From the NCBI RefSeq assembly GCF_024256385.1, contig NZ_JAMLFW010000002.1:1178001-1242000 (forward strand): DNA of 64,000 bases. The letters are read 5' to 3'. A program made the position numbers and the translations under genes. This document shows positions 1 through 64,000 of this stretch, piece by piece; within the stretch, counting starts at the first letter, position 1; each line of letters starts with the position of its first letter. A model generated the notes under the pieces. That model was not told where the DNA came from and ran no database searches. It saw only the letters and a program-made list of their open reading frames with translations. Source of the stretch: Anatilimnocola floriformis (GTDB lineage Bacteria > Planctomycetota > Planctomycetia > Pirellulales > Pirellulaceae).

Positions 1-141
1 GAGCGTCTTGTACTGAATGCCCTTGATCGTGCGGGCGGGGATGAGCTTCAATTCCGGGATGAACGGAACGACTTCTTCGATCAGGCCCACTTCGCGATCG
101 GAGTTGTTGGCCTTGGCGATGTCGAGCAGAGTGACGGGCAT
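1..141 (-). CDS. Phage major capsid protein, N-terminal 47 residues (runs off window)
   Basis: An ATG at 141 opens a frame that continues past the window edge. The residues begin MPVTLLDIAKANNSDREVGL and read like the N-terminus of phage major capsid proteins of the type that start with a short TLLDIAKA helix. The position directly after portal and protease/scaffold genes in the packaging-head module supports this. Only 47 residues are visible, so the fold cannot be tested. The upstream region (142-273) carries a parS-like dyad and a 65-bp element that is repeated before the gene at 14,315-14,686, so expression probably starts here as well as from readthrough. Confidence 0.6.
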   Translation of the reverse strand, partial: MPVTLLDIAKANNSDREVGLIEEVVPFIPELKLIPARTIKGIQYKTL

Positions 142-170
142 GGTGGCGAATCCTGGGTTGCGAGTGAAAA

Positions 171-235
171 ACTCGTCCCGGCGGATCCGCCAGCAACTGA
201 GCACTGATCGAAGGGCCTGACGATCGCCAGAGCCC
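171..235 (-). promoter_or_regulatory. 65-bp regulatory element, copy A, upstream of capsid gene
   Basis: This stretch is repeated with high identity at 14,709-14,776 (a few substitutions and a 3-base length difference). The distal 23 bases are identical and contain the near-perfect dyad CTGGCGATCGTCAG. Both copies lie 20-30 bases upstream of a minus-strand start codon, so a promoter/operator or translation-control element for late genes is the simplest reading. Function is inferred. Confidence 0.6.
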
Positions 236-248
236 AGGGTTGGGTTGT

Positions 249-263
249 GTTTCCCGGGACACG
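249..263. promoter_or_regulatory. parS-like dyad, site 1 (GTTTCCCGGGACACG)
   Basis: One of six copies of GTKTCCCGGGAMAC in this phage. It lies between the stop of the protease/scaffold gene (274) and the capsid start (141). The layout GTTTC-nCGn-GAAAC is that of bacterial parS sites, with CACGTG replaced by CCCGGG. A role as a ParB-binding centromere or operator is inferred. Confidence 0.6.
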
Positions 264-273
264 CCCGGAACGG

Positions 274-1614
274 TTACTTCGGCAGCTTGATCGTGGCGGC
301 GAACTTCGACTGTCCGTCGCTCAAGCCGTTCATTTGCTTCGCGGCAGGTTTTGCCTCCCCGCCACTTACCGGCGTTTCTTCGCCGCGGAGAGCGCTGAGC
401 GCGGTTTCTTGGCTGCTCACCTTCTTCTTGAGCGTGGCGTTTTCCTGCTGCAGGCCGGTGGTGAACAGCGTCTGAGCTTGGGCGAAAGTTTTCCCTTCGC
501 TGAACCACACGCCGCCTTGGGGGCCGAACGCGGTGACGAACTTCTTCACCTCGGCGGCAGCCGGCGTGAGTTTGGTTTTGCCCTTCGCGCTCAGCTTGGT
601 TTTGCCGCCCTTCTTGGCCGTGTGCTTCGTGGCGTTTTGCTGGCCTTCCTCTTCGTCGGAGTCCATTTCGTCGACGGGTTCTTCCTCCGACGATTCGTCG
701 CAATCGCACTCCTCGCCATCGGGGCAATCGCAGTCTTCTTCGTCGGCTTCGTCATCGCTGTCGTCGGCTTCGTCGGTCTCGTCGTCAGCGGCCTGCTTCC
801 CTTCCTCGTCTTCGTCGTCTTCGCTGGCTTCGAATTTGGTTTTCGGCTTGCCGTTCTTACCGGCAGACAGCGCGGTCGGCTTCTTCGGCTTGCCACCTTT
901 AGCGCTCAGCGCTGCGGCCTGGCGACGGGCGTGGCGGTTGGGTTGTGGCTTGGTCCCGGACAACTTGGTCTTCTTGGTCATGGTTGACGAATCCGAAAAG
1001 GTAACGGCGACCAGGTCGCCAGGTTGGGAAGCGGAAAATTGCACAGAGGTGTTCGGGTCTTGGCCGTACGGGCAAATGGCATTGCCGCGGATCATCCAGT
1101 CTCGCGCGATCACGATGGGGCCTTCGACGTTGCCGCCGTTGACCGCGCTGGTGAATCCCTCGGGGATGAACTCGAGTACAAGCTCTTGCGGATCGAAATA
1201 GATCGATGCCTGCCACTGAAAGCCGTGATTCGCCTTGTTGATCACTTTGCTGGTGCGGTCGTTTTTTGCGTCGGGAATCAGCACCCCGCTCACCACTAGT
1301 TCACCCGTGCTGATGTCGACCTTGTCAGCGAAGCCGAGGACTTCCTTCTCGTCGTGGCAGTAATCGAAGGGGAGCTGAGCGCTCGCTTTCCGCATGCCAG
1401 AGAAGTCGTGCACGATCCGGCCGAAGTACCAGTGATCGACGGGATTGCCGCTGCGAGCGACGACAGTGATCGGCACCGTGCCATTGGCCGCGGGCGTCTC
1501 GCCGATCGCTACCGAGGCCTCGAAGCGCAGGGCGTGCGTGGGAATCTTCGCCTTGCCAGCCTTCACGGCCGCGGCGTCGAATCGCACCGCTTTTCGTTTC
1601 AGCGTTTTGGTCAC
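274..1614 (-). CDS. Phage prohead protease fused to an acidic scaffold-like region
   Basis: A 446-residue protein starting at GTG 1614, which overlaps the portal stop codon (GTGA). Residues 40-200 resemble phage prohead maturation proteases: a His in PFDYCHDEKEV (about residue 87) and a Ser in FQWQASIYFDP (about 137) are the likely catalytic pair. Residues about 250-320 are strongly acidic (runs of D/E with Cys), and the C-terminal 110 residues are Lys/Ala/Gln-rich and look like a capsid scaffold. Protease-scaffold fusions are known in tailed phages. Position between portal and capsid fits capsid assembly and maturation. The acidic Cys-containing stretch is unusual. Confidence 0.72.
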   Translation of the reverse strand: MTKTLKRKAVRFDAAAVKAGKAKIPTHALRFEASVAIGETPAANGTVPITVVARSGNPVDHWYFGRIVHDFSGMRKASAQLPFDYCHDEKEVLGFADKVDISTGELVVSGVLIPDAKNDRTSKVINKANHGFQWQASIYFDPQELVLEFIPEGFTSAVNGGNVEGPIVIARDWMIRGNAICPYGQDPNTSVQFSASQPGDLVAVTFSDSSTMTKKTKLSGTKPQPNRHARRQAAALSAKGGKPKKPTALSAGKNGKPKTKFEASEDDEDEEGKQAADDETDEADDSDDEADEEDCDCPDGEECDCDESSEEEPVDEMDSDEEEGQQNATKHTAKKGGKTKLSAKGKTKLTPAAAEVKKFVTAFGPQGGVWFSEGKTFAQAQTLFTTGLQQENATLKKKVSSQETALSALRGEETPVSGGEAKPAAKQMNGLSDGQSKFAATIKLPK

Positions 1615-3062
1615 GCAGCCACCTCGTTGATCTGAACGTTTGCCGCCGACAGATTGGTCGAGAGACCGAACCTCTCGAGGAACTTGGTTTCGCGGACGAG
1701 CTCGCGGGCGACTTCGAAGAAATCGACGCCGTACTTCTCGCGGCACACGCGCTGGCGTGAGGTGAGACCGGCGCCAATTGCGGAGATGTCCGCAGTCACT
1801 TCCTTGAGCGGATCGATCCACGGTGTGCCATTCGGCACCCACAGCCAGCGATCGAGCACGTCCTCAAGGCAAACCCCGGGCAGGCTGCCATCGAGCATCC
1901 AGAGAACACAGCGCCACCTCAGCATGGCCGAGAGCAACGCCTGCAAGTCCTGGCGTTTGATCTTCGCGCTGTCTTCGTACTGCAGCAGCGCTTGCCGCGC
2001 GCCGCTGTACGTGGTGAACGACTCGTCGAAAAAGCTATAAGGGATGTCGAGTGCTTTGAGCGCGAGGACGATCATCTGCGTCCAGAATGCTTGCGCGTTT
2101 GCGGACGGGTTGTCCGACGTCACGAACTCGAGTGAATCGTCGCCGTCGAGATTCAACTGCACGGGGCCGTTCCAATTGATGCGGCCGTATTTCGGTTGCC
2201 CGTCGTCAGCCTGGCCCTCGGCGGGTGCGGCGGTCTGCGTGAGCGGGTGGTCGTCTTTCGAGACCTTGATCACCGCGGCGAACAACTGTGCGATCTTCTC
2301 TCGCGCGAGCGCGTAGTCGAACGATTCGTAGACATCAGCCAGGCCGTTGATCGCGCTCGTGATGGAGCCGATGCCGCGGGTCTGATCGAACCGGTCGTAG
2401 TTGCCGAACCAGAACATGTTCCGCGCGGGGACCATCCGTTCGAATTGGAACTGCGAAGTGCCGCCGCCGGCGTCGGAGAATTTGCCACGTCGACAGACGC
2501 AGTACTCGAGGTGAGCTCCCCAGTCGTTCGTGCGGACGCCGTGAATGAAGTCTTCGAGCGTGTAGCCGCTCGGCAGACCACCATTCGGACTGCGGACGCG
2601 CTCGCCTTCGATGCCCTGCACTTTGCCGTTGCGGAGTCGGAGGACACCGAAGTCGCCGTTCAACACCCGCTGCAGTTCACCCATGCGAGTGAACTTGCTG
2701 CGCGAAAAGCGGCCGCTGACTTCGAACTCCCCGGCCTTCGACCAATTGGCGACGAGGCTTTCGAGTTTGTTGTTGAGCGCACGATTGCCAGTTTTGGCTT
2801 GGAAGTGAAACGTGCTGACGTAGTCGAGGTGTCGCGCAATCATCCACCGCGCAACGGTGAAGTTGCGGTAGATCTGCTGCGAAGAAGAGAGCAGCCGTTT
2901 GCGATCGCTCTGCCGCAGCGTGTCATCTTCGCTGCGGAGCATGCCGTCGCCCGTGCGACGTCGGCCCGTTTGTTTCACCGCGTCATAGCCACTGCCGACG
3001 GTATCAATGCCGGCGCTGGCAAATGTGGTGAACGAGAGATTGGGGTTGGCAGCAGCGTGCAT
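1611..3062 (-). CDS. Phage portal protein, lambda gpB-like
   Basis: A 483-residue protein beginning MHAAANPNLSF. The N-terminal third contains the pattern of lambda-type portals (DTLRQSDRKRLLSSSQQIYRN, then ARWMIARHLDYVSTF), and the middle has the GIEGERVRSP segment typical of the family. Length matches lambda-family portals. Portals form the dodecameric ring at the capsid vertex through which DNA is packaged. It follows the gpW-like gene by three bases and its stop overlaps the GTG start of the protease, an arrangement seen in lambda-like head operons. Confidence 0.85.
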   Translation of the reverse strand: MHAAANPNLSFTTFASAGIDTVGSGYDAVKQTGRRRTGDGMLRSEDDTLRQSDRKRLLSSSQQIYRNFTVARWMIARHLDYVSTFHFQAKTGNRALNNKLESLVANWSKAGEFEVSGRFSRSKFTRMGELQRVLNGDFGVLRLRNGKVQGIEGERVRSPNGGLPSGYTLEDFIHGVRTNDWGAHLEYCVCRRGKFSDAGGGTSQFQFERMVPARNMFWFGNYDRFDQTRGIGSITSAINGLADVYESFDYALAREKIAQLFAAVIKVSKDDHPLTQTAAPAEGQADDGQPKYGRINWNGPVQLNLDGDDSLEFVTSDNPSANAQAFWTQMIVLALKALDIPYSFFDESFTTYSGARQALLQYEDSAKIKRQDLQALLSAMLRWRCVLWMLDGSLPGVCLEDVLDRWLWVPNGTPWIDPLKEVTADISAIGAGLTSRQRVCREKYGVDFFEVARELVRETKFLERFGLSTNLSAANVQINEVAA

Positions 3063-3065
3063 CGC

Positions 3066-3269
3066 TTAGTTGCCCCCCAGGTTGAAACGCAGCACGCCGG
3101 CCGTGGTGCCTTTCTGGCGGTTGACTTCCTTCTGCCAGTACTCGCGCTGCTTGATCAGATCGTCGTAACTCACCGACGTGTTGCCGACGGTGATCGACGT
3201 GAGACCGACCGAAGCGACTAAGAGCACTTCGACACGGGCGAGTTGAGCTTCGGCGAACGTTTGGGCCAT
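3066..3269 (-). CDS. Head-to-tail connector, gpW-like small protein
   Basis: A 67-residue protein beginning MAQTFAEAQLARVEVLL and containing SYDDLIKQREYWQKEVNRQ. Length (about 65-75 residues), the alanine-rich first helix and the YDDL.KQ..YW..E helix fit the lambda gpW family, which sits under the portal and allows tail joining. It lies immediately upstream of the portal gene, as gpW does in lambda. A parS-like dyad lies 16-31 bases upstream of its start. Confidence 0.7.
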   Translation of the reverse strand: MAQTFAEAQLARVEVLLVASVGLTSITVGNTSVSYDDLIKQREYWQKEVNRQKGTTAGVLRFNLGGN

Positions 3270-3284
3270 GCGTCAATTGATGGC

Positions 3285-3300
3285 CGTGTCCCGGGAAACG
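3285..3300. promoter_or_regulatory. parS-like dyad, site 2 (CGTGTCCCGGGAAACG)
   Basis: Second copy of the dispersed dyad, in the gap between the 135-residue zinc-motif protein and the gpW-like gene. It shares the 16-base form seen at 6,279-6,294. Confidence 0.6.
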
Positions 3301-3347
3301 GGCCACCGCTCGCGCGCGGATTCTCGAAGGTAATAACCAGGGTTTGG

Positions 3348-3755
3348 TTATCTTTTCGCTTTCCGCTTCTTGCGCCCAAACGCACAGTTCGGGCATTCGC
3401 CGCAGGCCGCATCAGGTCCGTATACGGCGCACGGCACGTCTGGATCCGGATTGTCGTTTTCTTCGGCGGGCCGACGAGCCACGAAGTTGATCGCGAAGAA
3501 CATTTGCAGATGCTTGGCTGCGGCCGAGCAGACGTCTTTCACGAGACTGTCGTCGTTGCCGAATCGGAGCCTGCGCAGGATCTCCAGTGCGAAGCGTTCG
3601 CGCGGCCCAACAGGCCGATCGAGAAAGTCGACTTCGTCATCGGAGTTTAGTTTGATCCGCATCTTGTCGAACTGACCGGCGACGATATCATCGAAAGGCT
3701 CGCCCGCCTTGCTAGCTAGCGTTCGCCGACTTTTTTCCACTTTATATTTGGCCAT
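3348..3755 (-). CDS. Phage protein of unknown function with C-terminal Cys cluster
   Basis: A 135-residue protein beginning MAKYKVEKSRRTL. The ATG is preceded by a good ribosome site (GAGGAAA). The middle is helical and charged. The C-terminal end has CAVYGPDAACGECPNCAFG followed by a Lys/Arg tail, which may bind a metal ion. It sits between terminase and connector genes, where head-completion or accessory packaging proteins occur, but no family was recognised. Confidence 0.6.
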   Translation of the reverse strand: MAKYKVEKSRRTLASKAGEPFDDIVAGQFDKMRIKLNSDDEVDFLDRPVGPRERFALEILRRLRFGNDDSLVKDVCSAAAKHLQMFFAINFVARRPAEENDNPDPDVPCAVYGPDAACGECPNCAFGRKKRKAKR

Positions 3756-3799
3756 CGGTTTCCTCGGTTTTAGGGTTTGGGTTTCGGGGCTTCGGCAAG

Positions 3800-4120
3800 C
3801 TACGCGGCGGCGCTGTCGGGCAGTCCGTCCGGAGGAGTGATTTGTTGCGGTTCGTCGGGCTCGGTCGCTTCGTACACCGGCGTGCGATCGATGCGAATCT
3901 GCCCGCAGTTGAGGCACTGGCACCGGCGGAAGAGCAAGGCGCAAAACGGCGTCCCTGCGCCTTTGAACTCCCGGCGCGTCGTGTTCAGGTAAGGGCCACG
4001 CTCCGAACTCTTGCACTTCGGACAGCGGCTGGGCTCGACGTCGACGACTTCTTTCACGTTGGGCGAGCCAGGTGGCCGGCCGGTCGACCGAGGCGATTTC
4101 TTATTACGGTTCGTTGTCAT
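3800..4120 (-). CDS. Phage zinc-ribbon protein next to terminase
   Basis: A 106-residue protein beginning MTTNRNKKSPRSTGRPPGSP. Two CxxC pairs (CPKC near residue 34 and CQCLNC near residue 70) separated by a basic, aromatic segment form a zinc ribbon. The ATG lies inside the last codons of the terminase gene (17-base overlap), which argues for translational coupling. Small DNA-binding zinc ribbons near terminases may help packaging or late transcription; the actual role is unknown. Confidence 0.65.
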   Translation of the reverse strand: MTTNRNKKSPRSTGRPPGSPNVKEVVDVEPSRCPKCKSSERGPYLNTTRREFKGAGTPFCALLFRRCQCLNCGQIRIDRTPVYEATEPDEPQQITPPDGLPDSAAA

Positions 4121-6278
4121 AGAACACTCGCGTGATAGGTTTGCGTTGAGGGGGTTTAGGATTTGCCGGCGTGGCTGCAGCCGCGGCATCGGCCTTGGCC
4201 TTCACGATCGAGTTGAGCGCGGGGGCGAGCAAACGCACGCCCTTCATGCTGCCGCCGACGTCGGAGTAATAGCTGCCGTCGTTGAAGTGGTCCGCGTCGC
4301 TCTTCGACACGAACACTCGCGTGAGCTTGCCCTTGATGATTTGCTCCGCGACGACTTCCGCGCAAACTTGGTGCGCGTAGTTCTGATGCAGCTTCTCATC
4401 TGGTCCCAGCCGGCCGAGACGGTTGGCCTCCGGATCCGCTTCGCCGAAGATCAGCATGCGGCCCGGATTGCCCTCGTCCGTCATCCAGCGTTCGTGCTCG
4501 TAGCGCTTCCAGCGATCGGTGTCGGCGTAGACCAGCCAGACGCTTTTCTTCTTGCGGCCCTTCACGATCTGCGACGTGACTTCCTGACGAGTGAGAAACC
4601 AGCCGTCACCCGGCTTGCGGTCTTCGGTCTCGCGCTCCAGGTCGGTGAAGTTTGGTTTCACGCAGCCGGCAGATTTGCCGCAACCCATGATCGGGAAGAT
4701 GCCGGCACCGATGGTGAGGCAAGCCGCGTAGACCGATTGCGTTTCCCAGCCAGCGTCGACGAGCGTCAATTGCTCGTCGATGATTTCGCCGTCTTCAGTG
4801 TGGTAGCCGTCCGGACTCTCGAACTGCTCGCGGTAGTCGTCCCAGCGCTGCAGGATGGCTTTATAGATGGCCATCTCGACGCCGACGTTGCTGCCGCGCT
4901 TGGTGCCGATGACTTCCTGGATGCCGTAGTCGATCGTGTAGTACTTCGAGCCGTCGGCACTCCACGCGCGCACCACCCAGTGCAAATGTGTTTTGCGAAC
5001 GTCGATCCCGTGCGTGATGAGATTGCAGCCGCGCGGCACGCACTTGCGTTTGTGACCGCTGAGCGATTTTTGAATGTGGTGCGGAGTGATCGCCGACATG
5101 ATCGGCGCGGAGATCTCCGGAGGGTTGTTGTCGAGCTCGGTGTCGACGGCTTCCTGATTGGTTCGAGCAACTTCGCTGAAATAGTATTCGAGCGAACTGG
5201 CTTCGTCCGGAGTGAAGCGGTTTGGGTTTGCGACGACAGCGCCTGCGTCCATCGCTTTGCGGTTCGCCAAGTAGAACTCGTGCGCCTTCGTCGTCTCGGG
5301 GACGTAGTCGGCGCGCTTCATCGCGACGTACTCATCCCAAAGGTCGATGCGGTGCGGTTTCTCGATTAAGAACTTGTTGCGCCGGCCGCGAAAGCTGGGC
5401 TTTTGTTTGGGGTCGGTGTACTTGTACGAAACGCTGGTGCGACTCTGCAGCGTCGTGATCATCACACGTGCGATGCGACGTTGTTGGCCGCCGAGGCCTG
5501 CGACGCCGCGGTCGATACGTTTCTCGAGCTTGGTCGCTGCCTTTTCGTTTTCGGCCGTATCTTCGGTGTCTGGATCGTCGATGATCGCGACGTCTGGCCG
5601 CTTGCCTTTGATGTTCAAACCGCGGACCGCTGAGTCGAGCCCGCGCGTAACGATGATCGCGCCTGCAGCTGGCGAGCCCGGTACGTTTGGCATAATGATT
5701 TTACGAGTGCCGCGCCACACGAAGTGGCTCTGCTGCTCGACGAAAGGCTTCCCGTCGGCGTGGCTGTGGCCGCTGACCAGCTGCGAGTGAGCTCGCTGCG
5801 CAATTCCTTCCAACGCACGAATCGGCACGCACACTTCCGGATAGTCGGCGAGCAGCCGATCGTTCCCTTCGAGCTCCATCTTGATCGCGTCCATTCCGTC
5901 GTCAGCTCCGGGCCCGTTGGCACCGAAGATCACGGGAAACCGCGCCTTGCCTTGCAGCACGTTCTTTAGCGCCACGCGGAGACAGATCGTCGTCTTGCCC
6001 TCGCCGCGGCTCGCAGCGACGGCCTTGTCATGCCCCTTGGCAATCGACTCATCGACCGCATCGATCATCTCTCGCTGCTGCTCGGTGAACTCGTACCAGA
6101 ATGGGCTCGGTGAACCGCTGCCCTCGCCGCAATACCAACGCAGCCAGGCCTTCGTGTCGGCCTCGAACTTCTCGCGGCGCTTTCGATCAGCGCAGGGCGG
6201 GATCTCGACCAGGCGGCCTTTGCCACGCGACTGGCGTTTGCGATCGGCGTCGTTGTTGCGATCTTCGGAGCTGCTCAT
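4104..6278 (-). CDS. Terminase large subunit (DNA-packaging ATPase/nuclease)
   Basis: A 724-residue protein with the start at ATG 6278, where the stop of the upstream methyltransferase overlaps (ATGA). The ATPase half has the Walker A-like SRGEGKTT (residues about 90-97) and a Walker B VAIIDDPD. The C-terminal half shows acidic nuclease positions in HGIDVRKTH, TLVDAGWET and DHFNDG. The large size and GpA-like layout suggest a lambda-type terminase that cuts and translocates DNA into the capsid. No clear small-subunit gene is next to it; the HTH protein at 15,192-15,647 is one remote candidate. Confidence 0.85.
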   Translation of the reverse strand: MSSSEDRNNDADRKRQSRGKGRLVEIPPCADRKRREKFEADTKAWLRWYCGEGSGSPSPFWYEFTEQQREMIDAVDESIAKGHDKAVAASRGEGKTTICLRVALKNVLQGKARFPVIFGANGPGADDGMDAIKMELEGNDRLLADYPEVCVPIRALEGIAQRAHSQLVSGHSHADGKPFVEQQSHFVWRGTRKIIMPNVPGSPAAGAIIVTRGLDSAVRGLNIKGKRPDVAIIDDPDTEDTAENEKAATKLEKRIDRGVAGLGGQQRRIARVMITTLQSRTSVSYKYTDPKQKPSFRGRRNKFLIEKPHRIDLWDEYVAMKRADYVPETTKAHEFYLANRKAMDAGAVVANPNRFTPDEASSLEYYFSEVARTNQEAVDTELDNNPPEISAPIMSAITPHHIQKSLSGHKRKCVPRGCNLITHGIDVRKTHLHWVVRAWSADGSKYYTIDYGIQEVIGTKRGSNVGVEMAIYKAILQRWDDYREQFESPDGYHTEDGEIIDEQLTLVDAGWETQSVYAACLTIGAGIFPIMGCGKSAGCVKPNFTDLERETEDRKPGDGWFLTRQEVTSQIVKGRKKKSVWLVYADTDRWKRYEHERWMTDEGNPGRMLIFGEADPEANRLGRLGPDEKLHQNYAHQVCAEVVAEQIIKGKLTRVFVSKSDADHFNDGSYYSDVGGSMKGVRLLAPALNSIVKAKADAAAAATPANPKPPQRKPITRVFYDNEP

Positions 6279-7105
6279 CGTGTCCCGGGAAACGTGGCCA
6301 GGCGATGACGCGCCGTTGCATAAATATCCGGATCCCGCTCGAAGCCGAGGAATCGGCGCCCTTCGGCGGCGCATGCTTCCGCTGTCGAACCGCTGCCGCT
6401 GAAGGGGTCCACCACGAGGTCGCCTGGCTGGCTGTAAGTGCGAACCAACCAGCGGCACAGATCGTTCGGCTTTTGCGTCGGATGAATGCGCGGCCCGAAG
6501 TCGTTCATCTGCAGCACGCTCGTCGGATGCCGCGTGCCGGCGTTGTCCGCAATTTGGTTGTGCTTCGATTGGCCGTAGATCTGCGTTTGCTTTCTCACGC
6601 CACCCTTGTACGGTTTGCCGCTCGTGAACTGCGGGTTGTAAGTACTGAGTGACGGACGTCGGCAGAAAATCAACAGCAGCTCGTGCTGACGTAGCGGCTG
6701 CCGGTTGGCGTTGAAGAAGCCGACCTTTCGCGCCTTGAGCCACACCAGCTCGTAGCGAAAGTACTTGCGGGCTGACACGACCACATCGGTGGCGAACGGC
6801 TGAGCTGCGAACACGGCGACGACGCCGGCCGGCTTCAGCACGCGCCAGGTCTGTTGCCAAAACGCAACCAGGTCAATCTTGTGATCCCACCGGCAGTCGG
6901 TGCTGCCGTACGGCGGATCCGTGATGAAGGTGTCGACCGATGCATCGGGCACGTCGGCCAGCAGCTGAAAGCAATCGCCATGGCGCAAGTCGACCCCGGC
7001 CGGCAGCTCCGCGCGGTCCGATTGATTGAGCGGGTTGCGACGCTCGATCGACTTTGGGGAAAGAGCAACCACGCTGTTTTTCTGATTTCTTTTCTGAGGG
7101 TTCAT
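6275..7105 (-). CDS. DNA methyltransferase, beta-type (N6-adenine or N4-cytosine)
   Basis: A 276-residue protein beginning MNPQKRNQKNS. The catalytic motif TDPPYG is near residue 63 and the SAM-binding DPFSGSGST is near residue 240, the motif order of beta-class enzymes. Such phage methylases protect DNA from host restriction or mark packaged DNA. The last codons contain the parS-like dyad (reading TFPGTR) and the stop overlaps the terminase start. The recognition sequence cannot be deduced here. Confidence 0.85.
   Translation of the reverse strand: MNPQKRNQKNSVVALSPKSIERRNPLNQSDRAELPAGVDLRHGDCFQLLADVPDASVDTFITDPPYGSTDCRWDHKIDLVAFWQQTWRVLKPAGVVAVFAAQPFATDVVVSARKYFRYELVWLKARKVGFFNANRQPLRQHELLLIFCRRPSLSTYNPQFTSGKPYKGGVRKQTQIYGQSKHNQIADNAGTRHPTSVLQMNDFGPRIHPTQKPNDLCRWLVRTYSQPGDLVVDPFSGSGSTAEACAAEGRRFLGFERDPDIYATARHRLATFPGTR
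6279..6294. promoter_or_regulatory. parS-like dyad, site 3 (CGTGTCCCGGGAAACG)
   Basis: Identical to site 2. It sits inside the last codons of the methyltransferase, immediately before the terminase ATG, so selection for the DNA site may constrain the protein end. Confidence 0.6.
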
Positions 7106-7205
7106 TTGCCACGACCTACGGTTTGGTGGGTATGGCAACGGATAACTCGTTGTCGTATCAAGGGCGGCCGGCTGCGCTCCAACGCTCCGGTCGCCCGACA
7201 TTTTT

Positions 7206-7727
7206 TCAGCAGCGGCGCGAGCAGTCGCGCGGCACTGCAACCTTCACGCATTCCCACTCGGCGACGATGTTCGTCGGAGTGTCGATCGTCGCTTGCACGC
7301 GTATGACGTAGAGCGTCTCTTCGATCAGCGGAAGCGAGTGCGGCAACACTCCTCGGAACTTGCCGGGGACACCTGCATACGTCATCGGCAAGCCGTCGCC
7401 GCCGGCGATCGGTAGCATGCTTTCCTTCAGCAGGACGCTGGCCACGCACACGACGTCATACTCCTCGCCTGCGATCGTGACCGTCTCGGTGAGTAGCGTT
7501 TCTTCGCCCTCAATGTCGGCCTCGGCTCCCACGAGCCAGACGCCCACGTCGTTGCGCATCAGCAGGGTCATAGGGTGAAACTCCACAACACCGCGGATAA
7601 GAGGAGAGCAGCGCGCGCAGCCGGCAGTGATTGCAGCCGCGGGCGGCGCTGGAACGTAGATGAGCAAGTCGTCGGCGCTCGGGTCGCAGATGAATTGCTC
7701 GCTCGAATCAGGGTCGTAGATGAGCAT
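7206..7727 (-). CDS. Phage protein of unknown function, 173 aa
   Basis: Begins [20 protein letters not shown]. The frame is rich in Val/Leu/Glu with a GEEYDVVCVASVLL segment and several cysteines (a CARC motif near residue 37). Its ATG overlaps the stop of the collagen-like tail-fibre gene (TAATG), indicating translational coupling. A tail-fibre chaperone or small structural protein is possible from position only; no family was recognised. Confidence 0.6.
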   Translation of the reverse strand: MLIYDPDSSEQFICDPSADDLLIYVPAPPAAAITAGCARCSPLIRGVVEFHPMTLLMRNDVGVWLVGAEADIEGEETLLTETVTIAGEEYDVVCVASVLLKESMLPIAGGDGLPMTYAGVPGKFRGVLPHSLPLIEETLYVIRVQATIDTPTNIVAEWECVKVAVPRDCSRRC

Positions 7728-8977
7728 TACGAGGCCTTGAGCAGGCCGTAGGTTTCGAGCGCCGTCAGGATTGCGTTGACGCGAGTTATTACGTCAGTGG
7801 CGTTGGTGGCGTCGTCAATGTGGTTTTGCTGAACAACTGGCTCTGAAAAGGTTGCAAAGAATCCCAGCTCTGCGCCACGAACGGCGATTACGCCGTTGTT
7901 GATTTTAACCTTGCCGTTATCTCCACCGTCGTAGCTATAACCGGCATTAATGCTAATGTCGCCTGCGGCTCCAAGTTGGCCTTGCGATGTTATTGTGACG
8001 CTGCCTCCCTTTGCATTGCTGCCGCCAGCACCGGACCTGATAAAGACACTCCCGCCCGACTGACTGCCACTAACTCCGCTGCCACCGCCAGCGTACACGA
8101 ACACACTTCCTCCGCTTGCCCCTCCCGGCCCGCCGTCGTAAGCAGAGTAGCCGGCCCCGGAAATCAAGCTCAGCGCGCCGCCGGTAGGGGTGCTGGAATT
8201 GCCAGCTCTTGACGTCACAGTGACTAAGTTGTTGAGGTTGTAATTGGCAGCGTCAATGTTGCCGGTCCACGGAGTCTGAGAACCGCCGCTGCTTGGAGTT
8301 ACCCACTGCGTGTTGTAATCTGTGCCGTTGATCTTGCTGAGCACCTGACCAGTCGTGCCGCCCGTCGGTACACCCTGGCCATTCGCACCGGCAGACCCTG
8401 TTGCCCCAGTTGCACCTTGGGGACCTGTAGCGCCGGTGGCTCCAGCATTTCCTTGCGGACCTGTTGCACCTTGCGGCCCCGTCTCGCCTGTTGCGCCGGT
8501 CGCACCTTGAGGCCCTTGCGCTCCTGTGGTGCCGGTGGCACCTTGCGGCCCCTGCGCTCCGGTCGCTCCTGCCTGACCCTGTGCGCCAGCGGGACCGGTG
8601 GCTCCGGGAATGCCCTGCATCTGAATGAAGATCCGAGTCGCGGTGTCAGCGACGGCGATCCTGCGGATGAACCCGGTGACTGGCTGCGTCTGCGTGAGTT
8701 GACCGTCGTTGCCGATGTAGATATCACCCGTCGGAGTCCACGTCCAACCATCGTGAGTGAGCGGCCCATAGATCTGAATTCGGGCCGTCGCATTCTGCGC
8801 GGGAGCATTGAGAAGGATGCCTCGAACCACTCCGGCATGCGAGCTCGTGTCTTTGTCGGCATGCACCGCCTTCCCGCCGACAATAGCGACGGCGCGCAAG
8901 ATGGTGAGCGCTGCGTTGGCCGGATGCTCAACGGTCGGGCCGGTAGATCTTTTGTCAGTCAATCTTTTGTCAGTCAT
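7727..8977 (-). CDS. Collagen-like tail fibre protein
   Basis: A 416-residue protein starting at ATG 8977 (a GTG at 8995 within the dyad is an alternative). Residues about 105-190 are Gly-X-Y repeats such as [10 protein letters not shown] and GPQGATG, forming a collagen triple helix as in many phage fibres. After it comes a Gly/Ser-rich beta-repeat region, and the last 60 residues (from [13 protein letters not shown]) resemble C-terminal ends of phage fibres. Likely host-recognition fibre or baseplate appendage. Unusually, it lies upstream of the packaging genes rather than in a tail module. Confidence 0.8.
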
Positions 8978-8980
8978 GGT

Positions 8981-8995
8981 CGTTTCCCGGGACAC
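8981..8995. promoter_or_regulatory. parS-like dyad, site 4 (CGTTTCCCGGGACAC)
   Basis: Lies a few bases upstream of the tail-fibre start codon, in the gap after the 76-residue membrane protein gene. Same dyad as the other sites. Confidence 0.6.
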
Positions 8996-9054
8996 CCCGC
9001 GCCCGCAGCGGCACTTGTTGTCACCCGAAGGTCAAGCCGCTCGGCGCGTGGGCG

Positions 9055-9285
9055 TTATTTGCGAAGGAGTTCGAGGATGCGATCGAGCTTGCCGTCGGTC
9101 CGCTCGGCGAAGTCTTCCAAGTGTTTGACGCGGACGTCCGACGCCGCCGCGGTGGTGTTGAGTCGCTCGATCTTTTCACCGTGCTCGGTAAACATCGAAC
9201 TGACGGACGTCGCGACCATCAGCAACACGGAGCCGATGGCGCTGAGCACCCAGACCGGAATTGCGATTCGCGAGCTTTCGTCCAT
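9055..9285 (-). CDS. Small membrane protein with cytoplasmic-type coiled coil
   Basis: A 76-residue protein beginning MDESSRIAIPVW. One transmembrane helix (about residues 8-28, VLSAIGSVLLMVATS) is followed by a helical, charged coiled-coil tail. This shape is common for phage holin-associated or spanin-like accessory proteins located with lysis or tail genes. A longer upstream extension of the frame overlaps the next gene and is probably non-coding. Exact role unknown. Confidence 0.6.
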   Translation of the reverse strand: MDESSRIAIPVWVLSAIGSVLLMVATSVSSMFTEHGEKIERLNTTAAASDVRVKHLEDFAERTDGKLDRILELLRK

Positions 9286-9397
9286 GGTGACTTTCAAGGC
9301 CTGGCCGGCGGCAGGTCGCCGACCAGGCTGGGAGGTGTAAGGGCTCGCCCGGAGTCGGGCTGGAATGTGGGGGACCGCTCCCGCCGGCGAGCTTGGT

Positions 9398-9622
9398 TTA
9401 TCGGCCGTTACGCTGGCCGCGGCGGTTTGCATCGCGGACGGCGTCACGCGCGATGTCGAGAGCGCGCTCGGCATCCCGGAGCGCACGAGCTCGGATCGAC
9501 GGCGGCAACACACGTCGCGGTGCAATGCGCGGCACCGGCCGCGGCGGCGTGGCATGCACGATTGCGGGGGCAACCGCGACGGCCGCGGCGACGATCATCG
9601 CTGTGAGAAGTTTGCGGAACAT
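9398..9622 (-). CDS. Small secreted basic protein
   Basis: A 74-residue protein beginning MFRKLLTAMIVAAAVAVAP with a clear Sec signal peptide cut near AIVHA. The mature part is Pro/Arg-rich followed by an Arg-rich helix (RALRDAERALDIARDAVRD). No family recognised. It precedes the secreted haem-motif proteins in direction of transcription reversed, so it belongs to the same exported-protein group. Confidence 0.55.
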   Translation of the reverse strand: MFRKLLTAMIVAAAVAVAPAIVHATPPRPVPRIAPRRVLPPSIRARALRDAERALDIARDAVRDANRRGQRNGR

Positions 9623-9679
9623 GGTTTTCAGCCTTGGGGTGAAAGTGAGGGACGGTTGAGGGCGCGAAACTAGGCCGCG

Positions 9680-10675
9680 CTAATCGGTTTTGATTGCCAG
9701 GTCGAACTGCCGCTCGAAGGCCTTCACTTCGGTCGGTGAGAGTCGCTGCCCGCCATCGGGCATTGCGCCGGTTTTGACGAGCGCCCAGCACGAGCCCCAC
9801 GTCTTCGACTTGAATGACTTCGCATCCCGAAAGTCGACGCCGCCTTTGGTAGCGCCGCCGCCGTGGCATTCGAGGCACTTGGTGCTGATGATCGCGGCGA
9901 GCTCGGGATCGTCGACCGGAATGGTTGACCTGGCTGCGTCGCTGCTCACGGTGCTTCGACTATTCGCGACCGCGGCCACTTCGTTGAATTTGCCCATCGC
10001 TCGTTCGAACGCCTGGTAGTGCGTGGCGGCCATCGCGATATCGCGTCGCGCTTCCGTCTCGACACGCTCGTTCGCAGCTTCCGCCAGGGCAATCGATTTC
10101 AGCGCTTCGTTTGCCGACGTCGCACCTTTGCCCGCATGTTCGATGCGTGCGGCGCGCTCATTTGAAGGGGGCGGCAATAATGCGGCGACGTCGAGCGGAG
10201 ACGGCGGCTGTTGCTGCAGCAGCCGAGCTGGGCCCGGACCGTAAGCGCGAGCCACCGCGTCGCGATAAGGATCGATGCCATACTGCGTGGTGCCAAAGTA
10301 GGGAACACGTGGTTCGGGCTGCAGACAGATCGAACGGTATTGCACCGCGTAGTCACTCTTCAGCAGAGCTCGATCGAAGCCGCAGTGCGTCTTGATGTAC
10401 AGGTAGCCGTCGCTCTCGAAGCGGCGATCGCAAGCGCTGTAGTTGATCCAGCGGCTTTTGACCCAATACGCAGGATCGGTTTCCCACTGCCCCCACTGCC
10501 ACGAGCCGTAGCTGGGATAGGTCGCGCACGTCGGCCCGCAATAGGGTTGCTGGTAGCACGGCTGCGTGTAGTAAGTCGGCGTGTAGCAGCCGCGGCGGTA
10601 TTGAGCGTCGGCCTGCAAGCCGACAAGCGCGACGATCGCCAAGGCGATGAGCGCAGAGAAGATCTTCGGAATCAC
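9680..10675 (-). CDS. Secreted cytochrome c-like protein carried by the phage
   Basis: A 331-residue protein with a Sec signal (MIPKIFSALIALAIVALVG, cut near ADAQ). The N-terminal mature part is rich in Tyr, Cys, Gln and Pro. A haem c attachment motif CLECH lies at about 267-271, followed by GAMPDGG, which supplies a likely axial Met, as in the planctomycete PSCyt1-type domain. Mature C-terminus is about 60 residues past the haem site, matching a minimal cytochrome c. It overlaps the end of the next haem-motif gene by four bases. Phages rarely encode c-type cytochromes, so this may be a cargo gene taken from a planctomycete host. Confidence 0.7.
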   Translation of the reverse strand: MIPKIFSALIALAIVALVGLQADAQYRRGCYTPTYYTQPCYQQPYCGPTCATYPSYGSWQWGQWETDPAYWVKSRWINYSACDRRFESDGYLYIKTHCGFDRALLKSDYAVQYRSICLQPEPRVPYFGTTQYGIDPYRDAVARAYGPGPARLLQQQPPSPLDVAALLPPPSNERAARIEHAGKGATSANEALKSIALAEAANERVETEARRDIAMAATHYQAFERAMGKFNEVAAVANSRSTVSSDAARSTIPVDDPELAAIISTKCLECHGGGATKGGVDFRDAKSFKSKTWGSCWALVKTGAMPDGGQRLSPTEVKAFERQFDLAIKTD

Positions 10676-12513
10676 GGTTTCAAACCCTCCAGTTGTGGAT
10701 CAGCGAACAAAAGCCGTTCGGCGACGCTTTGGTAAATGCCGCGCCATTGCGCGGGGGCGACGTGCTTGCCATCCTTCAGTCGCAGGACGACGCCGTCTTC
10801 GAGCAAGCGATAGGGGAGCTTCTTCGACTCGATCGCGGCGATGAAGAATTGCTGCGCCTGTTTGTCGGTGAGGTTGCGGCCGAGCTCGAGAGCGGCCGTA
10901 CGCGGCGTGTAGCGATCGTAGAGCAGCCCCCAATACGAATCGGCCAGGCCGGCGACGGTCTCGCGCGTGGTCCGCTGATTCGTGGCGAGCTGCCCCTGTC
11001 GTTGATACGGCAGCCGCGCCAGATTGAGCGCTTCGTTGATGTCGCCGCCGTATTGGCTCGCGAGCAGCTGCAGACCGCGGACTTGATCGGGATCCGCCTT
11101 GTCGTCGATGATCGAGCCTAACCCGCGGATCGTGTCGAGCAGGTCGTTTTTGACCGGTTGCCAGCCCCAGTTCGTGGCGGTCTTCTCGTGGCAGTTCATG
11201 CAGCTGATGCCGCTGAACACCCGCGCGGTGGCAACGTTTCCCCGGACACGGTGAGCCTCGGTGTCGAATGCGACGTTGTCGGGAACGCTGGCGATCGTCG
11301 CGTCCTGGGCGTTGAACACCAGGTAGCCGAGCAAACCATTGGGCAGCGCGAAGATTGCTTCGCCGCCGTCATAGGTCTGGAAGTTGAGCGCGTTTCGGAA
11401 CGGGTCGTTGTTCGGATCCACGTTCTCTTCGCTGATGTCGAAAGTGATCGACACGAGCTGCACGCCGGCCGTCGGCGGACCGCCGGCACCAAAGAAGATC
11501 ACGATGATCCGCTGCCGACCGGTGACTCCGGATTCGAGCACAAGCGCTTTCGACTTACCGAGCTCGGGATCGAGCCGGCCGGCGATCTTCGCGATCGCTT
11601 CGCCCGTCTTGCGACTCTCGGCGGCCGCGGTCCGCAGCGTCGCTGTGAACCGCTTCGCCTTTTCGGCCGCATCATTGCCGGCAAACTCGCGGACCGTGTC
11701 CTGCAGCGTCCCTTTGATGCCGGTGATTTGATAGTACTTGCCGCGGTTCACCGTCGACATCGTCGCCGCTATGAACTCGTGCAAGTGCATGATCGGCACG
11801 CCGCTGCGGCTGAGCGAAAAGAGTTCGGCGCCAGTTGGATTGAGGTACGGTGCGGCGGCGTAGATCTCTTTCACATCGGGCGCGGTCTGCCGCGCCGGCG
11901 CTGACATCAGTCGATTGCGGAAGCGCACGGCCGTTGCCGCAAACGTCAGCTGCTTGCCGTCGACGAGCTTCGCGCGGTAGCGATCGCCGTCACGCGAGAC
12001 GAACGTGGCCTTCACCCAACCCGTGGTCAGTTGCACTTCGACGACGTCGCCGGCGGCCGGTGGTTGGTCGACGATGACGGCTGTCTCTTCACCGATCACT
12101 TTTACGAGCACGTTGAAGTAATTGTCGTGCTCGGCGAGCAGCTCGCGCGAGCGCCGCAGCTCCACGATCTGATCTTCACGAGCTGCGTACTTCGCCAGGT
12201 CGATGCGGATAAGCTTGCCGTTGCACAACCTGGTTGGCTGCACGATCGTGGCCACGCGCGAGAACGTCGAGTTGACGGCCATCGACACCTGGGCGAATCC
12301 GGAGTCGGCATCGATCCAGTCGGGCACCCACACGTAGAGAGCGCACTGCGCATCATGGGGCGAAAGAGTTTTGATGTCGTCGCGGGCAGCGCAGGCGATG
12401 TCGTGCGGTGACGTGACCGGTGTGCCGACGGGAATCTCGCGGCGTAGTTTGTACGCCCCAGCTCCTGCGTCGAGTTGTCCGATCATTGCGATCATCATCA
12501 GAACCCAGTGCAT
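10672..12513 (-). CDS. Large exported protein with CxxCH haem-binding motif
   Basis: A 613-residue protein starting at 12,513 with a short hydrophobic N-terminus (HWVLMMIAMIGQLDAGAG) suggesting export. A CMNCH motif at about 438-442 sits in GISCMNCHEKT, a typical covalent haem c site. The flanking regions contain conserved-looking Trp and Gly/Asp segments but no recognised enzyme domain. Four-base overlap with the CLECH gene shows the two are co-translated and likely act together in the periplasm. Origin from host cytochrome-like proteins is plausible. Confidence 0.65.
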   Translation of the reverse strand: MHWVLMMIAMIGQLDAGAGAYKLRREIPVGTPVTSPHDIACAARDDIKTLSPHDAQCALYVWVPDWIDADSGFAQVSMAVNSTFSRVATIVQPTRLCNGKLIRIDLAKYAAREDQIVELRRSRELLAEHDNYFNVLVKVIGEETAVIVDQPPAAGDVVEVQLTTGWVKATFVSRDGDRYRAKLVDGKQLTFAATAVRFRNRLMSAPARQTAPDVKEIYAAAPYLNPTGAELFSLSRSGVPIMHLHEFIAATMSTVNRGKYYQITGIKGTLQDTVREFAGNDAAEKAKRFTATLRTAAAESRKTGEAIAKIAGRLDPELGKSKALVLESGVTGRQRIIVIFFGAGGPPTAGVQLVSITFDISEENVDPNNDPFRNALNFQTYDGGEAIFALPNGLLGYLVFNAQDATIASVPDNVAFDTEAHRVRGNVATARVFSGISCMNCHEKTATNWGWQPVKNDLLDTIRGLGSIIDDKADPDQVRGLQLLASQYGGDINEALNLARLPYQRQGQLATNQRTTRETVAGLADSYWGLLYDRYTPRTAALELGRNLTDKQAQQFFIAAIESKKLPYRLLEDGVVLRLKDGKHVAPAQWRGIYQSVAERLLFADPQLEGLKP

Positions 12514-12529
12514 GCCGCACCCCGCGGCG

Positions 12530-12670
12530 CTATTTGAGGAAAACCGCCGGCCCGTGAACGAGTGCCACTACGAACGTTGCGGCGATGCTGAGCCCAATGA
12601 GGATGAAGGCCATGCCAAACAAAAGCAGGCCGGGCTCAGCTTTGAGAAGGAAGTCGAGGAACGTTTTCAT
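12530..12670 (-). CDS. 46-residue membrane protein
   Basis: Begins MKTFLDFLLKAEPG and is a single hydrophobic span (LLLFGMAFILIGLSIAATFVV). It starts four bases inside the end of the next upstream gene (ATG overlaps its stop), part of a run of tiny membrane proteins. Holin-like or regulatory micro-protein is possible. Confidence 0.5.
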   Translation of the reverse strand: MKTFLDFLLKAEPGLLLFGMAFILIGLSIAATFVVALVHGPAVFLK

Positions 12671-12945
12671 TTGGACCAAGCCTCGGCGATGGCTGCCACA
12701 GCGGCGACCAAGGCGATCGCGATCAACAAGACCACGATCACGCCGAGCCCGAGCGCCAGGGGAACCCACAGCGGTGAGAGCACCCAAATCCAAGTCCAAG
12801 CGATCACGTTGCAGAGTTTCAGCGTGATCAGCACGATCGTCAGCAAGCCGAAGAATCCGATGCCGCCAGACTTTTGCGATTCACGCGAGCGTGGCATTTC
12901 CTCGCGCGGAGCCGCCTCGTCCGGAAAATGAAAACGTCGCCCCAT
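12667..12945 (-). CDS. Phage membrane protein of the TMEM185-like (Fragile-X-F) family
   Basis: A 92-residue protein beginning MGRRFHFPDE. Two hydrophobic segments joined by NVIAWTWIWVLSPLWVPLAL. The pattern LK.C.VI.W.W.WVLSPLW.PL is the hallmark of the small proteins annotated in many phages as transmembrane Fragile-X-F / TMEM185-like. Function is unknown in that family. The start overlaps the stop of the 43-residue protein upstream (TGATG). Confidence 0.65.
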   Translation of the reverse strand: MGRRFHFPDEAAPREEMPRSRESQKSGGIGFFGLLTIVLITLKLCNVIAWTWIWVLSPLWVPLALGLGVIVVLLIAIALVAAVAAIAEAWSK

Positions 12946-13076
12946 CACCGTGCCCCATATATCTGCGAAAGGTGCCAAAACGAATCGAGGAAAGCCGATG
13001 CGCACCACAGCGCCGCCGTGATGATGCCGATGGCCATCACCAGGTCGAACACGTCGGTAGGATCGAGCTTGAACAT
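12945..13076 (-). CDS. 43-residue membrane micro-protein
   Basis: A short frame beginning MFKLDPTDVFDLVMAIGIIT and ending at a TGA that overlaps the next ATG. One hydrophobic helix (VFDLVMAIGIITAALWCASAFL). Because starts and stops interlock on both sides with neighbours it is likely a real gene despite its size. Unknown function. Confidence 0.5.
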   Translation of the reverse strand: MFKLDPTDVFDLVMAIGIITAALWCASAFLDSFWHLSQIYGAR

Positions 13077-13081
13077 GCGAC

Positions 13082-13345
13082 CTACGAAATCAGGGCGCGG
13101 AGTTTGGCGGAGACGCTGCGGCCGCGATCGTTCGCGGCGTTGCGTTGATCGATCGCGGCTTGCAGCTCGGCGATGTGCTCGACATCGGCCGTATTCAGCT
13201 GCTCGTTTTCGGCCACGGCCGAGTCGAGCTCGGTGGCGATCGATTCGAATTGGTTGATCGCCTGGCTGATGCGATCATTGGCAGGAACGAACAGCGTTCG
13301 CGCGATGGCGCGACCGACGGCGTTGAACGGTGAACCCTTCGGCAT
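13082..13345 (-). CDS. Small helical protein of unknown function
   Basis: An 87-residue protein beginning MPKGSPFNAVGRAIARTLFV. Residues 25-80 are a strongly helical, Glu/Ala/Gln-rich coiled coil. It lies between the metacaspase-like gene and the membrane micro-proteins on the same strand. Confidence 0.5.
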   Translation of the reverse strand: MPKGSPFNAVGRAIARTLFVPANDRISQAINQFESIATELDSAVAENEQLNTADVEHIAELQAAIDQRNAANDRGRSVSAKLRALIS

Positions 13346-13361
13346 AACAAACTTCCCTGTA

Positions 13362-14273
13362 CTACGCGGCGCGCTTGCGCCACTCTTGGCGGAACAACTC
13401 CCACTCGCCGATCGACAACTGCACGTTTGGCGGTTGCGAACCGGCTGCCGCCGGCGGCGGCGTTGGTTCAACTTCGAAGCCAGGGACGACGACGCTAAAC
13501 CATTCGTCCGAGGCGTTCATTTGCGGTGTTTGTGGGTAGAACTTCGACGGTAGTCCGCCCGGCGGGGTCCGGATCCAGCGGTACCAATCCATGAACGTTG
13601 CCGCGCCAGGCTCGAGCATTCGAAGTGAGTCGATGGCGACGCGCGACATGGCACCGTTCGCGCGGCTGCCGAACACGGCGTCGTAGCTGACCTCGTTGTC
13701 CTTGCAGCCAGAAAGATGCACCACGCCTTCAGCGATGCCGTCGGCTTCGGAGCGAGGCATGGCGCGGGAATAAAGCCTCTCGCGATGCAACGCGTGCATG
13801 CCTTGAGCGAGCATCTGGAATGGAACGAAGCGAGGCTTCGTCTTCTGTTTTTCGATGCCTCTCGCCATGCTGCCCGAATAACAGCAGTCGGTGATAAACA
13901 GCACGCGGCTGTTCGGGTCGCGTGCCTTCAGCAGCGCGTACCACTCGTCGTCGAAGATGACATTCTTGTCGAGATCGTAGGGGCAGAACAATTCGTTGCG
14001 GCCGTCGGGCTCTTGCTTCGTCGCATCGGGCTGATACGAACCGTGGCCGCTGATCTGCAGAATGAGCCAGTCTTGCGACTGCAATCGCGCGAGCGCTTCC
14101 TTCACGAAGCGGAGGATGCCGGCCTTGGTGGCCTGCTGCTCGAGCAGCAGTTCGCCACTGGTAAGAAACCGTTTGTGAGCGGCGAGCCAGTCGGTCGCAT
14201 CGTTGATGCAGCCAGCCAGCGCGTGACGGCTGTTGGCGTAGTTGATCCCGATGTAGCGACCGTGAATGGCCAT
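13362..14273 (-). CDS. Metacaspase-like cysteine peptidase (family C14) in a phage
   Basis: A 303-residue protein starting MAIHGRYIGINYANS. It shows the caspase-fold signature: GINYAN-type first strand, catalytic His77 in ILQISGHGSYQPD, and catalytic Cys131 in the DCCYSGS motif. The C-terminal 60 residues are Pro/Gln-rich and end basic. No signal peptide, so it should act in the cytoplasm or inside the virion. It is within the late-gene stretch, directly after a gene with a copy of the capsid-type regulatory element. Metacaspases in planctomycetes are common host proteins, but as a phage gene it is unusual. Substrate cannot be predicted. Confidence 0.8.
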   Translation of the reverse strand: MAIHGRYIGINYANSRHALAGCINDATDWLAAHKRFLTSGELLLEQQATKAGILRFVKEALARLQSQDWLILQISGHGSYQPDATKQEPDGRNELFCPYDLDKNVIFDDEWYALLKARDPNSRVLFITDCCYSGSMARGIEKQKTKPRFVPFQMLAQGMHALHRERLYSRAMPRSEADGIAEGVVHLSGCKDNEVSYDAVFGSRANGAMSRVAIDSLRMLEPGAATFMDWYRWIRTPPGGLPSKFYPQTPQMNASDEWFSVVVPGFEVEPTPPPAAAGSQPPNVQLSIGEWELFRQEWRKRAA

Positions 14274-14314
14274 CGCGAGAGCTCCGCGCGGAGGATGAAG
14301 AAACGGGCCGAGTG

Positions 14315-14686
14315 CTACTTGCCGAGTTGCTGCAGCAACAGAGGCAGCACTAAGCGGAAGAGCTCGATGCCGGCGTCGAGCCACCTGCCGTCGCGGGCCG
14401 GGCGATCGGCAGCACGGTGGTTGCTTTCCAGGCGAGAGATTTCATGCAGCACCGCTGCACGCATCTCGTCCGTGGTGGCCACCGACTTCGTCTTGCTGGC
14501 GATCAGCGCCTTCAGCTCGTCGGCTTTCGGCGCGATCCGTTCGAGGAACGGATTGAGAATGGCCACCTGCGCGACGCAGGTCGGAGCGGCCTTGATTTCG
14601 ACGAAGGCGTCGGCGGCATCGGCGAGGAGATCGGCGTTGGCAAGCCCGAATTGGAGATACTTGCCGTAAGTGAGAATGCTGGCCAC
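14315..14686 (-). CDS. Unknown phage protein expressed from duplicated capsid-type leader
   Basis: A 123-residue protein, start chosen at GTG 14,686 because a CGAGG ribosome site lies just upstream; longer versions extend into the 65-bp element. Sequence begins ASILTYGKYLQFGLANADLLAD, is mostly helical, and ends with a hydrophobic LFRLVLPLLLQQLGK. Resembles no family known to me. Its leader is a near copy of the leader of the major capsid gene, so it may be made at the same time and level as capsid. Confidence 0.6.
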   Translation of the reverse strand: MASILTYGKYLQFGLANADLLADAADAFVEIKAAPTCVAQVAILNPFLERIAPKADELKALIASKTKSVATTDEMRAAVLHEISRLESNHRAADRPARDGRWLDAGIELFRLVLPLLLQQLGK

Positions 14687-14708
14687 GGTGAAAACCTCGT
14701 GAGGTCTC

Positions 14709-14776
14709 ACTCGTCCCAGCGGTTCCGCCAGCAACAGAGTCTGATTGAATGATGGGCCTGACGATCGCCAGAGCCC
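14709..14776 (-). promoter_or_regulatory. 65-bp regulatory element, copy B
   Basis: Near copy of 171-235. Shared cores are ACTCGTCCC, TCCGCCAGCAAC and an identical 23-base end that includes CTGGCGATCGTCAG. Placement 23 bases before a start codon mirrors copy A. Confidence 0.6.
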
Positions 14777-14839
14777 GGTGGCAGCGGCTGGAGCCGCCGC
14801 CTGATGCGGTGGTGAATAGTAACGATTCTCGCCCGCGCG

Positions 14840-15067
14840 TCAAGCTCGACGGCAGCGAGGTTCTTTCTTGCAAGGTCGGTTTGTGCTGCACGGTGGGGCT
14901 TCGTTCCGCTCATTGCAGATCGTCGCACCTGGCGGCAGACCCAGCAGCAACTGCGGCTTCCCCTTTTGAAAGCGCGCCCGGAAGGTGACAACCTGCCCGG
15001 ACTCCAAAACCACGCTGCATCGTCGGTTACGCCGCAGCCCCATCACTCGTTCGTTGCCGGTTTGCAT
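14840..15067 (-). CDS. Possible small basic phage protein
   Basis: A 75-residue frame beginning MQTGNERVMGLRRNRRCSVV with a beta-rich centre (SGQVVTFRARFQKGKPQLLLG) and basic Cys-containing C-terminus. It fills a gap otherwise without genes. No family recognised and no strong ribosome site, so it may be non-coding. Confidence 0.35.
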   Translation of the reverse strand: MQTGNERVMGLRRNRRCSVVLESGQVVTFRARFQKGKPQLLLGLPPGATICNERNEAPPCSTNRPCKKEPRCRRA

Positions 15068-15191
15068 GGCAATCCTCGTTGCGCCTCGTCGCGCGGGTTG
15101 AGGCGTGCAATCGTTGCACGCCAGCTTCGGGTTTGCCCGGCCGGACGGTCCGGACGGACTGTGTATCGTTGGCGCATGCCCGACTGGGAAA

Positions 15192-15647
15192 CTACTCGTA
15201 CGCCATCCCCTGGGAAGGACCCGTGGAAGCGTTCCTGGCCCGACATTCGACGCACGGCTCGAACATCGTCCGGTGGCCCGCGGCGCAAATGACGGGCCTC
15301 TGGACGCGTTTCGGGCGAAATTCAAGGTCGGCCGAGACGATCTGCTCTCGCAGACGGCTCACGGTGTCCTTGGAAACCCCCCGTTCGCGTGCTATTGCGC
15401 GTAAGGATCGTGTGGATTCGAACAGATCCTGCACCACTGCGGCGATCGTCTCAGGCGGCAGCGGCCAGGAGCGTCGAGCTAGCTCGAGATCGTCGGCCCA
15501 TCGATGGAGAGTCGTTTTCGACAACCCCAGCAATGACGCTGCGGTGCGGAAAGAAGCGCCGTTGCCCAACAAAGTGCGCAACGTCACCTGGGTCGCTCGT
15601 TCCTTCGTGCTGACCATGATCATGATCTCAAACCGGCCATCGGCCAT
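15192..15647 (-). CDS. Phage HTH protein with C-terminal zinc-binding tail
   Basis: A frame of 151 residues; internal Met residues at positions 9 and 11 are alternative starts. Two helix-turn-helix segments are visible: FRTAASLLGLSKTTLHRWA and LRAIARERGVSKDTVSRLREQ. The C-terminus has CAAGHRTMFEPCVECRAR, a likely zinc knuckle. The layout could serve a transcription activator or a small terminase-like DNA-binding protein; the latter would otherwise be missing from this phage. Its upstream gap contains a parS-like dyad. Confidence 0.65.
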   Translation of the reverse strand: MADGRFEIMIMVSTKERATQVTLRTLLGNGASFRTAASLLGLSKTTLHRWADDLELARRSWPLPPETIAAVVQDLFESTRSLRAIARERGVSKDTVSRLREQIVSADLEFRPKRVQRPVICAAGHRTMFEPCVECRARNASTGPSQGMAYE

Positions 15648-15682
15648 GAGGAAAGCTCGGGTCTGCCTTTGTAGCAGGCGAG

Positions 15683-15698
15683 CGTTTCCCGGGACACG
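15683..15698. promoter_or_regulatory. parS-like dyad, site 5 (CGTTTCCCGGGACACG)
   Basis: Complete 16-base form, in the 56-base gap between the HTH gene and the next upstream gene. Confidence 0.6.
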
Positions 15699-15703
15699 CG
15701 TCC

Positions 15704-15931
15704 CTAGTCGCAGGGCTGCGTCGATCGATTTAACCGTTGGGCCAAAGCGATCGACATCGTGACAGTGTCGAGCTGCATGTCGTGGTCGTGCCCGAACGTG
15801 ACGTCCGCCGCTGTTGGCAGCGCGAGCTCACCAACCAGGCCGAGCTCCATGGCATCACCGAATCGGGAATCGACAACGAAGACCGTGCCGTCATTCCCTG
15901 ACGATGCGATCTTTCCAAACAACTTCGGCAT
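15704..15931 (-). CDS. Unknown phage protein, 75 aa
   Basis: Begins MPKLFGKIASSGNDGTVFVV. The ATG has a good ribosome site (GGAGG eight bases upstream). The sequence is a mixture of beta strands and a helix (TMSIALAQRLNR). No family recognised. Confidence 0.6.
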   Translation of the reverse strand: MPKLFGKIASSGNDGTVFVVDSRFGDAMELGLVGELALPTAADVTFGHDHDMQLDTVTMSIALAQRLNRSTQPCD

Positions 15932-15956
15932 CACCGAACCTCCAATGTGGGCCGAA

Positions 15957-16286
15957 TTATAGCGACCGATCCTGGGGTGTCCGATTGTCCCGATCCTCCA
16001 GTTTTTCGAAGTACCAATCGAGCACCTTGCTGCGGCGTTTTTTTCGCAGCCTGGCGGTGCGCTCTGAGCCGGGAAGTCGCCCAACTTGCAAGCGATACGC
16101 TTCGCTGGCAAGTGTGTACGTCGCGTTGAGGAAATCTAAAACGACCTGCCGATAGAACAACTCGCGCAGCCTCACAGACGACGCGAATGCAGCTGCCATG
16201 ATAGCGCGACACCGTAACGCTGCAGCGTCGGGTCGAGACAAATTTGGGCCCATAAAAATGATACCGCCTACTTTCACGCTATCCAT
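15957..16286 (-). CDS. Unknown phage protein, 109 aa
   Basis: Start at ATG 16,286 with AGAGG upstream. Begins MDSVKVGGIIFMGPNLSRPD; the C-terminal half is a basic helix region (RTARLRKKRRSKVLDWYFEKLE). A nucleic-acid-binding role is possible from charge alone. Gap to the next gene is two bases. Confidence 0.55.
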   Translation of the reverse strand: MDSVKVGGIIFMGPNLSRPDAAALRCRAIMAAAFASSVRLRELFYRQVVLDFLNATYTLASEAYRLQVGRLPGSERTARLRKKRRSKVLDWYFEKLEDRDNRTPQDRSL

Positions 16287-16288
16287 GA

Positions 16289-16537
16289 TTAACCTCTGGG
16301 GCTGGAATCGAGCTTCAAACGGTTTGCAATTGCACTGAAGTGTGCCTCGGCCGCTGCGTGCCACGTCGATCCGTAGCGAAGGTAGAACAGCAGCAGCAGG
16401 TGAATTACGTGCGCCTGCTCAGCCTCAGCCTTGCGCGGAATATCGCGGCCATCCCGACGAAGCAATTCGGCGAGTTGCGCGCCGCTAACTTCGTTGCCGA
16501 GGGAGGTGATGTTCATTTCAGGTTGGCTCAATTTCAT
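16289..16537 (-). CDS. Unknown phage protein, 82 aa
   Basis: Begins MKLSQPEMNITSLGNEVSG; an internal ATG (MNITSL) could be the real start. Helical, with AHVIHLLLLFYLRYGSTWHAA. Overlaps the upstream gene by ATGA, which supports it as coding. Confidence 0.5.
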   Translation of the reverse strand: MKLSQPEMNITSLGNEVSGAQLAELLRRDGRDIPRKAEAEQAHVIHLLLLFYLRYGSTWHAAAEAHFSAIANRLKLDSSPRG

Positions 16538-17274
16538 GCTGCCTCCCGCGAATTCACTTCAGCAACGGCGAGTGTCGTCGCCATCGATTCGGTTATGCCC
16601 GGCGCGACGTAGAACGGGTACATCATCCCGCCAGGAATTCGAAACCACTTACGCTCGTAGCAGATTGATTTGCCCTTCGCGCTCAGCACGCCTGGCGGCA
16701 GGTCCTCATCGTCGAAGAACCATATGTGGACCACTGGGCGATGGCAATTTTCGATTATCTTGCCGTCGGCCGGGCCACCGAGCAGCTTCGTTGGCGCAGC
16801 AAGAGCTCGTGCGGAATGCTCCTCGAACGTCCGTCGCTGATGCGAGTTAAAGGCATGACCGAGCCGATCTTCCGGCGCACGGCTCACTTCTTCGAGTGAG
16901 AGCTCCAATTGGTAATCGATCGCCCCCCTCGCCAACGTCAAACGAAGGTGCGTGTCGCCCGTGATGCGCGCGACCAGCGTCGGCGCGTTCGCGAATGTCA
17001 GATAGTCGGCCACTGCCTGCAAATTGATCTCGAACTTTGCCGGTGGTTTCATTTCACCGCACACGGCCGCGGCGTACAGCGCGAGCCGCTCTCCGTGCAG
17101 CTTTGGATTGTTTCGCACGGCCTCTCGATCGAAACACACGCCGCGGCCGCGGCCATCGAGACGACCTTCGCGTAGCAAGTTCACTCGCATGAAACCGTTT
17201 TGCAGACCACGGCCGATGTGCAGCACGTCGGCCCGCGCGAGCGCGAGCAGCTCGAGGAATTTATGCAGGATCAT
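16534..17274 (-). CDS. Unknown phage protein, 246 aa
   Basis: Begins MILHKFLELLALARADVLHI at an ATG overlapping the next gene's stop (ATGA). Contains an N-terminal helical part, a central beta region (TGDTHLRLTLARGAIDYQLEL) shaped like a DNA clamp or single-strand-binding strand set, and a C-terminal beta part with many aromatics (VVHIWFFDDEDLPPG). It may be a replication-associated protein given its position among early genes; no motif proves this. Confidence 0.55.
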   Translation of the reverse strand: MILHKFLELLALARADVLHIGRGLQNGFMRVNLLREGRLDGRGRGVCFDREAVRNNPKLHGERLALYAAAVCGEMKPPAKFEINLQAVADYLTFANAPTLVARITGDTHLRLTLARGAIDYQLELSLEEVSRAPEDRLGHAFNSHQRRTFEEHSARALAAPTKLLGGPADGKIIENCHRPVVHIWFFDDEDLPPGVLSAKGKSICYERKWFRIPGGMMYPFYVAPGITESMATTLAVAEVNSREAA

Positions 17275-17648
17275 TTCACCCCCAGCAGATGAGCAACGTT
17301 CGTCGGAATATCCATGAGACCACGACACTGGAACCGCTCGCGTTCAAATGGCTCCGCGCGGCGGAAGCAGAAACCGACTTGTCGACTGCTAGTGCATGCA
17401 CCGTGCGTGCTCAAGAGGACAAGCTCACCTGGCTCGAATCCGAAAACCGGATGCGCGATCAAGCGACCCCTGGATCGGTATAAAAACCGAAGGTCTTCGA
17501 TCGTGAGTTCCGGAGACGTCACCAGCACCGTCAGAAAGCGAGTGTCGAATGACCAATACCACTTACGCGGTGGCATTGGTGACACCGTTGGAAGAATTCG
17601 AAGCGTGGCCGCCGCCACGGTCAGCCGGAAAAAGTCGCGTCTGTTCAT
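17271..17648 (-). CDS. Unknown protein with twin-arginine-like N-terminus
   Basis: A 125-residue protein beginning MNRRDFFRLTVAAATLRIL. NRRDFFRL followed by an Ala-rich hydrophobic stretch matches the Tat export signal used widely by planctomycetes. The rest is a compact mixed fold with four Cys. Overlaps neighbours at both ends (ATGA), so it is in the early operon. A Tat-type protein in a phage early operon is unexpected; the motif might also be coincidental. Confidence 0.5.
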   Translation of the reverse strand: MNRRDFFRLTVAAATLRILPTVSPMPPRKWYWSFDTRFLTVLVTSPELTIEDLRFLYRSRGRLIAHPVFGFEPGELVLLSTHGACTSSRQVGFCFRRAEPFERERFQCRGLMDIPTNVAHLLGVK

Positions 17649-18103
17649 TTACCACCTCCGCTCGTGAGCAGCGGCAACTGCCGTGGCGACAGCCGCGGCG
17701 TTGAACCACGTGGTTCAACAAAGTCCGGATCGAAGTCTTCGTCGATCTCACCTTCGTAGGCAGGACGGACCGGGATTAGCGCGCGTGACTGCGGCTTCGG
17801 TGGTGGCGCCTTCGGCTTTGGTGGCTCTTGCAGCGCGAGCTGCACGGCCGTGACCAACGCGGCCGGCGTTGAACCTCTCACGTCGACGATCGTCACATTC
17901 GCATTGCTCACTTCGCAGAAATAGGACGCTGAGCTGTACGAACTGTTGTGGCTGCGTTGGTCATTGAACAATGCGTGAACGTAGACACGGCAGTTTACCG
18001 GCACGATCTTACCGATCTGCTCGCGAGCTTCCTCGATCGACTTCGCTTCCTTGAGCCGCCGCGCGGTGCGGTGCGTTCGGTTTCCATTTGTTCGACGGGT
18101 CAT
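17645..18103 (-). CDS. Unknown phage protein with Pro-rich linker
   Basis: Start at ATG 18,103 with AAGGAAG upstream and an overlap of the preceding stop (152 residues). Begins MTRRTNGNRTHRTARR. The N-terminal 100 residues form a small alpha/beta domain (VNCRVYVHAL, ANVTIVDVRG); then a Pro/Lys linker (EPPKPKAPPPKPQ) and a Pro-rich tail. No family recognised. Confidence 0.55.
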   Translation of the reverse strand: MTRRTNGNRTHRTARRLKEAKSIEEAREQIGKIVPVNCRVYVHALFNDQRSHNSSYSSASYFCEVSNANVTIVDVRGSTPAALVTAVQLALQEPPKPKAPPPKPQSRALIPVRPAYEGEIDEDFDPDFVEPRGSTPRLSPRQLPLLTSGGGK

Positions 18104-19212
18104 TTGCTTCCTTTCTTTGTGTTCTTCAGAGTCAAGCACTTCGGCAAATTCACCGGCTTCGCGCAAAGCGCGGCGATGATCTTCTTGCGGTTCGTTTCGC
18201 GTGCGGCGAGCGATCCGAGCTCCTTGGCCAGCTCAAGGAGCTGCTCCGTCGTAAAAATCGCGTAGAACGTTTCGAGAGCCAGGGATTTTTTGGTGTAGAG
18301 ATCCTTCCACGCGTAGGTCAGATCGATGCTGCCGGCGATTTCTTCGATCACTGCGTACGGGATGTTGGGATGCCACTTGTCTTTGTCAGGTGTGTTGAGC
18401 ACCTTGCTGCAGAACGCTGTGGCCGCAGTTGTGAGTGAGACGTTGCTCCCAGGCAGACCGGCGGTTGAGAGCAAATCCCACGCGTCCATTGCCGAGTCGT
18501 AACTGGTTCGCTTGATCGGCTTGCCGCCGGCGAGCTCGGCTGCCTCATCGACCAGCGTTACCCACGGAACACCGTTGTTTGCTGGCCATTGCCGCGATCG
18601 GACGAGGAACCACATCAACAAGCGCAACACTTCGGTCGGATCAGAATCCAGCCGCGCCGCGATGATCGACGCCAACCAGTGGTGACGCCAATTGCGAATG
18701 CGGATCTCGAGTAACTTCCGCTTGTCCTCTGCCTTTTGCTTTTGCGCGGCAGGCGATACCTTCGCGCCGGTTTTATTAGCCCGCGCTGTCTCCGCGGCCT
18801 TGCGCTTCTTTACCAGCTCGGTGACGGCCGCGTCCTGCAGCTCCTTGAACTTCACCACGTTGGTCGCGACTTCCACGTCGCCGATCTTCACGATCGCGAG
18901 CTGCTCGCGCACCTTCGGATCCTTCGTGTCGATCAAGCATCGGTGTGTGTCGTGATCGACGTACGAATAGTGGTCGCCGGTAAATTTGCGAGTGAGGTTG
19001 CGCGTCAGATTTTCAATTTGCCCCTGCAGGCTGTTTCTGCTTTCGAAGCCGTCGTGCCGTTTGAAGATCTTGTCCAGCTCACTCATCACGGGCGGCACTT
19101 CGAGCAGCGGAACGATCAGCCGAGCGAGTGACTCGGGCAGCTTGTTGTCTGCCACGCGATCAAGCCACTTCGGCGGCAGCCGCAACAGCTTGACCAGGTT
19201 GGAGTTCCTCAA
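18100..19212 (-). pseudogene. Detached C-terminal part of a ParB-like protein
   Basis: A 370-residue frame that can only start at TTG 19,212 inside the upstream gene. It begins RNSNLVKLLRLPPKWLDRVA, which matches the segment just after the helix-turn-helix of ParB/KorB proteins (..N.LRLL.LP..). The 193-residue N-terminal ParB piece ends 53 bases further on in a different frame. Together they would give one ParB with the first helices of the HTH missing. The rest of this frame has Lys/Ala-rich coils and an unrecognised C-terminal domain. It may still be translated by coupling, so pseudogene status is not certain. Confidence 0.55.
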
Positions 19213-19741
19213 TCAGCTTCGCTTGCTCGACGGCGTTTAAATCTTCGCGCTCGGCGTTATGGCTCGCCACGCGTCGACGCGCCTCGACGTCGTCGCACTC
19301 GATAACGTCGCAACGCAGCTGCTTCCACTTGAGCGACGCCGCGGCCATCCATCGAGTTTCACCGCTGATCATCTGGTACCGACCGCCGGGCATCTTGCGC
19401 ACTTCGCACGCGTCGCGCTGGCCATCGGTCTGCATGCTCGCGGCGCGGTTCTCGATCGAGGCCTTGCGCGGGTGCCTGTTGATTGGGTGACGGTCGAGAT
19501 TCTTCAGATCGATCGATACGTTGCGTTCGAGAGTCCTGGCCGGGCCCGGAGCCACGTAGATCGGCTGCGGCTTGGGTTTGGTGTCCCGGGACACGGCGTG
19601 CGGTTCTTTGCATTTGCTGCAGTACTTGCCCTTGCCGTCGTCGTCGGTCCAATCATGCATGCCGCCCTTCGGGCAATTCGCCGCGCTGGTTTTCTTATTC
19701 GGTTTCGTTTCCTTAACAGCAGTTTGGGTCGATGCAATCAT
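19160..19741 (-). CDS. ParB-like N-terminal (CTP-switch) domain with zinc ribbon
   Basis: A 193-residue protein, start ATG 19,741 overlapping the replication gene stop (ATGA). Residues 25-55 have the pattern CPKGGMHDW...YCSKC, a zinc ribbon. Residues 80-185 show ParB signatures: IDLKNLDRHPINRHP, then GETRWMAAASLKW (the GxRRxxA-type box) and REDLNAVEQAKLIEEL. After that the sequence goes out of frame (QPGQAVAAAAEVA stop) instead of entering the HTH. A parS-like dyad lies within the coding sequence at 19,581. Such ParB proteins segregate plasmid prophages or regulate phage genes. No ParA gene is visible. Confidence 0.7.
   Translation of the reverse strand: MIASTQTAVKETKPNKKTSAANCPKGGMHDWTDDDGKGKYCSKCKEPHAVSRDTKPKPQPIYVAPGPARTLERNVSIDLKNLDRHPINRHPRKASIENRAASMQTDGQRDACEVRKMPGGRYQMISGETRWMAAASLKWKQLRCDVIECDDVEARRRVASHNAEREDLNAVEQAKLIEELQPGQAVAAAAEVA
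19581..19595. promoter_or_regulatory. parS-like dyad, site 6 (perfect GTGTCCCGGGACAC)
   Basis: The only fully symmetric copy, 14 bases, inside the parB-like gene. ParB sites within or next to parB are the rule for centromeres, which supports the parS reading. Confidence 0.65.
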
Positions 19742-20859
19742 TCGGCGGTCCTTTCGATAGTGGCTTCGTTGAAAAAATCCTCGGCGGTCGCGCCGCACGC
19801 TTCGAGCGTTTCCAGGAACGTGCTGCGCGCGTAGCCGGTCGGAGGCGGGTTGAAAGTTGCGCGGTACGCCGCGTCACGCTGGAAGTCGCTGAGGTCAGCC
19901 GCGAGATCGATCAGATCGCGCAGCTGTTCTCGATCGAGTCGATCGAGCAACGGGCCAAAGTTCTCTTCGCGTTGCTGCAGCAATTCGCGCAGCCGCTGAG
20001 CTTCGGCCTCCGCTCGCAGGTGTTTCGCGCGTTCGACGGTCTCGCGCTCGGCGGCTGCCGCCTTCGTCGCGCGCTGCCTGGCGAGCACATGGGCGTCGAC
20101 GATCCCCGCGCACGGCCAGCTGCCGCGTCGCAGGTAGAACTGCACCGATGCTGCCTTGTCGACGAGCTTGTCGGCGTTCTCGGGCATCTCTGCCGTTTCC
20201 CACGCGCCAAGCATCTTCGCGCGGAACTCCGCTGGTGTGAAATTTCGCGCGAGGTGTTCTTCGGCGAGTTCTCTCGCGATCGCCTGCTTGGATTGAAACT
20301 CTTCCACCACCACCAGCCAGGCCGCGTCGAGCTCGCCGCCCGGTGGTGGTCGCTTCAATGGGCGTTTCTTGGTCGCTTTATGCGCCACTGGTGGCGCATC
20401 GGAGCCGCCACTGGTGGCGCGTCCGGAGCCGCCACTAGTGGCGCGACGGAATTCTCCTGGCGCGTTTTCCGATGCGCCACTAGTGGCGCATCGGAAACCA
20501 TCGGTTGACTCAATCTCGACGGCCGGGACGAGCAGCTTCAGTTCGTTCCAGACGATCTGATAACGGTTCGTTAATTGAGTGCGGCGCGAGAGGATCAGAT
20601 TCATCGACTGCAGCGCGGCGATGCCACGCTGCACCTGGCGTTTGCCGATGCCGGTCTCTTCGACGATCGTGTCCTGCGATTGCCAGCACTCCGGGTTGTC
20701 GCCGATGTGATCGCCGAGGTTAATCAAGATGAGCTTCAGCACGGCCGCGGAGACCTTGCCGGCGAATGCAGGGATCACGCACTTGCGGAGAATCATCAGC
20801 TGTTCGCCGCGTGCGAGTGTTCGCTGTCGGCCGCTTCGTGCTTCGTCGTCGGATCGCAT
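19738..20859 (-). CDS. Phage replication initiator with winged-helix domain
   Basis: A 373-residue protein beginning MRSDDEARSGRQRTLARGEQ. Residues 20-110 look like a winged-helix replication-initiator/replisome-organiser domain (AAVLKLILINLGDHIG..CWQSQDTIVEETGIGKRQVQRGIAALQSMNLI..RR). Residues 125-165 are repeats RATSGGS produced by DNA iterons (20,382-20,489). The C-terminal half is Ala/Glu/Arg-rich helix (TKAAAAERETVERA). This arrangement resembles lambda O, where the origin lies inside the initiator gene. Its stop overlaps the parB-like start. Confidence 0.7.
   Translation of the reverse strand: MRSDDEARSGRQRTLARGEQLMILRKCVIPAFAGKVSAAVLKLILINLGDHIGDNPECWQSQDTIVEETGIGKRQVQRGIAALQSMNLILSRRTQLTNRYQIVWNELKLLVPAVEIESTDGFRCATSGASENAPGEFRRATSGGSGRATSGGSDAPPVAHKATKKRPLKRPPPGGELDAAWLVVVEEFQSKQAIARELAEEHLARNFTPAEFRAKMLGAWETAEMPENADKLVDKAASVQFYLRRGSWPCAGIVDAHVLARQRATKAAAAERETVERAKHLRAEAEAQRLRELLQQREENFGPLLDRLDREQLRDLIDLAADLSDFQRDAAYRATFNPPPTGYARSTFLETLEACGATAEDFFNEATIERTAE
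20382..20489. repeat. Iteron-like repeats, probable phage replication origin
   Basis: Four copies of the palindrome CCACTRGTGG (cores at 20,385, 20,408, 20,432 and 20,477) within GCGCCACTAGTGGCGC-type units. Spacings are 23, 24 and 45 bases, i.e. about two helical turns. They lie inside the initiator gene. Origin function is inferred by analogy with lambda. Confidence 0.65.
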
Positions 20860-20885
20860 GACTGCAATCGATTCCTTCTAGGCTG

Positions 20886-21137
20886 TTATGCGAACAGCCG
20901 AGTTTGACCGGGAGAGTCGGGGACTTGCCCGCCGCATTTCATACGCGGCGGTCGCAGCTGTAGCTGGATGCGAATTTCGTCGCGCCAGATCTTGTAGCGC
21001 CAGCCGCAGCGCTTTTTGAACGGGTAGTGACCGAAGAGCGCACGCTCTTTCATCACCACGCCGTAGTTGTCGGGGCATTTGCGGAGCACGGCCGTGATGA
21101 TCGGCCGCACGTACTCGCGAATGGTTTGCTTGTTCAT
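20886..21137 (-). CDS. Small basic phage protein
   Basis: An 83-residue protein beginning MNKQTIREYVRPIITAVLRK. Basic and helical with aromatic WRYKIWRDEIRI. Start overlaps the stop of the upstream gene (ATGA). DNA-binding or replication accessory role is possible from charge and position; no family recognised. Confidence 0.5.
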   Translation of the reverse strand: MNKQTIREYVRPIITAVLRKCPDNYGVVMKERALFGHYPFKKRCGWRYKIWRDEIRIQLQLRPPRMKCGGQVPDSPGQTRLFA

Positions 21138-21430
21138 TCCTCGTCACCAGTTTGGCCGAGCATCGCGCGCAGGCTGCCAATAGCCAGCGCCAGCGGATCG
21201 CCGGAGAGCCGCAGCAGATCGACGTCGGATGCCATTGGCCACACGCCGTCGCAGAGCCTGCGCGCTGACGCGGGGCCAATACTGAGCTCTACGCGGACTA
21301 CTTCGACGCTCCAAAAGCATGCGCAGATGCGGCGTTCGAATTGGCGCGCCGTTGCTGGCTCGCGGAAGTATTTGCAGAACGCGCCCCCACTGGCGCGATC
21401 ATGCGTCGCGTTGAGTCGCCAGAGCATCAT
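21134..21430 (-). CDS. Unknown phage protein, 98 aa
   Basis: Begins MMLWRLNATHDRASGG. Contains Cys/Trp-rich centre (FERRICACFWSVEVVRVELS) and a helical C-terminus. Coupled to neighbours by ATGA overlaps on both sides. Confidence 0.5.
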   Translation of the reverse strand: MMLWRLNATHDRASGGAFCKYFREPATARQFERRICACFWSVEVVRVELSIGPASARRLCDGVWPMASDVDLLRLSGDPLALAIGSLRAMLGQTGDEE

Positions 21431-21714
21431 TGGATTGCCTCTTCAGCCTGCAGCATGGCTTCAGCGGCGCTGGTGGCGCGTCTTGCTTCGCTGGTCAGCG
21501 CGAGCGCGAGCAGCTCTCCCACTGGCGACAAGCCGCGGCGTAGTGATTGAATCGCCATGAGCGCGCCGGAATAGAAGATACCTTTCGCCGCTGAAATCAT
21601 TTCTTCCGGCACATCGGGATCAGCGCGCATTTGCTGCTCAATTCCCTCCCACGCCCGCGCAACCGGGGACTTGAGAGTTCCTTCGTGCGGGCACGGTTCA
21701 CCAGGCTTACACAT
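21427..21714 (-). CDS. Unknown phage protein, 95 aa
   Basis: Begins MCKPGEPCPHEGTLKSPVAR; a CKPGEPCPH start may bind metal. The C-terminal two thirds are helical. First member of the ATGA-coupled early gene chain; the gap upstream of it holds the tRNA-like sequence. Confidence 0.5.
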   Translation of the reverse strand: MCKPGEPCPHEGTLKSPVARAWEGIEQQMRADPDVPEEMISAAKGIFYSGALMAIQSLRRGLSPVGELLALALTSEARRATSAAEAMLQAEEAIQ

Positions 21715-21726
21715 GCGTTCGACCTT

Positions 21727-21798
<72 letters not shown>

Positions 21799-21843
21799 CT
21801 TCCAGGACCGCCGGGCGCTGATAATTTCCGACGGGCCATGGTT

Positions 21844-22143
21844 TCAGTTGAGCGTGCTGCGACCGGTGCCGACGTGCCGCGCGACCTTACGCGAGTCGCG
21901 CGGCGTCGGACCGAGCTGCACGGCCGGTGAGCTTGTCTCGATCGTGACGACGGTCATCGTTTTCGGTTGCCGCGCGGCGAGCATCTCGTAGCGCTCGACC
22001 AGCTCCGACGTCTCTTCGATAACCTGCGCGCCGTGACCGCGGCCGCGCATGAAGTTCGCGAACGTCGTTGCCTGCACATGGTCGACTGAATTGGACATTC
22101 CGCGGACCATGCCGCTCGCGGTTGTGATCAGCACTCGAAACAT
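21844..22143 (-). CDS. Unknown phage early protein, 99 aa
   Basis: Begins MFRVLITTASGMVRGMSNSV. An alpha/beta mix with a helical Glu-rich middle (QVIEETSELVERYEML). No family recognised. Stands alone between the tRNA-like sequence and the next gene. Confidence 0.5.
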   Translation of the reverse strand: MFRVLITTASGMVRGMSNSVDHVQATTFANFMRGRGHGAQVIEETSELVERYEMLAARQPKTMTVVTIETSSPAVQLGPTPRDSRKVARHVGTGRSTLN

Positions 22144-22173
22144 CGGAGGTACTCCAGCGTGTAAAAGAATTGC

Positions 22174-22545
22174 CTAATTGACTGCGATTTCAACGAACGC
22201 GCGACCGGCCGCTATGTCTCCTTGCTGCTCCGAAGCGCCGAACTTTGGCTCACACTCGCATCGCCCAAAGATGCCGCCGGGGAGCTCTGCTCCTGTCCAG
22301 ATTCTTCCGCGGTCTTCCCAATTCATCACGCTCGCAGTTGCGTGAAACGCGAGGTGCCAAGTCGATGGTTGCATGCGCATCACGACAGCTCGGTAGGCAT
22401 CGAGCAGCGACGGCTGCCGGTCGTATGCATAGAGTTCGACAATCGCGACTGCTGCGGCCAGGGCCTTCGAGTCGGTCGAAGTCAGCGGCGCCAAACAGCG
22501 CTTGCCGAGGTTCGCTTGCAGCCATTTGATGAGCGCTCGATTCAT
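22174..22545 (-). CDS. Unknown phage early protein, 123 aa
   Basis: Start ATG 22,545 with AAAGG upstream. Begins MNRALIKWLQANLGKRCLAP. Helical N-terminal half; the C-terminal third is Gly/Cys-rich (GGIFGRCECEPKFG). Lies directly downstream of the integrase terminator hairpin. Confidence 0.55.
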   Translation of the reverse strand: MNRALIKWLQANLGKRCLAPLTSTDSKALAAAVAIVELYAYDRQPSLLDAYRAVVMRMQPSTWHLAFHATASVMNWEDRGRIWTGAELPGGIFGRCECEPKFGASEQQGDIAAGRAFVEIAVN

Positions 22546-22560
22546 CGGTGGACCTTTCAT

Positions 22561-22621
22561 AAAAGATGCGGGCCTCACGCGCGGCGCGAGACGTGCGCCG
22601 ACGGATCGCGATGAGGCCCGC
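22561..22621 (-). terminator. Rho-independent terminator after the integrase
   Basis: Perfect 10-bp arms GCGGGCCTCA and TGAGGCCCGC enclose a GC-rich loop with a second small stem. On the minus strand the hairpin is followed by TCTTTT. It lies 50 bases after the integrase stop. Confidence 0.65.
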
Positions 22622-22673
22622 GTTAAGAGGTGAAGAAAAAAACCGCGCCCACAGCGACGGTCGGAACACGGGA

Positions 22674-23768
22674 CTAGGTGAAGAGCTGCATTTGCTTGTC
22701 GTCGACCTTCTTCGCCTTTGGCGACGGCAGCCGCTGAATCGACGCAGTGACGATCTTTTGTTGCACCGAGCCGTTGATGTAGCTGCCCTTCGTGGTGCTC
22801 TCGTGTGAGTGCCCCAGCGACAACTGCGCTGCTTGAATCGACGACGTCGAGCCCTCTTGGTCGGCGATCAGCGTCGCGTGCATTTTGCGAAACCCGTGAA
22901 ACTTGAACTGCCGTTCTTCGGGAATGGCCGCGTGCTGCAGCAGCCGCTCCATCTGCGTCTGCAGCCAGCGCTTGTTTTTGTCCCAGTTGGGGAATTCGAA
23001 GATGCGCGTCCGCTCGGTGCGGATCGCGAGGATGTCGGCAAGCGCCTCCGGGTGTAGGAATTGCTTCTTGCCCTTCCTTCCCTTCGAACCGTTTCGAGCC
23101 CAAACGGTGATGAACGGGGCGTTCAGATCGGCGTACTCTAATCGCATCAGCTGGCTGATGCGGAGGCCGGTGAAACAAGCGACGACGATCAGCGCACGCC
23201 ACCACGCTGCCGGCGTGACGCCCTCGATTCTCGGCGTCGTCATCTTGTCTGCTGCAGCAAACAGTCGCTGCACTTCGTCGAGCGAGAAATCGCCGTTCGG
23301 GGGATCGTCGTCGGCTTGCGGCTTGTCGACCATCGGCGGCAGATCGAGCAGGCCGAGGTTCTTGCGCCCCTGCTTGTCGCGCGTCTTGGGTCCGGTGAAC
23401 GCGAGCAGCTTGTCGATCTGCGTGCAGTGTTTCCGTACCGTGCCGATCGACATGAATTCGCTCTTGCGCCCTGGCTGCTTGAGCAACTCCGAGGTGAACA
23501 AGGCCGTGGTGTAGTCGGTGATCTCGCCGATCGGCGGATCGTTGACGAGTTTTTTCCAGTAGCCCAGCGCGTCGAGGTACAGCGTAGAAGTCGAATCGGT
23601 GAGGGCCTGCGGCTGAATCCACAGCGGCGTGAAGCAGCGTTCGAAAACTTGCGACAACCGCCAGAGGACGGATGGCACTGAGGGATCGTCCGGCGCTAGG
23701 TCGATCGTCGTCGGATCGAAGAGTCGGATTGTGGCGGGGAGCGGGGAGGCAATCGCGGTGTGGGTCAT
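22674..23768 (-). CDS. Tyrosine recombinase (phage integrase)
   Basis: A 364-residue protein, start taken as ATG 23,768 (MTHTAIASPLP). The catalytic core shows the R in CFTGLRISQLM, the HxxR in FHGFRKMHATL, the second His in LGHSHESTTKGSYI and the Tyr in that last segment. The N-terminal third is the arm-binding/core-binding region. It sits about 1.3 kb from the tRNA-Arg gene that probably holds the attachment site, beside the repressor, as in typical lysogeny modules. Acts by site-specific strand exchange between phage and host attachment sites. Confidence 0.9.
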   Translation of the reverse strand: MTHTAIASPLPATIRLFDPTTIDLAPDDPSVPSVLWRLSQVFERCFTPLWIQPQALTDSTSTLYLDALGYWKKLVNDPPIGEITDYTTALFTSELLKQPGRKSEFMSIGTVRKHCTQIDKLLAFTGPKTRDKQGRKNLGLLDLPPMVDKPQADDDPPNGDFSLDEVQRLFAAADKMTTPRIEGVTPAAWWRALIVVACFTGLRISQLMRLEYADLNAPFITVWARNGSKGRKGKKQFLHPEALADILAIRTERTRIFEFPNWDKNKRWLQTQMERLLQHAAIPEERQFKFHGFRKMHATLIADQEGSTSSIQAAQLSLGHSHESTTKGSYINGSVQQKIVTASIQRLPSPKAKKVDDKQMQLFT

Positions 23769-24129
23769 GGTGGTGAGCAATCTGCGGTGAGCACCAGAAC
23801 TTTCCGGCTTCCGTCGCCGACTGGGGCTCGCGGTGGCCATCCGTGAGGGGCCGGCACCCCGCCGGCGAACGATGCAAAAAGAAAGCATGCGCAGGTGACA
23901 GGGGCTGACAGCGAACCGCGCAGAATCGGGAGAAAAACGGGGAAAATCCCCATGCCGTGACCGGCATGACCGTGAGGGTCGTTAGAACGATGCTGATCAG
24001 CACGATCGGCTCGGGTAGGAGCTTCGAGACGGGGAAAGCACCTCCCGTCAGCGGCGAAGAATCGCCAAGAGATGCCGTCGCAGCTAGTGCGACGGCCGTA
24101 GGTTATGCCAAGCTTGCTATAATGTCAAG
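23769..24129. other. Gap between integrase and repressor with hairpins
   Basis: No convincing gene. On the minus strand there is a 7-bp hairpin (CATGCCG-loop-CGGCATG, 23,951-23,968) followed by GGGGATTTTCCCC and GTTTTT, possibly a weak terminator for the repressor transcript. Near the right end, GCTTG and CAAGC arms flank a TATAAT-containing centre (24,113-24,130), and TTGACA lies on the minus strand at 24,123-24,128. This may be an integrase promoter/operator. Confidence 0.4.
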
Positions 24130-24384
24130 CTAAGCTGACCGCTGCTTCATCGGGTGTGCGCTGCCGAGTAGCTCAGCAACAGAAACACCGAGTGCAATGG
24201 TGATCCGCTCGACGGTTACGAGCGATGGCACGTGTGATCCGTTCTCGATTTTCGCGTATTGCGGCTGCGTCATGCCTAGACGATCTGCCATCGCTTCCTG
24301 CGTAAGGCTGCCTGCTGCACGCATCGATCGCAGGTTCTGGCAGAACACGCGGTGCATCGTAGTTTCGGCTGGCATCACATTCAT
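24130..24384 (-). CDS. XRE-family phage repressor
   Basis: An 84-residue protein with a classic HTH (GSLTQEAMADRLGMTQPQYAKIENGSHVPSL split around residues 35-60) of the Cro/CI type. It has no extra dimerisation domain, like small repressors of temperate phages. The start is ambiguous (ATG at 24,384, 24,375 or 24,357). A good promoter ends so near the first ATG that a leaderless message is likely. Divergent from the plus-strand gene at 24,465. Confidence 0.75.
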   Translation of the reverse strand: MNVMPAETTMHRVFCQNLRSMRAAGSLTQEAMADRLGMTQPQYAKIENGSHVPSLVTVERITIALGVSVAELLGSAHPMKQRSA

Positions 24385-24388
24385 CCCG

Positions 24389-24420
24389 GTGTTTATAACA
24401 CTCTTGCTAGTAACTGGCAA
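24389..24420 (-). promoter_or_regulatory. Repressor promoter with overlapping dyad
   Basis: TTGCCA (24,415-24,420) and TATAAA (24,392-24,397) with a 17-base spacer on the minus strand. The -10 box is embedded in the dyad GTGTTATAAACAC (24,389-24,401), a likely repressor operator. Transcription would begin at or just before the ATG at 24,384. Confidence 0.6.
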
Positions 24421-24464
24421 ACCAAGGTTCAACGGAGTTCATTTGACGGAGCTCGCCCAAGCCG

Positions 24465-24734
24465 ATGACACCCGAAGAAATTCATAAGCAGCTCGACCTC
24501 GACCTGATCGCAGACGGCGAAATCACCGACCTGCGGGAAATTCGCCACTGGCTGGCTGCCGCCCATGTGGCCTACGAAGAAATCTCGACGGTTGCGCACA
24601 GGCTGTATTTGCGGCGGGTCGAAGTCGAAGCGCACGTGCTCGGCTACGAACTGCCCGGCTCGCACCGGCTCGTCATGCGCAGTGCTCAGCTCTCGATCGA
24701 AGCGGTCGATGAGGATGAAGGTGGGGACCACTAG
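24465..24734 (+). CDS. Unknown phage protein, only plus-strand gene of the element
   Basis: An 89-residue acidic protein beginning MTPEEIHKQLDLDLIADGEI. Mostly helical with no recognised domain. Divergent to the repressor, so it is in the position of an early lytic gene (as cro is in lambda), though it has no HTH. Ends overlapping the next, convergent gene by four bases. Confidence 0.55.
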   Translation: MTPEEIHKQLDLDLIADGEITDLREIRHWLAAAHVAYEEISTVAHRLYLRRVEVEAHVLGYELPGSHRLVMRSAQLSIEAVDEDEGGDH

Positions 24735-24961
24735 GAGCCCCCCAGTTTAATTTTGAGCACGCGCGGCCGTGGTATCGGCAACCCAGCATTCATTGCCTCA
24801 ATTTGCTCGGTTAGACGGGTGATCTCATCTGCCATGGCGATTGCAGCCACCATGCCGACGTTGACCCCCTTTTTTTCGTATGCCTCTTTCGCCGCGAGGC
24901 GCGAAAGTTCGTTCGGCGGTTCGATCCGCACCGAGTTGGGAGCTGGTTTCGCTTTGGCCAT
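24731..24961 (-). CDS. Small helical phage protein
   Basis: A 76-residue protein beginning MAKAKPAPNSVRIEPPNELS. The central part looks like a short alpha-helical regulator or antitoxin-like protein (LSRLAAKEAYEKKGVNVG). Convergent with the gene on the other strand. Immediately right is a 9-bp perfect hairpin (CCATCGGTT/AACCGATGG, 24,981-25,003). Confidence 0.45.
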   Translation of the reverse strand: MAKAKPAPNSVRIEPPNELSRLAAKEAYEKKGVNVGMVAAIAMADEITRLTEQIEAMNAGLPIPRPRVLKIKLGGS

Positions 24962-25057
24962 ACCAGGGCGCTCCGGTTGACCATCGGTTACAGAAACCGA
25001 TGGCCTGCCCCCATCTCAGCCGCGCAAATGCATACGACTAGGCAAGATGGGGTGAAG

Positions 25058-25131
<74 letters not shown>

Positions 25132-25183
25132 GGGAGGTTTCCCGGCTCCCAGGTTAGCAAGAAAATGTTGCGGCGCGTAGTCG

Positions 25184-25250
25184 CACATGGGCCTGAAACG
25201 CCAGCGACGGAATTTCGTCGATTCCTTCGCTGGCGCATCAGGCTCATGTG
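25184..25250. terminator. Long hairpin at the end of the DUF1501 gene
   Basis: Two 24-base arms (25,184-25,207 and 25,227-25,250) match with three mismatches around an 18-base loop. The right arm contains the DUF1501 stop codon. No long T run follows, so it may be a terminator or a palindromic repeat. Confidence 0.5.
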
Positions 25251-26689
25251 GCGATCAACTCTCGAATCACGTGGCCGTGCACGTCGGTCAGGCGGCGGTC
25301 GATGCCGTTGTGGCGGACGGTGAGGCGGGTGTGGTCGAGACCCAGCTGGTGCAGGATGGTGGCGTGGATGTCGTAGACCTGCGTGGGCCGGTCGCGGTCG
25401 AGCGGTTTGTAGCCCCATTGGTCGCTGGGGCCGTGCGACACGCCGCCCCGGATGCCGCCGCCGCACAGCCAGTTGGTGAAGCAGTAGGGATTGTGGTCTC
25501 GGCCTTTGCCGCCTTGCGAACTGGGCATGCGGCCGAACTCGGTCGTCCAGAGAATGATGGTGTCGTCGAGCAAGCCGCGTTGCTTGAGGTCTTGAATGAG
25601 GGCACTCGCGCCGCGGGCCATGCCGGCGGCGAGCGGGCCGTGGTCGCGCTGCACGTCTTCGTGCGAATCCCAGTTGCGACGCGGAAAGCCATTGTCGTTC
25701 CCCGACCAGATCTGCACAAACCGCACGCCCCGCTCGAGCAATCGGCGAGCGGCGAGGCACTTGCGCGAGAAGTGCACCGTTTCCTCGCGAGCGTTGATCT
25801 CTTTGTCGAACGCGGCGGGAATATGGTCGAGGCCGTAGAGTTTTAAAATGTGCTCGGGCTCTTGCGAGAAATCGAGGGCTTCGGGCGCGGCGAGTTGCAT
25901 CTTGGCGGCGAGCTCGTAGCTGCGAATGCGCGATTCAAGCCGGGCATCGGTTTGTCGCGCGGTCGCATGCTGGCCGTTGATTTTCGCGAGGAGTTCCTGG
26001 GCCGCGGCTTCGCTGGTTTTGTTGATATAGCTGCCGTTTTTGTGCGGATACAAATCAGCGATCGGCGTTTCCGTGCCGGGATAAATCACCGTGCCGCTAT
26101 GCTGGGCTGGGAGGAACGCCGAGTCCCAATTCTTCGTGCCGTTGCTGGCCAAGCCGCGATGGTCTGGCAGCACGACGAACGTCGGCAGATTGTCGTTCAA
26201 ACTGCCGAGGCCATAACTGCACCACGAACCCATGCCGGGAAAACCAGGCAGCTGAAAGCCGGTGGCATGCAATAGCGTCGCCTGGCTATGCACTCCCGTT
26301 TTGCCGACGACGTTGTGGACAAAGGCGAGCTCATCGACGACTTTGCCGAGCTCGGCCACAGGCTCGGCGAGAAGCTTGCCGCAGTTGCCGTAGGGTTTGA
26401 AATCCCAGATCGGTTTCAGCCACGGCCCGAGGCCGTTTTGAAAGGCTTCGACGGGTTCGCCGAAGTCGCTCATCTCGCCGTGATGCTTGACGAGCTCGGG
26501 TTTGAAATCGAACAGATCGATGGCACTCGCGGCGCCGGCCATGAAGAGCTGGATGACGCGTTTGGCTTTGGGAGGATGATGAAGTACAGCCTTTTCTGCA
26601 GCGGACCCGTCATTCGCGAGTAGCCCAGCGAGCGCGATGCTGCCGACACCTTGGCCGAGGTTTTGGAGAAAGTCGCGGCGGGATTGCAT
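25244..26689 (-). CDS. DUF1501 family exported protein (sulfatase-like fold)
   Basis: A 481-residue protein beginning MQSRRDFLQNLGQGVGSIAL, a twin-arginine signal. Family traits visible include RVIQLFMAGAASAIDLFDFKP, the HSQATLLHATGF segment, IWSGNDNGFPRRNWDSHEDV and WTTEFGRMPSSQGGKGRDHN. DUF1501 genes in planctomycetes nearly always follow DUF1549/DUF1553 genes, as here (101 bases downstream). Both are probably periplasmic and take part in degradation of polymers; the exact reaction is not established. Confidence 0.9.
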   Translation of the reverse strand: MQSRRDFLQNLGQGVGSIALAGLLANDGSAAEKAVLHHPPKAKRVIQLFMAGAASAIDLFDFKPELVKHHGEMSDFGEPVEAFQNGLGPWLKPIWDFKPYGNCGKLLAEPVAELGKVVDELAFVHNVVGKTGVHSQATLLHATGFQLPGFPGMGSWCSYGLGSLNDNLPTFVVLPDHRGLASNGTKNWDSAFLPAQHSGTVIYPGTETPIADLYPHKNGSYINKTSEAAAQELLAKINGQHATARQTDARLESRIRSYELAAKMQLAAPEALDFSQEPEHILKLYGLDHIPAAFDKEINAREETVHFSRKCLAARRLLERGVRFVQIWSGNDNGFPRRNWDSHEDVQRDHGPLAAGMARGASALIQDLKQRGLLDDTIILWTTEFGRMPSSQGGKGRDHNPYCFTNWLCGGGIRGGVSHGPSDQWGYKPLDRDRPTQVYDIHATILHQLGLDHTRLTVRHNGIDRRLTDVHGHVIRELIAT

Positions 26690-26702
26690 GGTTCGCACTG
26701 TG

Positions 26703-26788
26703 TAGGGTGGGCCCCTGTGTACTCACGAGGCCCACCATGTTCGGCAAGTGATGGTGGGCCTCGCGGAGTACCGCTCGACCCACCCTAC
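26703..26788. repeat. Nested inverted repeat between the two operon genes
   Basis: Outer arms GTAGGGTGGG and CCCACCCTAC with inner arms CGAGGCCCACCAT and ATGGTGGGCCTCG. Likely a mobile palindromic repeat and/or mRNA processing or attenuation hairpin. Confidence 0.6.
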
Positions 26789-26790
26789 GA

Positions 26791-29700
26791 TTAATCAACA
26801 AACGCAAACTCGTTCAGGTTGAGAGCAGCTCGACACGCATTCGCTAGTCCGTGCTCGCGGATGAAGACGGCGAACATTTTCTGCTCGGAGAGTGTCGGTT
26901 CTCGCGAAACGGCGAGCCGGAAGATCAAGCGCACTTGTTCGTTCGGTTCGCTCGTCGCTTTGGAAATGCGTTCCGCAAAATGGTTACTCATCGTCACCAT
27001 GAAACCGTTATTGAGGAGCGCGAGCGCTTGCAGCGCGGAGAGGGATTCGTTGCGTTTGTCGACTCGCATCGAGGGATCGGCGCAGTCGAGCGTCGTCATG
27101 AAGGGCTGCGGTTGCGAGCGGACGATGAAGCGATAGATGCTGCGGCGGTGCGATTTCGGATCGTTCGGGTCGTGCAGATGATATTCGTAGTGGGGCGAGT
27201 GGGCGGGCTGATCGATGATGAAATCTTGAAAGCTCGGGCCACCCATTTTGGCGTCAAGCTTGCCAGCGACTTGCAGCGCGGCGTCGCGGATCGACTCGGC
27301 TTCGAGCTTGCGGCGGTTCATACGCCAGAGATAAATATTGCCGGCGTCGGTTTTGCGAGGATCATTCTTCAAAGTGGTAAGCGTCGCTGCATCGGGCTCC
27401 GATTGCTGCTGATACGTACTGCTGGTGACGATCAGTCGATGAAGGTCTTTGAGCGATTGGCGGCCATCGCGAAACTCGACCGCGAGCCAATCGAGCAGTT
27501 CGGGATGCGACGGCAGTTGGCCCATGCGGCCGAAGTCGTTCGGCGTATCGACGATGGCCCGGCCGATGTGATATTGCCAGACGCGATTGACGATGCTTCG
27601 CCAGGTGAGCGGATTCCGCTTGTCGGCGAGCCAGTGGGCGAGGGCAGCGCGGCGGTCGCCTTCCGTGTGATCGGCGGCGAGCGAAAACTCACCGGGCCAA
27701 TTCGGCAAGCAACTGAGTGCGGCGGGCGTGACTTCTTCACGCGGATTTTTCACGTCGCCGCGATGCAGGACAAAGATCTTCCGCGGCTCACCTTGTTTGC
27801 CGCCAGTACCCGCAAAGTTGCCACTGCCGGAGTGAACAGTGCCGGCGTAGACGACATTCGGCGGCGTGAGCTTGGCGAGTTCGACAGCGGCGGCGTCGAG
27901 TTTTCGTTGATTCTCTTCGCTGGCGTTTTGCGTTTCTGCGGGAATGATGCGCGCGAGCAGCTCCTGCCGTTGCTCTACAAGCTCGTCGAGCTTCTTGCCG
28001 TTATTACTTTCTTGAGCACCAGGATAGATACCATCGACGAGATTGGTCTGCCGCCAACGAGGACCGGCTTCGATGGAATCGAGCGCCGTGACCTTCGCGC
28101 CGGCGGCGATGTTTTTGCCCGCAGCATCGAAGACCTGCAGTTCGGCGAGGGCGAGCATGTAGTCATTCTGCCGCAGCGCGAGCTTTGTTGCCGTGAAGCG
28201 AATGTAGCGGGCGCGCTTGGATGCGAACTTAACCGTCTGCGGAGTTGTGCCCGGATTGGCGAGGTCGTTTGCTGTTTGATCGACGAGCACCTTGCTGGTT
28301 TTGAAAGTGGCATCGTCGCTGCCTTCGATGCGAAAGCGCACAGGAAAACCGAAGCCGGCGCCGATCTGATTGAAGTTGTCGTAGCAACCGACGTACGTCA
28401 GCGCGGCAATCTCGCGCGATTCGCCCAGATCGATTTGCACCCACTTTTCCGTGTCCGCTTTGGGAGCGAGTTGGCTGTGATAGCCGTACTCGGGGCGCAG
28501 GCCGGTCGGCGCGGTTTGACGCGCAGCGGCGATGGCCTGATCGAGTGCGGTGAGCTCCGCGCCGCCAAGTTGCTTGATTTTAGCATCGAGCGTTTTCTTC
28601 GCTTCGGTCAGTTCACGTTGCTCCCTTTCGAGCGCAGCGTAACGATCCATCACAGCAGGATCGGCGTGATACTTTCGATCAGCGCGATCGACGGCGGCGA
28701 AGACGGCTTGGAGGCGGTAGTAATCGACTTGCTTGATCGGATCGAACTTGTGGTTGTGACATTGAGCGCAGCCGATCGTGAGACTGTTGAACGTGCCGAT
28801 GGCGTTGCTCACCATGTCGTCGCGATCGAGATGCCGGGCGACCTTGCCATCGAGCTTGGTCTCCGGCACTTCAGCATGGCCGATGAAATCCCAGGGCCCG
28901 GCCGAGATGAAGCCGAGGGCTTCGATGCCGTCGATGGTGTTCGGGTAAAGAACATCGCCGGCGAGTTGCTCCTCGAGGAAGCGGACGTAGGGCTTGTCCT
29001 GATTCAGGGCCCGAATGACGTAGTCGCGATACGGCCAGGCATTGCGGCGGGGTTGATCTTTGTCGTAGCCGTGCGTCTCGCCGAAGTGAACGACGTCGAG
29101 CCAATGGCGGGCCCAACGTTCGCCGTAGTGAGGCGATTCGAGCAGCCGATTGACGAGTTTTTCGTAGGCTTGCGGATCAGGATCGCGGACAAAAGCATCG
29201 GCTTCTTCGGGCGACGGCGGCAGGCCGATCAGATCGAAATACAACCGGCGAATAAGCGCACGGCGATCGGCTTGCGGCGACGGCGCAAAACCCTGCTCAC
29301 GCAACTTGGCGAGGATGAAAGCGTCGATTGGATTTTTAGTCCACGCGCGATCTACGGCCGTTAGTTGCGGCGGTTCAGGACGAGCCAGCGTTCGCAGCGA
29401 CCACCAATTGTTATCGGCGAGGCTGCGGTCTTCGAGTTTTCGTTCGGCGGGCCAAGGTGCACCGGCAGCGATCCAACGACTGATGGCGGCGACTTCATCG
29501 GCCGTCAGCTTGGACCCTTTCTTCGGCATGGCTGGTTTGTCGCCGCTGACCATATCGAGCAACATGCTGGCCGCTGGTTTGCCCGCTTCGATTGCGACGC
29601 CGCTTTCGCCACCCGCGAGCAGGTCGGCCCGCGACTGCAGCGACAGGCCACCCTTCTTTTCATCGGCCTGGTGACACTCGACGCAGCGGCGCTCGAAGAT

Positions 29701-29796
29701 CGCAGCCACGGCGGGAAAGGTCGTGTCGGCGGCTTGCACTTGCGTCACCGTCAGCAGCAGCAAGCAGACTCGTTGAAATGTCGTGATCGAGACCAT
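26791..29796 (-). CDS. PSCyt1-DUF1549-DUF1553 protein with discoidin-like domain
   Basis: A 1001-residue exported protein (signal MVSITTFQRVCLLLLTVTQV, cut near QAA). A haem c motif CVECH at about 38-42 and Met/Pro ligands in DKPAMPKKGS form the PSCyt1 domain. Then come the DUF1549 region (IDAFILAKLREQGFAPSPQADR, HYGERWARHWLDVVHFGET), a second CxxCH (CAQCHNHKFDP), a discoidin-type insert (WVQIDLGESREIAALTYVGCYD... ARYIRFTATKL), and DUF1553 (NPLTWRSIVNRVWQYHIGR). Presumed periplasmic electron-transfer/hydrolase partner of DUF1501. Divergent from a GntR gene with shared operators. Confidence 0.9.
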   Translation of the reverse strand: MVSITTFQRVCLLLLTVTQVQAADTTFPAVAAIFERRCVECHQADEKKGGLSLQSRADLLAGGESGVAIEAGKPAASMLLDMVSGDKPAMPKKGSKLTADEVAAISRWIAAGAPWPAERKLEDRSLADNNWWSLRTLARPEPPQLTAVDRAWTKNPIDAFILAKLREQGFAPSPQADRRALIRRLYFDLIGLPPSPEEADAFVRDPDPQAYEKLVNRLLESPHYGERWARHWLDVVHFGETHGYDKDQPRRNAWPYRDYVIRALNQDKPYVRFLEEQLAGDVLYPNTIDGIEALGFISAGPWDFIGHAEVPETKLDGKVARHLDRDDMVSNAIGTFNSLTIGCAQCHNHKFDPIKQVDYYRLQAVFAAVDRADRKYHADPAVMDRYAALEREQRELTEAKKTLDAKIKQLGGAELTALDQAIAAARQTAPTGLRPEYGYHSQLAPKADTEKWVQIDLGESREIAALTYVGCYDNFNQIGAGFGFPVRFRIEGSDDATFKTSKVLVDQTANDLANPGTTPQTVKFASKRARYIRFTATKLALRQNDYMLALAELQVFDAAGKNIAAGAKVTALDSIEAGPRWRQTNLVDGIYPGAQESNNGKKLDELVEQRQELLARIIPAETQNASEENQRKLDAAAVELAKLTPPNVVYAGTVHSGSGNFAGTGGKQGEPRKIFVLHRGDVKNPREEVTPAALSCLPNWPGEFSLAADHTEGDRRAALAHWLADKRNPLTWRSIVNRVWQYHIGRAIVDTPNDFGRMGQLPSHPELLDWLAVEFRDGRQSLKDLHRLIVTSSTYQQQSEPDAATLTTLKNDPRKTDAGNIYLWRMNRRKLEAESIRDAALQVAGKLDAKMGGPSFQDFIIDQPAHSPHYEYHLHDPNDPKSHRRSIYRFIVRSQPQPFMTTLDCADPSMRVDKRNESLSALQALALLNNGFMVTMSNHFAERISKATSEPNEQVRLIFRLAVSREPTLSEQKMFAVFIREHGLANACRAALNLNEFAFVD

Positions 29797-29810
29797 TCTT
29801 CGCCCTCGGC

Positions 29811-29827
29811 AACTTATCATACAAGTT
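29811..29827. promoter_or_regulatory. GntR operator-like palindrome, site A
   Basis: AACTTATCATACAAGTT. Nearly the same palindrome occurs at 29,910. Position between the DUF1549 gene start (29,796) and the GntR gene fits repression of the DUF1549-DUF1501 pair. Confidence 0.6.
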
Positions 29828-29909
29828 GAAAGGTACGCGAACACGCTTGCTATGTCAATATTTCGGCTGAAGCGATGCCTCACACCGCAAGTTGACCTGG
29901 ATCGCCGCT

Positions 29910-29924
29910 ACTTATACGATAAGT
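29910..29924. promoter_or_regulatory. GntR operator-like palindrome, site B
   Basis: ACTTATACGATAAGT, six bases upstream of the GntR start codon. Shares the form ACTTRTnnGATAAGT with site A. Autoregulation is inferred. Confidence 0.6.
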
Positions 29925-29929
29925 TGATT

Positions 29930-30685
29930 ATGCCCACCCGAACTACCAAACGCCGCCAGACCACCGCCGCCAAAACTCGCACGCGAGGAGTTCTGGCCGG
30001 TTCCAATCGCGTCGAAGAAGTCGTGGTGCGCCTGCGCGAGCAGATCGTCAGCGGCAAGCTGACGGCCAATGACTCGCTGCCGTCCGAAGGAGATCTGGCA
30101 ACCACGTATCGCGTCTCGCGCACGGTCATTCGCGAAGCGATGCGGATTCTCTGCACCCAGGGACTCGTCGAGATTTCGCAGGGTCGTCGGCCGCGCGTGA
30201 AAGGGGCCGATCCGCAGGCGGCGATTGTTAGTCTCGATGCGTTATTGAGTCGCGGCAGCGGCTCGCTGCAACATCTGACCGAGGTTCGCCTGCCGCTCGA
30301 GGTGGAAATCGCCGGTCTCGCCGCGGAACGAGCGACGGCAGAGCAGCTGCAAGCGCTCGCACAAACCAACGATCAATTGGCCAGCGCCAATTCGCTGGAA
30401 GAATGCATCGAAGCCGATATCGCCTTTCACCGGGCACTAGCAGCGGCCACGAACAATCCGCTGTTTGTGCTGCTGCTGGAAACGGTCGCGCAATTGCTGC
30501 GTGAATCCCGCCGCCGCACGCTCACGCAGTCGGGCACGCAACTGGCTTGGGAGGAGCATGTGAAGATCTATCAAACGGTCGCCCAGCACGACCCGGCTGC
30601 GGCCCGCGAAGCCATGCGCCAGCACATGCGGTTGATCAAGCGGGACCTGGCGGGCTTGGCCCAAAGTGGGGTTAGTGAAAAATGA
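29930..30685 (+). CDS. GntR/FadR-family transcriptional regulator
   Basis: A 251-residue protein, start ATG 29,930. Winged-helix domain at 25-95 (LREQIVSGKLTANDSLPSEGDL, VSRTVIREAMRILCTQGLVEI) and an all-helical FadR-type (FCD) effector domain at 110-245 with EADIAFHRALAAATNNPLF and the HV...Q.H segment. It probably responds to a sugar acid or similar carbon source. Divergent transcription with two matching palindromes suggests control of the neighbouring DUF1549-DUF1501 genes and of itself. Confidence 0.9.
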   Translation: MPTRTTKRRQTTAAKTRTRGVLAGSNRVEEVVVRLREQIVSGKLTANDSLPSEGDLATTYRVSRTVIREAMRILCTQGLVEISQGRRPRVKGADPQAAIVSLDALLSRGSGSLQHLTEVRLPLEVEIAGLAAERATAEQLQALAQTNDQLASANSLEECIEADIAFHRALAAATNNPLFVLLLETVAQLLRESRRRTLTQSGTQLAWEEHVKIYQTVAQHDPAAAREAMRQHMRLIKRDLAGLAQSGVSEK

Positions 30686-30772
30686 CAAAAATTTGCATTA
30701 ATCTCGTTGAAAGTGACGTCCGAGGCTAAGATATTGAAGCCTTGCTCTCACTCCTCTTGTCAGGCTGCTCTC

Positions 30773-31846
30773 ATGTTCCAACTCAAAAATCGCTGCAGAC
30801 TTGGGTTTACTCTCGTCGAATTGCTGGTGGTCATTGCCATCATTGGCGTGCTGGTGGCGTTGCTATTGCCGGCAGTACAAGCCGCGCGCGAATCGGCGCG
30901 ACGGTCGCAATGCTCGAACAACATGAAACAGTTGGGGCTCTCTGCCCATAATTTCGCCGATGTGAATAACTCGCGGTTGCCGCCGTTCGTGCAAATCATC
31001 AACCCGCCGACACCTTCTCAAACCGACACTCTAAGCGCCTATCGCACACCTGGCTTTGGGCCCAATTGGGTCGTGCTGATGCTGCCGTATTTCGAACAGC
31101 GGGCTCTATATGAACAAAATGCGACGGGCATCAATAACTTCGTTGCCAGCGCCGGCACGGATCAATCGTGGCGGAATGTGCGCCTGGAGCAAGGAACGAC
31201 TACGGCCATCAAGCTTAAAAACATGATTTGCCCAACCGACCTGAACAGCGTGAAGCCCTTCTCGTTGAATGGCGGCAGTTGGGGTCGCGGCAACTATGGC
31301 GCAAATGGCGGACCAAGCTGGCTGTCGTTCGCGGTGGATGGAACTTCGCAGGCGACTTCATTCGGCGGCGGCTGCTTCGGCATTAATAAGAGCCCGACAT
31401 TGACCGAAATCAGCAACGCTGACGGTACCGCAAACACCATCATGATTCACGAGATCCGACAGGGTCTTACCGACAACGACCGTCGCGGCGTGTGGGCGAT
31501 GGGCGTGGGGGGCTCGAGCGTCACGGGTGCGTTTTCCCAAGGAGATGCGACCGTTCCGAATGACACCCTTGAGTATTCCGACGACATTGAAAACTGCAAC
31601 GACGTGCGAACCTCGCTGGGCGTAGGCAATTCCGGTCTCGGCAAACTTCGCATGGGTTGCTCGAACGACAACTTGCCCAACAACTGGCCCAACTGGCAGG
31701 CTCAATCACGCAGCTTGCACCCGGGCGGCATTCAAGCTTGTTTTGGTGACGGCGGTGTTCGCTTCATCAGCAACACGATTGCCCAAACCACTTGGCAGGC
31801 CATTTGCGGCCGTAACGATGGCGAAATAGTAACGACCAGTTATTAA
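30773..31846 (+). CDS. DUF1559 pilin-like protein
   Basis: A 357-residue protein beginning MFQLKNRCRLGFTLVELLVV. GFTLVELLVVIAIIGVLVAL is the type IV pilin N-methylation motif and hydrophobic helix, followed by the planctomycete DUF1559 body (AARESARRSQCSNNMKQLGL, SLHPGGIQACFGDGGVRFI). Planctomycetes carry many paralogues; they are cell-surface or secreted pseudopilins. The preceding GntR gene ends 87 bases upstream. Confidence 0.93.
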   Translation: MFQLKNRCRLGFTLVELLVVIAIIGVLVALLLPAVQAARESARRSQCSNNMKQLGLSAHNFADVNNSRLPPFVQIINPPTPSQTDTLSAYRTPGFGPNWVVLMLPYFEQRALYEQNATGINNFVASAGTDQSWRNVRLEQGTTTAIKLKNMICPTDLNSVKPFSLNGGSWGRGNYGANGGPSWLSFAVDGTSQATSFGGGCFGINKSPTLTEISNADGTANTIMIHEIRQGLTDNDRRGVWAMGVGGSSVTGAFSQGDATVPNDTLEYSDDIENCNDVRTSLGVGNSGLGKLRMGCSNDNLPNNWPNWQAQSRSLHPGGIQACFGDGGVRFISNTIAQTTWQAICGRNDGEIVTTSY

Positions 31847-31919
31847 TTTCACGTCCGCTGCATTTCCAAGAAAACAATTTCGTTTTCTTCCGAGTCTAGG
31901 TTCTGAGAAAGCTCTTTTG

Positions 31920-32327
31920 ATGCCCTCGCAGATTTCGATTCAACATGCCGCTTCTTGGTTGCTCGGCGTTGTCTGTTTGCTTTCGCTGACTGGCTGCAGC
32001 GAAAAGCTGGTGACGGTCAAAGGAAAAGTGTTGAATAATCAGCAGCCCCTGCCGCTTAGTCCGACGGGCTCGGTTCAGGTGACGTTGATTCCCGATGTCC
32101 CGCCAGGCTCGCCCTATACAACTTATCCGGGCCGCGCCGACGCCACCGGTAGCTTCGCCATCGAAGAGAAGGTGAAGCCGGGCAAATATCGAGTGGCCGT
32201 GGAACACAATGATCCACTGCCGGGCACCGACAAGCTGATGGGTAAGTTCTCGCCCGCAAATACAAAGATCGTTCGCGAAATCGTCGACGAAAAAACGCCG
32301 CTGTCGATTGATCTGTCGATGCCCTAA
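31920..32327 (+). CDS. Lipoprotein with beta-sandwich (carboxypeptidase-regulatory-like)
   Basis: A 135-residue protein; ATG 31,920 is preceded by a TTG in frame. Signal ends in the lipobox LSLTGC. The mature part (VTVKGKVLNNQQPLP, GRADATGSFAIEEKVKPGKYRVAV) is an Ig-like/carboxypeptidase regulatory fold that commonly follows DUF1559 genes in planctomycetes. Likely outer-surface lipoprotein. Confidence 0.8.
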   Translation: MPSQISIQHAASWLLGVVCLLSLTGCSEKLVTVKGKVLNNQQPLPLSPTGSVQVTLIPDVPPGSPYTTYPGRADATGSFAIEEKVKPGKYRVAVEHNDPLPGTDKLMGKFSPANTKIVREIVDEKTPLSIDLSMP

Positions 32328-32333
32328 GCGAAA

Positions 32334-32576
32334 CTAGGCACGCTTGATCAGCCGCAAGATCGCAATAAAGATCACCGCGCCCACGGTCGCCGTGATCAGG
32401 CTGCCGAGCAAGCCGCCGGCGGCGATGCCGATGAGGCGGAAGAACCAGCCGCCCACAATTGCGCCGATGATGCCGAGCAGCAAGTCACCCAGGAGGCCAT
32501 AGCCGCCTCCCTTCATAATGACTCCGGCTAGCCAACCCGCGACGATGCCGATGATGATGAACCAGAGAATATCCAT
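32334..32576 (-). CDS. GlsB/YeaQ/YmgE family membrane protein
   Basis: An 80-residue protein beginning MDILWFIIIGIVAGWLAGVI with three hydrophobic segments, GGGYGLLGDLLLGIIGAIVGG being the family signature. Associated with envelope stress in other bacteria; mechanism unknown. Confidence 0.85.
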   Translation of the reverse strand: MDILWFIIIGIVAGWLAGVIMKGGGYGLLGDLLLGIIGAIVGGWFFRLIGIAAGGLLGSLITATVGAVIFIAILRLIKRA

Positions 32577-32608
32577 GGCAGGTGGACCTCGTTGAAAAGT
32601 GCTTTGGG

Positions 32609-33742
32609 CTAACTGGCTAGTTGCACCAGCGGCAGCGGCTTTGGTTTGCGATTGGCGGCGACCGCGCGGGCTTCGTGATCGAGCGAGAGGAGTTCGTAAT
32701 GCACGTTGCGTTGACGCGGCGTGTAGCCGAGCTCGGTGATCGAGTCGCGAATTTGATCGAGCGTCAGGAAGTGAACAGTGCCGGCTTCGGCGACGACGTT
32801 TTCTTCGATCATCAGGCTGCCCATGTCGTTCGCGCCGAAGAGGAGCGCGAGCTGCCCGATCTTCATTCCCTGCGTGACCCAACTGCTTTGAATGTTGGGG
32901 AAGTTGTCGAGATAGAGACGGCTGACGGCTTGGGTCTTGAGATATTCGAACGAACCGGCTGGCGGAATGTGGGCCATGTCGGTGTGATCGGGCTGGAAGG
33001 TCCAGCAGATAAACGCCGTGAAGCCGTGCGTTTCGTCTTGCAGCTGGCGGAGGCGTTCGAGATGTTCGATGCGCTCGGCGAGCGTTTCGATGTGGCCGAA
33101 CATCATCGTCGCGCTGCCACGGCCGCCGAGCTCGTGCCAGACGCGCATCACGTTCAGCCAATCGTCGGTCATCACCTTGCCGCGCGTCATCGCGCCGCGA
33201 ACACGATCGACGAGGATCTCGCCACCACCGCCCGGCAAGCTGCCGAGGCCGGCTGCTTTCAAGCGTTCGAGCACGGTACGCAGCGGCAGCTTGTTCACTT
33301 TGGTGAAGTGATAGATTTCCGGCGGGCTGAAGGCATGCGGATTGATCTGCGGGAAGTTGCTACGAATGTCGTGTAGCAGCTCTTCGTACCACTCCAGTTT
33401 GTAGTCGGGATGCAGGCCGCCTTGCATCAGGATTTGATCGCCGCCGAGCTCGGCAGTCTCGCGAACTTTTTGCAGCAGCTCCGCCCGATCGAGCACATAG
33501 CCTTCGGGCGATTTCGGTTTGCGATAGAACGCGCAGAAATCGCAGACGGCAGTGCAGATGTTGGTGTAGTTGATATTCCGATCGATGTTGTACGTGCGGA
33601 TCGGCTCGGGATGGAGACGACGCGTCACGGCATCAGCAGCACGGCCGATGGCAGCGAGGTCGTTCGATTGCAGCAGCGCGAGGCCTTCTTCCGGAGTGAT
33701 CCGCTGGCCGGCGACTGCTTTGCTGAGAATAGTGTCGATCAT
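32609..33742 (-). CDS. mqnC: Cyclic dehypoxanthinyl futalosine synthase
   Basis: A 377-residue radical SAM enzyme with the cluster motif in NICTAVCDFCAFYRK and family segments YTNICTAVC, LMQGGLHPDY, GGGGEILVDRVR and WTFQPDHTD. It converts dehypoxanthine futalosine into its cyclic form in the futalosine route to menaquinone. Overlaps mqnA by four bases (ATGA), forming an operon; remaining mqn genes are not in the window. Confidence 0.93.
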   Translation of the reverse strand: MIDTILSKAVAGQRITPEEGLALLQSNDLAAIGRAADAVTRRLHPEPIRTYNIDRNINYTNICTAVCDFCAFYRKPKSPEGYVLDRAELLQKVRETAELGGDQILMQGGLHPDYKLEWYEELLHDIRSNFPQINPHAFSPPEIYHFTKVNKLPLRTVLERLKAAGLGSLPGGGGEILVDRVRGAMTRGKVMTDDWLNVMRVWHELGGRGSATMMFGHIETLAERIEHLERLRQLQDETHGFTAFICWTFQPDHTDMAHIPPAGSFEYLKTQAVSRLYLDNFPNIQSSWVTQGMKIGQLALLFGANDMGSLMIEENVVAEAGTVHFLTLDQIRDSITELGYTPRQRNVHYELLSLDHEARAVAANRKPKPLPLVQLAS

Positions 33743-34533
33743 GTGAGGGTCGGAATGGAGTCGGGCAACTTGATGCCGGCTGGAGCCAGGTCGAGGCCGA
33801 CGGCGTGTTGATAATAAAGTCGCAGGCCGGCGAGCTCGCGCGGGCCCAGCGTGAAATGCAAGTTATCGCGCAAGTAGCGCAGGCATTGATCGTAACTCAG
33901 TTCGTACCGCGATGCTTCGGCCCGCGCGATCTGCGTGAGATGAGCGACGCCCTGATCGCGAGCGGCAGAAAGTTTCGCGGCGAGCTCGGCGGTATCGATG
34001 CCAGGCCGGGCAACCCACATCGCGAAGACGAACGGCAGTTCGGCCCAGCGGCACCAAACATCGCCGAGGTCCCAAATTTCGACAAACTCCGACGCGGGCG
34101 GATGCATCGCCCGATCGCCGATGACGAGGATCGCGTCGGCAGGAGATTCTTCCCAAGGAGACCCGATCGGCAACGGCAGCAACTGCGGAGTTACTTCGTG
34201 GCGTTCCTTCAGCAGGATTTGAATGAGGGCGGCGCTCGTGCGTGAGCCTTCGTCGAGGGCCAGCGTTTTGATTTCGGCAATCGGCTTGCGGGCGAAGAGC
34301 TTCACGCTGAAGACGGGGCCGCGGCAGCCGATGCAGGCGTCGGAGATGATCGTGTAGGCAGGGTTCTGGAAGAACTCGACCGAGGGTATCAAGGCAACAT
34401 CGAGCTCGCCGGCGGCCAGCCGATCGGCGAGACGACTGGGGAGGTCGAAAATGAGATCGATACCATCTCCGGACGCTGGCAGGTTGTAGACCAGCGGTTT
34501 GGTGTTCAAGTAGGAGACGGCGCCGACTTTCAT
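33739..34533 (-). CDS. mqnA: Chorismate dehydratase
   Basis: A 264-residue protein beginning MKVGAVSYLNTKPLVYNLP. SYLNTKPL and DVALIPSVEFFQNP are typical of MqnA, a periplasmic-binding-protein-fold enzyme that removes the chorismate side-chain water in futalosine menaquinone synthesis. It lies upstream of mqnC with a four-base overlap. Confidence 0.92.
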   Translation of the reverse strand: MKVGAVSYLNTKPLVYNLPASGDGIDLIFDLPSRLADRLAAGELDVALIPSVEFFQNPAYTIISDACIGCRGPVFSVKLFARKPIAEIKTLALDEGSRTSAALIQILLKERHEVTPQLLPLPIGSPWEESPADAILVIGDRAMHPPASEFVEIWDLGDVWCRWAELPFVFAMWVARPGIDTAELAAKLSAARDQGVAHLTQIARAEASRYELSYDQCLRYLRDNLHFTLGPRELAGLRLYYQHAVGLDLAPAGIKLPDSIPTLT

Positions 34534-34615
34534 GATCGAGAATTCCTTAGCCTTTACCACTGAGTAACCTAACTGACTAACCGTTAATCGCTTGGTGAGT
34601 TAACTCGCTGCTCGA

Positions 34616-34655
34616 CCCCTCACCCCAGCCCTCTCCCCGCAGCGGGGCGAGGGAG
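34616..34655. repeat. Dispersed palindromic repeat, copy 1
   Basis: CCCCTCACCCC-...-CTCTCCCCGCAGCGGGGCGA pattern, with a CCCCGC/GCGGGG hairpin. Related copies at 42,929 and 62,760. Confidence 0.55.
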
Positions 34656-34718
34656 CTTACGAATGCTGCGCATTCTCCTAATTTTCGTGCCCTTTTCTCT
34701 CGCCTCTCGCCTCGTCCC

Positions 34719-36515
34719 TCACTCCGCATCTTTCCGCACGCTGAATTCCAACTTCCACCGCTGCGGTTCTGCCGCGGGGCGGGTGCTGGCGCACCAGAGT
34801 TCGAAGACGCCGAGCTCGGTGATGTCGGATTGGAAGCGGACGGGGACGTAATCTTCGGTGGTGGCTTCGTCTTTGGAAAGGGTGACTTCCATCGAGTCGG
34901 TTTCAGCTAGCTCGTTGTCGTCCCACGAATTGAGCAGGTCGCCCGGCTTGTCGTTTTTGCGGGTCGGCGAGCTGAAAAAGCGGAAGTCCGCCGGTTCGCC
35001 GACGACGAGGCCGATTTCGCCCGAGGGAACGTCGACGCTGGTCCCTTCTTCCATGCCGAAGGGGACGACGCACAGGGCCCGCAACGGCCGGGGTGCGCCG
35101 GGAATCGCCAGGCCGGCCGTTTCGATGCCGACGTAATACGAGCGGGCAGTGCCGCCGCGGATTCGCACGCCGCCGTGGAGCTTGGCCCAGCCGTAGTAAG
35201 CAGCGCCGCGAGCGACGCTGTGATCAAGGTCTTGTTCGCCGGTGAGGATCTTGGCGGGGCGATCGGGAGCCCACTGGGCGAGAACATCCATCAGCCGATC
35301 GCGGAAGGGCGCCGCTTTGAAGACACCGCCGTTGAAGAGAACATGCGTCGGCTGGACTGCGTTGCCGTTTTCGCCGTGGGCGGAAAGGAACGCCGCGAGA
35401 TGCCGAGTGACGGCGGTATCGGATTCAAACGGCAGGCCGATTTCTTGAAAGCCCGATTGGCGACGGCGGGCTGGTTTTTCCGTGAGGGCGACTTTTGGGA
35501 AGAAGCCTTCCAGGAGTAAATCAGCGGCAGCAGCACGTTCGACATCAACGGTGATCGTGCCGCCGATCAACTTACTGCCGCGACCGAGCACGCTGATCGG
35601 GTGCTTCTTCGGCCCTTCTTCCGGCAGCAGTGTTTCCTTTGCAGTGCGGCAGGAGTGCCAGAGGGAAACGGACTGCCAGGGATCGAGCTTCGTCCCCTTT
35701 TCGCCGAACTTGCCGGCGACGTAGTGGGCCAGCGCGAGATCCATGTTGTCGCCGCCAACTAGCAAGTGATCGCCGACGGCGATTCGGCGCAGCATCAGTT
35801 CGCCGCGCTCTTCGGCTACGCCGACGAGGGTCAAGTCGGTGGTGCCGCCGCCGACGTCGCAGACCAGCAGCGTTTCGCCGACTTTCACCGTCTTTCGCCA
35901 TTTGTCGCCCATGCTCGTGAGCCAGGCATAAACGGCGGCTTGTGGTTCTTCGAGCAGGACGAGCGCCTGTGGCAAACCGGCGGCGAGGGCGGCTTCGCGA
36001 GTCAGTTCGCGGGCGGCAGCATCGAACGATGCGGGCACCGTGAGCACGACATGCTGACTGGCGAGCGGGGCGTTGGGGAAGGCATTTTCCCATGCCGAGC
36101 GGAGGTGTTCGAGGTATTTCTTCGTCGCCGTAACGGGCGAGACCTTGGCGACTTCGGCGGGAGCGTTCCAGGGGAGGATCGGTTGGTGGCGATCGACCCG
36201 GCTGTGGCAGAGCCAGCTTTTGGCCGCGGTCACGGTTCGCTGCGGGGCATCGGCAGCCTGGCGGCGGGCCATTTCTCCGGCGACCTGCGTTTGACCGGCT
36301 TGCCAGGGGAGATCGAGGGTTCCGCCGGCGGCTTCCTGATCGGGAGCCAGGTAGAGGAACGACGGCAAGGAGGTCCGGTTTTCGAGCGTTCCCGGTGCGG
36401 TGAGCTGGGGAATCTCCAGCAGTTCCACCTGCGGCTTTTCGGCGTTGATCGGGGCGTAGGCGATGACGCTGTTGGTCGTGCCGAGATCGATACCGACTAC
36501 ATATTGGGCGGACAT
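34719..36515 (-). CDS. Hsp70-family protein (DnaK-like ATPase domain)
   Basis: A 598-residue protein beginning MSAQYVVGIDLGTTNSVIAY. ATPase signatures are GIDLGTTNSV, VLTVPASFDAAARELTREAA, VCDVGGGTTDLTLV and VLFNGGVFKAAPFRDRL. The usual substrate-binding domain is replaced by a shorter beta-rich C-terminus. It is followed by DUF2760, a standard pair in planctomycetes. Not the canonical DnaK; probably an assembly or quality-control ATPase. Confidence 0.88.
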   Translation of the reverse strand: MSAQYVVGIDLGTTNSVIAYAPINAEKPQVELLEIPQLTAPGTLENRTSLPSFLYLAPDQEAAGGTLDLPWQAGQTQVAGEMARRQAADAPQRTVTAAKSWLCHSRVDRHQPILPWNAPAEVAKVSPVTATKKYLEHLRSAWENAFPNAPLASQHVVLTVPASFDAAARELTREAALAAGLPQALVLLEEPQAAVYAWLTSMGDKWRKTVKVGETLLVCDVGGGTTDLTLVGVAEERGELMLRRIAVGDHLLVGGDNMDLALAHYVAGKFGEKGTKLDPWQSVSLWHSCRTAKETLLPEEGPKKHPISVLGRGSKLIGGTITVDVERAAAADLLLEGFFPKVALTEKPARRRQSGFQEIGLPFESDTAVTRHLAAFLSAHGENGNAVQPTHVLFNGGVFKAAPFRDRLMDVLAQWAPDRPAKILTGEQDLDHSVARGAAYYGWAKLHGGVRIRGGTARSYYVGIETAGLAIPGAPRPLRALCVVPFGMEEGTSVDVPSGEIGLVVGEPADFRFFSSPTRKNDKPGDLLNSWDDNELAETDSMEVTLSKDEATTEDYVPVRFQSDITELGVFELWCASTRPAAEPQRWKLEFSVRKDAE

Positions 36516-36562
36516 ATTGTTATTAGCTCAAATTCGGGAAGCAGACAGGCTGGAAGCCTATC

Positions 36563-37114
36563 CTACGGGCACTCCACTTCGGCGGGTGCGACGACCAAAG
36601 CGGAATTTTGCGAGCCGGTCCAAGCCGGCAGGTTCACAGTGGTAGCTTCCCAGCCGGCGTGGGTCAGGTTGCCACGGAACGGGCCGTTGCCCGTAACGTT
36701 GCCGACGAGGCGGAAGCGAGCTGGATCGTAACCAGCTGGGACGTCGGCCTTTTCCCCTTCTGCCCCGTTCGAGACCCGCTTCAGCGCGAAGAACCGCTGC
36801 AGCACGCCGGCCGAATCGCGCAAGACGTTGCGGGCGGCCTGGCCGATTTGTTCGTCGCTGTAGTCGCCGAGCGGTTCCTGCACGAGGTCGAGGAGCCGGG
36901 CTTCGCGCTGCAGGGCGGCGAGCAAAGTCAAGGCTTCGCTCCGTTTTGGCTGTGGCGCGGGTCGAGCTGGCACGTCCTCTTTTGGCAACGTGCTGCCCGT
37001 CGTGTTGAGCGCAGGCAACTCCCGGCCGGCGAGGGCCGCATCCACTCGATCGGCTACCGCGCGATCAAAAAGGGCCTTAAAGAAGGCCCGAAAGGCCACT
37101 CCGATTCGTCCCAT
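36563..37114 (-). CDS. DUF2760 protein
   Basis: A 183-residue protein beginning MGRIGVAFRAFFKALFD. The central part (ALTLLAALQREARLLDLVQEPLGDYSDEQIG) and the end (PAGYDPARFRLVGNVTGNGPFRG) are DUF2760 hallmarks. It normally accompanies the Hsp70-like protein, 48 bases downstream here, and probably works with it as a co-factor. Confidence 0.85.
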   Translation of the reverse strand: MGRIGVAFRAFFKALFDRAVADRVDAALAGRELPALNTTGSTLPKEDVPARPAPQPKRSEALTLLAALQREARLLDLVQEPLGDYSDEQIGQAARNVLRDSAGVLQRFFALKRVSNGAEGEKADVPAGYDPARFRLVGNVTGNGPFRGNLTHAGWEATTVNLPAWTGSQNSALVVAPAEVECP

Positions 37115-37789
37115 GTGCTTATCTCAAAAAGAGTTGCGATTCTTCGCCGGCAATACCCGAAAAATCCACATCCGCAGAGGAAACTTCCCCAGCCGACTTT
37201 GCGTCCAAACGACTGGCGCGGCGTGGACGCGCCTGGACCGCTGTTTGCTAATCAAACAGGTCTGACCTAGTACACACGCCAGTCTGGCAGGTTGTCAACC
37301 GCCGGACGGCACGGTGCTGAGTCGGAACCGCCAGCACGCAGTGGAAATCGCAAGAAGCGGTGTAGCCAATTCCTAAGTGTCGCTCGGTAACGGGCTAGTG
37401 ACGATCGATCCGCAAAAACGGGCAATTTCGCACGATATGTGTTTCACCTCTTTCCTAGCTAGTTATTCTGAAGGTTATGAGCGACCCGTCAGCGGTGGGT
37501 CGTTAGTGGCGGTGTCGTCGAGGATCGGTTCGACCCGCAGGGGCGTTTTTCGTGTCGGCTCAGTCCGGAACCTGAGCGGACCATCACTTCTATTTGCTCG
37601 CGGGAATCACCCGCCGGTGCAGAGTTCATCGAGCGCTTTCGCAAGCGCTTCGGCACGGACGTCGAACCATCGTCCCGTCATGAAGGAGTCGGCCTGTTAA
37701 CGGCAGGTCGCTTTCGTGACGTTTTGGTTCATCCGTCTCTCCCGCACGCATCTTTTCGGTAATACAGAGCAGAAGGCAAGTTTTCGATC
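37115..37789. other. 675-base leader region before the giant surface protein
   Basis: No convincing gene. A plus-strand open frame at 37,377-37,700 has no ribosome site or recognisable sequence. A nine-residue frame at 37,477-37,506 (MSDPSAVGR) follows a GAAGG box and may be a leader peptide. A hairpin CGACCC...GGGTCG covers the same site. No clear promoter was identified. Confidence 0.4.
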
Positions 37790-40700
37790 ATGAAGAAGCA
37801 GCACCGCAGCCTGGCCCAACGGACCATCGACTCGCTGAAGCAATTGTGGACTCGCCGCGAACGGCAGAACGCAGATTTGCGCGGCAAGAAGAAGGCTTTC
37901 TTCTTCGATCAACTCGAAGCTCGCGAACTGATGGCGAGCGATCTCGGCAATTCGCTGCCCGACACCAATAACGATACGCCCGCCATCGTTTCGCAGCAGA
38001 GCGCTGGCGAAGCTTCGGTGCTGGCCAACGACTTGGTCGCGTTTGCTAAGGCACTGAGCGCCGCCAACGTGAAGTTCTATGGCGCTGCCTGGTGCCCGCA
38101 CTGCACCGCGACGAAGAATCTGTTCGAAGATGGCGCGAAGTATCTGAACTTCATCGAAGTTACCAACCCCGATCACACGCCGAACGCCATTGCCACGGCC
38201 AACAACATCACCACCTATCCGACCTGGGTCTTTCAGGATGGCTCACGGTTGACCGGCGAACAGACGCTGGCCGCCATCTCGGCGAAGGCCGGCATCGCCA
38301 TTCCGCAGACCAGCACGCCGTTCCTCGCCGAACTGCCGGAAACCGTGCTCAATGGCGGTTCGCCATTGATGGTGAGCCTCGATGGCTACGATCCGAACGG
38401 CGGCACGCTGACCTATACGGTGACGAGCGACAACCCGAGCCTGGTTACGCCGACGATTCTGCAAGGCAATCAAAGCCTGAAGATGAACGTGCAAGGCTAC
38501 GGCACGATGACGTATCAGTTGTTCGACAACTTCGTGCCGCGCGTGACCGCCCGCATCAAGCAGTTGGTGAACAGCGGTTTCTACAACGCGACTGCTTCCA
38601 ATGAGATCACCTTCCACCGCGTGATCGACAACTTCGTGCTGCAAGCAGGCGATCCGACCGGCACGGGCAGCGGCGGTTCGTCGCTGGGTGATTTCGACGA
38701 TCAATTCAATGTCGACCTGCAGCACAATCGCAGCGGCTTGCTCTCGATGGCGAAGAGCAGCGACGACACCAACGATTCGCAGTTCTTCATTACCGAAGAC
38801 AATCAATCGTGGGAAGTGACGCTCGGCGGCTCGCCGACCGGCGGCACCTTCACCCTGAGCTATAAGGGTCAAACGACTGGGCCCATCACCTTTACCAATG
38901 CCGCCACGACCAACGGCAGCCTGGCCACCACGGCCACGGCCATGCAGACCGCTCTCGAACAGTTGACCGGCATTGGTGCGGGCAACATCAAGGTCGAGCA
39001 CGATCCGCAGTTGAGCAGCACAGGTGCTGTCGTCGAAAACCGCCGCTTCCGCGTCGAGTTCCTCGGCCAGAAGGGTGCGGTTCGCACGATCTATCAAGTG
39101 ACCGGCAATGGTGCTGGTTTGACCGGCGGCACCTCGTCGGCCGTGTCGGTTTCCGAAAACTTCTCGGCCCGGCACTTGGATTTCAATCACTCGATTTTCG
39201 GCGTGATGACCGAAGGCGAAGCCGTTCGCGAAGCGATCAGCGAAGTTCCGGTCGACAGCAACGACAAGCCGACCACCGATGTCATCATCGACTCGATGCA
39301 GATCTTTACCGACACCGAAAACGGCGTGTTGATGCTGAAGGCTGCCGAAGGCGCCACCGGCTCGGCCAACATCACCGTGCGGGCGACCGATGCCGATGGT
39401 CAGTTCGTCGAACGGACCTTCCATGTCGAAGTGCGGGCCGATAACAAGAACGGTGCGCCGTTCCTCTCCGACATCGCACCGGTGAATATCGTGCAAGGTG
39501 GCGTGGCCAACTTCACCCTGCAATCGACCGACGTCGAAAATAACCCGGTCACTTATGTCGGCGTGAAGCCTTCGAGCGAAACCGTCAACTACACGTTCAC
39601 GGTGAACCCGACCACGGGCGCCGTGCAGATCACGCCGCCGTCGAACTTCGTCGGTACCTTCAAGATTCTGCTGGGCGTGCAAGGCGCGACCACCACCGAC
39701 ACCTCGGATCAATTCGATTCGCAGCTCGTGACGGTGAACGTCGGCCCGTCGGGAACCCTGGCCGTCGATTTGACCGATGCTTCGGATAGCGGCAGCAGCA
39801 ACACCGACAATGTCACGAACGCCGGCTCGTTGAGCTTCCTGGTCACGGGTGTGTCCGGTGGCGCCACGGTCAAGCTTTACAACGGCAACACGGTCATCGG
39901 CCAGGCGACCGCAGCCAGCGGTGCGACGAGCGTCACGATCACGACCACGGCCATCTCGACGCTGGCCTCGGGCACGTATCAAATTTCGGCGACGCAAACG
40001 CTCAACGGCGGCGAAAGTGCCAAGTCGACCGCACTGCCACTGGTCTACGACAAGACCGCTCCTGGCGCCTTTACTTCGACCGCGCCGACCGAAGCGACCG
40101 ACGGCGTGGCCTTCACCTACAACGCCCAGAGCCCCGACGAAGGGCAGACCGGTTACGTCTACTCACTGGCTTCGGGCGCTCCGGCGGGCGTGAGCATTCA
40201 ATCGCAGACCGGCATCGTGGTTTGGACACCGACCACGGCTCAAGTGGGTGCCCAGACCTTCACCATCATCGGCACCGACCTGGCCGGCAACAGCGTTTCG
40301 CAGACGGTGAATCTCACAGTGGCTGCAGCCGCCGTCAAGGACATCAAGCTGACGCTGAAGATCGTCGATGCCAACGGCAATGTGCTGAATAACCTGACGA
40401 ATGGCCAGGAGTTCTATCTGGCAGCGTTCGTGCAAGACACGCGCACCGTCAGCGCTGGATCGGCCTTCGGCGTGTTCTCGTTCTACACCGATGTGACCTA
40501 TTCTTCGAACGTGCAGGTCAATGGCGCGATCGAACGCCTGTCTACCTACACCTCGGCGGTCACTGGAACTACGACGACCCCCGGCTTGCTCGATGAAGTC
40601 GGCGGTCTGGCCAACACCTTCACCGCACTCGGCCAAGGTGAGATCGCGTTCTTCCGCATTCCGATGAAAGCCATCGGCGGCGGCACCGTGACCTTTGCCG

Positions 40701-42829
40701 CTGATCCGCACGATACTGAGAGTCTCGACATCGTGACGTACGGTGCGCAAGCTCCCACGACACCGAGCCAGATCACCTACGGCACGGCGACCGCAACGAT
40801 CGGGCTCGACTTCACCGCCGTCAACGATACCGTCAACTTCAACGAAGACTCGACCAACAACACGATCAATCCGCTGGCCAACGACACCGTGACGAGCGGT
40901 TCGGTCAGCGACCTGGTGATCACCGCCGTCGGCACGACCAGCAATGGCGGCACGGTATCGATCGCCGCCGACGGCAAGACGTTGTCGTACACGCCGGCCG
41001 CCAATTACAACGGCTTGGAAACGTTTACGTACACCATCCGCCGCGGTGCCTCGGGGGCCACCACCACGGCCACCGTCAACGTGCAAGTTCAGCCGGTGAA
41101 CGATGCTCCGAACGCGGTCGACGATACGAAGACCGTCAACGAAAACAGCACCGACAACACCATCGACGTGCTCGGCAACGACTTGACCACACCCGATACC
41201 AACGAAACCATCAAGGTGACCGCGGTCGGCCAAGGCAATCACGGCGGCACGATCACGATCGTTTCCAACGGCTCTTCGATTCGTTACACGCCGGCCCCGA
41301 GCTTCGTCGGCACCGAAACGTTCACCTACACCATCACCGACACCGGCGGCTTGACCGACACCGCCACCGTGACGGTAACCGTGCTCGATGGCAACGATCC
41401 GCCAGTCGCGAATGCCGATACGGCCACTACCACCGAAGACATCGCCACGCCGATCTTCATCAACGTGCTGGCCAACGACACCACGGGCAACGACACCGGC
41501 GAAACCTTGACCGTGCAATCGGTCACGCAAGGTAGCAACGGCGGCGTGGTCGCAGTGGCCAACAACGGCGCCAATGTCTCGTACAAGCCAGCCGCCAACT
41601 TCCAAGGGACCGAAACGTTCAGCTACACCGTCAGCGATGGCAACGGCGGCACCTCGACTGCCACCGTGACCGTCACCGTGACGAACACCAACGACGTTCC
41701 GGTTGCCACGGCCGACACGCTGAACGCCTTCAAGAACAGCACCACCACGCTCAACGTTCTCACGAATGACAACAGCGGTGTTGATCCGACCGAAACGCTG
41801 ATCGTCTCGGCGGTCACGCAAGGTTCGCAGGGCGGCTCGATCACGATCACTCCCGGAGGCGGCAGCGTAAAGTACACGCCAGCCAACAACTTCACCGGCA
41901 GCGAAACCTTCACCTACACCATTCAAGATCCAGGTGGTTTGACCGCCACGGCTACGGTCACAGTGACCGTGCTTGCTTACTCGCCGTCGACCCTCGCTGG
42001 CTATGTCTTCAAGAACGGCACGACGGGCGGCTTGGCCGGTGTGACGATCACGCTGACTGGCACCGATGTGAACAGTGCAGCCGTCAGCCGCACCGTGACC
42101 ACCGGCACCGATGGTTCGTACCTCTTCGATGCGTTGCTCCCGGGCACATACAAGATCAAGGAAACGCAGCCCGCCTTCATGACCGATGGCGTGGATGTGG
42201 TCGGCTCGCAAGGCGGCACGCTGAGTGCCAATGACGAAATCAGCGTGACACTGACGCAAGGAACCACCGGCACGGGCAATAACTTCGGCGAGAAGGGTCT
42301 CGTCGGCAGCGTGACCACCGGCACCGGCAGCACCGCGACGACGAACTTCGTGATGAAGAAGTTCGACCTCACCTCGCACAACAGCAAGAACTATGTTCTC
42401 GCTGCCGTCGATACTTCGACGGGCCAGGTTTGGTACAGCGACGTCGGCAGCTCGTTCATCGATACCTCGACGCAAACCAGCTTCGCGGTGAACAGCACGG
42501 GCGCCAACGCGACCGATCCGAAACTGACGATCCAAACCAAGGACAGCACGGGCACGCAAAAGTCGGCGACCATCAGCGTCTCGAACCCGAACGTGCGGAC
42601 CCTGGCTTCCAGCGGCACGATGCGGCTGTATCGCCTCAAGGGGAGCGCCAGCTTCTACAACTTCACCCCGCTCACCACCGCGAGCACCTCGGCTGGTGAA
42701 GACACCAGTGCCCTGGCCAACAACAGCTCGGCTGGTGAATTTGTTGATCCGCAACAAGCCCAAGCCACCGATACGCTGATGGCGTTGCTCGGCAGCGATA
42801 ACGGCGATGACGGCAACGACGCCAACTAG
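37790..42829 (+). CDS. Giant surface protein with thioredoxin-like, split cyclophilin and cadherin-like repeats
   Basis: A 1679-residue protein. Residues 35-52 (KKAFFFDQLEARELMASD) are the LEPR-like export segment of planctomycete giant proteins. Residues 95-180 are thioredoxin-like with CPHC at 102-105. A cyclophilin-type peptidyl-prolyl isomerase follows (FYNATASNEITFHRVIDNFV; DSQFFITED), but the domain is interrupted by about 110 residues (WEVTLGGSPTGGTFTLSYKG) before resuming at ARHLDFNHSIFGVMTEG. Residues 500-1,400 are Ig/cadherin-like and tandem NDxxx repeats (VANADTATTTEDIATPIFIN), then an SdrD-B-like domain (LAGYVFKNGTTGGLAGVTIT). Probably anchored or secreted on the cell surface. Terminator follows. 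Confidence 0.85.
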   Translation: MKKQHRSLAQRTIDSLKQLWTRRERQNADLRGKKKAFFFDQLEARELMASDLGNSLPDTNNDTPAIVSQQSAGEASVLANDLVAFAKALSAANVKFYGAAWCPHCTATKNLFEDGAKYLNFIEVTNPDHTPNAIATANNITTYPTWVFQDGSRLTGEQTLAAISAKAGIAIPQTSTPFLAELPETVLNGGSPLMVSLDGYDPNGGTLTYTVTSDNPSLVTPTILQGNQSLKMNVQGYGTMTYQLFDNFVPRVTARIKQLVNSGFYNATASNEITFHRVIDNFVLQAGDPTGTGSGGSSLGDFDDQFNVDLQHNRSGLLSMAKSSDDTNDSQFFITEDNQSWEVTLGGSPTGGTFTLSYKGQTTGPITFTNAATTNGSLATTATAMQTALEQLTGIGAGNIKVEHDPQLSSTGAVVENRRFRVEFLGQKGAVRTIYQVTGNGAGLTGGTSSAVSVSENFSARHLDFNHSIFGVMTEGEAVREAISEVPVDSNDKPTTDVIIDSMQIFTDTENGVLMLKAAEGATGSANITVRATDADGQFVERTFHVEVRADNKNGAPFLSDIAPVNIVQGGVANFTLQSTDVENNPVTYVGVKPSSETVNYTFTVNPTTGAVQITPPSNFVGTFKILLGVQGATTTDTSDQFDSQLVTVNVGPSGTLAVDLTDASDSGSSNTDNVTNAGSLSFLVTGVSGGATVKLYNGNTVIGQATAASGATSVTITTTAISTLASGTYQISATQTLNGGESAKSTALPLVYDKTAPGAFTSTAPTEATDGVAFTYNAQSPDEGQTGYVYSLASGAPAGVSIQSQTGIVVWTPTTAQVGAQTFTIIGTDLAGNSVSQTVNLTVAAAAVKDIKLTLKIVDANGNVLNNLTNGQEFYLAAFVQDTRTVSAGSAFGVFSFYTDVTYSSNVQVNGAIERLSTYTSAVTGTTTTPGLLDEVGGLANTFTALGQGEIAFFRIPMKAIGGGTVTFAADPHDTESLDIVTYGAQAPTTPSQITYGTATATIGLDFTAVNDTVNFNEDSTNNTINPLANDTVTSGSVSDLVITAVGTTSNGGTVSIAADGKTLSYTPAANYNGLETFTYTIRRGASGATTTATVNVQVQPVNDAPNAVDDTKTVNENSTDNTIDVLGNDLTTPDTNETIKVTAVGQGNHGGTITIVSNGSSIRYTPAPSFVGTETFTYTITDTGGLTDTATVTVTVLDGNDPPVANADTATTTEDIATPIFINVLANDTTGNDTGETLTVQSVTQGSNGGVVAVANNGANVSYKPAANFQGTETFSYTVSDGNGGTSTATVTVTVTNTNDVPVATADTLNAFKNSTTTLNVLTNDNSGVDPTETLIVSAVTQGSQGGSITITPGGGSVKYTPANNFTGSETFTYTIQDPGGLTATATVTVTVLAYSPSTLAGYVFKNGTTGGLAGVTITLTGTDVNSAAVSRTVTTGTDGSYLFDALLPGTYKIKETQPAFMTDGVDVVGSQGGTLSANDEISVTLTQGTTGTGNNFGEKGLVGSVTTGTGSTATTNFVMKKFDLTSHNSKNYVLAAVDTSTGQVWYSDVGSSFIDTSTQTSFAVNSTGANATDPKLTIQTKDSTGTQKSATISVSNPNVRTLASSGTMRLYRLKGSASFYNFTPLTTASTSAGEDTSALANNSSAGEFVDPQQAQATDTLMALLGSDNGDDGNDAN

Positions 42830-42876
42830 TTCGTAAAACTTCGGAACGCTTCGCGGAGCGAAGCACCCATCCCTCG

Positions 42877-42910
42877 CACCCGGCGCGATCCCCTCTCGCC
42901 GGGTGTTTTT
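42877..42910 (+). terminator. Strong rho-independent terminator
   Basis: Perfect 9-bp stem CACCCGGCG/CGCCGGGTG with loop CGATCCCCTCT, followed by TTTTT. About 50 bases after the stop of the giant protein. Confidence 0.9.
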
Positions 42911-42928
42911 ATTTCTTGCTCTCTATTA

Positions 42929-42971
42929 CTCCCTCTCCTCGGTACTCCGGGGAGAGGGTTGGGGTGAGGGG
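42929..42971. repeat. Dispersed palindromic repeat, copy 2
   Basis: CTCCCTCTCCTCGGTACTCC-... with core GGTACTCCGGGGAGAGGG, inverted relative to the copies at 34,616 and 62,760. Confidence 0.6.
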
Positions 42972-43023
42972 CTGATCTGAGAGTGGAGCATCTCAAAACG
43001 ATCGAATCCGCTACATTGCTCCC

Positions 43024-43806
43024 ATGTTTACCTATCAAGGAAGAACCGCCCTCGTCACCGGCGCCTCATCCGGCATCGGCCAAGCCTTTGCCCGCGAACT
43101 CGCCCGCCGCGGCATGTCGCTGATTCTCGTCGCCCGCGACGAACAGGCGCTAGAACAACTCGCCACCGAATTGCGCAGCCAGCATTCGACAAAGGTCGAC
43201 GTGCTGCCGACCGATTTAAGTCAGCCAGCCGCGGCCGAGCGACTGCATCAGCGCTTGGTCGAGAAGCAACTCACGGTCGACTTGCTCGTCAACAACGCGG
43301 GCTTCATGGCCTACGGACATTTCGACCAGATCGCGCCCACCGAAAACCGCGCTGAGATCATGCTCAACACCGCCGCCGTCGTCGATCTCTGCCACGCGCT
43401 GCTGCCAGATATGCTGGCTCGTCAGCAAGGCGGGATTATCAACGTCGCCTCGATCGTCGCGTTTCAGCCGGTCCCTTACATGTCGGTCTATGCGGCGACC
43501 AAGGCCTTCGTGCTGTCGTTCTCGCTGGCTCTCGCCGAAGAACTGCGCGGCCGTGGCGTGCAAGTCGTCACGCTCTGCCCTGGCCCAACAGCTACGCAAT
43601 TCTTCGTGCGCTCGAAGTCGACCACCGCCGTTCGCGTCGGCAATCGCACGCCGGACAAAGTCGCCGCCACTGCGCTCGGTGCCCTCGATCGCGGCCGAGT
43701 GCTGATCGTCGATGGTTGGAAAAACACGCTGCTGACCTTCTTCTCCAGCGTGCTGCCGAAGACCTTCACAGCCTACATGGCAGCCAAAGAAGTGCGGCCG
43801 AAGTAA
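43024..43806 (+). CDS. Short-chain dehydrogenase/reductase
   Basis: A 260-residue protein beginning MFTYQGRTALVTGASSGIGQ. The cofactor motif TGASSGIG, NNAG, the catalytic Ser (NVASIVAF) and YAATK identify a classical SDR using NAD(P). It has an unusual hydrophobic C-terminus (LLTFFSSVLPKTFTAYMAAK). Substrate not predictable. Confidence 0.9.
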   Translation: MFTYQGRTALVTGASSGIGQAFARELARRGMSLILVARDEQALEQLATELRSQHSTKVDVLPTDLSQPAAAERLHQRLVEKQLTVDLLVNNAGFMAYGHFDQIAPTENRAEIMLNTAAVVDLCHALLPDMLARQQGGIINVASIVAFQPVPYMSVYAATKAFVLSFSLALAEELRGRGVQVVTLCPGPTATQFFVRSKSTTAVRVGNRTPDKVAATALGALDRGRVLIVDGWKNTLLTFFSSVLPKTFTAYMAAKEVRPK

Positions 43807-43810
43807 ACCT

Positions 43811-43900
43811 GTAGGACGGACCATTGGTCCGTCCAATAGGTGCACTCACAACGGTTTGGCTCGGTACCCGCTTCTTAGACGGACCAATGGTCCGTCCTAC
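43811..43900. repeat. Inverted pair of palindromes (second REP-like class)
   Basis: GGACGGACC/GGTCCGTCC palindromes at 43,814-43,834 and 43,878-43,900, preceded or followed by GTAG/CTAC, between convergent genes. A related partial copy is at 50,267-50,285. Could terminate both transcripts. Confidence 0.55.
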
Positions 43901-44715
43901 GAGTCACCACCGGCGCAGCGGCGCAAGAGCAACAACACCGCATCGGCTTGCGCCAGCGTGCTTGCCGATTTCAATTCACTTTCGAGTCGATCGAGCAGCG
44001 CATCGAGTTCAGCGGGCAGCACCTGATCGTGGCAGTGTTGCGGATCGACGAGGCAGCGAGTCGCCGTGACGAGTTGTCGGCTGGTTTCGAGCACGTCGTT
44101 GATTTTCGCGGCTTGCTCTTCGGCAACGAGCCGGCGAATCATCACGAGTTGCGATTCCACAAAGTTGGCAATCCGCGCCACGCGGCCCCGAATGACCGAC
44201 GCGTGCGAAACAGCAACCAACTCGGGAAAGCCCGTCACGGCTACTTGATGTCGCAGCGCGTCGACATAAGCGGTCATGTCGGAATGGGCCAGATACCAAA
44301 CACGCCGCATGCCCCCTTCCGACTGCTGAAACATCCGGCCGTAGCCATCGAGCAGCGAGCTGCAAGTATTCATGTACGCCGAGAGAAACAACATTTGCTC
44401 CGAGCGCTCCTGCGCGGTCGCCGAGCGCTTCAGCTCTTCGCGCGTCTCGGCAAGTTCTTCGCGTTGCAGCCGCAGTTCCATACTCTGCAGCAAGATCGTC
44501 ACCACCACGCCGGCAAACGCCAAGCCGCCAAAGAGCGCCGAAACGGCGGAATAGGTATCGCCCAGCGGACTCGTCCACTCGGTGGGCATGTAATGTGGCG
44601 CGACGCCGACGATCAACCAAATGAGAAAGACGCACCCCAGTGATCCTCCCATGATCGCCAGAGCACGAGGACCAAAGGAAAGTTGCAGCTCGAGCTTATC
44701 TTGCGGTTCGATCAT
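43897..44715 (-). CDS. Membrane protein with coiled coil, unknown
   Basis: A 272-residue protein beginning MIEPQDKLELQLSFGPRALA. Two transmembrane helices (about residues 20-40 and 55-78), then a Glu/Arg-rich coiled coil (LRLQREELAETREELKRSAT) and a soluble helical domain. Resembles proteins of the DUF4760/phage-abortive-infection-adjacent type in overall shape, but no family is assigned. Confidence 0.7.
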   Translation of the reverse strand: MIEPQDKLELQLSFGPRALAIMGGSLGCVFLIWLIVGVAPHYMPTEWTSPLGDTYSAVSALFGGLAFAGVVVTILLQSMELRLQREELAETREELKRSATAQERSEQMLFLSAYMNTCSSLLDGYGRMFQQSEGGMRRVWYLAHSDMTAYVDALRHQVAVTGFPELVAVSHASVIRGRVARIANFVESQLVMIRRLVAEEQAAKINDVLETSRQLVTATRCLVDPQHCHDQVLPAELDALLDRLESELKSASTLAQADAVLLLLRRCAGGDS

Positions 44716-44778
44716 GGTTTCGTGGGAGTTCCGGCGTTAGAGATGTAAGCAGGAACTCCAACTTACCCACTACCGAGC

Positions 44779-45333
44779 CTACGCTGTCGGCGGAAAAAAG
44801 TTATCGACTTGCGCAGAAAAGCCGGGCAGCTCAGGCGATTCGATGGTTTGTGCTGCCAGCACGACGCGCGGCACTTGGTTCGGCTTGTGAATCGTCACCG
44901 TTCGGCTGCGCGGCATGATCACCCAAACTTCTTGCACACCCGCCGACAGCCACAACTCCACCTTGGCTTCCACTTCATAGGCGAGGTCGTTCGGCGAGAC
45001 GACTTCTACTGCCAGATCCGGCGACACGGGAATGTAGCCTTCGAGGGGTAAGCTAGAGAGCCGTGAACGACGAACGAATGCGACATCAGGCTTGCGAACT
45101 TGCTCTGGGTCACGTGGAAAACAGCGAAAGCCGGCATCGACGGGAAGGACCCAGCCGACTTGCGGTTGAATCACCAAGTGCAATGCGGCAGCAACCTTCC
45201 CAGCGATCCAACTGGTTTCACCGCTCATGTTCAGTTCCACCAGTTCGCCGTTGACCAACTCGTAGATGTGACCATCATCCTGCCGAGCCAGTAGATCGGC
45301 GGCTTTCAATTTCGGAAGATCGGCGATGCTCAT
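44779..45333 (-). CDS. Uma2-family (DUF820) nuclease-like protein
   Basis: A 184-residue protein beginning MSIADLPKLKAADLLARQDD. Typical segments are YELVNGELVEL, RKPDVAFVRR, DLAVEVVSPNDLAYEVEAKV and GVQEVWVIMPRSRTVTIH, which contain the PD-(D/E)xK residues. These genes multiply in planctomycetes and cyanobacteria; physiological role is uncertain. Confidence 0.9.
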   Translation of the reverse strand: MSIADLPKLKAADLLARQDDGHIYELVNGELVELNMSGETSWIAGKVAAALHLVIQPQVGWVLPVDAGFRCFPRDPEQVRKPDVAFVRRSRLSSLPLEGYIPVSPDLAVEVVSPNDLAYEVEAKVELWLSAGVQEVWVIMPRSRTVTIHKPNQVPRVVLAAQTIESPELPGFSAQVDNFFPPTA

Positions 45334-45386
45334 ATTTGTGCTCCAGTGCGCAGCAAGCTTAATTATTATACTGCGCGACCTGAGGA

Positions 45387-46265
45387 TTATGGCTTCCCCC
45401 GGTTGGCTGCGTAAATCTTCATTGCATCCGGCATCCAACCCTTCAGGTCGTTGATCCGCGTGCCGTGGCTGGGATGGGTCGACATGAACTCGGGCCGGCC
45501 CTGGCTGTTGCCGGTCGCTTCTTGCATTCGTTCCCAGAAGTGAATCGACTCTTGCGGATCAAAACCCGCTGCCGCCATCAACAGCAGACCCATGTGATCG
45601 GCTTCGGATTCGTGGCCGCGGCCGTAGCTCATGATTCCGTACTTCGCGCCGGCATTGAGCAATTGCAAGACGCTCTGACGTTGTTCGGGACTCATGTCGG
45701 CAATCGAACCATTCGCCGATTGCAGCGCGATATTGGCCATCTTCGTTTGTGCCATGCGTTCCGCGCCATGACGGCCGAGCGCGTGCGAGATTTCATGTCC
45801 CAGCACAGTGGCCAAGCCCGCTTCGTTTTTGGCGACGGGCAAGATGCCGGTGTAGACCACCATCTTGCCGCCCGGCAGGCAAAACGCGTTCACTTCTTTG
45901 CTATCGACGACTTCGACAGCCCATTTCATATCAGGCGGCGTGACGCCGATGGCTGCGAGGAATTGCGGATTCTTCGTCGCGGCAATCAACCGCTTGGCGA
46001 CATCCTTCACTTCGGCGACTTCCATCCCGCCTTTCACGACGCGCGCCTCACTGAGCGTTTCGTTAAACGCCTGCAGCCCGAGCGCCTGCTCTTCTTGCGG
46101 GCTCAGTTCCACGATCTGATGCCGACCAAAGGGAGCGGGCTGACACCCCTTGATGGCCATCCAGCCGATCGCCGCAAGTCCCAACAAGATCGGCACGAAC
46201 CGCGCCACCAACGGCATCGAACGCCGCTGCCGAGGATCGTAGTTTTGCTCGTAATCGCTGGACAT
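45387..46265 (-). CDS. M48 family metallopeptidase
   Basis: A 292-residue protein with N-terminal anchor (LVARFVPILLGLAAIGWMAI). The zinc motif HEISH lies in ATVLGHEISHALGRHGAE and the third ligand Glu in GHESEADHMGLLLM. Matches LoiP/YcaL/YggG-type peptidases that degrade misfolded envelope proteins. Likely periplasmic. Confidence 0.92.
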   Translation of the reverse strand: MSSDYEQNYDPRQRRSMPLVARFVPILLGLAAIGWMAIKGCQPAPFGRHQIVELSPQEEQALGLQAFNETLSEARVVKGGMEVAEVKDVAKRLIAATKNPQFLAAIGVTPPDMKWAVEVVDSKEVNAFCLPGGKMVVYTGILPVAKNEAGLATVLGHEISHALGRHGAERMAQTKMANIALQSANGSIADMSPEQRQSVLQLLNAGAKYGIMSYGRGHESEADHMGLLLMAAAGFDPQESIHFWERMQEATGNSQGRPEFMSTHPSHGTRINDLKGWMPDAMKIYAANRGKP

Positions 46266-46436
46266 AGGGACCTCGGGGAAAGGCAGAAGTGAGAAGGCAG
46301 AACGCAGAAGTAAGACAGAAGTTTGTCCTCACTGATTATGCCAATTGGCTTGCGCAGCTGGTATGGTACGAGACGGAATAGCTCTCCCCACTTTTGCATT
46401 CTGCCTTCTTCGTTCTGCATTTCCTCGGAGCCCGCC

Positions 46437-47777
46437 ATGACTCACTCGCCGCGCAAACCCTCTCGTCGTTTGTTCCTCCAAGCCGCCGCCGCTTCGGCGC
46501 TTGCTGTTCCCTTTTATGTGAAGTCGCTCCGCTCGGCGCCGCCGAGCGAGACCGTACGGCATGCGAGCTTCGGCGCGTCGGGCATGGCCGGCGCCGATTT
46601 GAATGCGATCGCCAAGGCGCCGAATGTGAAGCTCGTCTGCGTCGCCGACGTCGACACGTCGCATACGGCGGCGATCAAAAACATTGCTCCCGACTGCCGC
46701 ATCTATCAAGACTGGCGCGAGATGCTCGCCAAGGAAAGCAAGAATCTCGACAGCGTGAATGTCTCGACGCCCGATCACATGCACGCCCCGATGGGCCTCA
46801 GTGCGATGAACTTCGGCCTCGCCGTGTATGGTCAAAAGCCACTGGCCCACAACGTGAGCGAATGTCGCCAACTGACCGAAAAGGCCAAGGAAAAGAAGCT
46901 CGTCACGCAGATGGGCATTCAAGTCCACAGCAGCAATGAATATCGGATGGCCGTCGCGCTCGTGCAGGCCGGCGCGATCGGCCTGGTGAAGGAAGTGCAC
47001 ACTTGGAGCAATAAGAAGTGGGGCGACGGCTCGCCGCTGCCGACGCGCACGGACACGCCGCCGGCCAGTTTGAATTGGGATCTGTGGCTCGGCGTCGCAG
47101 CCGATCGGCCGTTCATCGGCGGCGGTTACTATCATCCCGGCAACTGGCGCAAACGGCTCGACTTCGGTACCGGCACGTTCGGCGACATGGGTTGCCACAT
47201 CTACGATCCGGTCTTCGCAGCCCTCGCCCTCACCGCGCCTCTCTCGGTGAAGAGTACCGGCCCCGTGCCGACGGCCACGAACTGGGCCAACGACGCGGTC
47301 GTTCAATACACATTCCCCGGCACCAAGTTCTCCGAAGGGAAAACGGTTTCCGTCACGTGGTACGACGGCGACGCCAAACCGCCACAAACGATCAGCGATC
47401 TCGTCGGCGGCAAGATTCCCGATCAGGGTAGCGTCTTCATCGGCACGAAGGGTCTCATGGTGTTGCCGCACGTCAGCGCGCCGCGCCTGCTCGAGCTCGA
47501 CGGCAAAAAGGAACTCCCCTTCGATCGTCCGAAGCTCGACGGCCAAAACCACTGGCATCAATTCGTCGACGCCGTCCGTGGCAAAGGCGAAACCAGCGCC
47601 CCCTTCAGCTACAGCGGCTTGCTCACCGAATCGGTCCTCCTCGGCGGCGTCGCCTGCCGTTTCCCCGGCGAAACACTCGAGTGGAACGCCGAGAAGATTC
47701 AGTTCAGCAACAAACCCGATGCCAATCAGTACCTGAAGCGCGAATACCGCAAAGGCTGGGAAGTGCTGCCGGGGTAA
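46437..47777 (+). CDS. Gfo/Idh/MocA family oxidoreductase, Tat-exported
   Basis: A 446-residue protein beginning MTHSPRKPSRRLFLQAAAAS, a twin-arginine signal. The Rossmann half (GASGMAGADLNAIAKAPNVKL, VADVDTSHTAAIK, VNVSTPDHMHAPMGL) and the EKPLAHN-equivalent QKPLAHN are family features; the C-terminal half has WGDGSPLPTRTDTPPASLNWDLW. Planctomycetes have many such exported enzymes of sugar metabolism. NAD(P) dependence is inferred. Confidence 0.9.
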   Translation: MTHSPRKPSRRLFLQAAAASALAVPFYVKSLRSAPPSETVRHASFGASGMAGADLNAIAKAPNVKLVCVADVDTSHTAAIKNIAPDCRIYQDWREMLAKESKNLDSVNVSTPDHMHAPMGLSAMNFGLAVYGQKPLAHNVSECRQLTEKAKEKKLVTQMGIQVHSSNEYRMAVALVQAGAIGLVKEVHTWSNKKWGDGSPLPTRTDTPPASLNWDLWLGVAADRPFIGGGYYHPGNWRKRLDFGTGTFGDMGCHIYDPVFAALALTAPLSVKSTGPVPTATNWANDAVVQYTFPGTKFSEGKTVSVTWYDGDAKPPQTISDLVGGKIPDQGSVFIGTKGLMVLPHVSAPRLLELDGKKELPFDRPKLDGQNHWHQFVDAVRGKGETSAPFSYSGLLTESVLLGGVACRFPGETLEWNAEKIQFSNKPDANQYLKREYRKGWEVLPG

Positions 47778-47798
47778 GGAACTTTTATCGCTTAGACC

Positions 47799-48004
47799 CC
47801 ACCGAGCTTGCTCGGTGGTGAACTGATTTTGCACTAGCACGATCACCAAGAACTTCGCCTGCCCCCACCGAGCTCGCTCGGTGGAGCAAATGATTAACGT
47901 TGCCACAAACATTCGCTCCACCGACACAAGGTCGGTGGGGGCGGATCATTTCGGCCCGTCGGACTGGTGCAGAATCACTGTGCTCCACCGAGCAAGCTCG
48001 GTGG
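47799..48004. repeat. Cluster of REP palindromes on the left of the transposase
   Basis: Four copies: 47,799-47,818, 47,865-47,884, 47,918-47,938 and 47,985-48,004. Core forms are CCACCGAGCAAGCTCGGTGG and CCACCGACACAAGGTCGGTGG. Related copies lie right of the transposase and at 56,147 and 56,234. Confidence 0.85.
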
Positions 48005-48033
48005 GGGGCAAAACAGTTTATCGGAGCAAAACG

Positions 48034-48804
48034 ATGACCTCGCCAACTTATACGCCGCCGCACGTCACGGCCGCGTATCAGTTGCAGTGGTCATACTCCA
48101 TCTTCTGGCACGAGACGCCAACTGATTTCGAGTGGCTTGAAACGTTGAAATCGGCCGTTGAGCCCGACGGCCTGCACCTCCTGAAACATCATTTCGAGCC
48201 GCCACATACCAGCCAGTTTCTTATCAGCTCGCTCCCCGCAGTCACGCCGCTGCTGATTGCGCAGCGCGTCAAAGGACGACTGCAACATCTTCTCCGCCTC
48301 GGGCCACGAACATTCAGGCGGAACTATGCGCTGCGAAGTGTCGGTTCGACCAAGCGCGAGAAGGTAGAAGCCTACGTCGCTTCGCAGCTGAGGCACCATC
48401 CCTTGGCTGATCCGCGCGTGGCAGCGCGCTTCGAGAAATATCAGATTCATTCCCCGGCGATCGATCTGGCGGCCCCGCAAGAAACGGCGCATGCCAGGTA
48501 CTGGTACAACTTGCACTGCGTGTTTGTGATGCGCGATCGCGAGCGTCACGTGCAAGAGACGACGCTATCCACGATTCAAACGACGCTCATCAAAGCAGCC
48601 GAGAAGAAAGAGCATCGGTTGTCACGAGCGGGAATCTTGCCCGATCACATTCACCTGGCCGTCGGCTGCAATCTGCACGAGTCGCCGGAAGAGATTGTGC
48701 TTTCGTATATGAATAACCTCGCGTACGCGACGAAGACGGCGTTGTTTGATTTTGGATATTGGGTGGGGACGTTTGGCGAATACGATTGTGGGGCTATCGA
48801 GTAG
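48034..48804 (+). CDS. REP-associated tyrosine transposase (RAYT-like)
   Basis: A 256-residue protein beginning MTSPTYTPPHVTAAYQLQWS. The HUH-type motif is GILPDHIHLAVGC, and MNNLAYATKTALFDFG resembles the C-terminal helix of Y1 transposases, although the catalytic Tyr was not located with certainty. It is bracketed on both sides by REP palindromes, the normal arrangement for RAYT genes that spread REP elements. Confidence 0.75.
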   Translation: MTSPTYTPPHVTAAYQLQWSYSIFWHETPTDFEWLETLKSAVEPDGLHLLKHHFEPPHTSQFLISSLPAVTPLLIAQRVKGRLQHLLRLGPRTFRRNYALRSVGSTKREKVEAYVASQLRHHPLADPRVAARFEKYQIHSPAIDLAAPQETAHARYWYNLHCVFVMRDRERHVQETTLSTIQTTLIKAAEKKEHRLSRAGILPDHIHLAVGCNLHESPEEIVLSYMNNLAYATKTALFDFGYWVGTFGEYDCGAIE

Positions 48805-48828
48805 ATTTGCTCAACGCAATCATTCGCT

Positions 48829-48893
48829 CCACCGACACGAGGTCGGTGGGGGCGGGCGCGGCGGTTGTGTATTCTGTTGCAGAAGCTCGGTGG
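48829..48893. repeat. REP palindrome and half-site right of the transposase
   Basis: A full unit CCACCGACACGAGGTCGGTGG at 48,829-48,849 and a half unit AGCTCGGTGG at 48,884-48,893. Mirrors the left cluster. Confidence 0.8.
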
Positions 48894-49007
48894 GGGCCTA
48901 AGAGGCGCAAAATCAGACTCAGCCTGCGGACGTTTTTGCTCGCGACGACGTTGCTTGCCATCTTTCTCGCAGGCGACAGCTACGCGCATTTCCCCGAACT
49001 AAAATAG
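48894..49007 (+). pseudogene. Possible remnant of a small LRT-type membrane protein
   Basis: Short frame with LSLRTFLLATTLLAIFLAG, a segment found at the N-terminus of many planctomycete membrane proteins, cut off by the REP units upstream. Only a fragment; coding value is doubtful. Confidence 0.3.
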
Positions 49008-49011
49008 ACCC

Positions 49012-49452
49012 ATGTCAGCCCCCAATCCCTATGCTTCCCCAGCCGAAATCGTCGACGCCGAGGTCGCCAAACTGCGCCAACGTGATGAGTTGTTGCCGGT
49101 GGCGATCACACTTATCGTGTTTTCGGTCCTGTGGATTTTTCTCGGGCTGAATGGCCTCGCGTTCTTCTACATCACAACCGCGATCGCCTCGGCCGAAGCT
49201 CAACCTGGTGCGTTCGATGGCGTGTGGCTGCCGATGTTGGGCATCGCGACCACCATCCTCTACCAGTTCGTGTTGCTCTCGGGCGCATTCAGCATGGTTC
49301 GCAAGGGCTCGTATGTGTGGGCCTTCGCCACCTGCTGCCTGGCCTGCGTTCCCATTCTCACTCCCTGTTATTTTCTCGGCATGATTCCGGGCATCTGGGG
49401 TATCATCGTCCTGCGCCGACCTCATGTGCGGGCTGCTTTCCGTACGAACTGA
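49012..49452 (+). CDS. Four-helix membrane protein, unknown
   Basis: A 146-residue protein beginning MSAPNPYASPAEIVDAEVAK with four hydrophobic spans. The NPYASP start is common in planctomycete membrane proteins. Function unknown. Confidence 0.75.
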   Translation: MSAPNPYASPAEIVDAEVAKLRQRDELLPVAITLIVFSVLWIFLGLNGLAFFYITTAIASAEAQPGAFDGVWLPMLGIATTILYQFVLLSGAFSMVRKGSYVWAFATCCLACVPILTPCYFLGMIPGIWGIIVLRRPHVRAAFRTN

Positions 49453-49460
49453 ATGCCATC

Positions 49461-49841
49461 ATGACCGACATCACCGAAGAGCAATTCGCCGCCGTTCAGG
49501 CTCTACCGCCAGCCGAGCGCTATGCCTATTTCCTCCGCTACGTGACCGAGAGCGAAGAGTTGTGGACGCTGCGCAATGCCGAGGACTTTGTGATGTACTC
49601 CGACGAGAACGGTCGCGAGTTGGTGCCGGTTTGGCCGCATCGGCGGTTTGCGGAGGCGTGTGCCGACTCGGCTTGGGATGAGACGGTGGCGTTCAAGATT
49701 GATCTCGATCGCTGGTTGGCCGCGTGGACGCCGGGGTTGGAAACCGAGGGCCGCTTGGTGGCCGTCTTTCCACTGGCCAACGATCAGGGCGTGATCGTTT
49801 CGCCCGAGCAACTCGCCGCCGATCTGGAAAAGTTGCCCTAA
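49461..49841 (+). CDS. DUF2750 protein
   Basis: A 126-residue protein beginning MTDITEEQFAAVQALPPAER. YFLRYVTESEELWTLRN and WPHRRFAEACADSAW are the DUF2750 pattern. Function unknown in this family. Eight bases after the previous gene. Confidence 0.8.
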   Translation: MTDITEEQFAAVQALPPAERYAYFLRYVTESEELWTLRNAEDFVMYSDENGRELVPVWPHRRFAEACADSAWDETVAFKIDLDRWLAAWTPGLETEGRLVAVFPLANDQGVIVSPEQLAADLEKLP

Positions 49842-50307
49842 GGCGCACTCGGAAAATCCCGACAGACTTGTCTGGTCACTAGCCGTGCGTATAATGAACT
49901 CTTGTGCACTTATCTACTGCTGGAGGAATCCAACAGAGGCCGGTCGGGGTGCGCGCGGACCTCGGCGGGTCGAAAATGGTGAGCGAAGAGCGCGGCGGTC
50001 GGCTGTTCGCCTCCCGTGGCGGTGCGGCAGGCTGGTGATCGAGGGTTATAGAGGTGTTATAAAAGGTTGTAGCCCAGCGATGTGTTTTTTACGCAATCAC
50101 TTGTCATTAAATGACTTATGGTCAAATCGAAATTCTAATAACCTGTTATATTCCATCGGCGGTTACTGGCCCTGATCGGTGCAGATCGAGCAGCTGGGCA
50201 GTGGCCGATTTTGGTTGGCGCGAGGGACCGCAGGGCGTATTTTCGGAGTCCAGTCGACAGTTGGTCGTAGGGCATTGGTCCGTCCGACAGAAAACGGAGT
50301 CAGCATC
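49842..50307 (+). other. Gene-free leader with a good promoter
   Basis: A sigma70-like promoter (TTGTCT at 49,868-49,873, 16-base gap, TATAAT at 49,890-49,895) starts a 400-base leader with several GC-rich potential hairpins, an AT-rich segment (TTGTCATTAAATGACTTATG) and a partial second-class REP. Leads into the transglutaminase-like gene. Might contain a regulatory RNA; no structure is proven. Confidence 0.45.
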
Positions 50308-52374
50308 ATGGGTTCAACCAACTTGCCAACCTTCGCGCGAGGAAGACGCGTCCTTTCGCGGGAGCGAAAGGCGACTTTGATTGGCTGCCTCCTTTCCGTC
50401 CTTTGCGCAACGGCAGCGGCTCAGGAAGCGAAACAAGAACTGACGCTGACGGCGGCGGAGATTCTCGCCCGTTCGGCGAGTCGCAATGTGCGCCTCAGCG
50501 ACGACGGCAAAGCGATCGTACCGCTGCCCGGTTTGTTGATCGAGGACGACGGCGCGGCCGCGGGTTTTTCGTACAAGCCGAACGAAGAGCTATTGAGCAA
50601 CGAGACCGTGGCCGTCAAGCGCTTGATGATCCGCTATTTGCGACAGCCGTTTGAGCACAAGGCCTGGCTGCTGGTGGGTCACACGGGGAACGATTTGAAA
50701 GTCGTCATCAATGACGAGGCGGTCGAGTTGCCGGAGCCGACCAAGGCTGGCAATTATTGGAAGCGTTACGAGATCCCCAGCAAATTGCTGCGGCGGGGTG
50801 CGAACGAAATTGCCTTGAGTGGTGGCGGCAAACTCTGGATCGCGCGGCGCGACGATCTCGATGAACGCGTGCCACGGCAGCAGACCGAGCAGCGGAGCTA
50901 CAAACGTGATCCTGCTGGCGAGAAGTCGCTGAAGCTCGGCCCGAACAATGACATCGAAGGGGAATACTATGTTCGTTTGTATCTCGACGGCTATCACTCG
51001 CAGTTGGAGCATCATGTTCTGCGGCTGAACATTCCCACGGCGATCAATCTTCGCGGAGAGGGAATCGCGCCGCAGAAATTCAAAATGTATAGCCTCCCTT
51101 TTGACGTCGAAGGGAACAGCCTGTCGATGTCGCTGTTCGAACGCCGCGACGATGAGTATCGGAACACCGAGCTATTTCAAGTCGACCGCCGAACCGCACT
51201 GACGCGCGAACAGACAGAGCGTTCGCACGATTTGGAACTCTCTTTTCTCCAGGTTCTTCCGGGCACGCCCACGAAGATCACCGGCTTGACGTTCATTGCG
51301 GATGTCGAAGTGACGGCGAGCGACGTTCGCACCAAGATCACCGCGCAGCACAATCCACCGATCCCCGGCGATGCAGAATTTGCTTTCGAAGATCTCGCTC
51401 ACCCGCGCCTCGCCGAGTTCCGCAAACAGCACTCACTCGATGACGTGATCAAAGGTTGCACGACCGATCTGCAGCGAATGGAGAAGCTGGCGATTTGGAC
51501 TTCGCAGCTTTGGACCAAGGGGCATCTCGGCAAGATTTATCCGCAATGGGACGCGCACGACATTCTGAAGAAGCACGACGACGGCACGCCGGTCGGCGGG
51601 TTTTGTCAGCAGTTCAACATCGTCTTTCTGCAAGCCTGCGAGAGCGTGGGGATGCCGGGGCGCTGCGTGTCGATCGGCGCGGGTGATCACGGCGTGAAGA
51701 TTCGGAGCGGCCATGAGGTCGTCGAGATCTGGTCGAACGAGCACAACAAATGGATCTACGTCGACGGCCAGGCCGCGTGGTACTTCGTCGATAAGGAAAC
51801 GCGCACGCCGCTGAATTTGCTCGAACTGCGCGAACGGCAACTCGCCGTGCTGGTCGATAAAGTGGCTTCGGCCAATGCGCCGCGGCCTGTCGATGTGGTC
51901 GTACTCGCGCCGAGTCCCTACGAATGGAAGGGGCTGCAAGAGTGGCCGGCGTTTGCCGAGTTGCGGATGATTCCGCACACGCGCTTTCTCGATGGCAAAT
52001 TACCGTTGCCGGTCAATCAAGGCATGCGCGGTTGGTTCTGGACCGGGCATCGTGTGTGGACCGACGAACTGTATCCCGGCTCGGTGCTCTATAAGAATTT
52101 TGTCGCCAGTCCTCACGCGTGGAACTGGCCCATCAATCAAACGCATCTCGAGTTGCAACACGCCGCGAAGGCCGGCGAGCTCGACGTGAAGTGCACGCAT
52201 AACATGCCGAGCTTTGCGAAGTTCGTCACGCAGATCGACGATCAGCCTGAGCGTGTTGTCGACAAAGTCAACTTCACTTGGCCGTTGCACGACGGCGAGA
52301 ATCGGCTGCAAGTTCGCGCGGTGAATGTGCACGGCGTGCGCGGGCCGACGAGCTGGATCAAAGTCAGCCGCTGA
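50308..52374 (+). CDS. Exported transglutaminase-like protein
   Basis: A 688-residue protein starting at ATG 50,308 with CGGAG upstream. Signal peptide ends near AAAQ. Residues 50-390 are beta-rich; the transglutaminase core has the Cys in GTPVGGFCQQFNIVFLQACE, the His in GHEVVEIWSNEHNK and the Asp in WIYVDGQAAWYF. Such proteins are proteases or cross-linkers in the periplasm. The C-terminal Fn3-like end lacks a membrane anchor. Confidence 0.85.
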   Translation: MGSTNLPTFARGRRVLSRERKATLIGCLLSVLCATAAAQEAKQELTLTAAEILARSASRNVRLSDDGKAIVPLPGLLIEDDGAAAGFSYKPNEELLSNETVAVKRLMIRYLRQPFEHKAWLLVGHTGNDLKVVINDEAVELPEPTKAGNYWKRYEIPSKLLRRGANEIALSGGGKLWIARRDDLDERVPRQQTEQRSYKRDPAGEKSLKLGPNNDIEGEYYVRLYLDGYHSQLEHHVLRLNIPTAINLRGEGIAPQKFKMYSLPFDVEGNSLSMSLFERRDDEYRNTELFQVDRRTALTREQTERSHDLELSFLQVLPGTPTKITGLTFIADVEVTASDVRTKITAQHNPPIPGDAEFAFEDLAHPRLAEFRKQHSLDDVIKGCTTDLQRMEKLAIWTSQLWTKGHLGKIYPQWDAHDILKKHDDGTPVGGFCQQFNIVFLQACESVGMPGRCVSIGAGDHGVKIRSGHEVVEIWSNEHNKWIYVDGQAAWYFVDKETRTPLNLLELRERQLAVLVDKVASANAPRPVDVVVLAPSPYEWKGLQEWPAFAELRMIPHTRFLDGKLPLPVNQGMRGWFWTGHRVWTDELYPGSVLYKNFVASPHAWNWPINQTHLELQHAAKAGELDVKCTHNMPSFAKFVTQIDDQPERVVDKVNFTWPLHDGENRLQVRAVNVHGVRGPTSWIKVSR

Positions 52375-52429
52375 AATCTCAGCGAATCAGTATCGGTAAT
52401 GATTGCGATACAACCGGCACATTCCTCTA

Positions 52430-52458
52430 TTGACACTGTCATATGACAGTGTAATATT
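52430..52458 (+). promoter_or_regulatory. MerR-type promoter/operator with perfect 20-bp palindrome
   Basis: TTGACA at 52,430-52,435, palindrome ACACTGTCATATGACAGTGT at 52,433-52,452 overlapping the spacer, and TAATAT/AATATT as -10. This is the design of MerR-regulated promoters. It lies 12 bases before the MerR gene start. Confidence 0.75.
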
Positions 52459-52463
52459 CAATT

Positions 52464-53066
52464 ATGAGCGATTTGTGGCGAATCGAAGAACTGCAAGCCA
52501 TTGCCGAACAGGCCTTGGCGGCGACTTTGCCCGAAGCCGATTTGTCGGGCCGGGTGCGAGCGGTGCCCGACGCCCGCACGATTCGCTATTACACAACGAT
52601 CGGCTTGCTCGATCGCGCCACGGAGATGCGCGGCCGGACTGCTTATTACGGCAGACGGCATGTGTTGCAGCTCGTCGCGATCAAGCAGTTGCAAGCGACT
52701 GGGATGTCGCTGGAACAAGTGCAACAGAAGTTGGCCGGCGTAACGACTCGCAAGCTGACTGACATCGCCGGCCTGCCCCACAACTTTTGGGATCGGCCGT
52801 TGCTGGCAAAAACCATCGCGCCACGGACTGCAGCGGCACCTATCGCCGACCGCGCGAACTTTTGGGCGGCGGCTGTGGCTCCTGCATCCGAGTTGCCGGT
52901 GGTCAGCGAAGCACAGACAGTGATGCGTTTGCCACTCGCGCCGGGCGTCTCGCTCGAACTCGCGGGCGGCGCGGCGAATCAATTGACAGCCGACAACGCG
53001 GCGGCCCTTCGTCCCGCGCTCGAACAACTCGCACAGGAGCTGAAACGACTCGGCATTACTTCTTAA
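52464..53066 (+). CDS. MerR-family transcriptional regulator
   Basis: A 200-residue protein with MerR winged helix (ARTIRYYTTIGLLDRATEMR; YYGRRHVLQLVAIKQLQATG; LEQVQQKLAG). C-terminal 100 residues carry no Cys metal site, so the effector is unknown. The 20-bp operator in its own promoter implies autoregulation. The VIT-VWA fusion gene starts 55 bases downstream and may be part of the same operon. Confidence 0.85.
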   Translation: MSDLWRIEELQAIAEQALAATLPEADLSGRVRAVPDARTIRYYTTIGLLDRATEMRGRTAYYGRRHVLQLVAIKQLQATGMSLEQVQQKLAGVTTRKLTDIAGLPHNFWDRPLLAKTIAPRTAAAPIADRANFWAAAVAPASELPVVSEAQTVMRLPLAPGVSLELAGGAANQLTADNAAALRPALEQLAQELKRLGITS

Positions 53067-53121
53067 TCGCACGGTTAGCGCATCCCCGACTCCGCTTCTA
53101 TCTTTTCTTCGGAGACTCCCT

Positions 53122-56100
53122 ATGACCATGACTGCCAGCGCTCCTCGCCAACTCCCTGAACTTCGTGAAGAGTCGATGAACTTCCAGAGCAACCCTCTCG
53201 AAGCCGGCGGCATCGGCGCCCTGACTGCGAATGGCCGCAACTTGCCGTTGCGGCGACTCGCGATTCGTTCGCGCGTGAGCGGCGTGAACGTGCAGACGAT
53301 GGTCGCGCAAGTCTTCGCCAATCCGCAGCGCGAGTTCGTCGAAGCGACTTACATTTTCCCACTGCCGGGCCGCTTTGCCGTGACCGCGTGCACCATGCAC
53401 GTCGGCGGCCGCACCATCGAAGCCGAGCTGCAAGAGCGCGGCCAAGCTCGCGCCACCTACGACAAAGCAATTGCTGCCGGCCATCGCGCGTCGATCGCCG
53501 AAGAGGAGCGGAGCGAGACCTTCACGCTCCGCGTCGGCAACATTCCGCACAATGAAGAAGTCTCTGTCGAACTCACGCTCGTCGGCAATATCACGGTCGA
53601 TCACGGCGAGGGAACGCTGCGTCTGCCGCTGGTCGTTGCGCCGCGTTACGTTCCTGGCCAGGCTCTCGATGGTCCGTCGGTCGGCGCGGGAACCGCGAAC
53701 GACACCGATGAAGTCCCCGATGCGTCGCGCGTCACGCCGCCGGTGTTGCTCGCCGGACTTCCGAATCCGGTGAATCTGTCGATTGAAGTCGAACTCGATC
53801 CGGGCGCTGCCGCGCACGACCCAAATTGGCGGAACGCCATTCGCTCGAGTTTGCACAGCGTGTTCGTGAATGAAACCACGCCGGTGAAAATCAAGCTTCA
53901 CCCCGGCGAGCGATTGAATCGAGATTTCATCCTTCGTTTTCCGGTGCTGCCATTGGCTGCGCAAGGGAGCGCAGAATTCGCGACTGGTAAAAACAAACAA
54001 CCTGGTACGTTCGCTGTCACCATCTTTCCGCCGGCCGATTGTGCTGCCAAGCAGTTGCCGCGTGATGTCGTGTTTGTGCTCGATCGCAGTGGCAGCATGG
54101 AAGGCTGGAAGATTGTCGCGGCGCGGCGGGCTCTGGCGCGGATGATCGATACGCTCCGCGGCGATGATCGCTTTCGCGTCCTCGCGTTCGACGACACCAT
54201 CACCACGCCGCACGCGAAGGGCGCTAGTTTTCAAATCGCCGACGACCGTCAGCGCTGGCAAGCGGCCGAGTGGATCGCCAAAATCGAGTCCGGCGGCGGC
54301 ACCGAGTTGGGCGGTGCTCTGCGCGCCGCGCTGCAACCATTTGCGACATTCGGCATGCCGGAGGGGCGCGATGCGGTGGTCGTGCTTATCACCGATGGCC
54401 AGGTGGCCGGCGAAGATTCGGTGCTGCGGACCATCGAAGCTCTTCGTCTGCCGCGCATGCCGCGGATCTTTACGCTCGGGATCGACCGCAGCGTGAATGC
54501 GAGTCTCCTCACACGGCTCGCCAATCTCGGCGGCGGTGCGTTTGAACTGATCGAATCAGAACAACGACTCGACGAAGTGCTGGAGCGCGTGCATACGCAA
54601 ATCGCGCCGCCGGTTCTCACCAACGTGACGATCGAATCGCTCGATGGTGACCTCGTCGAAAGCACCATCACGCCGGCGAACAACCACCATGTCTTCGCCG
54701 ATCGGCCTCTCACGATTCTTGGCCGTTGCGGTGCCGATCCGAAGGCGCTCCGCCTGCGCATCACCGCGCACGATGCGAGCGGCGGAACCTGGCGACAGGA
54801 AATTACTGCCGAGCGCACCAATTCGCCGATGCTCCTCCCGCTCTGGGGCCGCGGCCGAGTGCGCGAGCTCGAAGATCAATATGCCAAGAGCAGCGATCAA
54901 AAACTCCAAACGCAAATCGTCGCCACTTCGCTCGAGAGTCACATCCTCTCGCGCTTCACAGCCTACGTCGCTGTTGATCGCGCGGAGGTCGTGAACAAAG
55001 GGGGCGTGCTAGAGCAAATCATTCAGCCAGTGGAACAGCCCGAGGGTTGGGCGATGCCGGTGGCCTGTGCGGCGCCGGCACCGGCCCGGGCCATGATGAT
55101 GCGTGCACCAACTGGTGCTCAGCCAGCTGCGGGCAAGACCCGCGGGCGCAAGAAGAGCAGTGGATTCCTCGGCTTCTTCCAACGCACAGAACCCGTCGAT
55201 CTGACTCAGCACACGGACGGCATGCAGGACGACGCAGCCAAAAGTGCGTCGCCCGGCAGCTCCGAAGATCAATGCTTTAGGCACGATGACGATGCTGATT
55301 CCGTCGATTCGAAGTTGCAGGAGTTTACAGATACGGAGTTGGGCTTCTGTGAAACGTCCGCAAACACTGTTCCTACCCTAGAGAGCCTTATCGAAAACTT
55401 CCCGAGGTCGCTCGCTCGCGAACACCAGCTTCTCCCCGTCACAGAAAAGGACGGCAAACTTGTCGTGCGGATGGCCAATCCAAGCGATCGCGACGCGATC
55501 GAAATACTGCGATTCATTTTGAATCGTGAGATTGAAGTGGAGAGCAATCCGATTCAAGACTTTGAGGAAGAGTTTAAGCGAGTATTCCCGCAGGATGGCG
55601 ACAACGAGCCGGGCAGTACGCTGGTGGAATTTTGCTCCCCAGCATATGACTTCGATGAATCGGATAACACCACGTTGACTGGGACGCTCGATGAAAACAG
55701 CTCGAAAGTGGTGCGCACGATTCAACTGGTGATCCAAGAGGCAGCGCAGCTGAATGTTTCGCATATCACTCTGCAGCCTGACGGAACCGGCCTGGCCGTG
55801 CATTATCTATTCGATGGAACACTCCGCTGCCGAGACTACCTGCCGCAGCAAATGTGTTCGGCCATCGCCGATCGCATCTGCACGCTGGCCAAGATCAAGG
55901 ACCGGAGCGAGCGGCTGAAGTGTGGTCAGATCAAGGTCACCGTGGGAGAGCATGATTTCGATTTGCGAGTCATCTTCATTCCGACTGTTGCGGGAATGGC
56001 CATCGTGATTCGCATTCGACGCAATCCCGCACAGCCTGCGGACGCAAATTGGCCGCAGCTACTTGCTCCTTGGCTCGAAGCCGCCGCCGCGGCCGATCCC

Positions 56101-56142
56101 GCTCAAGCGCCGGCGGTTTTTGCTGTGCTGTGCGGGGATTAG
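53122..56142 (+). CDS. VIT-VWA protein fused to a truncated GspE/PilB-like module
   Basis: A 1006-residue protein. Residues 25-160 form a VIT domain (VYTFPLPGRF-type start, ATYDKAIAAGH). The VWA domain spans about 315-490 with MIDAS DRSGSM at 321-326, Thr in GGGTELGGAL and Asp in VLITDGQ. Residues 600-760 are a linker with Pro/Ala-rich and Cys-poor regions. Residues 775-850 (SLAREHQLLPVTEKDGKLVV, PSDRDAIEILRFILNREIEV) match the GspE/PilB N-terminal domain, and residues 885-985 (IQEAAQLNVSHITLQPDG; SAIADRICTLAKIKDRSERL) the first part of the GspE core. The Walker A ATPase is absent. Regulated by the upstream MerR gene is likely. Confidence 0.85.
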   Translation: MTMTASAPRQLPELREESMNFQSNPLEAGGIGALTANGRNLPLRRLAIRSRVSGVNVQTMVAQVFANPQREFVEATYIFPLPGRFAVTACTMHVGGRTIEAELQERGQARATYDKAIAAGHRASIAEEERSETFTLRVGNIPHNEEVSVELTLVGNITVDHGEGTLRLPLVVAPRYVPGQALDGPSVGAGTANDTDEVPDASRVTPPVLLAGLPNPVNLSIEVELDPGAAAHDPNWRNAIRSSLHSVFVNETTPVKIKLHPGERLNRDFILRFPVLPLAAQGSAEFATGKNKQPGTFAVTIFPPADCAAKQLPRDVVFVLDRSGSMEGWKIVAARRALARMIDTLRGDDRFRVLAFDDTITTPHAKGASFQIADDRQRWQAAEWIAKIESGGGTELGGALRAALQPFATFGMPEGRDAVVVLITDGQVAGEDSVLRTIEALRLPRMPRIFTLGIDRSVNASLLTRLANLGGGAFELIESEQRLDEVLERVHTQIAPPVLTNVTIESLDGDLVESTITPANNHHVFADRPLTILGRCGADPKALRLRITAHDASGGTWRQEITAERTNSPMLLPLWGRGRVRELEDQYAKSSDQKLQTQIVATSLESHILSRFTAYVAVDRAEVVNKGGVLEQIIQPVEQPEGWAMPVACAAPAPARAMMMRAPTGAQPAAGKTRGRKKSSGFLGFFQRTEPVDLTQHTDGMQDDAAKSASPGSSEDQCFRHDDDADSVDSKLQEFTDTELGFCETSANTVPTLESLIENFPRSLAREHQLLPVTEKDGKLVVRMANPSDRDAIEILRFILNREIEVESNPIQDFEEEFKRVFPQDGDNEPGSTLVEFCSPAYDFDESDNTTLTGTLDENSSKVVRTIQLVIQEAAQLNVSHITLQPDGTGLAVHYLFDGTLRCRDYLPQQMCSAIADRICTLAKIKDRSERLKCGQIKVTVGEHDFDLRVIFIPTVAGMAIVIRIRRNPAQPADANWPQLLAPWLEAAAAADPAQAPAVFAVLCGD

Positions 56143-56146
56143 GTCG

Positions 56147-56253
56147 CCACCGAGCTTGCTCGGTCGAGCGAATGATTGAACGGCGATTCGTAGGGCGATG
56201 TTAGCGAACTGCTCCTGGTGCAGAATCGTTTCACCACCGAGCAAGCTCGGTGG
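56147..56253. repeat. Two REP palindromes after the VIT-VWA gene
   Basis: Units at 56,147-56,166 (CCACCGAGCTTGCTCGGTCG) and 56,234-56,253 (CCACCGAGCAAGCTCGGTGG). Flanks share extra sequence such as GGTGCAGAATC with the transposase cluster at 47.9 kb. Confidence 0.8.
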
Positions 56254-56361
56254 AGTCTGCAAAGACAGCAACGTTGTAACAACCGCTCCCAGCCGTCGCT
56301 TAGCAAGGTAGAAGGCGAATCGCCTCACCTTTTTCTTACGGGCGGATCCGGGAGTCCAGCT

Positions 56362-56772
56362 ATGTCGACTTTCTTTGCCGGCTGGTTTCGTCGCGCTGCC
56401 ATTGGCCGCTTACTGACAGCTAGCCATCCTGCGCTGCCGCAGCAACAGTGCGCGGCCGAGCCCAGCGTTGAAGTGCAGCAGGATGGCAACTACATCATCG
56501 TCGATGGCTTGGCCGATGCGACATCACTGCAGGTACAGCATCAGCCTGGCAATGCCTTGAGCCCTTACGACGATCAAATTCTGATCCGCTGGCAGAGCAA
56601 CGGCGTGGCATGTGTGAAATCGTTCGGTCTCTATAAGTATGTGGAACAAGGCGACCAACGGCGGGCCGTGAAAAACGTGGAGTACCTGGAAGTGAGCGGC
56701 GGCAGCGGACGGAATCGTTACTGGACGCAATCCAGGCTGTCGTCGTATTTGCCCAGCGCGAAAGCAAGCTAA
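56362..56772 (+). CDS. Unknown protein, 136 aa
   Basis: Begins MSTFFAGWFRRAAIGRLLTA, possibly a weak signal or anchor. The body is beta-rich (YIIVDGLADATSLQVQHQP, NGVACVKSFGLYKYV). No family recognised. Follows the VIT-VWA gene after a REP pair. Confidence 0.55.
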   Translation: MSTFFAGWFRRAAIGRLLTASHPALPQQQCAAEPSVEVQQDGNYIIVDGLADATSLQVQHQPGNALSPYDDQILIRWQSNGVACVKSFGLYKYVEQGDQRRAVKNVEYLEVSGGSGRNRYWTQSRLSSYLPSAKAS

Positions 56773-56894
56773 TACCACGATGCAGTGAGCGGGGAGAAGA
56801 GGCCCGTGCTGGGCGCTGAGTCTGGAACCGACTTAGGGGAAGCGTTCAGCACGGGCGGGGATTGAGCACCGTATTCTTGCAGCGTCACAGCGAC

Positions 56895-58226
56895 TTACTT
56901 CTCCAGCGCCTTCCGATCAAGAATGAGGCGATCGGCATCGAATAGTCGTAGCCTCACTTGCGGCAGCGCGTCGCTCAATTCCTTGGCTGCTTGCGGAGTA
57001 AGATCCGGGACGCGCAGCATCACGGCTTGCAGCTTTTCTAGTGACCGCAGGTGCTGCAGATTTTCCGCCGCTGGCGGCGTCGCGAAGCCGATCGAAAGAA
57101 GCTCCAGTTCAGTGAAACCAGCAATCGTCGCCAAGCACTCCTCAGTTACTTGGGTGCCATCCAAATGAAGAAACTTCAGCTGGAAAAGCGATCCTAGACT
57201 TTGCAGTGCCTCGTTTCCGATTGCCGTTTGCGAGAGGCGCAACTCTCGCAAGTTTCGCAGCCAGCCGATCCGTTTCACGCCTTCGGTCGTGATTCGCGTC
57301 CCTTCCAGGTCCAACAACTCCAAGTGCTCAAGTTCGGCAATGGCTTCGAGGGCACCATCGCCAATCTGCGGACAACGGAGCGACAAAGACCTGAGGTTTT
57401 TCAGACGCGATAAGCGCTGAGTTCCTTCATCATCCAATCGCTCGTTGAAGTTCAACCACAGAAGCTGCAAGCCGGACAATTCGCTCACGGGCGCGAGAAT
57501 CTTCGAATCGAGTTGATCGTTGTTGTTCAGAATCAAGGCTTGCAGCTGTCGCAGTTTGCTGACTTCCATCAGCGCTTCGTTAGGAATGCCGTTGCCGTAA
57601 ATCATCAGCAGTTGCAGCTGCTTTGCCCTTTGCAGCGATGCCACGCCAGCCGGGCTGAGTTCTGCAGGGATTTCGGCAAGCAACACCAACTCCCGCAGCG
57701 TGTTGGATTTCGCACACTGCGCTATCCAGGCGTCGTTGATTTGCGATTCCTTCAGCATCGCAATTTCCAAATGCGGAAAGGCATTCAAGACCTGCGGATC
57801 CAGCTCACCTGGCGGACCGTCGAGAAAGGAGAAATGAACCCCGACAACCTCGGCAAATGCATTCTTACCCAAGCAGTCGCGCAACCATTTGGGACCCGGC
57901 GGACGAGACTGCTCAACGACCGTCCTTGAGCGCGACGTAAACGTGCGTTCGGTGCCATCGGGCAGCGGCAGAATTGTTTCAGAGCGGAATTCGTGCGGCG
58001 GACGAAAGTTCGTGAGCATCGAAAATTCGTAGTCGTAGTGAACGCTGCCCCCCGCTCCTTGCACCAATGCCACCGCGCGGCGCTTCAAATGCAACTTGCG
58101 CCAGAAATTGCCGGCACATCCAAAAGCCACTCCGAGCACTGCCATCAGGATCAAGCCCGTGCGCAATGTGAAACGAGGCCACCAACGGCGACGCGGTTTC
58201 GAAGATGGTGTCGTTGCCACATTCAT
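56895..58226 (-). CDS. Membrane-anchored leucine-rich-repeat protein
   Basis: A 443-residue protein with an N-terminal TM helix (FTLRTGLILMAVLGVAFGC) then a beta region and about eight LRR units such as LRELVLLAEIPAELSPAGVA, LRSLSLRCPQIGDGALEAI and LRELRLSQTAIGNEALQSL. Exposed on the periplasmic or outer side; binding partner unknown. Confidence 0.88.
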   Translation of the reverse strand: MNVATTPSSKPRRRWWPRFTLRTGLILMAVLGVAFGCAGNFWRKLHLKRRAVALVQGAGGSVHYDYEFSMLTNFRPPHEFRSETILPLPDGTERTFTSRSRTVVEQSRPPGPKWLRDCLGKNAFAEVVGVHFSFLDGPPGELDPQVLNAFPHLEIAMLKESQINDAWIAQCAKSNTLRELVLLAEIPAELSPAGVASLQRAKQLQLLMIYGNGIPNEALMEVSKLRQLQALILNNNDQLDSKILAPVSELSGLQLLWLNFNERLDDEGTQRLSRLKNLRSLSLRCPQIGDGALEAIAELEHLELLDLEGTRITTEGVKRIGWLRNLRELRLSQTAIGNEALQSLGSLFQLKFLHLDGTQVTEECLATIAGFTELELLSIGFATPPAAENLQHLRSLEKLQAVMLRVPDLTPQAAKELSDALPQVRLRLFDADRLILDRKALEK

Positions 58227-58272
58227 CGTTGATCAAGCTCACAACCATTGCGGCTGGATTACACGGAAGCGA

Positions 58273-60375
58273 TTACTTCACCCACACCGGTTGAGTGAAC
58301 GCGCCGTTGGTGGCGGTGTCCCAACCTTCGACGCGGATCCACTTCACGCCGGGAAGTTCGAGTTCGACGGCGACGGCCACGTCGAAGAATGGTCTGGCGA
58401 AGATCTCTTTCCGGATGCGGTGTGTTCTTTCGCCGTCACCCCAGACAATCTCCGCGCAATCAAAAGGAAACGTCGTGTGGGCGCTGAAGTGGACGAGGTA
58501 CTTGTCACCAGGCTGGCGAGCGAGCGTTTCGCCGCTCCGCTTCTCGTTGACATGAAACCCGATTGGCAGCACCTCGCCGGTCGTAACGAAGAACTTGCCG
58601 CCGCGGAGAGCATCGACAACCGGCTGCCAGCCATCGTCGAACTTCGGCAGTTGCTCGAGCTGCAGGTAGTTCACGTTCATGTGGCCGTACAACTCGTGGT
58701 CGGGTTGGATCTGGAACACATCGACCTCGCCAAGGAGATATTTCTGCTGCCCCCAGTTGGCCATGTCGCTGCCGAGGTCGAGCGCACGCGTGCCGAGCCG
58801 CGGCAACGAGAGATCGGCAGGCAGCGCCTTCCACGCGGCGCCGAGAAAACGATCTGACTGATAGAACGGCTCGTTTTTGTATTTGTCGGGAAAGCCGAAC
58901 GACGACTTCGTCCGCGGATGAGCTGCCCACATCAGCCCACCTTCGGCTTCCATCAACTTCTGCACTTCAGCGGCGTTGTGCACCGCATAGACCTTACCGA
59001 GGCCGTCGATCTCGCGAACAAACGGATCGCTTTCCTTGGGATGCAGCAGCCAGTAGACGGGCTTGGGAAACAGGCTGATCCAATGGCCACCGAGATGAAC
59101 GTTCGGTTCCTCGCCCGGCAGCAGCAGGAGTTTGTCATTCGACAGGCGGCGACATTCCTCGTGCATCAGCGCGAGTTGCGGCAGGCGCTGGGCGATGAAA
59201 TCGGGCGAGTGACCGACGTGGAACTCGGCGAGGTGGACGATGTCGACGCCGCGGGCCTTGAACGTGCGAACAAAGCCGGGCTCTTCGAGACCCTTGGGAA
59301 TGCCGGTCGTTCCTTGCTTCCGCTGCTGCGCGAGATAATGCAGCGTATGCTCGACGTGATAATGACTCGTGAACTTTTTGTAGCCGGGCAGATCGGGAAA
59401 GCGGTCGCCGTGCGTGAACATCTTCACTTCGTCGAGAGCCGATTCCGCTTTGCCGGGACTCAGCAAATAAAACACGCTCAGCCGTTGCTGCGAACCGGGT
59501 GGCGCATTCATCCAGGGCACAAACCGACCATCGCCATCGGGCGGCTGTCGCACTCCGAAGCCAGCTGCCTCGCCCGACTGTCGATAACCTCGGCCTTGCC
59601 AGGCGAGCTGAAAATTGTCGGAGAAGTCGAGCGGATAAAGAAATTGATGCGGCGGAGGAAACAGGGCGAGCGAACCGTTGTCGCCCTCGGCAATGATCGT
59701 GCGATGCCGAACGGCAAGCGGCGCGGCGTTGCGATTGCTGCCCACCGTTTGCCGCTGAAATTCATCGTTCGTGTTGAGCCAGGCAAAGTTCTTCCAACTC
59801 GGCTTGTCGCTGCTCAGTCCCGCGTCATACAAAATCGCGCACGCATCCTCGTCGGTCTTCAGCAGCGCAGTTGCTTGCAACAGTCGGCAATCGGCGAAGA
59901 GCTTGAACTGCAACTCGCCGGTGAACTTTCCCGCCGAGAGATCGCTGATCGAAATCAGCAGGCGATCGCCAATGCTTCTGACCACGAATTTCTTGCGCTG
60001 CAACTTCGCGGTGAACGTTTCATGCGGCCGCCGCGGCGGATTGTCGAAGAACGCATTCCAACCCTGTTTCGATAAGTCGCGCGAACCAACCGTGAGATGC
60101 AGCACAGGATCGACGCCATTGAGAATCGCCTTGCCATTGATGCCGAGTTCCTTGATCAGGGGCTGATCGGCATTTTGTTCCAGCACGAGGAACGCCGTTT
60201 CCTCTTTCGTGATCGGCCACTCGGCGCGGAGGGTTGTTCCGCTTGCTGTAACTTTGATTTCGCCCGCGCTCTTATACTCGGAAAGATCGATATCGGCTGC
60301 GCTGGCCACTGCGCAGAAGAAGAGGCCCAGCAGGACAGGCCAGTGCACCGTTCTGCAAGATGTGTTGGAAAACAT
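58273..60375 (-). CDS. Exported PHP-like metallohydrolase (CehA/McbA type)
   Basis: A 700-residue protein with start ATG 60,375 and signal peptide ending near ASAA. The N-terminal half is beta sandwich; the metal domain begins near FTSHYHVEHTLHYLA, with further ligands in HLAEFHVGHSPDF, PGEEPNVHLGGH, MWAAHPRTKSSF and IQPDHELYGHM. This fits the CehA/McbA subgroup of PHP hydrolases. The C-terminal segment is beta-rich. Substrate unknown. Confidence 0.8.
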   Translation of the reverse strand: MFSNTSCRTVHWPVLLGLFFCAVASAADIDLSEYKSAGEIKVTASGTTLRAEWPITKEETAFLVLEQNADQPLIKELGINGKAILNGVDPVLHLTVGSRDLSKQGWNAFFDNPPRRPHETFTAKLQRKKFVVRSIGDRLLISISDLSAGKFTGELQFKLFADCRLLQATALLKTDEDACAILYDAGLSSDKPSWKNFAWLNTNDEFQRQTVGSNRNAAPLAVRHRTIIAEGDNGSLALFPPPHQFLYPLDFSDNFQLAWQGRGYRQSGEAAGFGVRQPPDGDGRFVPWMNAPPGSQQRLSVFYLLSPGKAESALDEVKMFTHGDRFPDLPGYKKFTSHYHVEHTLHYLAQQRKQGTTGIPKGLEEPGFVRTFKARGVDIVHLAEFHVGHSPDFIAQRLPQLALMHEECRRLSNDKLLLLPGEEPNVHLGGHWISLFPKPVYWLLHPKESDPFVREIDGLGKVYAVHNAAEVQKLMEAEGGLMWAAHPRTKSSFGFPDKYKNEPFYQSDRFLGAAWKALPADLSLPRLGTRALDLGSDMANWGQQKYLLGEVDVFQIQPDHELYGHMNVNYLQLEQLPKFDDGWQPVVDALRGGKFFVTTGEVLPIGFHVNEKRSGETLARQPGDKYLVHFSAHTTFPFDCAEIVWGDGERTHRIRKEIFARPFFDVAVAVELELPGVKWIRVEGWDTATNGAFTQPVWVK

Positions 60376-60461
60376 GGATTCGCCCAAGCATCGAAAGATA
60401 AAATGAAGTCTCACCATACTCGCACATCTAGCGGCATAGTTCATCACCCGAGGCTTTACGC

Positions 60462-61313
60462 ATGAACCCGCTGGTCTACCACATCGCCAGTGGACAGTGC
60501 TTTTTCTCCGGCATCGCGCTGTTAGTTGCAGCTGCATTCCTGCGGCAGCGCGCCGGCAACCTATGGCGCAGACTTACCTGGCTGGCGATGTTCTTGGGCC
60601 TGCTCGCGGTAACACTTTCCTCAACGGCGATTCCATATTGGTTTTATGCCATCGCGATCGTTGCCACGTTACCGTGGTTCTCGATTCACTATCAACAACA
60701 TTGGCTGCATTGGGCGCCGCACGCGATGATCGCGGCTTGGCTAATCGCTGCTGCCGTCGAAGTGCCGTACCACGCGCTGCCGACCATCAAGCCGACGGCG
60801 AATCGAGCGCTCACCATCCTCGGCGATTCCGTCACGGCGGGCGTTGGTGATGATCAGACTGAAACCTGGCCAAAGATCATCGCCCGCGAACATCAGCTCG
60901 AGGTGCAAGACATTTCGCACGTCGGCGAAACGGCTGCGTCAGCCCTTAAGCGTATTCAAAAAACCCCGCCGACCGCGCCGCTGGTCATCGTCGAAATCGG
61001 CGGCAACGATTTGCTCGGTTCCACAACTTCTGCCCAGTTCGATCACGATCTGAATGCCCTACTCGCAGAACTCAGCAAGCGTGATTGTCAGATCATCATG
61101 TTCGAACTGCCCCTGCCGCCGTTTTATCACGAGTATGGCCGAGTCCAACGCGCTGCCGCGAAGCGCCACCATGTCGCGCTCATTCCTAAACGGGGCTTCC
61201 TCTCGATTCTCGCCGGTAACGGCTCGACGCTAGACTCCATTCATCTCTCACAGGCCGGACATCAGCGCATGGCGGAAATGGTCTGGCAGCTCATCGAACC
61301 CGCTGTTCCCTAG
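60462..61313 (+). CDS. SGNH/GDSL hydrolase with membrane domain
   Basis: A 283-residue protein with three N-terminal hydrophobic segments, then the SGNH domain: GDSV (in LTILGDSVTAGVGDDQ), GGND (VEIGGNDLLG) and the DxxH pair (LDSIHLSQAGHQRM). An esterase or lipase anchored in the membrane. Divergent from the metallohydrolase gene. Confidence 0.9.
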   Translation: MNPLVYHIASGQCFFSGIALLVAAAFLRQRAGNLWRRLTWLAMFLGLLAVTLSSTAIPYWFYAIAIVATLPWFSIHYQQHWLHWAPHAMIAAWLIAAAVEVPYHALPTIKPTANRALTILGDSVTAGVGDDQTETWPKIIAREHQLEVQDISHVGETAASALKRIQKTPPTAPLVIVEIGGNDLLGSTTSAQFDHDLNALLAELSKRDCQIIMFELPLPPFYHEYGRVQRAAAKRHHVALIPKRGFLSILAGNGSTLDSIHLSQAGHQRMAEMVWQLIEPAVP

Positions 61314-61383
61314 AGTCTGGTTGCTGGCGCTATCTCTGGGCAACTAGCATGAGGCGATTCTCCCCTTCTCCGGATGAGCTGCC

Positions 61384-62340
61384 ATGCGAACCACTATTGC
61401 CCTGCTGTGTCTCTTTGCTGCCTGGTCGATGGCGAGCGCTGAAGAGGAACCTATCTTTGCCTCGAAGCCCGAACTCTTGCAAGAGAAAGGCGCCGGCGAA
61501 GGGCCGGTCTGGCACAAAGAACTCGGTTTGCTGACGAGTGGCGACAATCATATTTATCGGCGCGATCGCGATGGCAAGGTGTCAGTCCATCTGCAAGATG
61601 CGGGGTCGAACGGCTTGCTGTTTAAGAAGGACGGTAGTCTTGTTTTTTGCGATGCCGAGCGCCGTCGGGTCTGTCTGATCGATGGATCGCAGAAGATGAG
61701 CGTGCTGACCGACAAATACAACGGCCAGCGCTACAATCAACCGAACGATCTGACCGTCGATTCGAAGGGGCGCATTTATTTCTCCGATCCTTGCTACGGC
61801 GATCGGAGCAAAATGGAAATGACCGATGCCGCCGGCAAGAAGGTCGAGGGTGTGTACCGCATCGATCCAGACGGCAAGGTGACGCGCGTGATCGGCCGCG
61901 AAGTGAACCGCCCGAATGGCCTGACGATCACCGCCGATGAAAAAACCCTGTTTGTCGCCGACAACAACAACGACGAAGTCGGCGGCGCTCGCAAGCTGTG
62001 GCGATTCGATCTGCAGGCCGACGGCGGCGTCGATCTGAAATCGCAAAAACTCGTGCACGACTGGGGCAAGACTCGCGGCCCGGACGGCATGAAACTCGAC
62101 GCCAAGGACCGGCTGTTCGTCGCCGCCGGCCTCAACAAACCCAACCCGCCTGCCGAAATTCAAGACAAACCAACAGCGGGCGTCTACGTCTTTTCACCGG
62201 ACGGCAAGCTGCTCGACTTCGCGCCGATCCCGCGTGACGAAACCACCAACGTCGCCTTCGGCGGTGATGATGGTAAGACGTTGTTTGTCACCGCGGGTGG
62301 GTCGCTGTGGAGCATCAAAGTGAATACTCCAGGGAAGTAG
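61384..62340 (+). CDS. SMP-30/gluconolactonase-family protein
   Basis: A 318-residue protein with signal peptide (MRTTIALLCLFAAWSMASA). Beta-propeller signatures include GEGPVWHKELGLL, NQPNDLTVDSKGRIYFSDP, RPNGLTITADEKTLFVADNN and GPDGMKLDAKDRLFVA. Likely periplasmic lactonase; substrate not predictable. Confidence 0.9.
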   Translation: MRTTIALLCLFAAWSMASAEEEPIFASKPELLQEKGAGEGPVWHKELGLLTSGDNHIYRRDRDGKVSVHLQDAGSNGLLFKKDGSLVFCDAERRRVCLIDGSQKMSVLTDKYNGQRYNQPNDLTVDSKGRIYFSDPCYGDRSKMEMTDAAGKKVEGVYRIDPDGKVTRVIGREVNRPNGLTITADEKTLFVADNNNDEVGGARKLWRFDLQADGGVDLKSQKLVHDWGKTRGPDGMKLDAKDRLFVAAGLNKPNPPAEIQDKPTAGVYVFSPDGKLLDFAPIPRDETTNVAFGGDDGKTLFVTAGGSLWSIKVNTPGK

Positions 62341-62355
62341 TTATTCCTTATTTCA

Positions 62356-62727
62356 TCATTCAGCCGGAGTGGAATCTTCGAGAGTGTGAAGTAATTCCTG
62401 GTCGGCCGAAAGTTCCATGTTCGACTTTGATCCGACCGGATCCCAGCCTTGCACGTGTGCGTAGCGAATCAACTGGCAGACGATTTTTGGCGTGAGGGAG
62501 ATGCGCGGCGTGTTCTCCGGATAATCGTGCCAGAACGATCGATTCGTCAAGCCACGCACCTGGCAGACGGACCGATTGCCGAATTCAGCTCGGAAAGAAA
62601 CACACAGCGGCACGTTGCCGTCGAAGTCAATTGCTGTGGCTGAAATGGAAACAGAATAATCCCGACCATCGATCGCGTAGGGTCGAGTCTTTTTCGGCCC
62701 GCCATGTCTTCTGGGTGCTTTGGTCAT
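62356..62727 (-). CDS. Unknown protein, 123 aa
   Basis: Begins MTKAPRRHGGPKKTRPYAID. Basic N-terminus, then a beta-rich region (DYSVSISATAIDFDGNVPLC) and an alpha C-terminus. Convergent with the SMP-30 gene. No family recognised. Confidence 0.5.
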   Translation of the reverse strand: MTKAPRRHGGPKKTRPYAIDGRDYSVSISATAIDFDGNVPLCVSFRAEFGNRSVCQVRGLTNRSFWHDYPENTPRISLTPKIVCQLIRYAHVQGWDPVGSKSNMELSADQELLHTLEDSTPAE

Positions 62728-62759
62728 TGCACATCACCCGCTGAGTTCTCGCGAATCAG

Positions 62760-62802
62760 CCCCTCACCCCAACCCTCTCCCCGGAGTACCGGGGCGAGGG
62801 AG
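62760..62802. repeat. Dispersed palindromic repeat, copy 3
   Basis: CCCCTCACCCCAACCCTCTC followed by CCCGGAGTACCGGGG hairpin. Same family as copies at 34,616 and 42,929. Confidence 0.6.
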
Positions 62803-62822
62803 TTAAGACATACGCCCGGCTC

Positions 62823-64000
62823 CTACACATCCAGATTCTTCACCTCGAGCGCGTGCCGTTCGATAAACTCGCGGCGTGGTTCGACCTTTTCGCCCATCAG
62901 CGTGCGGAACATTTCATCGGCGGAACCGGCGTCGCGCATGCTGACTTGCAGCAAGGTGCGGTTGTTGGGATCGAGCGTGGTTTCGCGGAGTTCTTCCGCG
63001 TTCATTTCGCCCAGACCTTTAAACCGCGTGACGTTCAGGCCCTTTTGACCCAGATCGCGAACGGCGCCGACCAGCGATCGCAGGTCCTGCAGGCCGGATT
63101 CGTTTTCGCCGCGGCGGAGAGCGTAGCGCGCTTCATCGCTGCCGGTTCGCTCTTGCGGGATGAGAATGTTGATGTCGAAGTTGAAAGTCCGCTTCAATTC
63201 ACCCAGGCCGGCGTTGATCGTGCGGATTTCATGCAGCTCGACAATGTGCATGCCGTGGGCACTCGTGTTGGGTGTTTCGGCTAAAGAAGATTCATCGACC
63301 TTCACTTCGTGGCCCGCTGTTTTTTCGTGCTCCGATTTGAATTGATCGACTTGAGCGCCGGTGACGAACCACTGCTCCTTGCCATCGAGAAAGACGTGGT
63401 AGTACGGCAGCTTGCCATCGGCATCCTGCCGCAGCGCGTGGGCTCGCAGGCTGATGCCGCGACGCTCGAGAGCGATGATCGCATCTTCCATATCGGCGAG
63501 TATGTTGCAGAGCTTCGTCATTTCGGCCCCGCGAATCACCTGGCCGTCGCGCAGGTCGAGCTCGCAATCGGCGAGGCCCTTTTCGAGCAACTGCGACTTC
63601 ATCTTCTCTTCGGTCTGAACGTAGTAGGTATCCTTCTTGCTCTTCACGCGGAACAGCGGTGGCTGGGCGACATAGACGTGGCCGCCGGTGATTAGCGAAT
63701 ACATCTGCCGGTAGAAGAAGCAGAGGAGCAGCGTGCGAATGTGCGAGCCGTCGACGTCGGCATCGGTCATGATGATGACCTTGTTGTATCGCAGCTTCGA
63801 GAGATCTTGATCCTCGCCGAAGCCGCCGCCAATCGCCGAGATCATGCTCTGCACTTCTTCGTTGGCGAGCACTTTGTCCTCGCGCGACTTGTAAGCGTTG
63901 ATGATCTTACCCCGCAGCGGCAAGATGGCTTGGAAGTCCCGCAATCGGCCACCCTCGGCCGAACCGCCGGCCGAGTCACCTTCGACCAGGTACAACTCGC
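62823..64000 (-). CDS. gyrB: DNA gyrase subunit B, C-terminal part (runs off window)
   Basis: The visible 392 residues contain the TOPRIM motifs [11 protein letters not shown] and [20 protein letters not shown]-like ([20 protein letters not shown]), and the C-terminal [13 protein letters not shown] segment of about 170 residues between the TOPRIM motifs and the GLGEMN motif matches the insert of Gram-negative GyrB. The start lies right of the window. Confidence 0.95.

What the first reader, a model, noticed from the sequence alone, without database searches (positions are those of the whole stretch)
249..19595. Six dispersed parS-like 16-bp dyads in the phage
GTKTCCCGGGAMAC occurs at 249, 3,285, 6,279, 8,981, 15,683 and 19,581, on average every 3-4 kb and only in the phage. 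The half-site layout GTTTC-nCGn-GAAAC is that of bacterial parS (GTTTCACGTGAAAC), with the centre changed to CCCGGG, and one perfect copy lies inside the parB-like gene. A dispersed centromere would resemble phage-plasmids such as N15, here in an integrated planctomycete element. Alternatively it is a phage-wide operator.
Basis: partly seen in the sequence, partly recalled or inferred. Interest (0 to 1): 0.85.

Follow-up and report, generated by a model that had tools for sequence, protein, structure and literature searches.

The report
Phage-wide ParB docking sites, evenly spaced
Short mirror-image DNA sites spread evenly over this integrated virus are very probably docking sites for the virus's own ParB-type clamp protein; similar arrangements occur in a number of other phages that carry ParB without its usual partner ParA, which suggests that such phages coat or organise their genome with it.

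Summary
GTKTCCCGGGAMAC occurs 8 times in the whole 8.93-Mb genome, every time inside one 35.8-kb prophage (six in the window, two to its left), 2.7-6.7 kb apart. Of 28 regions with a related portal gene, three encode a relative of the window's ParB-like protein, and these three carry dispersed parS/NBS-like dyads; the 25 without ParB are at chance. In 23 ParB-bearing regions such dyads total 67 against 3.4 expected. Dyad base 1 goes with the ParB recognition helix as the experimental ParB/Noc code predicts in 12 of 12 cases. Spacing is even. Two relatives are circular extrachromosomal phages with all eight sites at matching places; two cultured phages, VarioGold and Aval, share a different dyad. 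No ParA was found in the elements of 12 genomes. Best explanation: loading sites for an orphan ParB clamp covering the phage genome. Against: the window's parB is broken, 11 of 23 ParB regions and 5 of 7 named ParB phages gave no comparable set, and nothing was tested at the bench.

The parts
249..262 (.). dyad site GTTTCCCGGGACAC, intergenic, after the stop of the 522-aa ORF and 107 bp before the first ATG of the major capsid gene (minus strand)
3286..3299 (.). dyad site GTGTCCCGGGAAAC, intergenic, 16 bp before the ATG of the 67-aa ORF that precedes the portal gene (minus strand)
6280..6293 (.). dyad site GTGTCCCGGGAAAC, 1 bp before the likely ATG of the terminase gene (minus strand)
   Evidence: terminase family matches begin downstream of it
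8982..8995 (.). dyad site GTTTCCCGGGACAC, 4 bp before an ATG of the tail-fibre-like gene (minus strand)
15684..15697 (.). dyad site GTTTCCCGGGACAC, 36 bp before the ATG of the double-HTH gene (minus strand)
19581..19594 (.). perfect dyad GTGTCCCGGGACAC inside the first ORF of the parB-like gene
11236..11249 (.). 1-mismatch copy inside a 613-aa ORF with a CxxCH motif; may be chance
19160..19798 (-). ParB-like gene, first piece: N-terminal extension and ParB_N (CTPase-fold) domain; stops before a complete helix-turn-helix
   Evidence: Pfam ParB_N E 7.9e-07, PHROG ParB-like partition proteins, alignment A1
18100..19212 (-). ParB-like gene, second piece in another frame: end of the helix-turn-helix region and C-terminal domain
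   Evidence: tblastn to the ParB ORFs of G765, G373, G610, alignment A1
19738..20859 (-). replication-initiation-like gene immediately upstream of parB
15192..15647 (-). small double helix-turn-helix protein; no relative in the 28 portal-relative regions or the further ParB regions tested
22674..23888 (-). tyrosine integrase
24130..24432 (-). HTH_3 (Cro/CI-type) repressor-like protein
25056..25099 (.). right attachment repeat (44 bp, overlapping tRNA-Arg); left copy at genome C2:1167287, left of the window
4104..6278 (-). terminase large subunit (GpA-type nuclease domain)
1611..3062 (-). lambda-type portal protein, used as the bait for related prophages

Best explanation
The dyads are cognate loading sites (parS/NBS-like) of a phage-encoded orphan ParB, a ParB without ParA. 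By analogy with ParB, Noc and KorB, a ParB dimer would bind each dyad through its helix-turn-helix, close as a CTP-gated clamp and slide off to both sides. Eight sites about 4 kb apart would let clamps cover the whole 36-kb phage genome. The likely purpose is to organise, keep apart or shield the phage DNA while it is free in the cell (replicating or episomal), with local effects on transcription. Shown by computation: the sites, their restriction to the prophage, the association with ParB, the residue-base correlation, even spacing, absence of a ParA gene where searched, and recurrence in other phages. Inferred: actual binding, CTP-dependent sliding, and the purpose. In the window's own prophage parB is broken, so the array here is probably a relic without its own ligand.
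For: Specificity: 8 of 8 genomic copies in the prophage. Co-occurrence: of 28 portal-relative regions, ParB relatives are in 3 (G765, G373, G610), and these 3 carry dispersed dyads; the 25 without ParB hold 3 RTTTCN4GAAAY against 4.8 expected, none with 3 or more. With that fixed pattern (the union of the parS and NBS arms, written), regions with 3 or more sites are 2 of 3 in the first ParB set and 9 of 20 in the second, against 0 of 25 (P 0.008 and 0.0002). All 23 ParB regions: 67 sites, 3.4 expected, 11 with 3 or more, plus G373 with 6 of its own variant. Recognition helix: residue 173 is Q in 9 of 9 aligned ParBs whose site has A at position 1 and G or E in 3 of 3 whose site has G, as in the Q173-A1 rule of PMC7383237 (passages read). 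Even spacing: 9 elements with at least 4 sites, Fisher P 1.9e-10. Circular phages G321:C2 and G783:C124: all 8 sites at homologous places. Cultured phages VarioGold and Aval share GTGCANACGTNTGCAC; in Aval it was tested as a prediction from VarioGold. An intact relative (G610) matches Noc (7ng0, E 3e-33), Caulobacter ParB (6t1f) and KorB (8qa8) in the PDB. No PF13614 hit in the element contigs or regions of 12 genomes.
Against: No binding, CTPase or sliding data. 11 of 23 ParB regions have fewer than 3 sites of the tested pattern and no other dispersed set was identified in them (G373, with its own variant, is a twelfth below 3); several are short contigs or very divergent ParBs. Five of seven named ParB phages (DirtyBoi, HannahD, Bbif-1, ctl617, Roos) gave no dyad set that I accept. 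The blind scan alone is not decisive: ParB-less regions also gave words of similar or lower P (for example G087, G194, G628, G681), which I put down to codon repeats or clustered repeats, inspecting only G101 in detail; and G373's dyad came up in the first scan but not among the two best. The window's own phage scores only 1 with RTTTCN4GAAAY because its arms vary at position 3. About half of the sites are intergenic (31 of 60, 9.8 expected), which also fits operators, though intergenic DNA is simply freer to hold a site. Kinship is not corrected for: B321p and B783b, and B489a and B489b, are close pairs. In G765 two of nine sites have one A-arm. The window's own parB lacks part of the helix-turn-helix.
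Confidence: 0.72

Rival explanations
1. ParABS-type centromere of a phage-plasmid (as in P1, N15, RedRock): the dispersed sites partition the episomal prophage, perhaps using the host's ParA.
For: Two relatives are circular extrachromosomal phages with parB and 8 conserved sites. Site and protein belong to the ParB/Noc family. N15 uses four centromere sites, IR1-4 (PMC7205306, passages).
Against: No PF13614 hit in the element contigs or regions of 12 genomes (other ParA models and the elements of G839, G761, G776, G105 and G695 were not searched); consensus ParA-binding motif in 0 of 23 relatives' frames; the window's element and VarioGold integrate in tRNA genes (PMC9658991, passages); the sites do not cluster near parB.
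Confidence: 0.25
2. Phage-wide regulatory sites: ParB acts as a KorB-like or SopB-like silencer of phage genes, the sites being operators near gene starts.
For: Six of the eight sites of the window's phage lie 1-107 bp before an ATG on the minus strand; 31 of 60 sites in nine elements are intergenic against 9.8 expected; KorB clamps repress promoters up to 1.5 kb away (PMC11790492, passages).
Against: Spacing is more even than chance, unlike operators that follow promoters; many sites are inside genes (6 of 9 in G765) and one usually lies in parB.
Confidence: 0.25
3. Stoperator-like or CI-type sites read by an ordinary phage repressor (HTH_3 at 24130-24432 or the double HTH at 15192-15647), with ParB only a fellow traveller.
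For: One site lies 36 bp upstream of the double-HTH gene; mycobacteriophage repressors bind many sites spread over the phage genome (PMC9283540, title and abstract start in the search listing).
Against: The double-HTH protein has no relative in the 28 regions, and HTH_3 relatives there occur only in G610 and G321, the G321 region having no sites; presence and base 1 of the dyads go with ParB.
Confidence: 0.04
4. Chance or composition: repeats of a GC-rich word.
For: Only the compositional noise of the blind scan.
Against: Shuffles of the window give 0 exact matches; 8 of 8 genomic copies fall in 0.4 percent of the genome.
Confidence: 0.005

Closest known systems
Noc and its NBS sites
   Same: ParB-family protein outside a parAB operon; dispersed dyads TATTTCCC-GGGAAATA; the central CCCGGG is shared with the window's sites; the Q173 code is shared by many relatives (PMC7383237 passages)
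   Different: Phage-encoded, sites on the phage and evenly spaced about 4 kb apart, long C-terminal part not matched by the PDB hits; membrane-targeting helix not examined
Bacterial ParABS / parS
   Same: ParB_N and HTH; dyad with a parS-like GT(T/G)TC arm (consensus TGTTTCAC-GTGAAACA)
   Different: No ParA gene found, no consensus ParA-binding motif, CCCGGG centre, dispersed sites
KorB / O_B of plasmid RK2
   Same: ParB-family CTP clamp with several operators and effects at a distance (PMC11790492 passages); sequence match
   Different: No KorA-like partner was sought; even spacing and genic sites
Phage-plasmid N15 SopAB with IR1-4
   Same: Phage with several ParB sites (PMC7205306 passages); that they are dispersed over N15 is recalled, not seen in a call
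   Different: N15 has SopA and its prophage is a linear plasmid; the window's element is integrated
Orphan ParB-fold proteins of prophages (survey PMC12704722)
   Same: Same broad protein class; orphan ParB-like proteins enriched on mobile elements and in prophages are described there (passages)
   Different: In the passages seen, no cognate sites on the phage genomes are described
Mycobacteriophage stoperators
   Same: Protein-binding sites spread over a phage genome
   Different: Asymmetric sites bound by a monomeric immunity repressor (PMC9283540, listing only), not ParB

Membership tests
ParB/Noc family and its sites | ParB_N CTPase fold with Box II and Box III residues | tested here: met
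   ParB_N in the window; both boxes found by simple patterns in 15 of 23 relatives' frames, the rest being fragments or divergent; Noc and ParB PDB matches of G610
ParB/Noc family and its sites | Helix-turn-helix that reads the dyad | tested here: inconclusive
   Present in intact relatives and correlated with dyad position 1 in 12 of 12 aligned cases with a known site; binding itself not tested; partly missing in the window's own copy
ParB/Noc family and its sites | 14-16 bp dyad resembling parS or NBS | tested here: met
ParABS partition system | ParA ATPase gene on the element | tested here: not met
   0 PF13614 hits in the elements of 12 genomes, the window's included
ParABS partition system | ParA-binding motif [LFI]G[KR]G[LFI] in ParB | tested here: not met
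   0 of 23 relatives' frames, nor VarioGold and Aval
ParABS partition system | parS clustered near parAB or the origin | tested here: not met
   Sites spread over the element
ParABS partition system | Stabilises inheritance | not testable with these tools
   needs an experiment
Phage-plasmid | Extrachromosomal phage genome | tested here: not met
   The window's element is integrated in tRNA-Arg. Met for relatives G321:C2 and, by permuted alignment with it, G783:C124
Noc nucleoid occlusion protein | Membrane-targeting amphipathic helix, division inhibition | not tested
   not examined
KorB-type regulator | Sites tied to promoters with a clamp-locking partner | tested here: inconclusive
   Intergenic excess but even spacing and genic sites; partner not sought
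Stoperator system | Asymmetric sites bound by the immunity repressor | tested here: not met
   Sites are dyads and go with ParB, not with the two HTH proteins

The most novel reading that the evidence does not exclude
Diverse phages use an orphan ParB with a genome-wide, evenly spaced array of loading sites as a self-specific DNA-coating system: clamps mark and cover the phage genome alone, organising or shielding it while it is free in the cell, in place of ParA-driven partition. Each phage lineage drifts to its own site sequence together with its ParB recognition helix, so the coat tells self from host and from rival phages.
Probability: 0.35. Interest if true: 0.9.

Novelty: new variant of a known kind. 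Interest (0 to 1): 0.75.

Why it matters
Prophage ParB proteins without ParA are common and unexplained: PMC12704722 (passages read) surveys them, and PMC10286716 (passages read) states that, to its authors' knowledge, no characterised phage has ParB alone. Here such proteins come with probable DNA targets, spread evenly over the phage genome, in relatives of the window's host and in two cultured phages of Variovorax and Acidovorax. That turns an annotation puzzle into a testable system, supplies a natural ParB-site recognition data set beyond parS and NBS, and raises a chromatin-like or protective role for sliding clamps in phages.

Tried and rejected
A blind dyad scan allowing 2 mismatches with the reversed sequence as control was useless: codon repeats dominate and reversal preserves them. 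It was replaced by a scan against a pooled background with 1 mismatch, which still lists codon-type words in regions with and without ParB. RNA hairpins were rejected: in 5 of 8 sites the two arms differ at position 3/12, which breaks an RNA pair but fits two independently read DNA half-sites. An activator site well upstream of a start was judged unlikely because five of the eight sites lie 1-36 bp before an ATG. The two HTH proteins of the phage as ligands were rejected. Searching viral contigs with the ParB alignment, and genome contigs and viral contigs with the window's second parB piece, gave no relatives. G101's CCGGAN6TCCGG repeat was dropped on inspection: its copies have unrelated centres and flanks, and the region has no ParB.

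Rows left out before counting: of the 27 places, the short contig G804:C900, the places weaker than E 1e-50; of the 28 places, the two short matches in G787 and G630. Of the named phages with a ParB match (47 records, 84) only seven were fetched; of Roos, 50 of 54.3 kb. The pattern RTTTCN4GAAAY was chosen. For DirtyBoi a codon-like word reached log10 P -10 and was not accepted.
Full report
WHAT IS THERE. The pattern GTKTCCCGGGAMAC is in the window six times, at 249, 3286, 6280, 8982, 15684 and 19581, with none in 100 shuffles. In the whole genome it occurs at 8 places, all within 29.5 kb of contig C2; two lie left of the window. The prophage is bounded by a 44-bp repeat of the tRNA-Arg end at C2:1167287 and 1203056 (window 25056-25099), 35.8 kb, with a tyrosine integrase at 22674-23888, a lambda-type portal, a GpA-type terminase and a GP7-type capsid and a tape measure protein. 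With 2 mismatches allowed, the genome count equals its control (47 and 43), so the signal is in exact copies. Of 149 family genomes, 7 others have one copy each and none has a cluster.

THE SITE. Eight sites share GT(T/G)TCCCGGGA(A/C)AC, with C and G flanks in 6 of 8. Three are perfect dyads and five have one T-arm and one G-arm, which fits two half-sites read independently on DNA. The published consensus sites are parS TGTTTCAC-GTGAAACA and NBS TATTTCCC-GGGAAATA (PMC7383237, passages), so the window's site has a parS-like first base and the NBS centre. Two copies of the parS core GTTTCACGTGAAAC lie at C1:5413234 and 5413272, with a ParA-family gene at C1:5414577: the host's own system. Six of the eight sites lie 1, 4, 16, 28, 36 and 107 bp before an ATG on the minus strand; one follows the stop of the last late gene and one is inside parB.

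PARB GOES WITH THE SITES. I collected relatives by the portal protein, not by ParB: 39 of 392 phylum genomes at E 1e-10, 24 of 397 class genomes at E 1e-40, and two viral contigs. I took 28 regions around the closer ones (left out: G804 and all weaker ones). Dyad scans picked out, as parS/NBS-like words spread through the region, G765 (SRTTTCCNNGGAAACG), G610 (KATTTCGNNCGAAATM) and G373 (TGATTNCGNNCGNAATCA). The scans also listed codon-type or clustered words of similar P in ParB-less regions, so they are not decisive alone. Then tblastn of the called window-phage ORFs showed that both pieces of the window's ParB-like protein have relatives in exactly G765, G373 and G610. By my classification that is 3 of 3 with ParB and 0 of 25 without (P 0.0003); by the fixed pattern RTTTCN4GAAAY at three or more sites it is 2 of 3 against 0 of 25 (P 0.008). 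The 25 ParB-less regions hold 3 such sites against 4.8 expected.

A SECOND SET. A profile of the ParB C-terminal part found 19 of 397 class genomes, giving 20 further regions (two short matches left out; B373b is only a C-terminal fragment). Nine of these 20 have three or more sites, against 0 of 25 ParB-less regions (P 0.0002; the pattern was written). Over all 23 ParB regions there are 67 sites against 3.4 expected. Eleven regions show no set. The contrast holds within one genome: G321's chromosomal prophage with the portal has no site, its separate 37,010-bp contig with ParB has eight; G701's portal prophage has none, its ParB element four.

RECOGNITION HELIX. In 12 aligned relatives with a known site, residue 173 (Caulobacter numbering) is Q in all 9 whose site has A at position 1, and G or E in the 3 whose site has G. 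B761b is known from a single site and G373 from a shifted alignment. Jalal and others showed by mutagenesis that Q173 prefers A1 and R201 prefers C6 (PMC7383237, passages). R201 with C6 is seen in B843 and B489a/b, but G765, B701 and B761b have C6 without R201, so the second rule is not general here. Kinship was not corrected for.

LAYOUT. In nine elements with four or more sites, spacing is more even than random (Fisher P 1.9e-10; window phage alone 0.006); the window phage's smallest gap, 2,702 bp, has P 0.0019. Of 60 sites, 31 are intergenic against 9.8 expected. A site lies inside parB in the window phage, G373, G765, G610, B321p, B783a, B783b, B843, B665 and B489a/b, but not in B703 and B701; also in VarioGold and Aval.

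EXTRACHROMOSOMAL RELATIVES. G321:C2 (37,010 bp, one of two contigs of a genome rated 100 percent complete) carries terminase, portal, capsid, tape measure and two integrases; its only matches to the window phage's proteins are in ParB. G783:C124 (38,083 bp) is a circular permutation of it at 71-89 percent identity in the long blocks; each contig's ends meet, within about 50 bp, in continuous sequence of the other, and all eight sites are at homologous places. Both therefore look like circular, separate phage genomes. G321's chromosome has 9 ATTTCN4GAAAT in 5.4 Mb against 8 in 37 kb.

OUTSIDE THE WINDOW'S RELATIVES. Among named phages with a ParB match, Variovorax phage VarioGold has six GTGCANACGTNTGCAC-type dyads (0-2 mismatches) over 39 kb, one in parB, one just after the capsid gene. 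Acidovorax phage Aval, found by VarioGold's ParB (45 percent identity over 52 percent), was then tested for the same pattern: five sites with at most one mismatch, again one in parB and one just after the capsid gene. DirtyBoi, HannahD, Bbif-1, ctl617 and Roos showed nothing that I accept. So 2 of 7 named phages support the claim, one of them as a prediction.

NO PARA FOUND. PF13614 hits in 12 genomes (95 matches) fall in none of the element contigs or regions; other ParA models were not searched, and the elements of G839, G761, G776, G105 and G695 were not included. The consensus ParA-binding motif is in 0 of 23 relatives' ParB frames. VarioGold is flanked by a tRNA-Ser attachment site and was induced by mitomycin (PMC9658991: title and abstract start; passages). 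parB sits next to a replication initiator in the window phage and in ctl617, and near ssb in VarioGold. This is early-gene company; timing of expression is unknown.

THE WINDOW'S OWN PARB. The first piece (19160-19798) ends soon after the ParB_N domain; the second (18100-19212) starts at the end of the helix-turn-helix in another frame; roughly 30 residues present in G765 have no counterpart. The gene is broken, or mis-assembled. I describe it only.

READING. The sites are, with high likelihood (about 0.9), ParB loading sites. That clamps slide and cover the phage genome follows from what is known of ParB, Noc and KorB (PMC11790492 and PMC12704722, passages) and from the even spacing, not from data here. 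Purpose is open: organisation or protection of free phage DNA, ParA-less or host-ParA partition, or regulation.

Noticed in passing
window 9680-14384: Cargo-like block between tail-fibre-like and replication genes: an ORF with a weak Cytochrome_CBB3 match, a 613-aa ORF with a CxxCH haem-type motif, and a caspase-domain (Peptidase_C14) ORF; none has a relative in the 28 portal-relative regions.
   Followed up: no
window 15192-15647: Small protein with two helix-turn-helix units resembling transposase DNA-binding heads, standing alone.
   Followed up: partly
window 7727-8995: Tail-fibre-type ORF matching collagen-like and tail fibre PHROG families.
   Followed up: no
L053:4908-8819: Next to the G373 parB gene, a 1,303-aa ORF of leucine-rich repeats followed by a GTPase-like stretch (by eye).
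   Followed up: no
L165-L168: Genome G489 holds two similar ParB elements in opposite orientation whose sites share a spacing of exactly 8,610 bp.
   Followed up: no
L147:9211-9224, L152:19901-19914 and similar: In several parB genes the site falls on the codons for a conserved I-S-G-E-I-type stretch just after the helix-turn-helix, so protein and DNA signals overlap and the in-gene site is partly expected from the protein (from coordinates and frames).
   Followed up: partly
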